Assembly (NCBI GenBank): GCA_037157565.1
Contig: JAZHRO010000022.1
Location: 496,001-560,000, forward strand
From: Thalassia testudinum
Lineage: Eukaryota; Streptophyta; Magnoliopsida; Alismatales; Hydrocharitaceae
DNA length: 64,000 nt
Reading direction: 5' to 3'
A program made the translations under genes and the position numbers. Under the pieces are notes generated by a model. It was not told the origin of the DNA. It saw nothing but the letters and a program-made list of their open reading frames with translations, and did not search any database. Below, one piece after another: positions 1-64,000 of this stretch (position 1 is the stretch's first letter; each line of letters starts with the position of its first letter).

Positions 1-1308
1 CCAACGAGTAAGTAACCAAAAGAGCAGTAAAATAAACTACATTCACCATGTATATAACTAGCAGTAACAAAGGTACAGCAGTAAAGAAAAGAACTACCAC
101 AGTACACACCACCACAACAGTAGAGAATTAAATAGGTACATAAACATGATGCTTACAATTAGAAGAGTACAGTGGTAACAGAAATACTCACTACAATAGA
201 AGAAAAAGTACGGTAGGTACTGCACAGTAAAACTACTGGGCTCTACTAGACCCAGCACCCTTTGCAGCCACAGGCTCTGGCTGCTCAATACCTGGTCCTG
301 AAAAGGTGACAAAGGTGACACGTCAGCAAAATACTGAGTAGAGTGGAAACTAACTAGTTAAGAAAGCAGTAAGGTGGACAGGTAGCTGTTATTTTTAAAT
401 CTCTTACTTTATTTCTCTATCTACTCGTTCTTGAATTTTTTCTCAGATCTTTCTCTTGATCTCGAATGTTCCTCGTGGGAACGATCTTGATTGCAGTCTT
501 TTCCGAAAAGTAGAAGTAGCACTAGGTGCTCTTCTGGCTAGGAGAGTCCCCCGTGGTGGTCCTACCCTCAGTTAACCACCCCAAGGTCATTGGCAGACGT
601 AACGGTGACTATGGCACGCGTGATAAACGCACGGGTAGCTACCCCGCACTGGCACGCGGTCAGTCGTTTCCGTTAACGGGTGCGCCCAAAGCACAGCACG
701 GAACCAGTATAGGGTAGAGCCCTCTCAGTAACAGGGGTCTAGCCCCTCCACAGTAACCAAATAGGGGTCTTGCCCCTCCACAGTCCGCGCACCCTCACCT
801 GACTACCCTGGTTTGCCCAGTGGGCCTAACAAGTCGATGTAGGAAGGCTAGCAGAACCCCGAGGCCCGTGGGGTGGCTAATACTCTCCCTACACTAGTAG
901 CTCTCCCCGGTACTGTGTACGTGAGGGCCAAAAGTTGGTATAAGGTGGCCAGACCTAACCCCGGGTCCCTGGGGCGGCTAACTCCGCTCTGCACTAAACA
1001 AGGGGGGGACAGTGGCTCTCCTTGGTACTCCGTACTCAAGGGCCAGCTCACTTCCCCAATTCCATTCCATTCACCTCTCAGGAGCTCTACTTCTAATTCC
1101 CCGTAGGGTTCATGCTCATATTTCTTTAACTCAACCAATTTAGGTTTCATCATTTCAGCTTTATTTTCATATAGTCCATGTTCTCAACAGTTAATATCCA
1201 TTCATAAACAAGCAACTGTTATCCAATTACAGGCAATTATCATTTTTCTTTCTACTTTTCCAAGACTGCAATTCATCTATTCACGACATTCATTTCGGTG
1301 TTTCTGTT

Positions 1309-1447
1309 CCTAGGATTCATGCCACACCCTAGGATCTATCATTCAATCTAGTTTTCCAGTCCTAGGATTCATGCCATACCCTAGGATCTATCATTCAATC
1401 TAGTTTTCCAGTCCTAGGGTTCATGCCATACCTTAGAATCTATTAAT
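1309..1447. repeat. 52-bp minisatellite inside gypsy LTR
   Basis: About 2.7 copies of a 52-bp unit starting at 1309, 1361 and 1413. Each begins CCTAGGATTCATGCC and carries a second CCTAGG-like site. The same repeat with the same period is in the LTRs at 17210 and 24864, so it is part of the family LTR. Confidence 0.85.
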
Positions 1448-1723
1448 TATCTCACAATTGCATAAATGTTGATAATTAATTAAAGGGAGCCACTCTACCC
1501 GCAAAATCGGGAGTACTGGAGGCGTGATTGGCAAGCCCGCGTGCCTCCACAACCCCCAGAGCCGCAACGAAATGGGGTCTTAACATAAGGAACTACTCAG
1601 AACAAGATACAAATACTGTAAACAAGTAGAGGAACAAATTCTGAGAAGAACGGATTTTGAAACGCAAAAAACGGACTTCGAACGGACCCTAAACGGGTTA
1701 AAAATGACCAATCTACCCCAAAT

Positions 1724-2146
1724 CAGACGTCTGGAACATCTTTCAGACGTCTTAAACGATGGCTCAGGTCATACCTTGTTTCTGCGTGGTCCTTCAGACA
1801 TCCAGAATCCCGTTGAACCGTCTGGACTTAATTTCCAGACGTCCGACTGTCACTCCGAACGTTTGGATACCCTCTCCGCCGTCTGGTGCTGTGCCCAGAC
1901 GTCCGATCTCTGTGGGAGGGAATGCCCTTGCGCCTTCCCGAACGAGACCTGCATGCGTACGCAACCGTCCTTCAACACGAAGACGAGGCAGAACCCTTCG
2001 GCAGAACGGCTGCATGGCCGTACACGCGAAAGAAGAAGGGAAGGAAAATATCGTACCTTTCAGACGTTTGGACCTTCCTCCAGACGTCTCCCTCGTCGTC
2101 TAGACATAGGTCCAGACGTCTGATTCTGGGAAATTTTCCCAGAATC
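1724..2146. repeat. AGACGTCT palindrome cluster in gypsy LTR
   Basis: About nine full or decayed copies of CCAGACGTCTGG (for example near 1726, 1746, 1837, 1897, 2060, 2080 and 2113) at irregular spacing. The cluster ends in an inverted repeat at 2122-2146 with 12-base arms (GATTCTGGGAAA and its complement) around one T. A second small cluster lies at 2577-2640. Confidence 0.8.
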
Positions 2147-2668
2147 AGGACCTCCTCGCCCTCCGCCTGCTGTGCACAGCCGTGCCGCGCTCGCCTGCTG
2201 CCTGAGCTGCAGCAGCTCCTCCCCAGCGCCACGCTCCTGCTGCGCACCCGCCGGCCAGCCCTGGCTGCTCCGGCGAGCTCGCACCCTCGCACTCTAACCC
2301 TTCTCCCTCTCGCTGCAACTCCTCCTCCCCGTGCACTCACGGCAGCAGCTGCTGCCCTCGCCCGCTCACTCTCACGCTAACAGGAAGAAGGAGAAGAAGA
2401 AGGCGGTGGAGTGATGGTGAGGGAGAGGAGAGGGGGTGTATTTGAAGGTGCCACGGGGAGAGAGAGAAAGAAGGCTATTCCTGCAGAGAGGAAAAAAAGA
2501 GAAGAAAGGAGGGCGGCGGTTCAGTCTGCGCGCGCTTGCGCGTAGACGCGAACCCGTACGCCGAAAAAATTAATTTCCAGATGTTTGGGAAGGCTTCCAG
2601 ACGTCTGACCAGACGCCTGGATTGACTCCCAGACGTCTTAAACGGTGTTTGATGCCGGGGTCATAACA

Positions 2669-2911
2669 CCCTCCAACTCGTCCAGTGTCGTGGCGGCTGG
2701 CCTGCCCCACGGAGGACTCCCTCTCCGCATCCCTAGGAAGAGGAGGCTGATGGAGCTCCTCTCGTATGACATCCTGGATCAGCTGGGCGAGATTTGGAGT
2801 CTGAATGCCTGGAAGGAGAGGTGGAGCAGCTCCATCCTCGGCCATCGCTTGCCCTCCCCTGTGACCACGACCACGTCCGCGGCCCGCCTCAAGAGCTCCT
2901 TGGCGAGGCAT
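2669..2911 (-). pseudogene. gag: gypsy gag, N-terminal fragment
   Basis: First ~81 codons of a gypsy capsid polyprotein (gag), read from the ATG at 2911. It starts MPRQGALEAG with an Arg/Gly-rich stretch, then a segment LAQLIQDVIREEL that matches the gag N-termini of the elements at 23349 and 50053. It stops abruptly at 2669 against the LTR end, so the capsid core, zinc knuckle and all of pol are missing. In this position gag would assemble the virus-like particle. The exact junction with an LTR terminus suggests another LTR inserted into this gag rather than a random deletion. Confidence 0.72.
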
Positions 2912-3075
2912 CTCCTGCACGGAGATTGGAAAGAAATGGGATTGATGGTGAATGTTTAGCTACAGAGAAAACGTAAGACTCAGAAATGACAATTAAGGTA
3001 AAATGTTGTGATGGCTATCCTAGCTACATGTATAAGTGTGATGATTTTTGAACTATTTTGTTTATTTCTCGGGAT

Positions 3076-3093
3076 GACCTTGCTCTGATACTA
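3076..3093 (-). promoter_or_regulatory. retrotransposon primer binding site (tRNA-iMet type)
   Basis: On the minus strand this reads TAGTATCAGAGCAAGGTC, one base from the usual plant initiator-Met start TGGTATCAGAGC. It lies just inside the 5' LTR (edge 3097), where minus-strand DNA synthesis is primed. Confidence 0.8.
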
Positions 3094-3096
3094 TCT

Positions 3097-4648
3097 TATC
3101 ACGACCCGAACCCAGATCCCTATAGGACTTGAGACCGGCTCGCCTTGACTAATCCCAAGACCCAGTCGTCCAACAAGAAATAACCAAATAACATACAACA
3201 ATCCACAACCACACAAGTACAGTAGCTAAGCAGAAAGAAAATGGCAACGAAAGGAGAAATAGAACAGTAATTCTAGAAATTACATGCCTTCAAGAACAGG
3301 AATATTGCCATCACAACAGAACTAGTATAGATAGAGAACATAATAGAAAGTGCTGAAAAATATAACTACAGGAACTCACTACAACAAGTAGTAGAAACTA
3401 TAGTTAGGCTCGACTAGGCCCAATGTCTTCAGCAGCCAGTAACTCGGGCTGCTCAAATCCCTGACCTGTACAAAGTTATATAACTGGAGTTAGCTAACGT
3501 TGAGTGAAGTGGCGGTTTAAACATAAATGCATTTACAGGTAATTTAACATATTATTTTCTGATCCAAAATATCCTATAACGGTTTTCTGTGTAGAGATCT
3601 CTAATTAGGGCTCATCTCATTACTTAATCTTCTTATTCCCTAAAGGAACGATTTTGCTTGCAGTTTTCCCGCGATGTAGGATGCACACGTGGCACTCTCC
3701 TGGCCGGGAGAGTCCCTCCGTGGTAGTCCTATACCCGGTCTACAACCCCGAGGTCACGGTCGTGACATAGCGGTGACTACGGCGCATGTAATAAGCACGC
3801 GGGTAGCTACCCCGCACTGGCACGCGGTCAGTCATTTCTGCTAGCGGGTATGCCTCAACGTATAGCGCAGAACTGTATAGGGCCTTGAACGAGCCCAAAA
3901 ATAAGGGTTCTGACAGAAATAAGATGTCTGGGAGAGATCCTAGATGTCTTAAATCAACTCTCAGGCATACCTCTCTCGGGGCGCCTCTATCGGATGTCTG
4001 GAACATAAGGCCAACGTCTAAGGGTTCTGTTAGACGTCTGGAGGTGCTCCTGGACGTCTGAAACTGCCTCGATCCGCCTTCCAACTTCTGACACATATAC
4101 GTACATTGTCAGGACTTGGGTAGAGAAGAAATACGGAAAGTAGATCTCTACTAGACGTCTCATACTACCTTCGGACATCCGGTAAGACGTTTGGATATCG
4201 CTCTGGACGTCTAATTCCGCGGAAAATGACTTCCGCGGAATCTCTTTGGCTTTCCTCGTCGCAGGCGTTGCAGCAGAACAGCATAGCGCCCTTCGCTCTC
4301 GCACTCAAACTCGCGATCAGCTCTCCGCTCTCTGCTCGCTCTCGCTCTGGCTTCCTGCTCTCTCTCTCTCTTCCACTCGGTTGTGGTGGTGTGAGATGGA
4401 GAGCAGGAGGAGGGGGTTTATAAAGGGAGAGGAGGTGAGGGGAGGGGTGTGGCATCGCAGGGAGTGGCGTGGGGTGCGGGCGAGGCCGTTGCAGGGTGAG
4501 GCGTGAGGCATGGGCGAGGGAGTAGCGTGTGCACGGTACGCGTCGAAACGAAAAAGCTTTTTCAGACGTTTGGCTCTCTCTCCAGACATCTGGACAAACG
4601 TTTGGTGAACATCCTAGACGTCATAAAGGACCAAGAGGTGACGGGTCG
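3097..4648 (-). mobile_element. Ty3/gypsy LTR, internally shortened
   Basis: Begins TATCACGACCCGAACCC (TG changed to TA) right after the PBS and follows the family LTR with deletions (about 1.55 kb against about 2.6 kb). It contains the conserved block around 3700-3850, AGACGTCT-type sites near 3940-4210 and 4563-4620, an inverted repeat ATTCCGCGGAA at 4214-4241, and a minus-strand TATA-like TTTATAAA at 4417-4424. It breaks off around 4648 into copia LTR sequence. Confidence 0.8.
4417..4424 (-). promoter_or_regulatory. TATA box of gypsy LTR
   Basis: TTTATAAA preceded on the minus strand by a C-rich leader side. It sits at the place equivalent to TTATATAA at 27192-27199 in another copy, about 220 bases inside the LTR 5' end. 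Confidence 0.5.
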
Positions 4649-4895
4649 TTTCAAGATTAGAGAAAGGTTTTGTCATTGAGGTACACTATCCTCAATTCAA
4701 GTGGTGTAAATAGTGGATTGTTGATAGCTTAGTGATTGGAAAATCTTAAGTCGAGGAATACTTAGGTGATGATTTTTTCTCTTGAGGATTTTTCACCTAA
4801 AAATTTCTTATGTTTGATTTTGTAGCGACTTTATTTATACATCTATTTTGAATTACCTTATATTATTTGATTGCATTAATCACCCCCTCCTTTAG
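4649..4895 (+). mobile_element. Ty1/copia (SIRE-type) LTR, 3' end fragment
   Basis: Matches 15010-15262 closely and 37990-38248 more distantly: a segment ending in TTTCCACCTAAAA-like sequence, a T-rich tract and CACCCCCTCC. It is the 3' end of the 5' LTR of the copia relic whose 3' LTR begins at 12955. The upstream part was replaced by the gypsy LTR. Confidence 0.65.
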
Positions 4896-5243
4896 CTTTA
4901 AGTTAAGAGAAAAGTTTTTTATCTTATTTAAAATAAATATAAATGGGGTGAAAATTTTAGTTAGCGGGAGATAATTTATTTATTTCTTTAATTTCTTTTA
5001 AAAGAGGAAGAATTGTCTTGAAATACAATTTTTAGACAAAATACCACTTGAGAATAACTCGTTCTCATCCTTTCACAAAAATATCAATTTTCGGTTGAAA
5101 GGGGGAGTTTGGATTAAGGGGTAGATTGATAGAAAAAAGGGAGAGTTTATAACATTTTTTTAAGACAAGTAAGAATCAAAAGGGAGTTATTGAAAAATCA
5201 TAGCTTTGTTTAGCTAAAAGAATATTATAGTTATTTTAATAAT
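4896..5243 (+). other. copia internal relic, non-coding
   Basis: AT-rich stretch between the copia 5' LTR fragment and the CACTA insertion, with purine-rich runs (AAAGGGGGAG, AAAAGGGAGAG). No gag or pol can be read. It resumes at 12864 on the far side of the CACTA element. Confidence 0.4.
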
Positions 5244-5520
5244 CACTACAAAAAAAATGATTTTTAACAATAAATTGTGGAGTGACATATAATACATTTG
5301 TCACGATTATCTTTACTTTAGCAGTAATTTTTTTTTTATGATGCTACAATATTTTTATCAAATAACAATTAGTATTAACAATAAATATATATGACATATA
5401 TATTATAATATATGACTATTTAAATTTTTAATATTTAATTTTGGTGACAAAAAAAAATTATATGCTACTAGAATTTTTTTGACAATTGACCAATAAAATT
5501 AATGATAAATATTTATGTCG

Positions 5521-5521
<1 letters not shown>

Positions 5522-5557
<36 letters not shown>
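5522..5557. repeat. (TA)n microsatellite
   Basis: About 18 TA units inside the CACTA element. Confidence 0.95.
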
Positions 5558-5559
<2 letters not shown>

Positions 5560-5639
5560 CATTGGACAGATTATTCAACCTTTAAAATAAATGGATCGCC
5601 AGTCGATCACCAAAAAAAAAAATCAAATGAAAATGTCAG

Positions 5640-6335
5640 AACTTTGGAAGCAAAACCCTGCCGCACCCCGCGCCTCACTTCTTCCTCCCGTTTGTTGGCA
5701 CCCTACTTCCTCCCCCTCAGCCCACGAATCGCCTCGTAACAAAAGAAGCCCTAACGCCCTTCCATCCCCAAGCGCCAATCTCCACTCGTCGGGTGCCAAC
5801 CTCCACTCGCCGAAGCTCTCCTGCTCCTTCAGGCATCGCTGCACCGCCCTCGAGGTCAGCCACCTCTTCCCTCCTCCTCCCTTTCTCGTCTACCCTCTGC
5901 CGCCCGTCCTTGGTCCTCCTTCCCCTCTGTTGCCGATCCTCCTCCCTCCCTCGTCCCCTCCACCACCACCCCCTCCCCACCACTACCCAGGCCCCCACCT
6001 CCTTCATCCTCTTCCGTTCCACCCAGCTGCCACCACGCACCCCCGTCCTCACAAAAGAAGCCCTAACCTCCCTCCCTCGCCGGATCGAGCTCTCCTACTG
6101 CTCTGACGTAGCCGCATTGCCCTCGAGGTCAGCCACCTCCTCCCTCCTCCTCCCTTTTCTAATCTACCCTCCGCTATCCTTCCTCGGTCCTCCTTCCCCT
6201 CTGTCGTCAATCATCCTTCCTCCCTCGTCTCCTCCACCACCAGACCTGCAATTAGCTTGGTTGGTTGCTCCACCCACAGCAACGGCAATCCCCCACCAAC
6301 AACCAACACAACCCCCTCCAACATTATTAATAGTC
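5640..6335 (+). other. GC-rich captured fragment with internal duplication
   Basis: C-rich stretch (CCTCC, CCACC, CTTCC runs) in an otherwise AT-rich transposon, looking like the 5' region or first exon of a host gene. A ~200-base segment is duplicated at an offset near 310: 5741-5965 and 6050-6242 both start with AAAAGAAGCCCTAAC and share GCCCTCGAGGTCAGCCACCTC-like sequence. Open frames such as the one from 5591 are Pro/Ser-rich and low complexity; no family is recognised. Gene capture is an inference from composition. Confidence 0.5.
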
Positions 6336-6344
6336 TGATGCAAA

Positions 6345-9300
6345 CGTGGTGGGAATCAATATTAAATGCATAGAGATGCATCCTTCGACAAGTATGTTAT
6401 CCAACTCCTCTAGTGATTGGGAAATGTTATTTCTTCGCTATGGTTCTCAATTTGAGGCTTCTTTCGCTTTGTTGTAGGATCTCAATGGCCTAAGGCTTAT
6501 ACATATTCTCTTCCATCGCTACTCCTGCAGCATTCACTTATAAGGATGCAATGCGATCTCTGATTCTATCAATCTTGAGAGGTATTTAATGTTTATTCAT
6601 GAAGTTCTTTACCGGTCATTAATGATTTGTACATATTGTTTAATATTTCTTTTGGTGATTTGCTTGATTGGTGCTATTTTTTATTCCAAGATCACCTTAT
6701 CATTAAGTATGTAATGCTTAGCTTTATAGTTCTTATTGATTATTGGGTGTTTAATCATCTGAACATAGTGAAGGACCCCTTTCCATCGATTTGCAACAAT
6801 GTTTGGTGCTAGTAGGTGGAGTTTGAAACCACTGTGCATGTTGCCACATAATGGGTTTTTGGATTTTTTTATTTAACTTTGGGTACTATCATTGGTTTGC
6901 ATGTTATTGATCCTGCTCATTAGCATTTTGATACACTCATCCAGAACTCTTGCATACTATTGCTTAGTGGTTTCCTAGAACTATTGCTCTATTTTAGGGA
7001 TATTTCTTCTAACTTGTTATGGGAATCTTATAATATATTGAAAAGTTGTATGTTTTATTTGAAATCTATTGATGACACTAAATGCATGTTAGTCCCTAGA
7101 TCTATGAACTTTTTGGTTCATGATTGAGCTCAAGCTTGAAACCATCAGAATGTATATGGTTTTTGGCTTGTATCAAACATGCCTAGTGCTTATGATGAAA
7201 TTTGTAAAAGACATTGTCATTAATTTATAATGCATTTGTTTTTTAAAGAAGCTAATGCCAGCTGGAAGATCGGTAATTGTACTATAATATCTTCTCTTTA
7301 CTTTGTTTTTGAATCACCACAGGAAGGAAGGACGTCAAAAAAGAAGCAGGCTATGGTTGACATATAAGAAGGATGAAACTTTTGGAGAGTGGTATTCTGA
7401 GATAATTTTGAGTAGTTTAGGATGAATATTTTCTTTCATTCTAATTGTAGATAATGAATTTCACACATCTATGATTTCTTTTAATATGGTATGTGCAAAT
7501 TGACCGTCGTTTGCTCATTATCTAGTTGTGAGCAGTGAGACGATTGAGTATTGTGACATTTCTAGTTGCTATATATTGAGGCCTTAGGCAATGGCAACCT
7601 GGGAAAATTTATAGGTAACTTTTTATTTACCTACAAAAAATTATCCACTCTTGTCCACTTCCTTGCTCTCCTCCACTCCTCAACTTAGAAAGAACTTATA
7701 TTGAAAATCCCAACATTTGTAACTATATATAGTTGGTTGTAGCTAAATTTTTTATTAATATTAGTTGAGTGGCTATTGGCTACATAGCTACCCATTACTT
7801 GTTTTTTTTTTTTAAATAGAGATAGGATGCGCTTATAGATCCCCTTATAATAGGTTAATATGATGTGTGGTTGATTTGTTTTTGTGCAAGTATTTCAATG
7901 GATAATCTTGGATGCATAAGCATATGGGCAATTTTGAGCTATATAGAGGTATGAAATCCTCTTCTTAACTTGGATATGTTTATTGTATTTTAAATTGTCA
8001 AATGTTAAAGAGTGTACTTAAACGTTTTTCTTTTACCAATAAGCATGGGAGACTAAGTTACTCCTTTGCTATTTTATTTATTAGCAAAACTTCCTTATAA
8101 GACTTGACTTCCACCCAAATACTTCAGCTCAACCTAGCCTACATGGCCTAACAAACGAAATGACCTACATGACCTATGTGTAACATGTCAAACGAAAAAA
8201 ACAACCAATGCTTTGTTTAGATTTTGAATTAATTGATATTTTATTGTTATAAGAATGTGTTTGATATTTGTATTCTTGAAGATTATGTAATTTGATTGAG
8301 GAAATATTTGTAAATTAACATCCATATTGATTGTTATGAAAGCAAAATTAAAAGTTTTGTTATTACAAGAGTGTTTGGGTTTTGCTATTAATTAACTAAA
8401 AGAAATTAGGTTATAGGTGAGGGTAGGTAAAAGAATCTACTGGGAATTGTTGATATTGGAGTAATATATGAATAATGTAGGAAGATGAAAAAATGAACGA
8501 AGTTACAATTATCATTATAACTTACTAATTTAGCAAATTTTGACTATTTCTTTTAGTTTTATTCTCTTCATGCTTAATATATAGAGGATGATGTACTAAG
8601 TTATGTGATGGTAACGATGCAACTCTCATTAGCATGTCTCGACAAACTAGCTTATGGGCCGTGAAAGTTTTTTTTTTTTAGTTTAATGGAACGGCGGGAG
8701 AGGAATCACAGGCAAGGCTCTGGGAAAGGAAACATGAATTGATAATGTGGATTTTCCACTTTTGGGTCAGTGCTACCTTTTAGTTAGTTGTATTAGCTTT
8801 AAGTTTTGGTCACCATATAAGCCTTAGCAAGGGGACTGCCCGCTCTGGGATGACGGGCGCACCTTTTTGATTCTTCATTGGTTAGATCAGCAGCTTCTAC
8901 TCCTATCCCCATGCCTGCAGTAGAAAGAGATTGGATATGGTAGATGTCAGATTCGCATAAGCATCTTATGGTGGATGATAGCAAGATTTTTGTGGAACGT
9001 AAATAACTCATGGCCATTATGTCAATTGATTATGCCTGCTTAAATATATATCAAAACAAACCCAGAGTCAACATTAAAGTGGTTATTATCCCAAATCCTA
9101 GTTAGATTTTGCCAACTCCCTTGCCCCATTCCCTCAAGCTCATAGAGAATATTATTTAACCAACCAAAAAATAGATGAAGAAGAGATTTTAAATTGACTA
9201 ATGTGTATTGCGTTTCCCAAGTTAGGAGCAAAAAATAACTTTTTTGTTTTGTAGAAAAACATTTCAGCCATGAAGATCTGACTGAGATGCATTTAGTAAG

Positions 9301-11195
9301 CTGGAAAAAAAAAGTAACGGGATCTTCATAAGGAAAAAAATTTTGCAGATAAAGGACAAAGAATGATTTTAACATTTTGAATAGAAAATTGTAATTTAGC
9401 TGGCTAGAGATTGGAACAGGAAAAAAGCTGCAAATAGCTGGTGTATAGTTGGATTATATGCTTTACACAGGTAAAATGTTGTTAACAGAATCGAGCAGTG
9501 AAAGCATTTACCAGAATTTCCATATGACAGAAGAGAAGTTTCTTAGCAAGAGATGACCACAAACCAAAGAAAATCCTGATTGCAATAGAATTTGTAACTT
9601 CTATGTGCCAACAGATCTTTGAAATCGGAACATTCACAGTTTTTTTGGGGCATTAGTTGGGGTAACACAAACTGGTTCCTCATGAAATAGTGTGAAACCA
9701 AGAATTTTTGAGGAAGGGGAAAAAAAGGAAAAAATTGAATGTGTTCCTGGCATTATGAGTTTGAAATCCAACTTTAGCATTAAAGAAATTGACTTTTTTG
9801 CGAAGTTTTAACCAGATCTAGGTACTGCAAAATTGTCATTTATCAGGCCAGAGACATATGGTATACCATTGAATCCCTTGGAAATACATCCCAACTCCAA
9901 AAACCAATGTCAAGAAGAAAGTTTTGCCAAAGATTTGATTCTGAGCTAGATAAGCAGATCCATTTCTCATAAAAAAATGAACTTGCTCTATGATATTAAA
10001 AGCCTTCATAGGGCACTGAGCTGATTAGTGCAATAAACCAAAACTTCTCACCGAAGACACACCCTTTCAAGATCCCACCCTTTTCCTTGGAGCAATTTTG
10101 CATTCCACCAAACTAAACTTCTTGGTTTCTAAATCGCACAATCCACTCTAAATGTGTAAAAAAAAAAGGCTAGATCGAAATACCACCAGATCAAAATTCA
10201 GCACATAAATCTTTCATGAATAACCAAAAAAATTATCCTCTGGAAAAGTGAACATGGGAGATACAAAATAGATAGATCCTAAGAGAAGCTGCAAACGAGA
10301 ACGTAAGATCGAAATCTGGTTGAAGGGTTGAAGTGTGGAATGGCATGCTTTGGGCAGGAGCAATACAAGGATTCACATATAAAATCAGTGCTAGATCCTG
10401 AACCATGTACCACAATATTTCTTGAGGATACCCTTAGACTATTTACCTACACTGGGTAAAGGATAAGGAAACATCATGTCAGGCTACAAAAGGGAACAGA
10501 ATTTACATTTCCCCCTACTAGACTGGTCTCAGTTGCATATATATCTGTTGCAGTGGTGGACTGTCCATGGGACCAGCAACAACTTGTCTTTTTCAGCCAC
10601 AGCATCAAAAAAGATCAACCCTTATGATTAAGCACCCTATATTTTCTTGGCTCAGAACAAAGTAGTTCCTCTGATCTTTTGGTAAGGATTTGGTGGTGCC
10701 TAATTGTGAAAGAAGGTATGTGGGAGGTCAACTAATTAGGGATGAGAAAGATGTAACCCTCTTTATTCCGAGACTAGGCAGAATCAAGGATGACTTTCTA
10801 TAGATGGCGGAGGAAAATGTAAGGCCTTAAAACTGGCCCCTTGAAAAAACCAAACAATGACCCTCTAGGTAGGGAAAGCAACAAAACTGTAAGCCATCCT
10901 AATGCACTTTGCTTTCCTCTTAATTTCGGGAATACCCACCTAGTAATGTGACAATTTGAATTTCTTCCCTTTAGAGACATCAAATATGGTTTCACTTGGT
11001 TTCCTTTTTCTAATTTGCTATCCCTTAGATAAAAGCATTAAGAATCTGTACTCTAAAGAAAAATGAGATGTTTATTTGGTAGAATCCCCTAACTCATCTA
11101 AAGGGATTTATGTTGCTCAATGTTTGAAATATACCTCATAATCATATAACTACCATGAAGGTGGAAGTTGTTTTGTTCTTGAATCATTTCTTTTA
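6345..11195. other. CACTA interior, no gene seen
   Basis: AT-rich with short open frames only (for example minus 8799-9017 and 9040-9375). I compared these with typical CACTA transposase motifs and saw none. It could hold decayed introns of a transposase or captured non-coding DNA. Confidence 0.4.
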
Positions 11196-11403
11196 GTGGT
11201 GTTTGGTAAGGGGAATATGTTTGTGGAATAAGTAGAGGAATAGAGATGAAGTGGTGGTTCAAGTGGATTTTGATATTTGGATGTTTAAGCGGGTTAAATT
11301 TATTTCAAGTTTGCTGGGTTAACTTCTCTTAACTTGACTGGGAGGCGGTTTAGGTGGTGAGCAAGTGCGAGTTAACTTACCTAGCTTGCCTACCAAACAC
11401 CAC
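11196..11403. mobile_element. candidate MITE with GTGGTGTTTGGTA ends
   Basis: 208-base segment with inverted ends GTGGTGTTTGGTA and TACCAAACACCAC. The ends resemble those of small plant hAT or Harbinger MITEs. The flanks (CTTTTA left, CTTTAT right) are only similar, so the duplication is unproven. Confidence 0.5.
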
Positions 11404-12339
11404 CTTTATGAACATGATATCCCTTCCCTACTCAAAAGATGTTTATCCTTACAAAAATGCTTATAGAAGTGCCTAAAAATGCAGGGTGGGTGATGGGCCT
11501 ATAATGAGATCTAATTTTGCTAATCATGAAGTTGGTGCTTGTGGTGCTACTAGGGATGGATATATTATGATATGATTCCTCCCATGGTAACATACTTTAC
11601 GTTCCATAACATACTTTTGCTCCGATGCTTGCATATACAATTTGGATTGGTTATTTTTTGTTACACTTGAGTCTTATTTCTGTTTGTATCTTTCCATGAA
11701 TGTAATGTTCGTGAAATTCCATTGCCAACTACCCAAGTGGCTGATTTTGGCTTTTGGAATTTAGAGCATTTGCTTGAATATGAAAAAAAGAAACTTAGGA
11801 ATCAAGGCTTGCAATTTTTATTTCATTTTGACTGAATTTAAGGATACTAGATGGGAATCCATTATTATAAGTAAGGGTTAAAACTCAATAAGGGAGATTT
11901 ACTTTTATTTTATTTTTTCTGAAATTTCCAATGGGAAGTCGATATTTCATGTGTATTTTTTGGCAAACCTTATCCTCACATGTTATTGATAATCATGGTG
12001 CTATTTTTTTACCTTAAATTAAAGTTTGAAAGATTGTAGCAGCTTGGGGTAGCAAGGGTTTGAAGAGACTACAGCCTTTCGTGGTTGAGTTTTTATGATT
12101 CATTGTATTTTCATCTTTTTTTATATTTTTTATGTATTTCTTTGTATCATGTTTCAGAGGAGAATATTTTGGTGCTGAGGTTGTTGATATTATTTTTATG
12201 TTTTTCTTATTTTCTAATGTATCCCTTTAAAGGGCTCTTATTATACTCTATCATTAAGAGATTAATAAAATTGGGGTTGACTTTATGTTTCGAGCTTGTT
12301 AAAATAAAATTATTTCTCACCAAAGATTATCAATAATGA

Positions 12340-12860
12340 TAATTAAGTGGTATAAATTTTGTGTCATTAAAGTAAATCAATAGTGACAATTAAATACAAA
12401 AGAAAGTGTCATTAAAGTAAATCAATAGTGGTGAATTAGAGATAAATAATTGTTGCTAAATAATATCAATAGTAGCAATTAAATGATAAAATAAAATGTC
12501 ATTAAAGCAAATCAATAGTTGCAATTTAGTGGCATAAACAAAAAACGTTAAATGAAGTATATAGAGTCATTAATAAAGTCAATTAAATTGTCATTAATAT
12601 AATTCAATAGTAGTGAAATAATGGTAAATAAATTTTCATTAAAGAATATCATTAATGATGGTAATTATGACAATTAAAGTGACACTAATATTGATGATTT
12701 AGCGGCAATTATACAATTGCTGCTAAACCTTTAGTGACGCCAACGAAGATAGCAATTAAGTGGTAATTATTTTAAGTGTCGTTAATTACATATAGCAGCA
12801 AATAGAACGCCTATAGTGGCAAATATTAAATGTTGCTAAAAGTTATTTTTTTTTGTAGTG
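12340..12860. repeat. CACTA subterminal repeats
   Basis: Short motifs recur with variation: TCATTAAAGTAAATCAATAGT (about 12365, 12410, 12500) and ATAGTGGCAA/ATTAAGTGG forms up to the terminus. Such degenerate subterminal arrays are where CACTA transposase accessory proteins bind. Confidence 0.7.
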
Positions 12861-12940
12861 AATGTCAAATAGGGGAAGAATTGGTACATAAACAGAATTT
12901 CTTGTTTCAAATATATTTCATTTATAAAGTTGTCATTATC

Positions 12941-12954
12941 AAAAAGAGAAAAAT
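12941..12954 (+). promoter_or_regulatory. polypurine tract of copia relic
   Basis: AAAAAGAGAAAAAT directly before the LTR start TGTTAATG at 12955. This is the SIRE/Maximus arrangement (AAAAAGGGGGAGAT then TGTTGG) and primes plus-strand DNA synthesis. Confidence 0.6.
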
Positions 12955-13312
12955 TGTTAATGCATAAGTAGTAATGTTCCTGAATTTGGTGATGACAAAA
13001 CACATAATTTTATGTGGTTCTTGAAGAACCAACATTTCAAGCATAAAGATTAAGATAGCAAATCAAAAAATAAAAAGACAAAGCAAGATGGAAGCCCTAG
13101 TCTCAAAGAGACTTAATTTGAATACCAAAAGCTTGAAGAAAGATCTTTATTTTAATTTTGTTGTATTCAAAAGATGTAATTTCCATCCAACCCAAACATT
13201 CCAACCTGGATGTGAAAAAGAAACTCCTGTACGAACCCCACAGGGAATGTAAATAAGAACACCGTACTACAGAGAACCGGATGGTTCTGGGAATTTGCTA
13301 CCTATAGGTAGC
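12955..13312 (+). mobile_element. copia (SIRE-type) 3' LTR, first part
   Basis: Starts TGTTAATGC and soon reads GGTGATGACAAAACAC, a sequence also seen near the start of the LTR at 36529 (TTTTGATGATAACAAAACAC). Interrupted at 13313 by a gypsy LTR and resumed at 14360. Confidence 0.6.
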
Positions 13313-14359
13313 TGTTAAGGGAGGTAAGCTGACCTTCTTGTATGTGGTACCAAAGAGAGCAACCATCCCTTGTAGTGTAGAGGGGAGCTTGCCGCCCTTG
13401 GGTTGGGACCCGGAGTGGGTTTAGCCACTCTACGACGACTCTTACTGGCCCTCGTGTACGTGGTACCGAGGTGAGCTACGTAGTGTAGGGGGAACTATCC
13501 GCCTCAAGGGGCCCGGGGCTAGGTATGGCCACCCTACATCGACTCTCGTCAGCCCATTGGTCAAACCGGGGTAGTCGGATGAGGGTACGCGGACTGAAGA
13601 AGGGCAAGACCCCTGAGGGGCAAGACCCCTGTTCTGTTATGAGAGGGCAAGGCCCTATACTGTTTCGCATTGTACATTGAGGCGTACATGCTAGCGGAAA
13701 CGACTGACCGCGTGCCAGTGCGTGGTAGCTACCCGTGCGCTTATCACGTGTGCCGTAGTCATCGCTACGTCACGACCGTGACCTCGGGGTGGTAGACCGA
13801 ATATAGGACTACCATGGTGGGACTCCCCCAGCCAAGAGAGTGCCACGTGGGCATCCTATATCACGGGAAGCTGCAAGCAAAATCGTTCCAATAGGGAACA
13901 AGAAGATTAATTAACAAATCATAACTAGAGATCTTTACGCACCCACATGTATAATATAATTGGAAAATGGAAAATTTTGTGCATGTTTCTTCTTAGCCAC
14001 CACTCCACTCAACGTTAGCTGACTCCAGTTAAATAAATTCTGTACAGGTCAGGGATTTGAGCAGCCCGAGCCACCGGCTGCTGAGGACGTTGGGCCTAGT
14101 CGAGCTTAGCTTTAGTTCTACTGTTTGAGAGTGAGTTTCTGCTACATGTACTCGTTTTGTTGTGATGGCTGTATTATGATATAATATTAATGTTCCTTTT
14201 TCCACCTGTTGTAAATTTCTTTCTGCTTAGTTACTGTACTTGTGTGATTGTGCTTTGATGAATGTTACTTGGTTATTTCTTGTTGGACGATTGGGTCTTG
14301 GGATTAACCGAAGCGAGCCGATCTCAAATCCTGTAGGGATTTGGGACCGGGCCGTGACA
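13313..14359 (+). mobile_element. gypsy LTR, internally deleted, plus orientation
   Basis: Reverse-complement match to the family LTR: conserved block around 13670-13860, then an end TAGGGATTTGGGACCGGGCCGTGACA at 14359. The left edge reads TGTTAAGG. Flanks GTAGC (13308-13312) and GTAGA (14360-14364) differ by one base and are probably an aged 5-bp target-site duplication. At about 1.05 kb it lacks most of the U3 side, so it is a shrunken solo LTR or a recombination remnant. Confidence 0.65.
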
Positions 14360-15262
14360 GTAGACCTCAATCCAATTCTAATAAAATCAAATCTTAGTAA
14401 TCAAATGTCTAACCCTATAACCACACAACCTATAAGTTGAAATAAATCGCTTGATCATCCTCTGGGCAATAGTTTCTTTGGAATTAGACAACTTACACTT
14501 TATCAGTCATCTGACTAGACCTCATCAAACGTCTAACTGACTTATTAAATGTATGATACTATATTCTTTGTTGCAAATCCTTTTGTATTCTTTTTTGATT
14601 TTGAGATATATTTATCCTAATCACTTCCAACAACCATAAAACCTTACTCAACCCATCTAGAGTCTTCTTAACACCTCTATAAATACCTCTAGTGGTTTCC
14701 CTTGCTCAACACAACATAAGATGCAATTCTTCCACTCTTATCTACTAGAAGAACACTTGTAAGAGCGATTAAGAGAATTGCTGTACAATCAATGTTCCAA
14801 CTCTATTCCCATTGACCACAACTTGAGCACTCTACATCAGTGATCAAGCACATCATAGAAGATCTAAAAGGAAGTTTTCTCAAACCTATGGAAGAAAGAA
14901 TTTATATTTACCTCGTGGTTTTATAGCATTTTTGTATTTTTCTTTTCTTGTTGTAATTGGCTATCCGACCAGTCGGATCCTCATTTCTTCCCACATGGAA
15001 AGGTTAAACTCTTCAATTGGGATCGGAGAGGGGCTTTGTAATTGACGTACATCACCCTCAATTCAAGTGATGTGGATAGTAGATTGTTGATCGATTGATA
15101 ATCCAAAAATCCTGAGTCAAGAAAGATGTAGGTGGTGGTGTTTACCCTTGGAGGTTTTCCACCTAAAAGTTTCTTGTGTCTTATTTTGTAGTGATTTTAT
15201 TTGTGTATCTATTTTGAATTTCCTTATATTATTTGATTGCACTAATCACCCCCCCTTTAGTG
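14360..15262 (+). mobile_element. copia (SIRE-type) 3' LTR, second part
   Basis: Continues the LTR from 13312. It contains degenerate AAACGTCTAAC/AGACCTC sites (14500-14560), a CTCTATAAATA TATA region near 14677, and the family 3' end with CACCCCCCC at about 15245. The middle aligns with 4649-4895 and with the LTR at 36529-38248. Confidence 0.65.
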
Positions 15263-15409
15263 CACTCTAAAGGCATTCATACACAACTTTGGGTACCCAA
15301 AGTAAGCTCCAATGATTGCTCTTACCAACCTTCTAGGTTTGGAAACTAAACCTCTCATGTAGGTGCCCATGCCATGCCATATGTCTACAAAATGGGCAAT
15401 CAAAGCAAA

Positions 15410-15843
15410 TAATTCAAACCTTGGAGGACTACTACGAGCTTATGTTATAGAATGGAAAGGTTGTTGAAAGGACCACCTACCTCTAATGGAGTTCACCTAT
15501 AACAACATTTATCACATTTGTGCTAACATGGCTTCATATTAGACATTGTATGGCTAGAAATATACGTTTCCCCTCTATTAGGTTGAGGTTGGAGTGAAGT
15601 GAGAGGTAGGCCCCAGATTGACACATCAAAGTAAGGAAATCATGGAGCAGATCAAGAAAAAGTCCATCATAACATAGAGCTAATAGAAGAGATATTAAAA
15701 TCACAAGAGGAGAAATATTCATCATGAACCTGTAGAAGTATATGTTAGATCTGAACCACATTCTTAGTTATGGAACGTGGATCTAAAAGGACCTAACATA
15801 CTTGGAGTAGCTAGTGCAAATCCTAGATCAAATGGTTTGAAGG
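15410..15843 (+). pseudogene. pol: old gypsy integrase fragment
   Basis: Heavily decayed plus-strand pol. Through several frames one can read the integrase stretch QTLEDYYELM, then EHLPLMEF-like and NNIYH, matching the integrase of the element at 18599-19672 (IQTLEDLLRAC, EHLPLVEFACNNSYH). It is interrupted at 15843 by the large minus-strand element and resumes at 27401 with the chromodomain tail. Many stops show it is much older than the insertion. Confidence 0.7.
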
Positions 15844-17209
15844 TGTTACAACCTGGTTCCCGAATCCTTACAGGACACCAGATCGGACCGACTCGACTGA
15901 TCCCAAGATCCAGTCGTCCAACGAGAAAGTAACCAAAAAGCAGTAAAATAAACCACATTCACCATGTTAAGCAACTAATAGTAACAAAAGTACAGTAGTA
16001 AAGAAGTAAAACTACTACAGTACACACCACCACAACAGTAGAAAGTAAACGAGTACAGGAATATAATGTGTAGAATGAAAGAGTACAGCATATAAAGGTA
16101 CAAGAAGCTATACACTATTATAAACGAGTACAAAAAGAGCTACAACTACTGGGCTCTACTGGGCCCAGCACATCTGCAGCCGTAGGCTCTGGCTGCTCAA
16201 CACCTGGACCTGAAAAGGGTTATGAGTACACGAAATCAGCGAACGCTGAGTAGAGTGGCAACCAACTAACAAAAGTAGTAAAGGTGGAAAGGTAGTTGTT
16301 GTTTTTCAATTCTTTCTTTCTTTAATTAATTATTCTTTCTTTCACCATTGGGTTTATTTATCAGGTCTCTTTCTTGATCTCGAATGTTCCTCGTGGGAAC
16401 GATCTTGATTGCAATCTTTTTTCGAAGAGTAGAAGTAGCACGTGATACTCCCCTAGCCGAGAGAGTCCCCTGTGGTGATTCTACACCCAGTCAACCACCC
16501 TAAGGTCACGGACAGATGTAACGCTGATTACGGCACGCGTAATAAACGCACGGGTAGCTAACCCGCACTGGCACGCGGTCAGTCGTTTCCGTTAACGGGT
16601 GCGCCCAAAGCACAGCACGGAACAAGTACAGGGCAGAGCCCTCTCAGTAACAGGGGTCCAACCCCTCCACAGTAACCAAACAGGGGCCTTGCCCCTCCAT
16701 AGTCTGCGCACCCTCACCTGACTACCCTGGTTTGCCCCAGTGGGCCTAACAAGTCGGTGTAGGAGGCTAGCAGAACCCCGGGGCCCGTGGGGTAGCTAGT
16801 ACTTCCCTACACTAGTAGCTCTCCTCGGTACTACGTACACGAGGGCTAGCAAGTCGGTACAGAGTGGCCAGTCCTAACCCCGGGTCCCTGGGGCGGCTAG
16901 CTCCGCTCTGCACTAAACAGGGGGACAGTTGCTCTCTTTGGTACTCCGTACTCAAGGGCCAGCTCACTTCCCCAATTCTATTCCATTCACTTTCCAAGAG
17001 TTCTACTCCTAATTCCCTGTAGGGTTCCAGCTCTTTAACTCAGCGCATTCCGGTTTCACCTTTCCAGTTTCACGTTCATACAACCCATATTCTTACTCAT
17101 GTTCATTTATTCATAACAGGCAGCTGTTTAAACAAATTTACAGGCAGCTATTATTTCTTTTCCACATTTTCAAGACTGTAGTGTTCACATATTCCACTAG
17201 TTTTCCCAT

Positions 17210-17345
17210 CCTAGGATTCATGTCATACCCTAGGATCTATCATACAATCTAGTTTTCCAGCCCTAGTATTTATGCAACACCCTAGGATCTATCATTCAAT
17301 CTCGTTTCTCATTCCTAGGATTTATGCAATGTCCTATGTTCTATT
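17210..17345. repeat. 52-bp minisatellite inside gypsy LTR
   Basis: Units start at 17210, 17262 and 17314, each with CCTAG and a second CCTAGGATCT site. Same repeat as at 1309 and 24864. Confidence 0.85.
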
Positions 17346-17633
17346 TATGGTTTCATAATTTAACAGATTATACTTAAAGCCACTCTACCGGTTACAACAG
17401 GAGAACTGGGGGCGTGGTCGGGATTCCTGCGTGCCTCCGCAACCCCCGAGACTGCAACGGAACGGGGTCCTATCACAAGGATCAAACACAAGGAATTTCT
17501 TAAAACAGTATACAACTACTGTAGATGGGTAGAGGATGTAATTACGAAAAGAACGCAACTCGAAATGCGGAAAACGGAACCCGAACGGGCCCTAAACGGG
17601 TCGAAAACGACGAAACAGTGCAAAATCAGATGT

Positions 17634-17990
17634 CTGGAACTTATTCCAGACGTCTTAAAAAGTGGATCAGGGGTTACCTTGCTCTGCGTGGTCTCTAAGA
17701 CGTCCAGAAGCCTGCGGGGGCGTTTGGCCTAGTTCCCAGACGTCCGATGGTCACCCCGGACGTCTGGAAGTCGTTCCCGTCGTCTGGCACTGCAGCCAGA
17801 CGTCTGATTCGCGTTGGATGCGAGTCTCAGAACCTGCGCGTACCCATTTCCTCTCTCTTAGTACGGTCAGTCGAAGAAAACGAAGAAGCGGAAATAACTC
17901 ACATTTCAGACGTCTGGACAGTCTTCCAGACGTCTTCCCCGTCGTCTGGTTGGAATCACAGACGTCTAATTCTGGAAAATTTTCCAGAAT
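17634..17990. repeat. AGACGTCT palindrome cluster plus AT-centred palindrome
   Basis: About ten AGACGTCT-type sites (near 17635, 17648, 17700, 17738, 17758, 17796, 17909, 17926 and 17961). It ends in a perfect 22-bp palindrome at 17969-17990 with half-site ATTCTGGAAAA. A smaller cluster lies at 18420-18490. Confidence 0.85.
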
Positions 17991-18514
17991 CAGGGCGCCA
18001 CTCGCCCTCCGCTTGCGACGCACGGCCGCGGTGCGAGTGCTCCGCCTACTGCTCGAGCTGCAACAGGCCTCCCGCGCCACCCCGCGTCTGCTGCGCCCCT
18101 GTTGGCTGGCTCCCGCTGCCCCGGCAGGCTCGAGCCCTCACGGCTGACGCCTCCTCCCGCACACGCCGCGGCTGTCGCCGCCGCCGCTCACTCGCGCTCG
18201 CTCTCGCGCACCGATTGGAAGGAGAAGAGGAAGGGGGCAGAGGTGACGGGAGTGAGGGGGAGGGAGTGGCCTTTTAAGGCAGCACGAGGAGGAGAGAGAG
18301 AGAGAGCGGGACAGGGTGGTCTGCGGCCGCAGGAGAGGGAAAAAGAGAGGGAGAGAGAGCGTACGCAGGTCTGCGCGCTCAGGCGCGCAGACGAATCGCG
18401 CGTGCCAACAATAACTGATTCCCAGACGTCTGGAAGTGGTTCCAGACGTCTGGTCAGACATCTGGGCCACCTCCCAGATGTCTTAAAAGACATCTGAGGC
18501 GTGCGTTCGTAACA

Positions 18515-18598
18515 ATATAACAAACTCAAAGGAAGTTTCGTCCCCGAAACTTGCGCTAACTAGGGTACGGAAAAGATGTCAAAATAACCATAACAAAC
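18515..18598 (-). other. 3' untranslated end of gypsy element, polypurine tract not seen
   Basis: Between the pol stop and the 3' LTR. It holds the motif GTTTCGGGGACGAAAC (minus strand), common 3' of pol in this lineage. The usual purine tract next to the LTR is absent; instead a 15-base direct repeat ATAACAAACTCAAAG lies at 18517-18531 and 18590-18604. Confidence 0.55.
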
Positions 18599-19711
18599 TC
18601 AAAGAGGACCGAAGCCGGTCCGAAAAGACGTACCCGCGAAGAGCTCCGGGTACCGCTCCCGCATTGCCGCCTCAGGCTCCCAGGTAGGCTCCTCGTATCG
18701 CTGGCTCCTCCACAAAACCTTTACCAGGGGTACTTGCTTCCGTCTCAAACTGCGGACGGCTCGGTCTAGAATCTGCACTGGCCGCTCGGGGTAGGTCAGG
18801 TCGTCGCCCACCTCGACGCTCTCGTGACTCAGTACGTGACTGGGATCGGCTACGTACTTCCTGAGGTTGGACACATGGAACACGTCGTGCACACTAGAAA
18901 GGTGCGGGGGGAGGGCAAGCCTGTAAACAACGGGTCCAACCCGCTCCAGGACCTCAAAGGGCCCCACAAACCTCGGCGCGAGCTTCCCTCTCACCCCAAA
19001 CTGCTGCAGGCCCTTCAAGGGCGAAACACGAAGAAAGACGTGGTCCCCAACCTCAAACTGCACCTCTCTGCGTCTCCGGTCCGCGTAGCTCTTCTGTCTG
19101 CTCCTGACAGTGCGGAGTCGCTTGTGGATCTGCTCGACTACCTCCTGACTCTGCCGGATCAACCTGGGGCCAACCTCCCACTTGGTCCCCACCTCAACCC
19201 AACTCAAGGGTGCCATACACCTTCGTCCGTACAGAGCCTCGTAGGGAGCCATACCGATGCTCGAGTGATAACTGTTGTTGCATGCAAACTCCACTAGGGG
19301 CAGGTGCTCCTCCCAAGAGCCCCTCCAGTCCAGTACACAGGCACGCAAAAGGTCCTCAAGTGTCTGTATCATGCGCTCAGACTGTCCGTCGATCCGGGGG
19401 TGGTAAGCCATACTAAACTTCAACCGCGTCCCCAAGGCCTGCTGAAACTCAGCCCAAAACTGGGACGTAAAGCGGGTATCCCGGTCGGATACGATCTCCC
19501 ACGGATCTCCGTGTAGTCGTACCACATCACGGACATACCTCTCTGCCAACTGTGCTGGACCCAAAGTGACTCGGATCGGCAAGAATCGTGCCGTCTTCGT
19601 CAGTCTATCCACTATTACCCAGACTGCGTCGTGTCCTCGCTGGGTAACAGGTAAGCCCACCACCAAGTCCATGGTGATGCTCTCCCACTTCTACTCTGGC
19701 ACTGGAAGTGG
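18599..19711 (-). pseudogene. pol: gypsy integrase core and chromodomain
   Basis: Reads on the minus strand in the same frame as the upstream pol segments. The core domain has catalytic Asp in MDLVVGLP, the second Asp in IVSDRDTRF, and Glu in HPRIDGQSERMIQTLED; the downstream EALYGRRC block is present. The tail PVQILDRAVRSLR...PLVKVLWRSQRYEEPTWEPE...YPELF is the chromodomain of Tekay/Del-type chromoviruses, thought to direct integration to heterochromatin. A TAG replaces Trp just before KWESITMDLV (near 19692), and another TAG replaces Gln near 19755, separating it from the zinc-binding part. Otherwise open for about 357 codons. Confidence 0.93.
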
Positions 19712-19753
19712 CTGTAGCGGCCCTGCAGGCCTCTGATGCTCGGCTTTCACCTG

Positions 19754-20671
19754 CTAACACACTAAGCACTGCTGCACGAACTCACCCACATCCCGCTTCA
19801 TCCCCCTCCACCAAAACTCGCGTCTCAAGTCGTGGTACATCTTCGTGTTTCCGGGATGTATGGTGAACCTGGAACCGTGTGCCTCAGTCAGGAGCTCTCT
19901 CAACAGCTCCTCGTCTCTGGGAACGCACAACCGTTCCCTCAGGCGCAGCACCTGGTCTGTGAAAGAGAAGTCTCCTGGATCTCCCGACAGTACTCTGTCG
20001 CGCAAGGACTGCAAGTACGGATCGGCCATCTGTCCTGTGATAATGCGGTCTATCAGCTCTGGCCTAGTCTGTCGTGTCACCGTCACAGCCCCACAGTGCC
20101 CCCGTAACTCCAGGGATCGCCAACTACCCACCTCCTCCAAAAGGCTCCAACTCTGTAACTGTAAACTGGCCAAGTGTGCGGGTGCCTTACGGCTCAAGGC
20201 GTCAGCCACCACATTGGCCTTTCCCGAGTGGTAGGAGATGCTGCAGTCGTAGTCCTTCAGGAGCTCCAACCAACGTCTCTGTCTCATGTTGAGCTCCTTC
20301 TGATCAAAAAGGTACCTGAGGCTCTTGTGATCTGTGAAAATTTCAAAGGTCTCATCGTACAAGTAGTGCCTCCAAGTCTTCAGCGCGAAGACAACAGCTG
20401 CCAACTCTAGGTCGTGGGTAGGGTAGGTATGCTCATGGGGCTTCAGTTGCCGCGAAGCGTAAGCGACAACGTGACCCCTCTGCATGAGCACACCTCCTAA
20501 CCCCTGCAAGGAGGCATCCGTGTACACAACGAACCCGCCACTACTGTCAGGGATGGTGAGCACGGGAGCCGAGGTCAACCTCTCCTTCAGCTCCAGAAAA
20601 CACGCCTTACAGGCGTCTGTCCAAGCGAAGGGCACGTCCTTCCGGGTCAACTGTGTCATAGGACGCGCAAT
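19754..20671 (-). pseudogene. pol: gypsy RNase H and integrase zinc-binding domain
   Basis: About 300 codons. RNase [17 protein letters not shown], the ELAAVVFAL helix, FTDHKSL, and VVADALSRK at its end; it would remove template RNA during reverse transcription. It is followed by a linker and the integrase HHCC zinc finger ([12 protein letters not shown] ... FVQQCLVC). A TAG at 20669-20671 lies between RT and RNase H and another follows CLVC, so the polyprotein cannot be made as one chain. The frame is otherwise continuous with 20672-22084. Confidence 0.92.
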
Positions 20672-22084
20672 CTATGAAAAACCTCTGTTGAATCGTCTGT
20701 AGTAGCCTGCCAGTCCCAGGAAACTGCGAATCTCAGTGACTGAACGCGGTCTCTCCCACCTGAGTACTACCTCGACCTTGGCTGGGTCCACCGCCAAGCC
20801 GTCTCCGGAGATCACATGACCTAAGAAGGTCACCTCCCTCAACCAGAACTCGCACTTGCTGTATTTGGCGTACAGCCTACGTCGTCTCAGAGTGTCCAGA
20901 ACCATTCGCAAGTGCTGTCCGTGCTGCGTCTGATCTCGAGAATAGATGAGTACATCATCTATGAAAACCACCACGAACTGGTCCAAGTAAGGTCTAAACA
21001 CCCGGTTCATCAGATCCATGAAAGCAGCGGGCCCAAACGGCATGACCAACAACTCGTAGTGTCCGTACCCGGTGCGGAAAGCTGTCTTGGAGACGTCGGT
21101 CTCCCTGATCCTCAATTGGTGGTATCCCGACCTCAAGTCGATCTTGGAAAACACCGTGGCACCCCGCAACTGGTCAAATGGGTTGTCGATCCTCGGCAGC
21201 GGATATCTGTTCTTGATGGTGACCCTATTCAGCTGTCGGTAGTCCACACAAAGGCGTAAGGTCCCATCCTTCTTCTTCACAAACAGTACCGGGGCTCCCC
21301 AGGGAGATGCACTGGGCCTCACGAAACCTTTCTCCAAAAGGTCCTGCAACTGAGACTTGAGCTCTCGTAGCTCAAGCGGTGCCATCCTGTATGGCGCAGT
21401 GGAGATGGGGCTAGTCCCTAGTACTAGTGAGATCTCAAACTCGATCTCACGCTCGGGCGGTAGTCCTGGTAACTCGTCTGGAAACACGTCAGGGTACTCT
21501 CTGACCACCGGGATGCTCTGGAAGTCTGCCACAGGGCTGGGCTCTGCCACCACACAAGCTAGGAAACCCTCACACCCCTGGCTCAAAAGTCTCGCCGCCC
21601 GAAGTGCCGAAATGCACCTGAAACCTCCGTCCACTGGCTGTCCGTGAAACTCGAAAGAAGGCAATTCCGGAATGGAGAAGAATATTTTCCTCTCAAAACA
21701 GTCCACCAAGGCATGGTAAGCGGACAGCCAATCCATCCCCAGAATCACTCCAAAGTCTTCCATCTGTATCATAATCAGGTCAGCTGGTAGGCTATGTCCC
21801 CCGACGCTGACCTCGCAATCCGTGTACACATCCTCAGCTACAAACAGCTGACCACTCGGACCTCTGATTACGAACGGATTCTCTAACAGTGTAAAATCCT
21901 GGTCCAAACTAACTGCGAAACTGGCTGCGACAAACGAATGTGTAGCGTTGGAATCGAAAAGCGTGTAAACGAGTCTGCCGGAAACTGAAACCATACCTGC
22001 TACCACCGATCCTAAAGCTCTGGCGTCCCTGTGTGTCAGGACGTTGATACGCCCTTCAGCTCTAGGTGCGGACGAAGCAGCCAC
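20672..22084 (-). pseudogene. pol: gypsy protease and reverse transcriptase
   Basis: About 470 codons. Protease: the active-site motif normally reads DSGA but here is [10 protein letters not shown], so the catalytic loop glycine is lost; the plus-strand copy at 51317 keeps DSGA. Then a linker with [71 protein letters not shown], catalytic [10 protein letters not shown], and the thumb [19 protein letters not shown]. Four residues are missing after MPFG (reads [11 protein letters not shown], usually LTNA first). This is the best-preserved pol part in the window, but with these lesions it is unlikely to be active. Confidence 0.94.
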
Positions 22085-22505
22085 ACTCTGCGTTCGGACG
22101 GGTAGGTGCTGGCCGGTACCCTCCTCGTGACTGCTGTCCTCTTCGCACTTGGTAACCGCGGCCTCCTGCGCGTCCTCCAGTGCTTTGCGCGGGAAGTATC
22201 TGCTGACCTCCTACCCTAGACGGGCAGTCCCTCCTGATGTGGCCCGGCTGGCCACACTGGTAACAGAGGGGAACCCGACTCCCGCCCTCAGTGGGTCCCT
22301 GCTGTCGGCTGGGCGGGGGTCCGGTGCTGGCGACTAGCCCCTGTCGAGAGCCCCCAAAGGCCACTGATGGCGCTGTAAAACGTGACGGCTCTCCTGCGGA
22401 CGCCACGTGTCTCCTCTCTCGCCGGCCCTGTGAAAAGTCTGGCTGAAATGGCCTCTTTCGCCCGCCGTCAGTGTCTCGCGCGGACGGGTTGGTCTCCTAG
22501 TAAAG
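22062..22505 (-). pseudogene. gag: gypsy gag C-terminus with zinc knuckle
   Basis: Nucleocapsid part with CYQCGQPGHIRRDC (CCHC zinc knuckle, about 22259-22300), which binds the element's RNA. It is in a frame different from both the gag N-part and pol. Compared with the plus-strand copy at 50890, one extra T near 22502 shifts gag into this frame, and a one-base loss near 22090 shifts again into pol. In the plus copy knuckle and protease share one frame, so the ancestor had a single gag-pol frame. Confidence 0.85.
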
Positions 22506-23349
22506 TCATGGCTGCCTCCACCACCCTCGAAAACGTAGGCAGCTTCAGGGGTTTGACATACCCCCGAATCGCAGGCCAGAGCCCCTCGGTGAACCTCCAA
22601 AGGCGCTCCTCCTCAGTAGCTACCGCTGTCGCTGCAAAGCGGGATAGCTCCAAGAAACGCGTGCAGTACGCGCTCACAGTCATCGTCCCTTGGCGGAGAG
22701 TGTGGAACTCCCGCCTCCTCTGGTCCTGCCATGTCTGGGGAAAGTACTGCTCGCAGAAGAGGGTGACGAACTAGTCCCAGGTCGGCTCGTCCCTCTCCTG
22801 TCCCCGGATCGCCCTCCACCACCTGTGTGCCGCACTCTCCAGCTGGTACGTGGCAAAGGCCACGCGGCACTCCACCGGGGGGCGAAGGGTGTCGAAAATC
22901 TTCTCCAGCTGCTCGAGCCAGTCCTCTGCCTCGGTCGGGTCCTCATCGCCCTTGAAGGAGGGGGGCTTCAGCTTCTGGAACTGCCCAAAGAGCTCGGAGT
23001 GGCGCTGTAATGGGGATGCTGGTCCACCCCCAGGCAACTGTGCCTCGTGCACAGAAGTATCGGAGGAAGGTGAGGGCAGCGGCGGCCCATCCCCTCCCCC
23101 GTGTCCAGCGCCGCGTCCGTCAAGTGGTCCCACAGAGGACTCCCCCTCCACAACCCCAGGGTGAGGTGCTCGGGGCGGTGGGTGGAGCTCCTCTTGTACA
23201 ATGTCTCGTATCAGCCGGGTGAGGTCCTGGGCCTGGACGCCCGGGAGTAGTGGCTGGTCCACTGGGGCGTCAGCAACGGCACGCCCACCTCGCCGACCTC
23301 ATCCTCGGCCGCGCCCACGACCCGCCTCACTGGTCCCACGACGAGGCAT
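22468..23349 (-). pseudogene. gag: gypsy gag N-terminal and capsid region
   Basis: Starts at ATG 23349 (MPRRGTSEAGRGRGRG). Capsid core: LFGQFQKLKPPSFKGDEDPTEAEDWLEQLEKIF, ESAAHRWWRAIRG, TWD-FVTLFCEQYFP, and RFLELSRFA with ERLWRFTEGL, the retrotransposon gag domain. In-frame TGA at 23299-23301 (from CGA by the neighbouring Arg/Gly run) and TAG at 22771-22773 (CAG in the plus copy) break it. Its product would form the particle shell. Confidence 0.9.
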
Positions 23350-23510
23350 CTCCTGTAAGGAGACGCGAAAAAAAATGGAACACGTCACTACGGAACGATA
23401 CCGAACGGAAACGTCTAAGAGCTCATGTCAAAAGATATGTTGTGGTGGCTACTCTAGTTATAGACATGTGAATTGGTTATTTTCCAGTCAGTTGATTCAC
23501 TTCTCGGGAC

Positions 23511-23528
23511 GACCTTGCTCCGATACCA
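23511..23528 (-). promoter_or_regulatory. primer binding site (tRNA-iMet type)
   Basis: Minus strand TGGTATCGGAGCAAGGTC, one base different from TGGTATCAGAGC at the core. It sits three bases inside the 5' LTR edge at 23532 and marks the start of the internal region. Confidence 0.88.
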
Positions 23529-24863
23529 TCTTGTAATGACCTGATTCCCGAGTCCCTACGAGACACGAGAACCAGACTGACTCGACTAAACCCAAGACCT
23601 GGTCGTCCAACGAGGAAGTAACCAAAAGAGCAGTAAAATAAACCACATTCAACATGAATATAACTAACAGTAAGAAAAAAATAGCAGTAAGGAAAGAAAC
23701 CACTACAGTATGTACCACCACAACAGTAGAACAACATTCATAACATAATATGAACTGCAGGTAAAGAAAAGTACAGCGGAAACAAGAACACTCACTACAG
23801 TGGAACCAAAAAGAGGTACAAGAGAATAGTGGTAACTCTACTGGACCCTACTCGGCCTAGCGTCCTCTGCAGCCGCTGACCCTGGCTGCTCAACACCTGG
23901 TCCTGAAAGGTAACGAGTGTAACACGTCAGCAAAACGCTGAGTAAAGTGGCACCTAAATTAAAGAAACAGTAAAGTGTACAGTAGCTGTTTTAATTTTCT
24001 TTCTTCCTTTATTTACGTCTTTCTATTGTTTCACAATTATCTATTTCTCAGATCCTTCACTTGATCTCGAATGTTCCTCGTGGGAACGATCTTGATTGCA
24101 GTCTTTTCCGAACAGTAGAAGTAGCACGTGGTGCTCTCCTGGCCGGGAGAGTCCCCCGTGGTGATCCTACTCTCAGTCAACCACCCCAAGGTCACTGACA
24201 GACGTAACGGTGACTACGGCACGTGCGGTAAACGCACGGGTAGCTAACCCGCACTGGCACGCGGTCAGTCGTTTCCGTTAACGGGTGCGCCCAAAGCACA
24301 GCACGGAACCAGTACAGGGCAAAGCCCTCTCAGTAACAGGGGTCCAACCCCTCCACAGTCCACACACCCTCGCCTGAATACCCTGGTTTACCCCAGTGGG
24401 CCTAACAAGTCGATGTAGGAGGCTAGCAGAACCTCGGGGCCCGTGGGTAGCTAGTACCCCCTACACTAGTAGCTCTCCTCGGTACTACGTACACGAGGGC
24501 CAGCAAGTTGGTATAGAGTGGCCAGTCCTAACTTCGGGTCCCTGCGGCGGCTAGCTCCGCTCTGCACTAAATAGGGGGACAGTCGCTCTCCATGGTACTC
24601 CGTACTCAAGGGCCAGCTCACTTACCCAATTCTATTCCATTCACTTTCCAAGAGTTCTACTCCTAATTCCCCGTAGGGTTCCAGCTCTTTAACTCAGCGC
24701 ATTCCGATTTCACCTTTCCAGTTTCACGTTCATACATCCCATATTCTTACTCATGTTCATTTATTCATAACAGGTAGCTGTTTAAACAAATTTACAGGCA
24801 GCTATTATTTCTTTTCCACATTTTCAAGACTGCAGTGTTCACATATTCCACTAGTTTTCCCAT

Positions 24864-24998
24864 CCTAGGATTCATGTCATACCCTAGGATCTATCATACA
24901 ATCTAGTTTTCCAGCCCAAGGATTTATGCAACACCCTAGGATCTACCATTCAATCTCGTTTCTCATTCCTAGGATTCATGCAATGTCCTAGGTTCTAT
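24864..24998. repeat. 52-bp minisatellite inside gypsy LTR
   Basis: About 2.6 units beginning CCTAGGATTCATG, collinear with 17210-17345. Confidence 0.8.
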
Positions 24999-25205
24999 TT
25001 ATGGTTTCATAATTTAACAGATTATACTTAAAGCCACTCTACCGGTTACAACAGGCGAACTGGGGGCGTGGTCGGGATTCCCGCGTGTCTCCGCAACCCC
25101 CGAGACTGCAACGGAATGGGGTCTTATCACAAGGATCAAACATAAGGAATTTCTCAAAACAGTATACAACTACCTTGCTCAAAACAATTTCTCACAAGGA
25201 TCAAA

Positions 25206-25573
25206 TCAGACGTCTGGAACTTATTCCAGACGTCTTAAAAAGTGGATCAGGGGTTACCTTGCTCTGCGTGGTCTCTCAGACGTCCAAAAGCCTGCGGGGG
25301 CGTCTGGCCTAGTTCCCAGACGTCCAATGGTCACCCTGGACGTCTGGAAGTCGTTCCTGTCGTCTGGCACTGCAGCCAGACGTCTGATTCGCGTTGGATG
25401 CGAGTCTCAGAACCTGCGCGTACCCGTTTCCTCTCTGTCTTAGTACGATCAGTCGAAGAAAACGAAGAAGCGGAAATAATTCACATTTCAGACGTCTGGA
25501 CAGTCTTCTAGATGTCTTCCCCGTCGTCTGGTTGGAATCACAGACGTTTGATTCTGGAAAATTTTCCAGAATC
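25206..25573. repeat. AGACGTCT cluster and perfect 24-bp palindrome
   Basis: About ten AGACGTCT-type sites, then a perfect palindrome at 25550-25573 with half-site GATTCTGGAAAA. Each half contains TTCTGGAA, a TTCnnGAA pair as in heat-shock elements. Confidence 0.85.
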
Positions 25574-26111
25574 AGGGCGCCACTCGCCCTCCGCTCGCGA
25601 AGCACGGCCGTGGTGCGAGTGCTCCGCCTGCTGCTCGAGCTGCAGCAGGCCTCCCGCGCCACCCTGCGTCTGCTGCGCCGCCGCCTACTGGCTCCCGCTG
25701 CCCCGGCAGGCTCGAGCCCTCACGGCCGACGCCTCCTCCCCCGCGCAGCACCTCCTCCCGCACCCGCCGCGGCTGTCACCGCCGCTGCTCACTCGCGCTC
25801 GCTCTCGCGCACCGACTGGAAGGAGAAGAGGAAGGGGGCGGAGGTGACGAGAGAGAAGGGGAGGGCGTGGCCTTTTAGGCCGCGCGAGGAGGAGAGGAGA
25901 GTGGGACAGGGTGGTTTGCGGCCGCAGGAGAGAGGGAAAAAGAGAGGGAGAGAGAGCGTACGCAGGTCTGCGCGCTCAGGCGTGCAGACGAATCGCACGT
26001 GCCAACAATAACTGATTCCCAGACGTCTGGAAGTGGTTCCAGACGTCTAGTCAGACGTCTGGGCCACCTCCCAGATGTCTTAAAAGACATCTGAAGCGCG
26101 CGTTCATAACA

Positions 26112-27400
26112 ATTCAATACAGACAATCCAGTATTTCTAATCCTAGGATTCATGACATATCCTAGATTCTAATCATTCATTCCACACATGCAATTAGGTT
26201 GTAATTAAATTAAGGAGAAGCCACTCTACCAGTAAACCCAGGAGTAGTGGGGGCTTGATCGGCAGGTCCACGTGCCTCAACAAACCCCAAACCCGTAACG
26301 GAACGAGGTCCTATCACAAGGATCAATCACAAGAGACAACTCAGAATAGTATAGAAAGTATTCCAACAAGTAGGGGAAAACATACAGGAAACAACGGTAT
26401 CTTAATTGCGGAAATCGGACCTCAAACGGACCCTAAACGGGTCAAAAACAGTAATTTTGACTCAAATCAGACATCTGGAACACCTTCCAGACGTCTTAAA
26501 AGAGTCCTGAGCCATACCTCAAGTCCTACACCACTCCTCAGACGTCCAGGAACTCCGCTGGATCATCTGGACCCAGTTCCAGATGTCCGACCACCTCTCC
26601 GGACGTCTGGAAATGCTTCCCGTCATCTGGTGCCTCACCCAGATGTCCGAACTGTGTGGGAGGGCGTGTCCTGCACCTTCCTGAAGCAACCTCTATGCCA
26701 ATCAAGCGAAATCTTCTCAATAAGGCACGAAACAGCGCCTCGGCGGAACGGCCTGCATGGTCGTATCCGCAAAGGAGACGTATGTTCGCGAAGCTTACCT
26801 CTCAGTTGTCTGGAACCTCCTCCAGACATCGGCTATGTCGTCTGAACGTCGCTCCAGATGTCTGATTCTGGGAAAATCCCAGAACCAGAACCTACTTCCG
26901 CCTTCTCGCGCCGCGTGTGGCCGCGCCACGCCCTCTTGCCTGCTACTCCAGCTGTAGCAGTGTCGGGGAGGGTCTCCCCGACGCACTCCTTTGCCTTACG
27001 CACATGCTGATCGGCCGTGAGCTCACTGGCGAGCTCCCATGCGAGCTTGCAAGCCTTCTCTCCTCTCCTTCTCACGCTGCTCCTCCTCTCCTCTCACGCT
27101 GCTCCTCTCCGCCATTCGTCGCTCGGTTGTTCTCACTGGAGGGTAGAGGAAGGTGGCTGGGAAGTGGGTGAAATGAGGGAGAGGAGGGGGGGTTATATAA
27201 GGTGTGGGGTTAGGGTTTTCGTTGGGCGAGAGGAGAGAGAAGGAGAAGAAAATGAGGGACGCGTACTGTCTGCGCGCAGCACGTGCGTAGACGCGAGCTT
27301 GTACACGAAAATTTCGATTTCCAGACGTCTGGGAAGGTGTCCAGACGTCTGACCCAAGTTCCAGATGTCTTAAAAGGCTCAGATAGTACGGGTCTTAACA
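26112..27400 (-). mobile_element. half of a second gypsy LTR
   Basis: Starts inside an LTR at the minisatellite region (one CCTAGGATTCATGAC unit), runs through the leader and AGACGTCT sites (26467-26860, 27322-27372), and ends ...GGTCTTAACA at 27400 followed by GAAGG (27401-27405), the partner of the duplication before 15844. It is a more diverged subfamily than 23532-26111. It is best read as the right half of an older LTR into which the gag-pol element jumped. Confidence 0.8.
27192..27199 (-). promoter_or_regulatory. TATA box of gypsy LTR
   Basis: Minus strand TTATATAA in a C-rich context, about 200 bases inside the LTR 5' end. Clear match to a plant TATA box; other copies carry decayed versions here. 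Confidence 0.6.
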
Positions 27401-27530
27401 GAAGGTTATGAAACAAAGAGGTTCCTCTAGTGAAGGTGCCATGGAGAAGCTAGGAGTATGAGGAAGTGACTTGGGAGCCCAAGGTGGAGACGAGGAAGAT
27501 ATACCCCTAGTTATTCATTGGGAAGTCCAT
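27401..27530 (+). pseudogene. pol: old gypsy chromodomain tail
   Basis: Continues the pol relic of 15410-15843 after the GAAGG duplication. Reads NKEVPLVKVPWRS, a stop, EYEEVTWEPKVETRKIYP, the chromodomain end found also at 18599-18800. It shows that the 15844-27400 insertion landed within this chromodomain. Confidence 0.8.
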
Positions 27531-30500
27531 AACACTCTAATTTTGTCCTCTTTAAGGTTGTTGTGACTTTTGAAGATTGTTGTGCCTCTTTTAAGTTGTT
27601 ATTGACTTAGTACTTATCTATAACATCTCTACCAATAACCCTATATGAGTTTTGAGAGCAAAACTCTCTTTATGGTTGTTATGTTTGTAATGCCCCCAAA
27701 TTTAGTGTTGTTGAAGCATTTCAAAGTCAAGCACATCAAATTGAACTCATTAATACCCATTAGGTATAGGTCGAGCAGAGTGCCTCACAAAATGTGAAAC
27801 TTGCATTTGCAATTAAAACTCAATCAAACCTATTCGAAGTAGGTCATTTGGTCAAGTTTGGTCAACTCTAATCCTAATCTGAGTTTAGTGATCTATAGAA
27901 ATCTCAATTTAGGGTTTCCCTTGTTATTATCACCCTTGGGTTGCATAAAACTTGAGAGGAAGGAAGAAGAGAGAAAAAAAGAGGAAAAAGGAAAGAGGAG
28001 AGAGACAAATGGAGGGATCACAGGGGGCCTCAACAATTTTCACGTTCATCAGCGACACCATATGGCCAGTAGATAGGGGCAGAGTGCCAAGTGGCATGGG
28101 AAGGCAAGCATTAACCCTTCCCTCACAATCCTACGTACACAAAGAAGAAGCACGCTGTGGAGTGAACCTTATAAACAGGTCAGTGACTCCATCACAGGCA
28201 CATGCTAAAGTAACCACATAGAGCCCACCTAGTGAGCAGGCATGATCCACATGAGGTGAGGCTAGCCAATCAATGCCTACCACATGGCAAGAGGTTCACA
28301 GTGCACTCCAGATTGGCTTGGGGATCGATTCAGGGCTAGGTAGATGTATTTTGTTGGTTCAAGTTTAAAACGAACCCCTTTTTTCGCAAATAAGTACTCA
28401 TTATAATCGTCTCATTGAGTACTACGCATTGCTAGGTCTCAACTCTCTTGTTGATGATTGTTTCACACACTAAAACCCTAGAATATCCTCTAATGCGGCT
28501 GGAACCCCAATTCTTGATGTGTTTGACCTAGAAACTTCACTTTAATGCATGTAACTAGTATGAGGGTGCATGGATAGAATTCTTAGGCCTCTAACCTATA
28601 TCTTGGAGTCTCTATGACTCCTATCAACGTGAAGTAAAGTAGTTGTCCTTTTCTTCCTCGTGTGACCTATTTTGTAATTCCTATTAGCATAATTATCATT
28701 TTACATGTGTTTTATCTCCTTTTGTAGAGTGTGGAGTCTAGATAGATGCTTTCCTTGAATTATCTTCTTGGGTACTGAAATATAGATTCATGGTAATTGT
28801 GATTACCTAATAGATATGTTTATGTGGTTAATTGATGAATTGTACTCATGAATTAACTTACATTGCTAGAATGTCTAATTATATGACCAATATTCAATGA
28901 AGTTCAAATCTAATTATTATTATTTGTGTGACTTCATTATTATTAAATAGTAATGAATTCATATTGTGTGGCTAATAACTATGGTGGCCCATAGTAATTA
29001 ATTACCAAGGCTTATCATGTACATAAATCCCTACCTTGGGAAGGTTAACATGCGTTGATTTCACAATTAAATAAGTGGCTCTAGATCCAATTATTCTCTT
29101 TTTAGGTGTTTGAGTTATCCCTTAAATAATCTAATTTTGATGTTAGTGATAACCCTCTTATGGGAAACTATGAAACTCGGTTAATGATAGTAACAAGAAA
29201 ACATGGATCACGATGGATGACCTAAACCTATGATATTACATTGATAACTGGATATCAATGGATTAATTGGAATATAAATATTGGATAACTAGTTCAGTCC
29301 CGCTGTTCACTGCAATTTCGTCGTAGCATTGATTTGGACTTAGATCATTTGGATTAGTTAAAGAGTTGCTAGCCTCCTTATAACTTATAGTTAGGCTAGT
29401 TGACCAACCAAGTAAGCGACGTGTTTGACTCAAGGTTGGAGTTACTTGTTCTTTTTTTGAAAAATGAGTGGAGGAACAACTATTTGTGGATTAGCATATC
29501 TAGCTAACACATATTTACATCGTAGGATGTAGTTACCACTTCTCCTTGCAATAACCTTGGGGTGATGGGATAGAATTATGAAACTAATACAAGGGATCCT
29601 GGCCAAGAGAGTACCTTGTGTCAATTGTATTTCTTGAAATATTTCATCAAGATCACCTTGTGTCTTATGAGGTATTGATTGATATAACAAGGATTATAAT
29701 TATTGAGGGAAGCACACCTAGTAACTCACAAGAATGATTAATTAATAATGGGTTGATAAAAGGATTAACAGGTAATAATTCGTATTCATTTCTTTTGTTT
29801 TATTTTATGCTATTTGCTTTGTTCTACACTATTTAACTTTTACTGACATCTACCTTGGACTCCGTAGTATGTGTAGTTGAGTAGCCAGATGCAATGGCTG
29901 TGTTTGGAACAATTGGTGTAGGGCCTAACTTGATACTAGGCGACAGTCAATGCTAATGATAGACTTTTTGTCGTTCTATAATTAGTTTTCCCTTTCAATT
30001 TTCTAGTTGACATACCCCTAGATTGTTAGACCATCTTCTACTTTTAATTATCAAGACTTGTAGCTAGACTTTATTTATTTATTATGGTCAACACATATTT
30101 TCTTATTTATTTAATACTTTATGAATTGCTTGCTTATGTATTGATGTGTTATGATCATAAGTTCAGTGTCTATGATATAAATTGTATTCGATTGACTTAG
30201 GTTCAATATTAAGTTTAGTTGATTGATGGAACTTAGATTGTTACAATGGCGGTATGGGCAAGTAGATCCAATTCTAGAGTAAAATAATGAGGAGTGATTT
30301 TTATGTTATAAGCGGTTGCTTTATAACATTCCTTGTCAGATGTATGTTTGTTAAGTAGGTTTTTTATTTTTTTTGTTTAGTAGTTTGTTGTATTAGTAAA
30401 GCACAATAACTTATGTCATTATGTGGTACCTGTTGTTGAATTTACCTTTTTGCATGCTAAGTAGATTAAAATTTTCTCTGGTATTTTATCTTATACTTTT

Positions 30501-30900
30501 ATGAAATTAATTGAGAAAATATCCTTAGGTGCTTGTTAGTTCGTAAATGGCCACAAATTTCTAATCCTTTAAGATCAGGAGTTTGAGTCATAAAAACAAT
30601 AATATACCTAAGTCATTGTAATGATTACTATCACCATGATGAAACATAATACTTACTTTTCAAGGAGAGGACAAATAGGTTGCACATTTTTAATGATTAG
30701 TGGCTAATCCATATCATATCTTCTTGGATGCACGTATGTATGGACTGCCATCTTTTCAACATTTGGGTTATCTTTTATCTTAAGATGCATGCGATCCTGA
30801 GAATTTCAAACCTAACATGACATGCACCCCCTATCATGCAGGTTGTGTGCTCTTGACATTTATCATGGAAAATTAATCTAAAGTCATATTTCACCGAGGT
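27531..30900. other. unassigned, possible old LTR
   Basis: No gene recognised. TGTAATGCCCCCAAATTT at 27687 looks like the start of a gypsy LTR, and a purine-rich leader (27955-28010) follows, but I found no matching end or partner. The rest is AT-rich with no coding signal. Confidence 0.3.
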
Positions 30901-32071
30901 GACAAACATGCTCTGCAGTAGATGAAACACGCCATACAACATGCTCCATAGACAATAGTATAACAAATACATGTATGAGTATTTGTAGAACAATCTTCAT
31001 GCTTTGCTTATGATCATGACTTGAGCGCTTCGCCACTTTTATCCGCTTCCCTCTTCTCTCACGCACTTACTTTCCTGGGCAAGCAAGAGAAACATCACAT
31101 CCTTCTCAAGAAATCAACAAAACCTTCTCAAAAAAACAGAGTACGTACTGCTGGAGGTTTTCTCAGGCCGTTTTCCGATGCAAATCTCAAGCAAATCGAC
31201 CTCAACCGCCTCCATTTCAAAAAAAACAGCGGAAGCGAGTGTCCCTTTCAACTGACGATTTCGTTTACCGACGTCGTATGTGTTTGCACGTAAAATATGA
31301 CGCTCTCTCGGGTGCACGTGCTGTCCAACCGCATAGGTGTTGTCTAGCTGCCCCCTTTCGGATAAGACTGAAGACGTTGATTTTGACCACAAAAATTACC
31401 TTTGGATGCCGATTTCTCATTCAATCATGGGCCCTATTTCAGACAAAGGAGGCGTAGACTTTGTCGTGAATTTTGACGTTTCGGCAACAACAAAGGAGAA
31501 AACATCGCATCACTTCATTGTCTCGCCCCTATCTCCCAAGATTGCCTTTGATCGGCTTTGATTGACGAGAGGCTTCTTCGTTTCACTTACCGATGACTCC
31601 CTGAGGGGTCTTATTACGTGTAAGCCCCAACAAAACCATTCCGTTACGTCTCTGACCGCGTTGAATTTAGCTCACCGTCGGGCATTTATTTGCACCGTAC
31701 GCAAATGGACCCTGACCTAAAGAACTTTTCTTTCCGGAACTTATACGTACAATCACGCCAAATTAAACCAGTACTTTATATGGATATGACTAAGAACACC
31801 ATCTATGCCTTTCCAGAAGACGAGCTCACGTATGACTGAATTATTTTCGGTCAAAGGAAAGTTCAAATTAAAACAAGAATCAGGTTATCTGATATGGTTT
31901 ACGATGGAATTAATAAAAAAACTTTTGTCTATATCAATCAAATTTATGTGTTTACCGACGATTCCTTTTTCTGTCACGCTTACATGTACAATAGCTTGCT
32001 AAATTTTATTTAAAATCAATGAGGAAAACAACTTATATTCTCCCAGTGAAGCGTGGCATAATTTTCTCCTC
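30901..32071. other. unassigned, low-repeat stretch
   Basis: Composition is more balanced than the flanking TE DNA, and nothing here resembles other parts of the window. Open frames at 31021-31293 and 31337-31561 lack a known family. It could be an original host spacer or the 5' side of a lost gene. Confidence 0.3.
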
Positions 32072-32287
32072 TTGTTAGGGTGGATTTCTCCCGCTTCCCT
32101 CTCAACGTACGGTGGGCCCCGGCTTCCATGTGACTTTGTCGGAAAATGGATGCAACATCGTATGCTGTATCTATTTACCCTGCTTGTCTTTTCCTCCTTG
32201 ACATTAGGTCGTAGTCATTGCCTTGCAGATGCAGATAAGCAATATCAAATGTTACTAAAGATGAGTGTGCAATCCAAGAAAGGTTGA
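32072..32287 (+). CDS. hypothetical small protein with signal-like segment
   Basis: 71 codons from ATG 32072; internal Met codons at about 32147 and 32159 are also possible starts. From the inner Met the peptide begins MLYLFTLLVFSSLTLG, a short hydrophobic run like a signal peptide or membrane anchor, followed by SHCLADADKQYQMLLKM. No family recognised. The frame ends at TGA 32285, but AAG-GTTGAT just there could be a splice donor, making this a first exon. A gypsy LTR begins 84 bases downstream (32371), so any gene here would be cut off. Chance frame remains likely. Confidence 0.22.
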   Translation: MLGWISPASLSTYGGPRLPCDFVGKWMQHRMLYLFTLLVFSSLTLGRSHCLADADKQYQMLLKMSVQSKKG

Positions 32288-32370
32288 TCCCTTTGGAGGG
32301 TGGAGGAATATGCTACCATCGAAGATCATGGCTTGAAAGGAACCCGAGGAATCGTTGATATGTTGATTTT

Positions 32371-33811
32371 TGTTATGACTCGATCCCGACTCCTTACAGA
32401 ATCCGAGAACAGTTCGTCTCGACTAAATCCTAAAATCTAGTCGACCAATGAGAAATAACCAAATGCATAAATCATTCCACAACCATACATGTAATGTAAG
32501 TAAGCAAGAATAGATAATAGACAACAATGAAAAATAGAACAGAAAATCTCAAAGATATCACATGCCACAAGCGAAAAGTACTATTACAGACATAGCCATC
32601 ACAACTAGAGATCTAACAAAAATAGTTACTGCAGGCTAAAGATATTCACTACTAATAAAAGGGCTCTGAAACAGAAAGTCGAGAAAATACAACTATGGAT
32701 GGGTTTGATCGGGTCCAGCACCCTCTACAGCCGGTGGTGTTGACTGCTCAACTCCGTGACCTGAACATAATTATATAAATTTATGGTCAGCTAACGCTAA
32801 GTAAAGTGGTAGATAAGTCATTTACATGCAATTAAACATAAAGGAACAAGCAACTAACTAATCATACGTTTGCTAGTTATTTATTATCATCCGTTTCCGT
32901 TTATCTTATCTATGTGTTTCTTATTCGATTATTCTAATAAGGATCCACAACATTTCTTAATCCATTTGTTCCCTAAGGGAACGATCTTGATTGCAGTTTT
33001 CCCACGATTCAGGATATACACATGGCACTATCCTGGCCGGGAGAGCACCTCATGGTAGTCCTACACCCGATCTACCACCTTAGTATGGTCGTGACGTAGC
33101 TGTGACTATGGCACGCATGATAAGTGCATAGGTAGCTACCCCACATTGGCACGTGGTTAGTCGTTTCCGCTAGCGGGTACGCCCAAATATACAACACAGA
33201 ACTGAATAGGGGCCACACCCCTCAACAACCTGCGAACCCTTGCCCGGCTATTCCGGTTTGCCCAGTGGGCCTAACAAGAGTCGATATAGGGTGACCAATC
33301 TTAACCCTGGGTCTCAACCCAAGAGGAGGCTAGCTCCCTCTTATACTAAAGTGACAGTACCTCTTCTCGGTACCACGTACACGAGGGCCAACTCACTTTC
33401 CATACCCAAGTCCATACAACCAACTAGCCCGTAGGTAACATGTTCCATCACACATCAGATTTCCATGTCACTGTATTTTAATTCATTTCTTAGTTCCCCG
33501 TAGCGTTCGTCCATAGCATTCGTTTCATTTCATCATACGGGATGTATCTCTAATCACAATTTAATTTCTTAATCACGTAATAGGCAGCTCGTGATTCAAC
33601 AGAATAAGAACTCATCACAGCAATTAAACATTCAAGTTCTCACAGTAGGGCTTTAACCACATGCATTATCAATTTATAGCAGGCTAGGTTCATGCGACAA
33701 ATATTAACATTCACATTCTATGTCCTAGGGTTCATCTCATGCCTTAGGTTTCAAGCAAACGATTCTAATTTAGCATGCACTTTAAGAAATTTAAACCATA
33801 GGAGTAGAGAG
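32371..33811 (-). mobile_element. gypsy LTR, piece 1 of 3
   Basis: Starts TGTTATGACTCGATCCCGACTCC, the family LTR edge, and follows it through the conserved block (33060-33190), where the palindrome reads CCGCTAGCGG (33167-33176). Interrupted at 33812 by a copia solo LTR, it continues at 35487 and 40709. No PBS or gag precedes it, so it is a solo LTR or one end of a lost element. Confidence 0.82.
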
Positions 33812-34449
33812 TGTAGATCCTTACAGGAGAGGGTGAGATTTGCGGGATAAAAGAAAAGTGCGGAAATATAAAATCAATCTCACAAAAAGAACAATCACAC
33901 AATGCACAAGTGATTTTTAGGTGGAAATCCAAACCAGGTGAAAACTACCACATAACCCTCTCGAGTTAGGATTTTCCGATCGACAAAGTCAATCAAAATC
34001 CACTAACCCAGTCACTTAAACGAGGGCGACTGAACTTCAATACAACAACACTACTTTGAACGAGGGTAGTGTGCCTCAAATCCCTCCTCTTCACGAGAAA
34101 GATTTTGTCCCTCGATGGAAATGGGAATTCGTAACGCGAATACCTAACTAATAAACAAAGATAAATTACAAGGCAAACTTATAGAACCACAAAGTATAAA
34201 ACCTAGCTTCTATAGGTAAAGATTATTTCCCTTTGTTGGATGTGCATCGACTTGACACGGTTGCGTGAACCACTCGGAGGCACTTTGTCACTCCCGTAAC
34301 TGCGAAGGGAGAGTGGGTACGTGACAACGATGAAGCTCTCTTGAAGTGGAACAAAAGCTTGGAGAGTTAGAGCTTCTTCTACTTCTCTTGAACACAAAAG
34401 ATGTGGAAAATGTGTTGCTTGGTGTGTCTTGACAAGGAAAAGGTACTCC

Positions 34450-34457
34450 TATTTATA
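34450..34457 (-). promoter_or_regulatory. TATA box of copia LTR
   Basis: Minus strand TATAAATA within CCCTCTATAAATAGG, same context as 37588-37595 in the sister LTR. Confidence 0.8.
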
Positions 34458-34566
34458 GAGGGCTTAGGAAGGCTTTGGAAGGCCTTGGAAGGCTTCCATA
34501 GCCGTTGGGGTTCATCCAAGGCAAGGCAAGCCGAAATCATAATCATTAATGATTCTGACAGGGTCA

Positions 34567-35090
34567 TCAGATGTCTGGGAAAAAGATAAGAAGTCTGGAA
34601 ATCACTCTTAAGATGTCTGGGAACTAAGTTAGACGTCTAATTCTAAATGGGTTCCCTTACTGACTTTCATCAGACCTAAATAAGGTTCTAGTGTAAACCA
34701 ATCAGACGACGTACAGGATGTCTGACACTAGGTCTAAACGTCTAGAAACCTAATTAAGTTAAGAATGGATTCTAAAGAGCCTAAACGGCTATAATCCTCA
34801 AGACAAGTGATTTCAGTTCAATCGAGGCTCAACGGTCACATATCAGACATCTGGGGTCCTCTACGGACGTCTGATATAAGCCTAAAGGTCATTTTCCTCA
34901 ACGGTTACTTTGTTAGCCAACGTTCCACTAGTTGGACGTCTGGCACAACCATCAGACGTCTTCTAAGACGTTTGGACTAAGGTTTGGATGTCAGATTTCA
35001 ACAGATAGAACCTACCAAGTCCAACCTAAGTTATTGGACGTCTGAGTCAACAGTCAGACGTCTTAAAAGTCAAGATTAGACATCTGATCA
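34567..35090. repeat. AGACGTCT palindrome array, copia LTR promoter
   Basis: About 14 sites, many decayed to AGATGTCT, AGACATCT or GGACGTCT (for example 34569, 34611, 34631, 34845, 34864, 34933, 34953, 35036, 35055 and 35077). The array starts about 110 bases upstream of the TATA box. Confidence 0.85.
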
Positions 35091-35486
35091 AGCTGTCTGA
35101 AACCTATCTTAATTTTCTAAGTTCTCTAAGAAAACCTAAGTATCCTAGGGTCCGGCAGGTGTTCTTAAGACTACTTTGAGGGTACTTTGAGGCTCTTTAA
35201 CATGCTACTAAGAAAGAAAATAAAGAGTAACAAATAACAAAGTGCATTGAATAAGAAAGGAAATCTATCATATTATTTATCTCCTTCCTTTTTCAAGCTT
35301 TTGCTCCTTGTGAAGCTCCTTCTCCGTCAAGCTCCTCCAATCCACCACGAACACGAGCTCAAACTCTGTCTTTACACTTGTTTCCATTTGCAATTTGACC
35401 TGAAAGCTATGACTTAAAAGCTAATGTTAAATAACAAGCGTTTCGTTATCATCAAAATAAACGATAGTGGTGCTCTAGCACCAACA

Positions 35487-35945
35487 AAGAGGACCACTCT
35501 ACCAAGGTAAACAGGAGATGTGAGGGCACGAACGACAGACCACATAGCCCCCACAGGTCTCGTGCGCACCACGAAGGGATGCCCTATTCAAAACGGTTGG
35601 TCAAACTAGATATTAATACTTTGACTAATGTTTCCTCAAGTCAAAACTAGCTTAAAATAGTGGGTAAATGATCTCAACACATAGGAAAATCCGACAGAAG
35701 GCCAACGATACTTCGTTTGAGAAAAATCAACTTCATTTGGGTCCTTAACCAACCCAAACACCCTTCCCGGTTCACCTAAACTGAACCAGGCAGGCTGGTC
35801 TAGCTGGATCGGCCGCCTGATGCCTGAAGTAAGGAAATCAGACCAATATCAGACGTCTGGGGTGAGTCCCAAACATCTTAAAAGTAAGCAGAATCCTCAC
35901 CTTGCTCTTTGTGTCTGTTTCCGATGTCTGAAACCCCTCACAGTT
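35487..35945 (-). mobile_element. gypsy LTR, piece 2 of 3
   Basis: Resumes with GACCACTCTACCAAGG, matching GCCACTCTACC at 1488 and 17385, and continues into the AGACGTCT region (35853-35930). Cut at 35946 by the SIRE-type relic. Confidence 0.75.
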
Positions 35946-36528
35946 GTAGGATCTAAAAATAGAGGAATATGGCTATCTACGCACACAAATACTTAAGCAC
36001 AATGTTAGTAATAACAAAAAGATTTGCACGATCAATTCAAACCACAAAGGACACAAAATGTATGGTGGTTCCCCTCCCTTGGGTACTCCACTACCTAAGC
36101 CTCCCAGCTTAGGGTTTTTAACCCGATTCTCTCAACCCTGAGAGAATCAATTTACTAAACCGAGGTAATTAACGGGTTACCTCAACCCAAGTACAACAAC
36201 GGGTTTGTTATAACCCAACGAGCAAATGCTCAAAATATAAATAAGAACTGGTGTAAGAAAGAGAACTCTTACAACAAGAATTCCTATGCCTCCTAACAAT
36301 AATTAAATTGAATACCAATTTGAGAGCCTAGGATGAATGTGAATCGCTTCGTAGATGCGTGAGAAAAATACGCCGTTAAGCTTGCAAGACTGTAGAGAAA
36401 GTAAATGGCAAGCTTCTTCTTTCTCTTTTGAAAATATGGTGGAAATTTGAATTATAGCTTTAGAATTTTTCTTCTCTATTTCTTATGTGCAAACTAAGGG
36501 TTTATTTATAGAGTTAGGACCTAGTTGG
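35946..36528 (-). mobile_element. SIRE-type 3' LTR, first part
   Basis: TGTAGGATCTAAAAATAG at 35946 is the LTR 3' end in minus reading. Includes the TTTCCACC-like segment and a minus TATA box TATAAATA at 36503-36510. Split at 36528 (target duplication GTTGG, 36524-36528) by the solo LTR. Outer flanks ACAGT (35941-35945) and ATAGC (40709-40713) match at three of five bases. Confidence 0.75.
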
Positions 36529-36936
36529 TGTTGGTGCTAGAGCACCACGATCATTTGTTTTGATGATAACAAAACACGTGTATTTAACATTTGCAATTTG
36601 AGTCCTAGATTTCAGGTCAATTGCAAATGAGGACGTGTTTAGATGGAATTCGAGCTCGCATCCAGGACGGATTGGAGGAGCTTGACGGAAAACAAAGGAG
36701 GTTCGCGTGGAGCGAAAGATTGGAGATGGAAGACAAGAAGAATAGGATAGATTCTTTTTTATCCTTTCATGTATCTCTTGTATTTATTTTCTTGCTCTTT
36801 TTGATTCCTTAGAACATTATGTTAAAGAGCCTCAAAGTACCCTAAAAGTAGTCCTAGGAACACCTGCACAACCCTAGGATACTTAGGTTTTCTGTAGAAT
36901 ACCTAGAAAACCAATATAGGGCTCAAACAACATTTC

Positions 36937-37478
36937 CAGACGTCTAATCCCAAAATCAGACGTCTGATAAAGTATTTTAAGACGTCTGACTGTTGTTTCA
37001 GACGTCTGATAACTGTTAGGCTGGACTTAGTTTTCTGTCTGATGAAATCAGACGTCCAGACCTTAGTCCAGACGTCTTAGAGGACGTCTGATGGACTTGC
37101 CAGACGTCCAGATAGTGGACCGTTGGCTAATTTAGCGAGCACGGCAGAATATGACCGTTAGAGCCTTATCAGACGTCCATAGGACTGTCCAGACGTCTGA
37201 TAAATGACCGTTTTGCCTCGACTGACCCAAAATCTCTTCTCAGAGATTTTCTAGCCGTTGCAACGTTTGGAAATCAATTCCCACGGTAAAAGTAGGTTTC
37301 CAGATGACCAGACATAATGCCAGACGTCCTGTATGTCGTCTGATGGACTTGCACAAAAACCCTGTTTAGATTTGATTCAAGTCAGGGAGAAACCCGCATA
37401 GAATCAGACGTCTGACCTTGAGATCAGACGTCTTAAAGTGGCCTTCCAGACGTCTCATTCCAGAGTTAGACGTCTGAT
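36937..37478. repeat. AGACGTCT palindrome array, copia LTR promoter
   Basis: About 15 copies in 540 bases, many exact CAGACGTCTGA or CCAGACGTCT. Spacing is irregular (roughly 15-130 bases), and unique sequence lies between, so it is not a simple tandem repeat. The array ends about 110 bases upstream of the TATA box. Confidence 0.93.
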
Positions 37479-37587
37479 GACCCTGTCAAATGTAATCATT
37501 GTCCTGATTTCGGCCTGATTCTCTTGGACTTTGTTCCCAACGGCTATAGAACCTTTCCTAAGCCTTCTAAAGCCTTCCTAAGGCCTC

Positions 37588-37595
37588 TATAAATA
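37588..37595 (+). promoter_or_regulatory. TATA box of copia LTR
   Basis: TATAAATA inside CCTCTATAAATAGAGG, followed about 30 bases later by the likely transcript start. Good match to plant TATA promoters. Confidence 0.85.
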
Positions 37596-38248
37596 GAGGG
37601 GAACCTTTGCAACACAAAAACACACAAGATATACACTTAGAAACACCAAGAGACACCTTGTAATACACTCTCACACTCTTGTGTCCAAGAAGCTCTTGCT
37701 CTCTAAGCTCAAGCTCCATCATCTTGAGAGCTAAATTCAGTTTGCGCGCCCGCTCTCCCGCTGTTGTTCACGAGAGCGACGTAGCGCCATCGCGTGGCAC
37801 ACGCACCGCGTCATCGTCGACGCACTCCTTGCAAAGGGGAGTTTCCTATTTCCTATAGAAGCTAGGTTTAATTTTGTTGGCTCTATAGGACTGTTGTTTT
37901 ACTTTATCTTTGTATTTTGGTTGGGTATTCGCTTTGCGAATTCCCGTCTCCTTCGTGGGACAAAATCCTTCTCGTGGAGAGAAGGGGTTGAGGAACGCTA
38001 CCCTCGTACTTGTAGCGTGGTTGTACTGAGGTTGAATCACCCTCGTTTAAAGTGATTCGTTTAGTGGATTTTGATCAACTTGGTTGATCGGAAAATCCTA
38101 ACTCGAGAGGGTTAGGTGGTGGTTTTCACCCGGTTTGGGTTTCCACCTAAAAATACCTGTGTACATTGTGCGATTGATTTTTGAGATTGCTTTATATTTT
38201 TATTTCCGCAATTTTATTACGTCACCCCTCCTGGTAGGGAAACCTTCA

Positions 38249-38945
38249 GTTGGGACGTCTACTAGACGTTGGGGTTTAAATCCCAACGTTCATATAGCCA
38301 AAATTAATTTTCTAGCCATTCAGTTTTGAGCCAACATCTACCTGGTACCGGTACTAAAGTATGGGTACAGGTACTCGTTGCTTCCAGATTTGGGTTTCAA
38401 ACTCTTAACACAAATCTGTAACCCACTTGTACCGGTACTCATGGTTAGTACCGGTACTCGTTACCTCCAGTACCGGTACTGATCATGAGTACCGGTACTC
38501 GCTGGGTACAGGTTTGTTTCTTGACAAAACCCAAACCTGTAACTCACATGTACTGGTACTAAACTTTAGTATTGGTACTTGTGGGTTAACAAGTACCTTT
38601 TTTAAGTGATTTAATCAATTACGTTCTTTAAAAATGATTGCAATATTAATCCTAATTTATCTCTAATTATTTTTATGATCTAAGTTATATTCCCTTGTTA
38701 AGAGGCATACAATCTATAAATATAAAATATAAACTAGAGAAACTAAGGTCGAAGATGATCTTCTCCTCGTTGATTCTTCCTTGTCATCTTGCCTCATTCT
38801 TATCATGATCTTCTCCTTTTCATCAAGCCTCCATCATTTCCTGTTTGCCTTGATCTTCACCTAAATTTGAAAGAACTCAATTACAAACATTAATCCATAA
38901 TAATTTTGTTAACACCAAAACAAGATGTGGAACAAGGTTCCAACA
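38249..38945 (-). mobile_element. SIRE-type 3' LTR, second part
   Basis: Continues the LTR after the solo-LTR insertion and ends ...GGTTCCAACA at 38945 (minus-strand LTR start TGTTGGAACC). The part 38408-38945 recurs at 40199-40708, the 5' LTR remnant. Carries the GTACCGGTAC array. Confidence 0.82.
38341..38600. repeat. GTACCGGTAC palindrome array in SIRE-type LTR
   Basis: About nine copies of the 10-bp palindrome GTACCGGTAC or near forms (GTACAGGTAC, GTACTGGTAC), often followed by TCATG or TCGTT. In minus reading it lies upstream of the TATA box at 36503, the same place as the AGACGTCT array in the related LTR. Confidence 0.85.
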
Positions 38946-38960
38946 ATCTCCTCCTTTTTG
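38946..38960 (-). promoter_or_regulatory. polypurine tract
   Basis: Minus strand CAAAAAGGAGGAGAT immediately before the LTR start TGTTGGAACC. Typical of the SIRE/Maximus lineage; it primes second-strand synthesis. Confidence 0.85.
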
Positions 38961-40198
38961 GTGTTGACAAAATTATCTTGCAAATAGACAATTATAAGAA
39001 TAAAAATAATTTTTAACAATGTTATATAAAAAAAAATTTTAATTAAATCCTCCCCCTAAATATATTATCCTCCAAAAAATATTACTATTTACCCTCTATC
39101 TTTCTCCCCCTTTTTGTCAATCACAAAAAATGAAGAAATATCATACCATAAAATTTACCAATAGTAAAATGGAGCTTGAGGATACCAAGCATCTCTTGTC
39201 CAACATTCTTGGTCTTCATTTAACCTATAGAAAGGTTGAAGTATTTCGTTATGTGCCTTGAACATTCATTGATTACTTTGATCTACTCCTGCAAAACAAA
39301 TATTTTTTCTAGGTACCTATTTTCTTGTTGGTCCTTGATGGTTAGTACCTTTCAAATCCTTAGATTTATAGATCACTTTAGTGTTAGATCTATAATTCTT
39401 AGGATTCTTGACCTTTTGATAAATCCATGCATGTCTAGGTGCATGTAATTGATTTTGTGTGTTCTTCTTATTATTGAACTTACTTTTAAATTATTACAAA
39501 ATTCCGTATTCAGCTAGTTGTTTTTAAATTATTCAAAGTGTCCTCAAAGTGTTCATAAATATCTTCTAATTCTACTATTTTTGCATGTAATTGATTGTTA
39601 GTTTCTTTGGACATATCTAATTTTATTTCTAAACAAGATTTCTCTATTTCTAGAGTTCTATAATTATCATGCAAAACCTTATTTTTCTTTTTAATCATCC
39701 TAGCCTTATTATATAAATCTTCATATGCTTGTACTAATTCATTAAAGGTGATTTCAGAATCTACCTAATTTTCCGAGTTGTCATTGTTTGCCATTAAGCA
39801 AAGATGTGCAACTTCTGTTTCTTCATATTCTTCGGAAGACGATTCCGTGTCGGAATCACTATCATCCTAAGTTGCCTTGTATGCCTTTCTTGAAATCTTC
39901 TTTTTCTTTCAATCGAGTTCTTTGTCCTTCTTTTCTTCCTTCTTCTTCTTAATCATTGGACAATCTTTTCATACGTGCCCCTTCTTCTTGCACTCAAAAC
40001 AAATAATGTCATTTGAAAATTTATTGACTTTCTTAACTTGTTTTCGGATGAATCTTCTGAATTTTCTTATTAGAAAAGCAAGCTCCTTTCCTTCGTCGGA
40101 ATTGGAGTTATCAAAGTCCGATACCTCCTTTAAAGCTTTGAAAGTGAGCTCATTTTACTTGCTTATGGATTTTTCTTCATTCTTCTTCATATTTTCCA
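38961..40198 (-). pseudogene. gag: SIRE-type gag remnant, pol deleted
   Basis: Minus strand. Coding signal runs from about 40190 down to 39200 through several stops: a lysine-rich helix region, the zinc knuckle CFECKKKGHV-KDC at 39960-40001 (a TGA replaces the usual Arg codon inside it), an acidic DSDSDTESSSEEYEE stretch, then coiled-coil-like LVQAYEDLYNKARM and the frame 39510-39698. The last readable part has CFAG and GPTRK, as at the gag-pol border in this lineage. Protease, integrase, RT and RNase H are all absent: the DNA passes straight to the polypurine tract. Confidence 0.82.
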
Positions 40199-40708
40199 AC
40201 TGTAACCCACTTGTACTGGTACTCATGGTTAGTACCGGTACTCATTACCTCTAGTATCGGTACTGATCATGAGTATCGGTACTCGTTGGGTACAGGTTTA
40301 TTTTTTGACAAAACCCAAACCTGTAAGTCACATGTACCAGTACTTGTGGGTTAACAAATACCTTTTTTAAGTGATTTAATCAATTACGTTATTTGAAAAT
40401 GATCGTAATATTAATCCTAATTTATCTCTAATTATTTTTACAATCTAAGTTATATTCCCTTGTTAAGAGGCATACAATCTATAAATATAAAATCTAAACT
40501 GGAGAAACTAAAGGTCGAAGATGATCTTCTCCTCCTTGATTATTCCTTGTCATCTTGCCTCCTTCTTATCATGATCTTCTTTTCATCAAACCTCCATCAT
40601 TTCCTATTTGCCTTGATCTTCACCTAAATCTGAAAGAACTCAATTGCAAACATTAATCCATAATAATTTTGTTAACACCAAAATAAGATGTAGAACAAGG
40701 TTCCAATA
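40199..40708 (-). mobile_element. SIRE-type 5' LTR remnant
   Basis: About 510 bases matching 38408-38945, including GTACCGGTAC sites (40213-40330), ending GGTTCCAATA at 40708. In minus reading the LTR is lost from its middle onward, and the deletion runs through the PBS into gag. Confidence 0.82.
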
Positions 40709-41290
40709 ATAGCCACCTAAGGGTGTCTCCAAATGTCTAACACTTCTCCCGGTCGTCTGGGAGGGTGGTCAAACGTTTGACGATACTTCCAGATGTCCTA
40801 AAGTGCATTAATCGTCGTGCCACGCGTCTTCCCAACCTCTGACATCGTGTAGGCACGTGCAGTAGCAGGGTAACATCTACGGTTGCTACAGTAGGGTGTA
40901 CAGACGACAAAAGCGCGGGTAGGGAAATTACCTTTGAAATCCGTGTGCTTTTAAACGTCCTAAGCTCCCTCCAGACGTCTGACGAACCCTCCAGATGTCT
41001 GGCGAACGTCGCAAACGTCTGGAACTGCGAAAAAATGCCTCCACAGAACCCTTCGCGAAGCTCCTCCTCGCGAAGCCTCCCTCTCGTACCAGGAGCTGCA
41101 GCAGCTCCAGTAATGGCGCGCAGCACACTTAGCCTCCTCGGAAACTCTCAGCATGCACGACCTCGTCCTCTCCTCCGCACTCTCCGGCAACTCCTCCTCG
41201 TGAGCTCACGCTCCAGTAGCTCGTGCTCCTTGTGCGGGCAGGGAGACAACAGGGAAGGAAGGAAGGGGGGAAGTGTGTGGGTGTGCCGTT
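40709..41290 (-). mobile_element. gypsy LTR, piece 3 of 3
   Basis: Resumes the LTR of 32371 with decayed AGACGTCT sites (40728-41025), then the GC-rich leader with GAGCTGCAGCAGCTCC. It leaves the family consensus near the TATA position (GCCGTTTAAGG at 41286) and never reaches a TAACA end. Confidence 0.72.
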
Positions 41291-44200
41291 TAAGGTTGGA
41301 GGGGGTGGGGTAGGGTGTGAATTTCGAGGGTGTAGGGTCTTAAATAGGGTAGGGGGTAGGGTTAGAGTTTAAGGTGGCGTAGGGGTGCGTGGGCCAGGAT
41401 ATTTGTAGTTTTGCCCTCAAAGAACCCCATATTTCCCCTCGGGTCCACAAGGTAAGTTTCAAGGGGATTACCATTTGTGACCACCCCCCTCCAGAAGTCA
41501 AAACTTCGTCTAGGCACGTAAAAATTTCCAAACAACCCCCTTAAATTCCAAAAAAAAAGGCCAAACGACCTTTAAAAATGATCATTTTACTTTTGATTTG
41601 GAGAGATAAAAATAAGATCATCAAATATTTAGTACATAATTTACTTCAGCTTGTTCCCTCGAATGAAGGGGGCAACACAAAGGTGTTTTTAAATGTTTGA
41701 TAGAGGTGCCTCGTGAATTGGGGCATGCAATTTTTAATATAATAGATTTGATTCGTAACATGCACCACTTTCATGGTCATTTTTTTTGTTAAATCCTTTT
41801 TACTCTCCCTCCTCATTCTCTCTATTATTTTATTTAATTTATTTCATTTTTCTTATAACATGTACGTACATTTTGAATTTTATTTTTATCATCAATCTTT
41901 TTATTTTATATCCACATGGATCATATTTTTGTGAGAATATAAAATAATATATAATTAAATTGATATTTAGTTAATATAAAATTAAGCCAATCTAAAATAT
42001 TGATTAAAAATAAAAATATATATTTTACAATGTACCATATATTTTAATTTCTAATTAATATGTTTTATTTTTTATCAATAAAAAAATCATAATACATTTA
42101 CTCTAATTTTTCAAACTCATGATACACCGATTCTAATTTTTCAAAAAAGTTCTTATCCCAATCGAAATTGACTTTTACATCTTATAATAATTAACTTTTG
42201 TATTTTCACATCAACGCACGAACTAAACACCAGTAGATATTGATTTGGGGAGGAGTTAAGATACGACGATAAGCACGCATCGGATCACTGAAAGAAGGGA
42301 AGGAAAGCAAACCCCACGACTCCGATCACTGGCCACGTTGGATAAACGGAGACGTTTCCCATGCAATTTGTTATTTGATATAAATAAATTAGAAAATGTT
42401 ATGAACTAAGGTGTAAATGGACTTTCAACCTGACAGAAACCAGTTCGAGAATTTTCCTGGTTTAGATAGATTTCCACCCAAATCGATTGGAAAGAAGTAT
42501 TTTAAGATCAAGATGTGCCTCAGGAAAAACAATAAAATGCGTGATGTCATGGATCGATGATCATGTCTACATATTCTGCAAGGAGTCTCTCACATGCATG
42601 TGAATGGAAAAATCAAGTTACTGATGTTTTGATTTTAAGTTTTGAATTTGAAGTGCACTTCGCAAATGAATTACGTGTAATATAGAGGCATGTTTTTTTT
42701 AATGAATTCTCCTGTTTATTACGAAGTTGATTAAATACACAGATGCGGAAAATGGATGGCATCCAAGCATATACATTTCGAACCCTAGAAAGAAAAATAT
42801 GTGGGTTGTAAACATATTTTTTATCTCATAGTTATGATATGACTTTGAAGCATTGTCTGGGTGAACTGTGCTATTATATGCTTTCTCTGTAAAAAATATT
42901 CTCCAGATGTTTGTAGACCTATTGAAGGTGTGGGCCATGTCGGGTCATGGGTTGGGCTGAATGTGCCGACCTTTAAAAGCACCTCAGTCCATGCCTAACC
43001 TAGCTTGGTATACAGGCCGAAACACTTAGGCCCAACCATGCATCCAATGTCTTCCTTACTATAATCTAAAGTTTCTTCAAAAAAACACCTTGATGGAACT
43101 GGCACACATTTATCTTATAAATTTTCTCCTCAATATCATGAAACGAGCAAGAAGTTAGCCCATTGTTGGGATGGGGATGGAATAAGAAAGAGGGTTTTTG
43201 GAATTATGGCAATGTGAAGGGTTTTTTTTTTTTTTTGGCTTAGTCTTAGATTGCACTAGGTTGGGTTGAGTCAAAAAAGTAAAAACCAAGCCACATAGAT
43301 AATTAGGTCGAAACTTGAGCCAAGCTGGGCCGACCTGATGGCTTATTTTATAAGCCCAAGTCCAATCCAGGGCATGGTAGGTGGGCAAAGTACACAATGG
43401 CCCAGCCCATTACTTGGTCTGAATGTTTGTTATCATTCGCAATGTGAACAACTTTTTCTTGAATTGAAGAAGGCCTCAAGCATGTGTTTCTAACCATGTA
43501 TTTCATTATTTTTCTATTGTGCATATGCCTATTAGAATACTAAGCAATTAAGGGATGAGGCGACACCTTGTTTCAAAGTTAGTTGTGAAGATACGATGAC
43601 CTTGCAACAAGATCATTGGGGTGATGCCAAAAATGACAAGAGATAGTGAAGTGGTCATTAGTAGTGTGTTAGCATGGTGGCACAACACCATTATCGCAGA
43701 GGAGGCATGATAAGAGGTAACCATCACTAAGGCAACAAAATGGCACGGATGCAATTGAGTGATTAATAAGGTCGACCAACAATTGTGGCCTCATAGTTGC
43801 ACATAGCTTGATGGTCAATAATGGCCTTAGTAAGAGTGATGGCAAAAATGGCATATTTTATCACTATGAGTAATAGAAGTCGATATTGGGTCAAGAATAC
43901 TCTGGTTGATAGGTTGTGGAAATGGTCAACATTCTCAATAGCATTTAGAAGGGGCGGCAGTTTTTGCAACATATCATGTCCTACAATCTCCCAAGTACTT
44001 GAGAACTAGATTGATGAGTGTGATTAGCATAATGATTCTAATATACAAGTAGTTAGGGTTGAGTAGAAATTTCTTCCTAATTAAGTTTCAATTTTACAAG
44101 TATGAAAAGCAATGAGAAAATTGTATATGATAACACATTAAATAACATGGTAGTAATAGATAAGCAAAGAAAACATCCATACTGTGTGTGGTAAGGAGAT

Positions 44201-44521
44201 AATAACAATCTACCTACAGAACTAAAGCCACAATTGAAACCAACATCACCATGAACAAATATAAAGCCTACTTAAGTTAGTGTCCCCACCACTAAAAGAG
44301 TTGACAAAATATAAGTGAATGAAAGGGTGGTGCCCATCTTCCTATATAAACACACATCTGATATCCAAATATATAAAGGGGGTACAAACTAGTTAATTTG
44401 TTCTAGTGATATGACTCAGAGTTGTCACAAATCAATATCCGGAAAGAACACATGGAAGAGTCTGTCTGGTCTTTATGGTCCTCAAGTTGCATGAGTAGAT
44501 TAAGCTACTAAATTGTCCTAT
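41291..44521. other. unassigned AT-rich spacer
   Basis: No gene seen. It starts G-rich (41291-41400), then turns very AT-rich (41580-42200). 42905-43430 is rich in GGCCCA/TGGGCC and CCAAGC words with a T run at 43221-43235, probably an old DNA element. 43540-44520 shows no recognised feature. Confidence 0.4.
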
Positions 44522-44529
44522 CCCACAAG

Positions 44530-46005
44530 GCACATGCCCCCAAGTATGGAAATAGATATCTTGCTATGTAAGCGATATGTCATCGATATATCCATATCCT
44601 CAACATAACTTATATCGATATCACAGGAATATCTTTTTTCCGAGATATTGGTGATATATCACCCATATTAGTAAGAGATGTTGCAACATATCGGCGACAT
44701 ATCACCAATATGTCAATATCACCAATGATATCCTTGTCAACATTGCAAGAATGTCTTTTTTCTAGGATGTTGGGCGAAATATTGCCCATGTCAATGTGTG
44801 TTGGTGATATATCGTCAAAATCGAAGCACATGCATACAATTTTTCTCACATATCGTTGATATCTGGCGACATTGGAAGATATCTCTGCAGCTACTCTCTA
44901 GTCTCCTCTTTCTTTGCTTTCTTCCTTTCCTCTCCTCCGTTCTCTACTGCTACCTGCTGCGAGCGTTCACCGGTTCGTTCGCCTTGATTAGCAAGTGATT
45001 TGGAGTCCATTTTCAACTCTCAACAAGGTAATCACCTTAATCTTACCTTTTTTGCATCATTAGGCCTAAATCACCTCGATTTAACCTAAGTTACTGTTCA
45101 TACCAAGGTTAAATCTTATGCTACACTCGATTATTGCACAAATTAATGTAGTCTCTACACCTTATTTAGGCAAGATTCCTAATTAATCCTTAATTTGGTG
45201 ATGATTATGGCTTAAATCACTACGATTTAACCTCAAGTACTGTTCATATCAAGGTTAAATCTTGTGTTACACTTAAATTATTACACAAACTAATGTTGTC
45301 TACACATTACCTAGGCAAGATCTATAATTAATCCCCAATATGGTGATGATTTGTGGCCTAAATCATCACGATTTAACATCAAGATGAGTATGATCAAGGT
45401 TGCTATAAAAGCAGGAGTAGCTCCTCTAACAGTCAAAGTCGATATTCACTTCTCGGAATACTTCTATATTGTAGTGATGAAGACTACCAATGATACATCA
45501 ATGAATGCAATACTCAATACAACTTTATGATGTGGGAGTCCCACAATGAGTATGTTAGAGTATTACAAATAGAGGAAGAAAATAATGGGAGAGGTGTTGA
45601 GCTAGGTTGAAACTCAACATGGTATTGATTTAGTAGCATTAGTTGGTGCTTGGTGTGGTTCACTGGTGGGACCTATATTTCATTTCTTCTAGTGAGTATT
45701 GCTATGACCATCTTCAGTTATTATCATGTTATGTGTATTTTCTTTTCAATACTATGATATGACTTTGTTGATATGCTAATAACACGTTTCTAGTATGTTT
45801 TCATTCAAAATTTATGATGCTAGTCTTCTAAGCATTTCTTCATGCATGTAACAGTTATTAAAATGTTAATTTTCATCAAATTTGTGATATTTTGAATTAT
45901 TTTGAGCCTTTTTTAGAGATTTCTCCAAAATTCACCAATATCAATGGTACCATGTCCTCGATATATCTCCTTTTTTATTTGTCGACATCAACATTTAAAA
46001 CCTTG
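44530..46005. mobile_element. candidate non-autonomous DNA transposon
   Basis: The 8-bp direct repeat CCCACAAG flanks it (44522-44529 and 46006-46013), the hAT duplication length. Both end regions are built of GATATATC/GGTGATAT words (44555-44880; 45925-45965), which are absent in the flanks. The right end TTTAAAACCTTG and a left CAAGTATGGAAAT are only weakly inverted. No transposase frame. Contains the 146-bp tandem repeat. Confidence 0.4.
45065..45380. repeat. 146-bp tandem repeat, ~2.2 copies
   Basis: Units start at 45065, 45211 and 45357 with CCTAAATCAC-CGATTTAAC; each unit contains GGTTAAATCTT and TAGGCAAGAT blocks. Units differ at roughly one base in eight by eye. Confidence 0.85.
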
Positions 46006-46013
46006 CCCACAAG

Positions 46014-47184
46014 TGCTCTTCCAATGTAACCTGCAAGAGCCCTTGGAGTGAATCCCTCAACACCCCAAGAAGCTCCAACTCTATCATCTTATGCTCTAAA
46101 AGGTAGAATGCTTAAATAAGCCGAAGTCTTACTAGCTCTAGCTCTTGACAACAGCTCGTTCATATGCGAAAATCTAGGCACCACACTATGCATCTTTGCT
46201 TGAAAATCACTCACAAGGTAGGGATAAGCCAAGTGGTCCAATAGACACATAATTCGTGTGCTAGCAAATGCAATAGGTGGTGTGTGCATGTGAATACTAA
46301 TGATGAAACAAAGGCATCCCATTTCCACACTTCATAAACTACTAATTGGTTAACTAGTCTTTTAAGTTATTGTACTTTCACTTACCACACAAGGTCTTCA
46401 CATACTAGAATCATCCCTCCTTAAGGAAGGTAATTTTGATGTATCCTTTTTGCTTGCCTCCATGGTACTACGAGTCCATCCTTGATCAAGGAGGAGACAA
46501 CACATACTCATGACCCTTGAGTAAGGAGATCCATCTCAGTACATGGGAGTGTTGTTGACTTGTTGTTGGATGAGTTGGGCCATATGGAAGCTATTCTCAA
46601 CTAATTCCTCAAAACCTAAAGGAGTTAACTCAAGTTGATCTCAATTGAGTGTAGGTTTGCAATCCTTTCAATACCTTTATCAGCAGAATCATTACCCCCT
46701 TGAGTTTATTAACTCAAATCTTAGGCTATTAGCATTTATATCCATTTGACCTAAGGTTCTTAAACATCCATTTCCTCATCTCAACCTTCCATAGGTGGAT
46801 TAGATTAAGGTCAATCCAAGGCTGACTATTTCTTAACCTTAGTGAGGGTTAAAACATCATTAATAAACCCTAGATTTCAATCATTTATAGGATGTTTGAT
46901 GTTAATTAATCAATACCTAATGTTAGTTTCTTCATTTGGATCCTTCCTAAGACATTCAATATTCAATAGCAAAAATTCTAACGTTAGCTGTCAAAACTAA
47001 CATTTAATTTTAATAACTAAAGAGTTAATTCTTCACGAATTAACAGTAGTTTGTCTTAACAAAATATTTTTAGCATGCATGATCTGTAGGAACTATTACC
47101 ATGTTTGTATGAAAAATGGTTCATACATATCATAAGCTTTACTCCTGATGCGCAAAAAATTTGCAAAGATAAAGTTTTAAAATC
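46014..47184. other. unassigned spacer
   Basis: AT-rich with short open frames only (for example minus 46089-46328). No repeat or gene recognised. It is the left flank of the plus-strand gypsy insertion. Confidence 0.4.
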
Positions 47185-47366
47185 ATCGTTGAAATGACCC
47201 ATCGCTCTTTGCTTAGAGTGTTCACCAGACGTCTGTGCAGACATCTGGATAGAAGGTAGGACATTTGAAAGTAGGGAGAACCATACGTTCTCTTGCTTTT
47301 TGCGCGCATGCGTCGCGCATACGTTTTTCCCCCTCCGACCCCCTTACTAAAACCCTAATCACCATC

Positions 47367-47374
47367 TATTTAAA
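47367..47374 (+). promoter_or_regulatory. TATA-like box of gypsy LTR
   Basis: TATTTAAA followed by a C-rich stretch, about 180 bases from the LTR start, equivalent to 27192-27199 in the minus-strand copy. Confidence 0.5.
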
Positions 47375-47795
47375 CCCCCACACACCCACGCCACCCTCTC
47401 CACCAGCTACTGCCACCTCCATCTTCTTCCCCTTGTTGGCGACCATCTTTCATCATCGCCCCTTTGCCGTGAGCGAGCAAGGGTGTGAAGGAGAGAGGGA
47501 GAGAGTATGAGCGAGGGCATGAGAAAGAGGGGAGACCTCACAGGAGCTCGTGCGTGAGGAGTGCCTTGTTGCGGGTGCGACGGCGCGAGCTCGGTGGAGC
47601 TCGGGGGGAGGAGCTCGAGAGCTCGAGCTGGAGGAGCTCGGCAGTGCGAGGAGAGGAGTCGTGCGAGGAGGAGGAGCTCGCCAAGGGGAGCTTCGCAACC
47701 TCTTGAGGCTGCTGGCGTAGCAGCTGCAGGTGAGGCGGAGTCCGCGTGGAGAAGAAGACTCGCGAGAGAGTTCTGCGAGCAGACCTGCCCAATAT

Positions 47796-48170
47796 TAGAT
47801 GTCTGGAGCATCGGCCAGACGTCTGGAGCAGCAGCGGGACGTCCGGAGCTAAAGCCGGACGTCTGAAAGCATGTTTAGTGCCGAGGTACGTGTTTCTACA
47901 CGGGGTCCAGCCATGCAGATGGGACCCTTAGCTGATGTTGGGTCTGTGCGTTGGAAAGGCGTGCAGTGCGCCCTTCGAGGTGCTTTTGGACGTCTGAGCA
48001 GATCGCTAGATGTTTGACTATACTCTTGGACGACCGGAAGGAGAGTCCGACGTCTGGGACTCACCTCAGACGATCGTGGAAGGATCTGGACGTCCGAGGA
48101 AGTCATAGAAAACACAGGGTGAGTTCTGACATCTTTTAAGACGTCTGGGACTAGCCCCAGATGTTTGATT
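47796..48170. repeat. AGACGTCT palindrome cluster in gypsy LTR
   Basis: About ten sites, including CCAGACGTCTGG near 47816 and forms GGACGTCCGG, GGACGTCTGA, AGACGTCTGGG. In the transcribed leader of this plus-strand LTR. Confidence 0.8.
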
Positions 48171-49868
48171 TTGTACAGTATGCGCATTTTTGGCCCTTTT
48201 AGGGCCCAAACGGAATCGGATTTCCACAAACGAAGTACCGTTGCTTTCCGCTTGAGTTTCTCTACATGTTGGTGTCACCTGTATATAGTTTTGAACTTGT
48301 CTGATGTGGTTGTTCATTTGTACAGGTCACCAACCTGTAGTGTGTTCGGGGCTCGCGGAGATGACAGAACCTGTGGTTCTAGACCCCTTTCCTCTCGTGT
48401 TTTCCGATAGAGTGGTTTACTTTAATATCAAGGTTTAATCAAACAAAGTACATGTTTAGAATAACTTAATTGAACCCTAGGACGTGAAATGAATCCTAGG
48501 GCAGAAATGAACGAATATTACTTGAGCTACACTGTTTCCTTGAGATGCATGTTAAACTAACTTGCTAGCAAATGTATTAGTTTATTGCTGCGATGTTCTC
48601 TCAGTTAGTAAAACACGAGTTACCTGCTATAAGAATGAAACCATAATGTGAATAATGAGATCTGAATGTTGGAAAACAGAATGAAAGGAATATAGGCATG
48701 AACCCTACGAGGAATTAGGAGAACTCCTACATATGGAAAGAACTTAGTAAGTAGATGGAAAGTGAGCTGGCCTTTGTGTACGCGGTACCAATGAGAGCAA
48801 CTGTCCCTTTAGTGTAGAGGGGAGCTAGCCGCCCCGTTGGGTTGAGACTCGGGGTTAGGTCTAGTCACTCTACACTGACTTCTGTTTGGCCCTCGTGTAC
48901 GTGATACCGAGGTGAGCTACTTAGTGTAGGGAGGGAGCTAGTCGCCCTACACCGACTCTTATTAGGCCCACTAGGCAAACCGGGATAGTCGGACGAGGGT
49001 ACGTGGACTGTGGAGAGGCACGACCCCTGTTCTGTTCTTAAGGGCGAGACTCCTGTTCTGAGAGGGCAAGGCCCTGTGCTGTTCCGTACTGTACCTTTAG
49101 GCGTACCCATTAACAGAAACGGCTAACCGCATGCTAGTGCGGGATAGCTACCTGTGTGCTTATCGCGTGTGCCGTAGTTACTTTTACATTGCGACCGTGA
49201 CCTCGGGGTGGTTGACTGGACGTAGGATTACCACGGGGGACTCTCCCAGCCAGGAGAGCACCACGTGTACATCCTACATCACGAGAAAGATTGCAATCAA
49301 GATCGTTCTCTTAAGGAACATGCCAAATCAAGAAATGACCAGATAAATAAAGGAACAAACAAATTAGAAGTACTTGGTTGAGCTAAATAAAAATGAAAAA
49401 TTAATTAGTTGCTTGTCTTAATTGCATGTAAATGACTTAATTACCACTCTACTCAGCGTTCGCTGACTACGGAATTTTATAACCTTGTTTAGGTTAGGGT
49501 GTTGAGCAGCCAGCACCACCAGCTGCAGAGGGAGTTGGACCCAGTCAAGCCTATCCTTAGTGTGTTTCCTTTCCGTTTCTTATCTTCTTTTATAGCAGTG
49601 AATATATTTGTCATATGTAATACTTTTTATGCTACATTTCCTCTTTATTTTCTGCTGTAGTAGTTGTAATGGCCTGCAATAGTATGAGACATTTTGTTCT
49701 GTTTCCTTTACTGTCTCTGTATTATTTCTCTGCTTAGTTGCATTATACTTGTGGTTGTGGAATACTCTCTGTTTTTGGTTATTTCTTGTTGGACGACTAG
49801 GTCTTGGGATTAGTCGAGGCAGGCCGGTCTCGGGTCCTGTAGGGATTTGGGATTAGGTCATAATAAGA

Positions 49869-49886
49869 TGGTATCAAAGCAAGGTC
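49869..49886 (+). promoter_or_regulatory. primer binding site (tRNA-iMet type)
   Basis: TGGTATCAAAGCAAGGTC, three bases after the 5' LTR. One change from the TGGTATCAGAGC of plant initiator-Met primed elements. Confidence 0.88.
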
Positions 49887-50052
49887 ATCCCAAGAAATAA
49901 ACCAAATGGTCTGAAAAATAGCCACCCACATGCATGCAACTAGGATAGCCATTACAACATATCACTTTGATCTTCGCTTTCGAGTCTTTTCTCTTGATGT
50001 AATCTGTTATCATTGACAGTTCCTGCTCTTTTTGTGCGTCTCCTTGTAGGAG

Positions 50053-51300
50053 ATGCCTCGTCGGGGAGTTCTCGAGGCAGGCCAAAGATGTGCCCGTGGG
50101 TGGGGTCGGAGGGGCAGACGTGCCGAACCCGAGGCACCAGTCGACCCACCTCTCCTTCTTAGCATCTAGGCCCAGGATCTCGCCCAGCTGATCCGAGATA
50201 TCGTACAGGAGAAGCTCCAGCAGCCTTCTCGGCCACCCCTCCCTGAGGACTTGGAGGGAGAGTCCTCTGTGGGACAGGGGAATCGTCGCAGCACCATACG
50301 AGCTGGAGGGGGAGGGGGTGATCCTCCACTACCCCCACTACCCTCAGACACTTCTGAGCACGAGCCCTCCTTGCCTGGAGGTGTACCTATTCCCCTGTTG
50401 CAGCACTACCACGAGCTTTTCGGCCAGTTCCAGAAGCTGAAGCCCCCTTCCTTCAAGGGGGATGAGAGCCCGTCGAGGCAGAGGACTGGTTGGAGTAGAT
50501 AGAGAAGGTGTTCGACACCATCCACCCTCCTTTAGAGTGCCACATGGCCTTTACCACGTACCAGCTGGGGAGCACAGCCCATAGGTGGTGGAGGGCAGCT
50601 AGAGGCTAGGAGGGGAGAGAGCCGATGTGGGACCAGTTCGTGGCTCTCTTCTGTGAGCAGTACTTTCCACAGACCTGGCAGGATCAGAGGAGGCGGGAGT
50701 TCCACACTCTCCTTCAGGGGCAATGACAGCGTGTATCGCATGCGTTTCCTAGAGCTGACCCGCTTCGTCCCGACAGTTGTGTCTACTGAGGAGGAGCACC
50801 TGTGGAGGTTTACTGAGGGGTTCCGACCTGCGATTCGGGGGTATGTGAAACCTATGGAGTTGCCCACTTTCTCTCGTATGGTTGAGGTGGCCATGACTTA
50901 CGAGGAGACCAACCCGATCGCGCGAGACACTAACGGCGAACGGAAGAGGCCCTACTAGCCAAAGTACTCACAGAGCTGTCAGGAGAGGAGGCACACGGCA
51001 ACTGCAGGAGTCATCTCGTTCTGCGGGGCCACCAGTGGCCTTTGGGGGCCCCAGACAAGGGCCAGCTGCCAGCACCGAACGCCCGCCTAGCCACCACCAG
51101 GGACCGACCGAGGGAGGAGGCCGTGCCCTTCTCTGCTACCCGTGTGGCCAACAGGGCCACATCAGGAGGGACTGCCCATCTAGGGCCGGAGCACAACAAA
51201 TGCTCCTCGCACAGAGCGCTGGAGGCCAAGCTGGCGACCACGGTCACCAGACGTGTGGAGGAGGATAGTAGTCACGAGGAGGGTACTGGCCAGCTACTGC
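50053..51300 (+). pseudogene. gag: gypsy gag, frameshifted
   Basis: ATG 50053 (MPRRGVLEAG). The capsid part has HELFGQFQKLKPPSFKGDE, then a one-base loss near 50472 shifts frame; RFLELTRFV, EEEHLWRFTEGF and RGYVKPMELPTFSRM follow. Zinc knuckle CYPCGQQGHIRRDC at about 51139-51180; the usual Gln is Pro after the first Cys-Tyr. Stops include TAG where CAG stands in the minus-strand copy (for example after LLLSI, 50167). Two TAG codons follow GGG at 51269. The frames differ from the minus copy's lesions, so the two decayed independently. Confidence 0.87.
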
Positions 51301-51316
51301 TCGCCCGACCCAGAGC

Positions 51317-52372
51317 GTGGCCACTTCGTCTACACCCAAGGCTGAGGGGCGTATCAACGCCCTAACACACAGGGACGCCAGGGCTTCAAGTTTTGTAGTG
51401 GTAGGTATGGTTACCATTTCTGACAGATTAGCCTACGTTCTTTTCGATTCTGGTGCCACACATTCTTTTGTCTCCTCGAGCTTTGTCGTCAGTTTGGGGC
51501 CGAGCAGTGTACTGTTAGAGGTTCCGTTATTGATTAGAGGGCCATGTGGATAGTTGTTCATAGCAGAGGAGGTCTTTACAGACTGCGAGGTCGCCATAGG
51601 GGGACACAGTCTTCCCGCCAACCTAATGGTAATCCCGATGGAGGACTTTGGCATGATTCTAGGGATGGATTGGCTGTCTGCCTATCACACCTTAGTGGAC
51701 TGTTTTGGACGGAAGATCATCTTCTCCATATCGGAGTTGCCTTCCTTTGAGTTTCATGGCCAACCAGTGGATGGAGGTATCAGGTGCAACTCTATGCTTC
51801 GGGCAGCGAAGCTTTTGGGCCAGGGGTGTGAGGGCTTCTTAGCTTGTGTGGTAGCAGAGCCTAGCCTTGTGGCTGACTTTCAGAGTATCCCGGTGATCTA
51901 CGAATACCCTGACATTTTCCCAGAGGAGATGTTAGGACTACCGCCTAAGTGTAAAATCGAGTTTGAGATCTCACTAGTACCAGGGACTAGCCCCATTTCT
52001 ACTGTACCGTATAGGATGACACCACTTGAGCTGCGAGAGCTCAAGTCACAGTTGCAGGACTTATTGGAGAAGGGTTTTGTGAGGCCCAGTGTGTCCCTGT
52101 GGGGAGCCCCTATGTTGTTCGTAAAGAAGAAGGTCGGTACCCTGCAACTTTGTGTCGACTACCAACAGCTGAATCGGGCCACCGTCAAGAACAAGTACTC
52201 ACTGCCTCGTATCAACAACCTCTTTGACCAGTTGAGAGACACTACAGTGTTCTCTAAGATAGATTTGAGGTTAGGTTACCACTAGTTGAGGATCAAGGAG
52301 ATCGACGTCTCTAAGACAGCTTTCCGTACTTAGTACGGGCACTACCAGTTGAGGACCAGCTTTCCGTACTCT
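51317..52372 (+). pseudogene. pol: gypsy protease and N-terminal RT, truncated
   Basis: Protease with an intact LFDSGATHSFV active site; a TAG at 51551 breaks the frame after IRGPCG. Then [18 protein letters not shown], the linker, and RT from [16 protein letters not shown] through [20 protein letters not shown] to [11 protein letters not shown], where a TAG (52285) stands for Gln. Sequence matches the minus copy up to the segment KTAFRT (about 52330), then ends before the catalytic FIDD motif. RNase H and integrase are deleted. Confidence 0.9.
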
Positions 52373-52373
52373 A
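52318..52373 (+). other. deletion junction with filler DNA
   Basis: AGCTTTCCGTACT occurs at about 52318 in RT and again at about 52358, immediately before LTR sequence starts. Between them lies a partial match to the next RT bases (GTACGGGCACTACCAGTTGAGGACC). This is templated filler typical of end-joining repair. Confidence 0.75.
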
Positions 52374-53748
52374 GGGCAAAAACGAATGAATATTGCTTGA
52401 GCTATGCTATTTCCTTGAGATGCATGTTAAACTAACTTGCTAGCAAATGTATTAGTTTATTGCTATAATGTTCTCTCAGTTAGTAAAACATGAGCTGCCT
52501 GTTATAAGAATGAAACCGTAATGTGAATAGTGAGATCTGAATGTTGAAAAATGAAATGAAAGGAATACAAGCATGAACCCTACAGAGAATTAGGAGAAGA
52601 ACTCCTGCATATGGAAAGAACTTAGTAAATAGACTGGAAGTGAGCTGGCCCTTGTGTATGCGGTACCAAGGAGAGCAACTGTTCCTTTAGTGTAGAGGAG
52701 AGCTAGCTACCCCATTGGGTTGAGACCTGGGGTTAGGTCTAGTCACTCTATACCGACTTCTATTTGGTCTTTGCGTACGTGGTACCGAGGTGAGCTACTT
52801 AGTGTAGGGAGGGCGCTAGCTGCCCCACGGGGCTCGGGGTTAAGACTAACCGCCTTACACCGACTCTTGTTAGGCCCATTGGGCAAATCGGGATAGTTGG
52901 ACGAGGATACGCAAACTGTGGAGGGGCGAGACCCCTATTCTGAGAGGGCAAGGTCCTGTGTTGTTCCATATTGTACCTTTAGGCGTACCCGCTAGCGGAA
53001 ACGACTGACTGCGTGCCAGTGTGGTATAGCTACCCGTGCGCTTATCGCACGTGCCGTAGTCACTGCTATGTCGCGATCGTGACCTTGGGGTGGTTGACTG
53101 GGTGTAGGATTACCACAGGGGACTCTCCCGACCAGGAGAGCACCACGTGTACATCCTACATCACGGGAAAGAGTGCAATCAAGATCGTTCTCTTGAGAAA
53201 CAGGCCAAATCAAGAAATGACCAGATAAATAAAGGAACAAACAAATTAGAAGTACTTGGTTGAGTTAAATAAAAATGAAAAATTAATTAGTTGCTTGTCT
53301 TAATTGCATGTAAATGACTTAATTACCACTCTACTCAGCGTTCGCTGACTACGAAATTTTATAACCTTATTCAGGTCAGGGAGTTGAGCAGCCAACACCA
53401 CCAGCTGTAGAGAGAGCTGGGCCCAATCGAGCCCAGCCTTAGTTATATTTCATTTTTGTTTCCTAGCTTCTTTTGTAGTAGTGAGTATATTTGTCATATG
53501 TAATACTTTTTATGCTACATTTTCGCTTTATTTTCCGCTGTAGTAGTTGTGATGGCCTGTAATAGTATGAGACATTTCGTTCTGTTTCTTTTACTATCTC
53601 TATATTATTTCTCTACTTAGTTGCATTATACTTGTGGTTGTGGAATACTTTCTGCTTTTGGTTATTTCTCGTTGGACGACTAGGTCTTGGGATTAGTCGA
53701 GGCAGGTCAGTCTCGGGTCCTGTAGGGATTTGGAATCGGGTCATAACA
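52374..53748 (+). mobile_element. gypsy 3' LTR, 5' part deleted
   Basis: Matches 48500-49865 closely and ends ...GGGTCATAACA at 53748, followed by the duplication ATCGT. The promoter, leader and AGACGTCT clusters are missing. It contains the conserved block with CCGCTAGCGG at 52989-52998. Confidence 0.9.
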
Positions 53749-53753
53749 ATCGT

Positions 53754-56689
53754 CGTAGTTTGCAAAAATTCATGATCAAATAAAATAATCGGATGTGAGT
53801 CCATGTCAAACACAGGGAGGCAAACATGCTTAAAATCTTGCTCGATTATCTATTTTTGGTATTTTAAAGCTTTTGTAATTTTTATAATTTTTTATATAAA
53901 GAGACAGGGGTGAGAAGTAGGACAAATTATAACAAGCACACGAATAAAAGAGGGGGGGGGGGAGAGAGAGAAACTTGTATTATAACTGAAATTTCGTATT
54001 ACAACTACGGAAAATAAAATAATAACAAACAAAATAAAATAAAAGAGAGAGAGGATGAGAAGAGTCTCCCAAGACAGCTGCTCAGTGAGATGGGGTGCTT
54101 AGCTATAGCCTAAAGATGGAGGTGTGGAGGTTAGACGATAGAGGTAAGGGTTAAGATGATGACAGGTAAAGGAAGGCTTAGGCCAGGTGTTTGGTGGAGT
54201 ATGAGGTGAGGGAAGAAGGTTTTGGTTAGAGGGAATGGAGGTGAGAGGATGGCTTAAGGAGGCCCTATGAAGGTGGTGAGAGGTTGGAGAAATGGGAAGA
54301 GAGAGGGGTTTTTATATTCTAATAGGGCTCCTAAGAGCTTGGGAGGGTAGGTTGGAGCTTGGGAAGGCTTCCTTAACTCTGGTGGAGGTAGAGAAGGTGC
54401 AGGTAGAGATGGTTTGACAATGGAGGGGATAGGGACCTTTTATAGGTGAGGGGGAACATCGTTTGGTCAGCCAATCACACAGTTCGCGCACCTGGCATAT
54501 GCGGAGGGAAAGCTGGACTCGCAACTAGCGAGCAAGCGGTGCTGGCGGGTTGAGTAGATCATGCAAGTGCGCGGATCATGCGCTAGCACTGGTAGGCGGC
54601 ATGGACAGGTGCTAATCTTACACGCATATCGCGCTCATAGGCTAGATTGCGGTCGGTGGGCAATGGGTGCAGGCTTAAGTGTGCCTAGGCACTATTTGAG
54701 TTGCATGGATCACGCACTTGACGTGGCTGGCGACCTTCTACATGCAGGGCGCGCTTGGAGCGCGGGCCAAATGTGTTCTTCGTGCACCAGTCGTGCGTGA
54801 ACTATTAGAAGTGGAATAAATTAAGTCTGTTCTTGCTAGAATTTTGCAAAGATGTCCGAATGGCCTTGGATTTTCTTCAGGAACAAGGGCTTGAACTATA
54901 GCTGGACAAATTATTCCTAAGCCCTTGTAACTTGAAAAAATTACATTTTGCCCCTCTTAGGATGCTTCTTCTCCTACATCTCTACAGCCTTCCATTCTCA
55001 AAATCTACCCTCGCATTTTATTCCTACATAAATTCAGATTATTATAATATATACAAATTATGTATAAATGCAATTCTGAGCCTAATATACCTAGGATAGT
55101 TATGATGCACTATTTACTAAATATGATGTGTTTACTTAAGAATTAGGCATATTAAGTGTATTGACTATGTATTTATCAACTCCTAGTACTAATTATCCTA
55201 TTCCCTACAAAAACTCATGCTTGGCCTTTAATCTACACGAAACCTTAAATCTTATATGAAGCAAACTTTGTTGCACCTACAAGTATGCCTTTCAACGTTA
55301 GGCATTAAAGGAACTTAAGATCAAAGAATGGGGTGCCCCCACCTCAAATTTTCACTCGAGCATTTTGACTTCTTCTTCCTGGGTGGCCTATGAGGAGAGG
55401 ACAATGATGCCTCTCCTTTTTCTTCCTCCCGACCTCTTCCTCCTTTTTGTAAGCACCATTGATTGTGCAACACTTCAGACAAAAGTCTAGTAGCAACAAC
55501 TCTTCCTCCTCTTCTCCTTCTCCTCCCAACCCTTTCTTCACTAGGTGATAGTAGCTCCAAGCCTTCTTGCTATAGAATGATGATCCAAAGAGGTTGAATA
55601 TGGTTGTAGAATGGCTATGGAAGGGGAAGAGGGATTATTCTTGAATGAAGATGGGAAAGGGGAGGTTGGGAGGGTGTTGGGTTATGGCGAAGGGTGAGAG
55701 GATAAGCGCTATGGTGCTCTCTCGCACCCCTTATAGGTGCCTTTATATGGGTTACTCAATTTATGCCCATACCCTCCCACCTAAGCACAAAGTTTGATTA
55801 AGAGTCCACAATCTCAATTCTTTTGGTAACAACGCTTAACTTCATCCATCCTTAATGAAATCAAGCCAATACATGGGTTCTCACACCATAATGTCTCATT
55901 ATACTTAAATGTACAACATAACATGACATCTAATGGCACCTAAATAGGTTCTTAGACTTAATTAAAGATTAGTTAAAATTGAGCCCTTATGGGACACATT
56001 TTACCATGGAAGATGGCACATGTCAACACAGTGATTGACGACATTGGGTAGAGCATGTTCTTGAGTTATTGCAGGATGTTCCCTAAAGGGGGTTTTATAG
56101 TCAACTATACTTGAGGTATGGAACCTCAAATTTCACTGCATCAATGAAAAAGGTGAACATTATGTCTTAGGATACATCCCAAAAGAAGAATGCACTCTTA
56201 AAGTGGTCTCATCCCCTAACAAAGTTATTACACTTAATCACTTTACATCTAGAGAATCAACATTGCCAATCCCTTGTAAAATAAACATGAGAAAAGAACA
56301 GTTAATGTATGCAAAGTGTAATTGATTTATAAATACCAATGATACTAGGGGGACCCTCTTCCTCTACAAAATAGGCCACACACTTTAGTAAGCATAGTCC
56401 TAGACTCTTATAAAGAGAAAATGGTGGAAATTGAGATCTTATCTACAGTGTCACCAAAACATGCTAGGATGCAAGGCCGAAGTATCGAAGTAAGGAGAAA
56501 TCAGCTTTGGCTTTTATTATGGAAACATGAATTCTCTAAGCTTATTTCAAGGTTAACTCTAATTTCCATTCCATGTCTTTATTGGTTTTGGAGTCCAATT
56601 GCATTAATCAGGATGCAATTGATATATAGTGATGTAAGAATTTATGTTAAAATCAGTAAGATTTGGTAGAGGTTTTTAGTCTTATACTG
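53754..56689. other. unassigned LTR-like DNA
   Basis: No gene seen. 53754-54480 begins TTTGCAAAAATTCATGATC, has ACACAGGGAGGCAAAC and long purine-rich stretches including an 11-G run near 53953, resembling the LTRs of Tat/Retand-type gypsy elements in antisense. 55320-55560 is a C/T-rich low-complexity patch. 55780-56680 is featureless. Boundaries unknown. Confidence 0.3.
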
Positions 56690-57639
56690 AAAGTAAACAA
56701 ACCTCTTGGCGGGTGTAAAAGACTTCTGCCTCTCGTGGCTTATGTAACAAAGAGTAAGAGGTAAGGATAGAGACGTCCACTCACGCGAGCGCATGCCTCG
56801 CCCGCACCAGCCCAGGTGAGAATCAATTTTGAACTTGAACTCTCTTGCTACGGATTTTTTAATCTCATGATTTTGGCCCGGATTGATCGATCGATCAAAA
56901 GGTAAAATTAGTGAATCAATTATTTTGATTGATTAATGGGCTAAAATTGGTCAATCATTTGGTTTGGTCAACCAAAAACGTTGAGTCATTCGCTCTATAT
57001 AAGGGCCACGCTCTCTCCACACTCCCTCTCTTTCGTTCTTATATCTCTTTCTTGGTGCATTTGTTCGACGTAAGATTGGTAGAAAAATCTCCAATCAAAT
57101 TTGTCGATTTTACATAAGGAGTTTGAGAGATCTATGAAAGGTTTTTGATTAATCAAACCAATTAAATTGGTAGATCAATCAGGAATTTAGTTGATCATCC
57201 AAATTACCTCGGCTTTGTTCTCCTGAAGTGATTTTCGAGGACGTTCAAAGTCGGAGTGCGTCAAATCTTGGAGGTGGATCGTTGTATCCTAAGAAGAGTT
57301 CGTCAAACCCCGATACACCCATATTGTGGGAGGTGATACATTATCTAAGGAAAGTCCTTCATGGCCGCTTCAATTGGAGTAAATTCTAACCTTTCTTTAT
57401 TTTGTTTATTTATACTATTACATGTTGTTTGTTCTTTATTTTATTCTGAGTCTTGCCAAATCATGTTTAACTTGTTTGATTTAATATTTTTGATCTATAC
57501 GAAATCGTTGCAAATACATATATTTTTATTTATTTATTTCCTATATGCGTTTATTTCAACGATCTTGATCGCTAAGATTTGTTAGGTTAGGATGAAATGA
57601 TTTATGGAGTTGAGTTAACTCCAACTATGGTTTTCAATG
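56690..57639 (+). mobile_element. copia 5' LTR (probable)
   Basis: Lies just before a copia integrase on the same strand and has a promoter-like layout: TATATAAG at 56996-57003, a CT-rich transcript start (CTCTCTCCACACTCCCTCTC), then GGAGGTGATACATTATC. Repeated short GATTGATC/ATTAATTGG words surround the TATA box. Exact ends not identified, and no second copy is in the window. Confidence 0.45.
56996..57003 (+). promoter_or_regulatory. TATA box, probable copia LTR promoter
   Basis: TATATAAG about 30 bases upstream of a CT-rich initiator stretch. Confidence 0.55.
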
Positions 57640-57998
57640 AAGGTTGTTCATTAAAGACTAAATCCTTGCCAACTTTGTCACCAAGTCTACTCCATTAAGC
57701 CAAGATATTCTTGTTCCAATTGCTTCACTTTGATGCTTGGGGTCCTAGCTGTGCTCCAGACCATATGAGGCACAGGTTTTATCTTATGATTGTTGATTTT
57801 TCTCGCTTGACAAGTTATTCTGCTAAAGTCAAAGTCTGAAATGGGTAATATGATCGAAAACTTTCTTGTTGAAATAAAGAATTAGTTTAGTGCTAATGTA
57901 AAAGTTGTAAAAATTGATAATGCTTTGAAATTTTGCACTCAAATTCTCCATTCTATATTTCAAGATATGGGATCATCCACCAAACAAGCTACCCATAT
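57640..57998 (+). pseudogene. pol: copia integrase, N-terminal core fragment
   Basis: Readable with frameshifts: LLHFDAWGPS (first catalytic Asp region), HRFYLMIVDFSRLTSY, then KIDNALEF for the second Asp (usually SDNGGEF) and FQDMGSSTKQA. Gag, protease and the integrase zinc finger are missing upstream. Interrupted exactly at CATAT (57994-57998) by the solo LTR and resumed at 60616. Confidence 0.78.
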
Positions 57999-60610
57999 TG
58001 TTAACATGCTTTTGTCGAATTTAAAATACGCGTTGTAGCATAGTCAACAAAATCGAATCAACATTTAAATTTATAAACTCAAGAAATAGAAATAAGTCTG
58101 AGGTTGTTCGTAAGGAGCAAGTATAACAAATCGATTCACTAATCACAATAATCAAAAATAGCAATTGCAAGTGAATTAGATAATAAAAAATGATATGCAA
58201 TATATATTAGAAATGTGTCTCAGAATATCAAGTATCAGAGTGTAAAAAGAATGGGTAAAATTGGTGGTTTGAACCACCAAATTTAACCCTACAATTAAGC
58301 TCTAATCAATATCTTAAATAATCCATCAGTAACCACAATCGAATATCTCAGCAAATATTAGAACCAAGGTAAAGCACCAAGTTAGATGTCGTGATTACGG
58401 CTCAGACGCTTTATCTCTACAACCTCAGAAGAACCGCAAGGCACAAACCTTGCAAGCACGAGCTACAGGAGGCAAGCTCATGAATTGGCTAAGTGTTGAG
58501 CAAGGAGAGGAGGGGGCACGAATCTCGAGGCTACAGTGCAAAAACCCCCTCCCTCCTCAGATTTCTCTCAGACCCGGGTGAACAGTAACTGGGCAATCAG
58601 ATCTAGCTCAGACCTGCAGGTGTGATCACGGGCGAGGGCGTGCATTGACGCGTGCGTGGATGGGGACCTCACCCCCGGTGCATGCTGAGGCAATGAGCCC
58701 TGAGCACGAATTGCCTTTATCTGCCTTCGCACACTGCTGAGTCCCCGATGTGGGACTAAAGTAGTAGCTCCTTCGTTGTTTCCTTCACAAGCTACAGCTG
58801 AATGGATCGAGGAATTAAGGCAGTAGTTGTGGCTTCCTCGTGTGATTGAAGACCTGGGAAGCTGCAGCAGATGGGTCCACTTCGATTGAGGGCACCAGTA
58901 AGTTGAGTGATGGCTAGAGATGGGTGAATGTGACCGAAGAAGACGGTGGCAGCGACGGCGCTCCGACGAATACTTGAAGAGCAAAATACGACTCACAGCC
59001 CAATCAAAACAGCTCAAGAGTTTCGCTAGTGTGCAGCGAGTGCGGTAGTGGTTGTGATGTGGTGGTTCGAGGTGCGGAGTGGCCTATCGATGTCGGATAA
59101 AGCGAGCGGAGGGTGTGGAGTTCGATAGGGCAATGGAGAGTATAAAGCCCTAAATTTCGTTAGGGCTTTTACTCAGTGTGATACGGCAGAGGTTGTGGAG
59201 GCGGTGGAAGTGTCTTTGATGGTCTGTGGTGTCGATGCGAGCTCACTGGAGCTCGTGCCAGCAGTGAGGAAGACGACAAGGTTGAGGGTGGTGCGTTAGT
59301 CGAAATGAAATTCAAGGGTGCAAGGATGGTCTAGAGAGAGCGAGAGAGAGAGGAAGAAGATGGGGAGCTTAGCTAAGAGGGAGGAGTCAAGATGCGTCCG
59401 GTGTTGATCGGCTGAGTGCGAGGAAGATGAAGTTGACGGCAAGAAAGAGTGGTGACAACGAGGAAGGAGAAGGTTCTTACTGTGGCTGGCGAGGAGCGAA
59501 AAATCGAGATGAAGGCGGAGAACCTTCCAATTTGATTGTTAGGAGGCCGAATGAAGAAGATAGAAGGACTCATTAGAGCGCAAGTGCAGTTGACCGAACA
59601 AGAAGAAGAGGGGATTTCCGGCTCAAACTTGGTTAAGGAGGACGACCTGGACTCAAGGGCTCTTTATAGAGCTCAAAAAACGAGTTCAAAGGCAAGGAAA
59701 GAGCCAAATTTGGCCACGGTTTCAGGGAAAAAATCCCCAAATTTCCTCTCGTTCTCTTGATCTCTATGGGTCGATTTGGGGCTCTTGAGGTAGTTCAATT
59801 GATTGGGAATCATCTTCGGATCAATCCCTCTAAATTTGGAAGGATTTGGATCTGATCTGAGGGAAAAATCCTCCCTCGAATCTCGGCTGTGAAGCTCCGT
59901 TCACACCAATGGCGATAGGGACCCATTTAAAGAAAGCAATGAGAAAGTTAGGGACCCAATTGCAATAAAATTGAAACCTGGGGGGCTAAATGTAAGAAAC
60001 AGAATTTTTAAGGGCTAAATACAAACTAAGTCAAGATAGACTCTGATTGAGCCTAAATTTTGGTGCTAAACTAATTTAGACCCAAGGAATCTAATGGTAA
60101 ACTTGGATTTGAGTTTTGACTACGTTTAACTAGGAAATTTGCATAGAAGCCCAAATCAAGATAAATTTCTGTCTGGAACTCTATTCTACATCAAAATAGG
60201 TTCAGATGGTCAAACTAAGGGTACTAAACCTCTTAAAATATTTTTCTATGAATTTTAGGAGATTTAAATTAATTTTATCATTACCAAAACCTCTTTAATT
60301 TAAGTGGGTTGATAATTAGGGTTTTAGTATTGTTTTCACCCTCAAAATGCATGAAACTCCGTTTCTACCAATGTTGACCCACTTTTTCGACTTTTGTGCT
60401 CATTTGACCTTTAATTAACCCTCGAGTGACCCCGTGATTATTCTATATTTGTAATGTGCTGTTAAAATTACAAAATTAACCCCAATTCCTTGTTTTCTTT
60501 TCAAATTAGAATGATGCAGAGTCGTGACCCTTAAACGATAAGGTAGGAGCTTTTATTATTCAAACCTGACTAAATGTGGCTAGTTAGAGCCCATGATGGT
60601 GTTACCATCA
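57999..60610. mobile_element. solo LTR, 2.6 kb, in copia integrase
   Basis: TGTTAACATG at 57999 to GTTACCATCA at 60610 (TG...CA), with perfect duplication CATAT at 57994-57998 and 60611-60615. No gag or pol frame inside; GC-rich middle (58380-59760) with short chance frames. Size and layout fit a solo LTR of a large gypsy element such as the Tat group, but no internal region confirms that. The last bases form a hairpin TGATGG-TGTTA-CCATCA. Confidence 0.8.
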
Positions 60611-60615
60611 CATAT

Positions 60616-61020
60616 ACTTCCCAATAAAATGGAATGGCTAGGAGGAAACACCATTATGTTTTAGATGTTACTAGAACTCTTCTTATCTAAACTAGTGTTT
60701 CATTATCATATTGGGGGAATGCAATACTTACCATGTGTTAATTAACCTAATGCCTTCTACTGTCCTCGATGAAGAGATTCCATATTATATAATGTTTCTT
60801 GACAAGGAACTCTTTCGAATACCACCTAAGGTATTCAAATATGCCTCATTTGCCCACTTATTTGGTCCCAACAGGGACAAGCTTTCTACCTATGCAATCA
60901 AATGTGATTTTATGGGGTACTCTAGGGCTCATAAATGGTATAGATGCTATGATCCTATCGGCAAGCACCACTATGTCAGTTCCAATGTCATTTTTTGAAT
61001 TCATACCATTTTATTCTTCA
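60616..61020 (+). pseudogene. pol: copia integrase, C-terminal part
   Basis: Continues from 57998. Readable pieces include PSTVLDEEIPYYIMF, then KVFKYASFAHLFGPNRDKLS and IKCDFMGYSRAHKWYRCYDP, the conserved copia stretch usually ending in VFLGYS...GYRCY. Frame 60711-60998 holds most of it. Integrase would insert the element's DNA into the genome; here it is dead. Confidence 0.85.
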
Positions 61021-61339
61021 GCCAGCTCTTGGATTGATACTCTTACTACCAAAAATGAAGCTATCATTCCCAAGCCTACTCTTGATAATGAGGTTGATAG
61101 CAAGTTCAGGATGATCCATGCTCACCGTCATTTGCATCAGAAAGACTTCCCTTGTCTTGAGCTAGAGCCATCATCTACACCTAAGGTGATCCCTACACTT
61201 AATAGTATTGATGCTCCATCTAGGACTGTTGCACCATTGACTACTAGTGTTCTAGTGGTTCAGGAAGATCTCGACAACTTGAATTGATGAGCAAATGATG
61301 TTGCGGATGAGTCTGGAGATGATGGTCTCGATCTTCCCA

Positions 61340-62940
61340 TTGCTTTGCGAAAGAGTATTAGGTCGTGCACAATGCACCCCATTCCTAAGCACATGTCTAT
61401 GGTCAATTTATCTGGTCAATATAGGCAGTTAAGCTTGTGTATCTCGACTTTTTATACACCTACTACTCATCATAAGGCACTACATGATCTAAAGTGGCAA
61501 CAGGCCATGAAGGATGACATATGTGCATTGATCTCGTGAAGAACCTGGAGTCTTGTCAACCCACCATTAGATGCTACGGTGGTAGGCCACAAATGGGAAT
61601 TCATAGTCAAACACAAGCTCGATGGATTTGTGGAGCAATACAAGGCCTGATTGATGGCAAAGGAGTACATGTAGACATATGAGGTGGATTATTTTGACAC
61701 ATTTTCTCTTATCAGATGACTTCCCATGTTTAGATACTTATTTTTGTTGTAGTTCACTTAGATTGGTCGCTTCACTAGCTAGACATAAAAAATGAATTCC
61801 TTTATAGTGATCTTCAAGAGAGTGCTTACATGCAACAACCTTCGAGGTTCAAAGTGGAGGGGGTGTAGCAAAGTGTAAGTCTGCAAGGCAAACAAAACTA
61901 TTTATGAGCTCAAATAGAGTCCACATGCATGGCTTCAAAAGTTGTCTAATATCATTGATAGGATTGATTTTAGGAAATCATCTGCAAACCATTCACTATT
62001 TGTGAAGAGAATAGAAAAAGGACGAGTATATGTAAGTGACATTATATTAAATAGGGATGACAAATGTGGCATCAAGACCAATGAGTTCTTAGCCAAGCAC
62101 TTTGTTACAAATGACTTTGGCCCACTATGATATTTTCTCAAGACAGAAGTGGCTTGGAATTGATGGGGGAAGAGGAAGTATGTAGTTGGTCTCCTAGAGG
62201 AGACTAGTATGTTGGGTGCCAAGCTTGCATTTCTTTCCATTGATTAAAGTGTACATCAATACAGAGATAACTTAGGATAGAATGATGCGAGATGGTTTAG
62301 GTGCCTTGTGGGGAAATTGTTGTATGACATTGTTATACAACCTGACATCACTCTTATAGTGAGCAAGGTGAGTCAATTTATAAACAAACTAAAAAGGATA
62401 CATTGAGATGCAACTATGATAATTTTTAAGAACTTAAAATCTGCATCAAGGAAAGGGTTGTTTTCTCAAGGTAACGTGACTCAGATGTGAATTATGCAAG
62501 GAGCCCTATGAATAGAAAATCTACCACTGGATTATGCACATTTGTTAAGGGAAATATGGTTACTTGGTGAAGCAAGAAGCAGAAGATTGTGATCAAATCT
62601 AGGGCTAAATTTGAATATGAGGCTATGACCTAAGCCACATGTGAACCCATGTGGATTTATTCCATCCTTGTTGATTTGGATCTCTCTCTACCTGGCCCTT
62701 TGCAGATGAAGTGTGATAACCACGTGATGTTATTCATCGTTAATAATCCAATCTTCCATGAAATGACTCAACATGTGAAAGTGGATTATCACAACACCCG
62801 TAATATGAACCAAAAGGGTTCACTTACACTTCTCGTGTGACACCTTGAGAACAAATTGATGACATGTTCACCAAAACACTTCCAAGATCATCCTTTGATT
62901 GTTGTTGTTCCAATCTAAACATGGTAGACATCTGTGCTTC
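61340..62940 (+). pseudogene. pol: copia reverse transcriptase and RNase H, decayed
   Basis: RT start: ALHDLKWQQAMKDDI, TWSLVNPP, VGHKWEFIVKHKLDGFVEQYKA, AKEYM-TYEVDYFDTFS. Further on: a TIYELK-SPHAWLQKLS segment (usual LYGLKQSPRAW), then RNase H with MKCDNHVMLFIVNNPIFHEMTQHVKVDYH near 62706-62795, and a tail matching the ADIFTK region. Many stops and shifts make it older than the gypsy elements. The catalytic YVDD is not readable. No 3' LTR recognised after it. Confidence 0.85.
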
Positions 62941-64000
62941 AACTTAAAGAAAAAATATAAAAAGTTTTGATCTATACTTCTCTATGGTTTTATTTTCCTT
63001 TAAAGAACTGAATGCAATTTACCCCTAGCCTACCCCTATATTCCAGTTTCATACTTCTCAACAGTTTCCAGTGGAAAACAATCACACAAGTTCCCAACAT
63101 CTAACAACACGAGGACAGAAATCCTCACCAACAAAATCGGCCGACTTCACCAGGTGAAGCCCTCTCGGTCAGTCCCATTTCCTGTAGTGATTACACCCAT
63201 GGCTTCTTGACCATCAAAATCCAAAACCTAAAAAAACACCAATGTCCAACCGTTGGAATAGTTATGAGGTAGAAGAGACGATCAGAATCCATGAATCAAC
63301 ATGAAAAACATCAAGCCACTCCGAAATATCTGGCTTTGCGGTGCAACAATCAAATGTAGAACAAAAGGCAGCTGCACATACTTTTCATTCAACAACACAA
63401 ACAAGCGGAATTGTGCAGCATACTGCTCTATCAGATGCGCTCCAGTCACTGTACATCCTTACAGTTATTGTCACACGGAACTGAACTCGTAAGTATATAT
63501 GCACATTTTCACACGTGAGAACTGTGCATATGCATTAGTGCTCTATGCATTTACACGATGGAGCCAAGCGGCTCCATGTAGCATGTGTATTTACAACTGG
63601 TATGACACATGCAAAGTGTAGGCCTTCATTTTTATCTTCATTGGTGACTACTTTATTGTGATTGGCGTGATCTGAACACGCAATACCTCATGAACTGCCC
63701 CTCGGCCGAGTATAGAACAAAGAGCTGCTTCTCCTGGTGTGGTTAGATTGCCTAAAGTGACCTTGTGATAGGAGCGTTCATCGGGCAAGCGGTATCCGAA
63801 GGACCATCTGCCAAGCCGAAGTGTGAACACGCAGATCTGACGGTTGGATATGCCACGAGAGTGAAGGGCTTCGTTGACGATGTCTCCCTGCCAATAGAAT
63901 TACAGAAATCTAAGTTGGCTCTCAATGCCCCCATGATTCAACATATCAAATGAAAACAGAGAGGCCGGTGCTGCAAGATCATGTCGTAGGAGAAAAAAAG
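62941..64000. other. unassigned 3' flank
   Basis: No gene recognised. 63640-63955 is more GC-balanced, with overlapping open frames on both strands (plus 63765-63953; minus 63648-63830), none of a known family. It may be a low-copy or host-derived stretch. Confidence 0.3.

Follow-up and report, generated by a model that had tools for sequence, protein, structure and literature searches.

The window, that is, the whole 64-kb stretch of DNA that was analysed, contains LTRs of Ty3/gypsy type and of copia (Sirevirus) type, and both types carry arrays of short palindromes. The features are listed below by coordinates and strand.

1723..2123, minus strand: gypsy LTR C3, array 2 (downstream cluster, paired palindromes), from site calls
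2577..2640, minus strand: gypsy LTR C3, array 1 (promoter-upstream), spacing 20-12-20, 131 bp before the TATA-like TCAAATACA at 2445, by eye
3920..4214, minus strand: gypsy LTR C5, array 2, from site calls
4562..4625, minus strand: gypsy LTR C5, array 1, spacing 20-12-20, last site with 3 mismatches, 137 bp before TTTATAAA at 4424
14503..14536, plus strand: weak pair in LTR J (third of the copia group), two sites 22 bp apart with 2 mismatches each
15851..18512, minus strand: 3' LTR (A3) of element A (Ty3), borders approximate, arrays at 17626-17969 and 18422-18497, from self-alignment and sites
18599..22770, minus strand: gag, protease, RT, RNaseH and integrase pieces of element A in Ty3 order, from Pfam, nothing mended
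23531..26112, minus strand: 5' LTR (A5) of element A, borders approximate, arrays at 25206-25551 and 26019-26094, from self-alignment and sites
26467..26865, minus strand: gypsy LTR D, array 2, from site calls
27321..27372, minus strand: gypsy LTR D, array 1, 121 bp before TATATAA at 27199
33812..35486, minus strand: copia (Sirevirus-type) solo LTR G, array at 34567-35100, 108 bp before CTATAAATA at 34458; C-rich stretch at 33825-33836
35849..35931, minus strand: gypsy LTR fragment I (F-related) between copia LTRs, one 20-bp pair and a third site, from masked match and sites
36529..38248, plus strand: copia (Sirevirus-type) solo LTR H, array at 36936-37477, 109 bp before CTATAAATA at 37587; C-rich stretch at 38222-38232
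38344..38579, minus strand: Sirevirus K LTR array of GTACCGGTAC, pairs 19 bp apart with 22 between; other LTR copy at 40212-40344
38906..38970, minus strand: inner LTR junction of Sirevirus K, with a GGAGGAG tract, AT/TG attachment and inverted-repeat arms TTGTCAACACCAAAA / TTTTGGTGTTAACAA
40729..41022, minus strand: LTR-like stretch E with an array, gypsy-like by layout only, strand inferred from a minus-strand TATA-like box near 41347
47225..47248, plus strand: gypsy LTR F, array 1, two abutting palindromes, 117 bp before TATTTAAA at 47366
47795..48168, plus strand: gypsy LTR F, array 2, from site calls

The elements and their LTR groups

The pol matches of element A lie on the minus strand in the order RVP_2, RVT_1, RNase H and Integrase_H2C2/rve (Pfam), which is the Ty3/gypsy order, and a primer-binding-site-like TATCGGAGC with one mismatch, a short pattern that is unenriched in the window, was found at 23517-23525, directly internal to the 5' LTR. 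A Chromo match (E 2.9e-5, 24.3 bits) slightly missed the curated cut-off of 25.1. The best 120 of 7937 matches of a protein search were Ty3-type proteins with 45-71% identity, the named ones coming from many flowering plants, and the host is presumably a flowering plant. Element A resembles the plant Ty3/gypsy chromoviruses in its protease-RT-RNaseH-integrase order and its long LTRs, and we take the Tekay/Del-like chromovirus lineage as the candidate for its known relative; to our knowledge, palindromic arrays of this kind have no counterpart in the LTRs of such (Tekay/Del-like) plant chromoviruses.

With the palindromic sites masked, the gypsy LTRs and the copia LTRs still formed two distinct groups. 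The matches of C3, C5, D and F to A were all at E 5e-28 or better, and fragment I matched F at 3e-7. The gypsy label given by the original prediction is borne out by these masked matches for C3, C5, D and F, but not for the stretch at 40728-41025 (E), which found no match at E 0.05 among 13 other masked stretches and carries the label from its layout only. LTR J fell with the copia LTRs, and G and H matched Sirevirus K weakly at the LTR start (E 0.011 and 0.006, respectively).

G and H are called copia from the features of their LTRs, since both are solo LTRs without an internal region. The two lie in opposite orientation and are flanked by target-site duplications (GTTGG for H, CTCTT/CTCTC for G). 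The array of H has 15 sites with at most 2 mismatches, starting 408 bp past the LTR start, and that of G has 12; both arrays lie in the upper LTR before the TATA-like box and hold at least eight palindromic copies, as a Sirevirus repeated motif (RM) does. C-rich runs, TCACCCCTCCT and TCACCCTCTCCT, end 16 bp and 12-13 bp ahead of the LTR end, respectively, and were located by a simple pattern, not by the published consensus, that also matches 11 other places; the published average distance given for the Sirevirus poly-C-rich signal near the LTR 3' end is 21 bp. Of the Sirevirus inverted repeat at the PPT/LTR junction, whose right arm is expected about 28 bp inside the LTR, only a candidate right arm is seen (TTTTGATGATAACAA in H, from 29 bp past the LTR start, and TTTTGATGATAACGA in G), the left arm being absent in solo LTRs. 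Element K is the firmer Sirevirus; its PPT and AT/TG attachment are bordered by an inverted repeat. Its gag contains a CCHC-knuckle-like CFECKKKGHV*KDCP in the three-frame view, with a stop that was not mended, and its coiled-coil family matches at 39513-39764 are weak and below the cut-off.

Enrichment, pair geometry and position of the sites

The 64-kb window contains 43 copies of AGACGTCT against 0.55 expected (100 shuffles, largest 4) and 64 matches to CCAGACGTCTGG with at most 2 mismatches against 1.66 expected. Nearly all sites within one mismatch of CAGACGTCTG (63 of 65) fall inside LTR arrays, which make up 11% of the window. For site calling we allowed up to 3 mismatches to CAGACGTCTG, although calls with exactly 3 mismatches are at chance level over the window (156 raw calls compared with 152 per Markov sequence; 45 of the 153 kept ones lie in arrays), and all site statistics refer to this single window. 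Sites were found at every gypsy and copia LTR for which palindrome clusters had been predicted, and the cluster predicted to be weak, at 14500-14560, indeed consists of two sites with 2 mismatches that are 22 bp apart.

The site matrices of the two groups, built from 83 gypsy-type and 33 copia sites that were all picked by likeness to one consensus, have a correlation of 0.97. Information peaks at the central GACGTC and declines toward the site edges, and of the 306 arms in all arrays, 183 have CA as the outer dinucleotide and 19 have CG. The 8-bp spacer between paired sites is near random except for its first two bases, which are purine-rich in gypsy. This information pattern fits a recognition site more than a hairpin. 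LTR E was taken as plus strand for the information profile and the spacing and pair tests and as minus strand in the later site-matrix, conservation and folding analyses; fragment I was grouped with copia in the initial site and spacing listing and with gypsy from the information profile onward.

The repeating unit of the arrays is two 12-bp palindromes offset by exactly 20 bp. Among nearby site pairs, 24 of 66 in gypsy-type LTRs (three of the 24 in LTR E) and 12 of 30 in copia-type LTRs have this offset, and none of 2000 jittered controls reached either count; the spacing and pair tests used A5 but not its duplicate A3. A 12-bp spacing recurs in gypsy too, with no fit to whole helical turns, and among strict copia sites it was not above control (2 found, a number reached by 80 of 1000 jitters). 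Only copia arrays have a 22-bp link between pairs, and only gypsy-type arrays have 40/60-bp ladders. The array of K, built from another word, nearly keeps the geometry (19-22-19 compared with 20-22-20) and lies 107 bp from its TATA by hand count.

The arrays precede TATA-like boxes, chosen by eye, by 117-143 bp in six gypsy LTRs (two of them, A3 and A5, from one insertion) and by 108-109 bp in two copia LTRs. The array 1 clusters at 2577-2640, 18422-18497, 26019-26094, 27321-27372 and 47225-47248 are close to the 5' start of the gypsy LTR, before the TATA-like box. These five clusters, the exact 20-bp pairing and the Sirevirus palindrome precedent had been absent from the original prediction. 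Further arrays in the gypsy LTRs also lie 3' of the TATA-like box, and a simple upstream-activator view does not need them.

Possible function and origin of the arrays

Among gypsy LTR families, the sites are more conserved than other bases (0.76 vs 0.48 in array 2 and 0.82 vs 0.50 in array 1), whereas within a single insertion, between its LTRs A5 and A3, sites and other bases are equally conserved (0.94 vs 0.94). Since the excess is present between lineages and absent within an insertion, it points to constraint on active lineages and not to low mutability of the sites.

We consider it probable (roughly 0.6) that the palindromes serve LTR promoters as cis-regulatory sites and are read by one putative host DNA-binding factor common to both superfamilies. 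In this reading, a dimer of a sequence-specific host protein would occupy each palindrome of ~12 bp (YCAGACGTCTGR). Upstream of the TATA box, two such dimers at the 20-bp offset, about two turns of the helix, would bind cooperatively and so control element transcription. Both the Ty3/gypsy and the Sirevirus-type copia elements of the host would depend on the factor, and each would have accumulated its own site arrays. The bZIP C-box, ARF and SMAD-like half-sites were considered as candidate motifs, and none of them was adopted. A single type of putative binding site in both LTR groups is well supported by the common word, the 20-bp spacing and the pre-TATA position; this much of the predicted host-factor site stood.

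The arrays could also act as RNA or cruciform hairpins, in which adjacent palindromes pair into stems of 12 bp that enclose 8-nt loops and that take part in RNA-level steps or elicit small RNAs, a role proposed for the palindromes of maize Sireviruses. This is unlikely in our judgement. With 60 shuffles per array, all eight folded arrays came out far below the shuffled sequences (z -4.3 to -12.1), but strong folding is expected from many self-complementary words. The 20-bp offset yields the 12-bp stems, yet the sites at 12-bp offset have no loop. Watson-Crick matching of paired sites is high (519 of 732, reached by 47 of 5000 shuffles; for non-overlapping pairs 430 of 600, reached by 58 of 4000 within elements) and within-site symmetry is not above shuffles, both of which favor pairing between sites, but the excess of complementarity is gone once G-U pairs are allowed (658 of 4000). 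Small RNAs have been reported to map to Sirevirus palindrome clusters, in the relevant part of PMC10760457. For a hairpin, however, complementarity suffices and the word need not be identical in unrelated LTRs, and the information in the present sites is maximal at the palindrome center, not along the entire stem. An identical word in two superfamilies likewise speaks against a mutational by-product, in which short tandem duplication in LTRs would have spread a functionless palindrome. Tandem Repeats Finder reported 20-bp periods in three arrays (36956, 40967 and 47797), but, compared as tandem copies, the paired sites resemble each other no more than shuffled sites do, and the sites are conserved well above other positions between lineages only, which leaves this explanation very improbable.

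That one superfamily passed a promoter module to the other by recombination of nested or co-packaged elements, and that its spacers have since been randomised, is a reading that we regard as doubtful. The word and the 20-bp pairing are common to both groups at a similar pre-TATA-like place, and LTRs of the two superfamilies sit nested next to each other in the window, with a site-bearing gypsy fragment between two copia LTRs. As predicted, however, the sites apart, LTRs of different superfamilies show no alignment: gypsy-copia comparison gave 11 chance-level matches with the sites masked (best E 0.07) compared with 244 unmasked, and the all-against-all masked LTR comparison contained no gypsy-copia pair at E 0.05. 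The 8-bp spacers are not similar between the groups (2.62 vs 2.67 +/- 0.08 shuffled), whereas those among gypsy families are (3.09 vs 2.71 +/- 0.08 shuffled), even though these families have diverged to 0.30-0.62 identity outside the sites. A single aligned block of copia and gypsy arrays, the result named in advance as refuting the prediction, was sought in masked LTRs and spacers and not found. The 22-bp link confined to copia arrays and the ladders confined to gypsy-type arrays also argue against a transfer. Because the spacers keep no cross-group trace, yet an old transfer could have lost one, independent recruitment and an old transfer cannot be told apart from these sequences.

Under the preferred reading of one common host factor, the fixed spacing, the word common to two superfamilies and the second word in a similar geometry together make a precise probe for finding the factor, and finding it would show the dependence of rival element lineages on one host regulator. 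We tentatively propose a broader, swappable LTR promoter syntax. A single protein family, encoded by the host or, possibly with an anti-silencing role, by the elements, would read paired dimer sites that lie two turns of the helix from each other directly before the TATA, in Ty3/gypsy and Ty1/copia elements alike, and only the word would vary by lineage (in this window AGACGTCT or GTACCGGTAC, elsewhere CGG-CCG types). Should other plants show the same geometry, sequence alone could suffice to recognise LTR promoters and to group their regulators.

Comparison with known systems

Among viral contigs, L001 (66% GC), which matched the pair pattern, was judged unrelated and is without AGACGTCT; an RT search of the viral contigs found eight stretches that match a pattern, none of which encodes a relative. 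None of the literature titles for CAGACGTCTG, and none among the matches listed for AGACGTCT, concerned plant LTRs.

Clustered host-factor sites in the LTRs of several families are also known from the heat-responsive COPIA elements, for which the relevant part of Pietzenuk et al. (2016; PMC5059998) describes how the strong ONSEN site arose by duplication of a proto-site. In that case the factor type is known (heat shock factor), the motif is another one and all elements are within copia. A closer case is the maize palindrome CACCGGACNNNGTCCGGTG, which the passages of PMC10760457 devoted to it describe as common in Sirevirus copia elements and Helitrons. As here, one palindrome occurs in two TE superfamilies of one genome; in maize, however, the second superfamily is Helitron and not Ty3/gypsy, and those passages treat the palindrome as an RNA structure without mention of pair geometry.

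The closest precedent is the Sirevirus RM, for which the relevant sections of Bousios et al. (2010; PMC2829016) describe clustered palindromic boxes in the upper LTR of copia elements, 200-400 bp past the LTR start and before the TATA box. The G and H arrays resemble it as palindromic clusters in the upper LTR upstream of the TATA. Within the inner 12 bases, a single transition in each arm, at CpG, separates the RM of Usier, GTCGGACGTCCGAC, from TCAGACGTCTGA (PMC2829016). A CGG-CCG core is present in 12 of the 13 RMs published there, whereas the core here is mostly CAG-CTG, and the published Tnd-1 RM is also without the CGG-CCG core. The same sections give no fixed pair spacing, report that no common binding factor could be named for the Sirevirus palindromes in 2010, and call the RMs Sirevirus-specific among the Ty1/copia elements studied. 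In the window, by contrast, RM-like arrays are not confined to Sireviruses, as arrays of the same word occur in the gypsy LTRs A3, A5, C3, C5, D and F and in fragment I. What is new relative to the published Sirevirus RM is that both the word and the pair spacing also fill Ty3/gypsy LTRs.

Palindrome sites and the elements that carry them

In this one 64-kb window, to which all counts refer, the 8-mer AGACGTCT has 43 copies where 0.55 would be expected (0 of 100 shuffles as high), and CCAGACGTCTGG, with up to two mismatches, 64 times against 1.66. AGACGTCT leads the palindromic 8-mers, and the runner-up, ATATATAT with 20 copies, lies mostly in one microsatellite. Moreover, 63 of the 65 sites that differ from CAGACGTCTG at no more than one base fall inside ten stretches totaling 7184 bp. 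The enrichment of the palindrome sites is real.

The window has the look of nuclear plant DNA in which many LTR retrotransposons are nested, including the following.

About 15851-18512 and 23531-26112, minus strand: LTRs of element A, Ty3/gypsy by Pfam domain order
33812-35486, minus strand: G, solo LTR with target duplication
36529-38248, plus strand: H, solo LTR with target duplication
About 36.0-40.7 kb, minus strand: element K, Sirevirus-like by polypurine tract, AT/TG attachment, inverted repeat and gag knuckle

In element A, Pfam detects protease followed by RT, RNase H and integrase, together with gag pieces and a sub-threshold chromodomain match. When 14 LTR stretches were compared all against all with the palindromes masked, the LTRs C3, C5, D and F and fragment I (35849..35931) clustered with A, and the strong copia-type LTRs G and H clustered with a third LTR, J; the LTR-like stretch E (40729..41022), gypsy-like in layout only, had no match at E 0.05 in this comparison. 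Element K looks like a Sirevirus, and its LTR start matches H (E 0.006) and G (E 0.011); since this match is weak, the same label for G and H is rated as likely and not higher. A second gypsy element (49773-52351, plus strand) shows gag-like sequence and protease, with a 3' LTR from about 52371 that leaves no room for RT and integrase; it has therefore apparently undergone internal deletion, with the array part of the LTR lost too.

Pair geometry and position of the arrays

The basic unit of the arrays is the site pair. The most frequent spacing between neighboring sites is 20 bp (12-mers with an 8-bp spacer), followed by 12 bp (abutting 12-mers). With sites of up to two mismatches at distances of 8-60, exactly 20 bp separates 24 of 66 gypsy-type pairs and 12 of 30 copia pairs; the gypsy-type set omits A3, the 3' LTR of element A, and includes E, the source of 3 among the 24. 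Jitter of up to 15 bp gave means of 1.2 and 0.7, and none of 2000 trials matched the observed number in either group. For strict sites, the 12-bp spacing exceeds jitter in gypsy (5 found, 6/1000 jitters as high) and not in copia (2 found, 80/1000); with 3-mismatch sites added, it exceeds jitter in both (11 and 6, 0/1000 each). The composite 20-12-20 occurs in gypsy at 2577-2640 and 4562-4625 and in copia at 37049/37069/37081/37101, and 20-22-20 is also present in copia arrays. In both LTR copies of K (38344-38579, 40212-40344), GTACCGGTAC stands in pairs at a spacing of 19 bp, and 22 separate one pair from the next, a geometry nearly equal to the 20-22-20 of H in a different word; the geometry therefore looks constrained and the word variable.

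In six gypsy LTRs, an array ends 117-143 bp upstream of a TATA-like box; these LTRs are A3 and A5 (from one insertion), C3, C5, D and F, with E left out, and the boxes were chosen by eye, some being poor (C3, A). In G and H the array ends 108-109 bp upstream of CTATAAATA, and in K the distance from the array to the element's own TATA box is about 105-107 bp when the nested H is left out. A second array in the gypsy LTRs sits 3' of the TATA-like box, and in several it starts with a different, GATTCTGGAAAATTTTCCAGAATC-type palindrome, found by eye. Splice-donor-like GGTAA, GGTATG or GGTGAG lies by the last palindrome pair.

Signals at or near the arrays in gypsy-group sequences
17678 (approximate): splice-donor-like, A3
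25258 (approximate): splice-donor-like, A5
1775 (approximate): splice-donor-like, C3
3971 (approximate): splice-donor-like, C5
26518 (approximate): splice-donor-like, D
48118 (approximate): splice-donor-like, F
35901 (approximate): splice-donor-like, fragment I
17968-17991: GATTCTGGAAAATTTTCCAGAATC-type palindrome
25550-25573: GATTCTGGAAAATTTTCCAGAATC-type palindrome
2122-2146: GATTCTGGAAAATTTTCCAGAATC-type palindrome
About 26864-26886: GATTCTGGAAAATTTTCCAGAATC-type palindrome

An acceptor-like AG was seen by eye ahead of a GAGCAGCC stretch in the 3' half of the A and C5 LTRs; together with the donor-like signals, this possibly marks an intron within the gypsy LTR leader. The gypsy LTR 3' half also holds a 52-bp minisatellite on CCTAGGAT (1308-1443, 17197-17344, 24851-24998).

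Selection on the sites and their probable mode of action

In gypsy alignments, where the remaining positions are kept at 0.48 (array 2) and 0.50 (array 1), site positions called in one LTR and checked in the others reach 0.76 and 0.82; between G and H, the values are 0.87 for sites and 0.67 elsewhere. Consensus calling inflates the site figures somewhat. Between A3 and A5, which were identical at insertion, both classes are kept at 0.94; this equality rules out that the sites are merely slow to mutate. Selection on the sites therefore preceded insertion, in active lineages.

The central GACGTC carries the most information, and the 8-bp spacer is near-random in sequence (its first two bases purine-rich in gypsy) and fixed in length; for these reasons a DNA-level reading fits the arrays best. 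Sites 20 bp apart would be bound cooperatively by dimers, with two helical turns between them. A less likely reading, that the arrays work as RNA or hairpins, keeps some support: the eight arrays put through folding all came out strongly structured (z -4.3 to -12.1), and the complementarity of paired sites exceeded that of shuffled pairs (47/5000 and 58/4000 shuffles reach the observed value), but the excess disappeared once G-U pairs were allowed (658/4000).

Origin of the shared site and known systems

The gypsy and copia site matrices correlate at 0.97, although all sites were picked by one consensus. The original observation that the LTRs do not align across superfamilies outside the sites was borne out: masking the 12-mers reduced 244 blastn hits between copia and gypsy LTRs to 11 (best E 0.07), and no same-strand gypsy-copia pair reached E 0.05 in the masked all-against-all comparison. 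The 8-bp spacers show no excess likeness across groups (2.62 vs shuffled 2.67 ± 0.08), and those of different gypsy LTR families do (3.09 vs 2.71 ± 0.08); G against H, the intended positive control, gave 2.69 vs 2.77 ± 0.19 all against all, contrary to expectation. A single aligned gypsy-copia block, which would have spoken against the original reading (independent recruitment of one host-factor site, or transfer of a promoter module), is thus absent by masked blastn and by spacer likeness. As judged from sequence, the two LTR groups have the palindrome site in common and nothing else. A promoter module could have passed between the superfamilies long ago, and such an old transfer might leave the same picture as independent recruitment; the latter is slightly preferred because any trace of a common block is gone.

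Among open-access papers, surveyed mostly by title, neither a Ty3/gypsy LTR with this array nor any fixed spacing of pairs was met. A study of Sireviruses describes palindromic repeated motifs in their LTRs upstream of a TATA box, and reports none in the remaining Ty1/copia elements that it covered (PMC2829016). The copia arrays here agree with those motifs in number, place and symmetry but differ in the CGG-CCG core; between the Usier motif GTCGGACGTCCGAC and TCAGACGTCTGA, the difference is one CpG transition per arm. In maize, one palindrome is reported to be the most frequent motif in the structured regions of copia elements and likewise of Helitrons (PMC10760457), so that sharing across superfamilies has a precedent.
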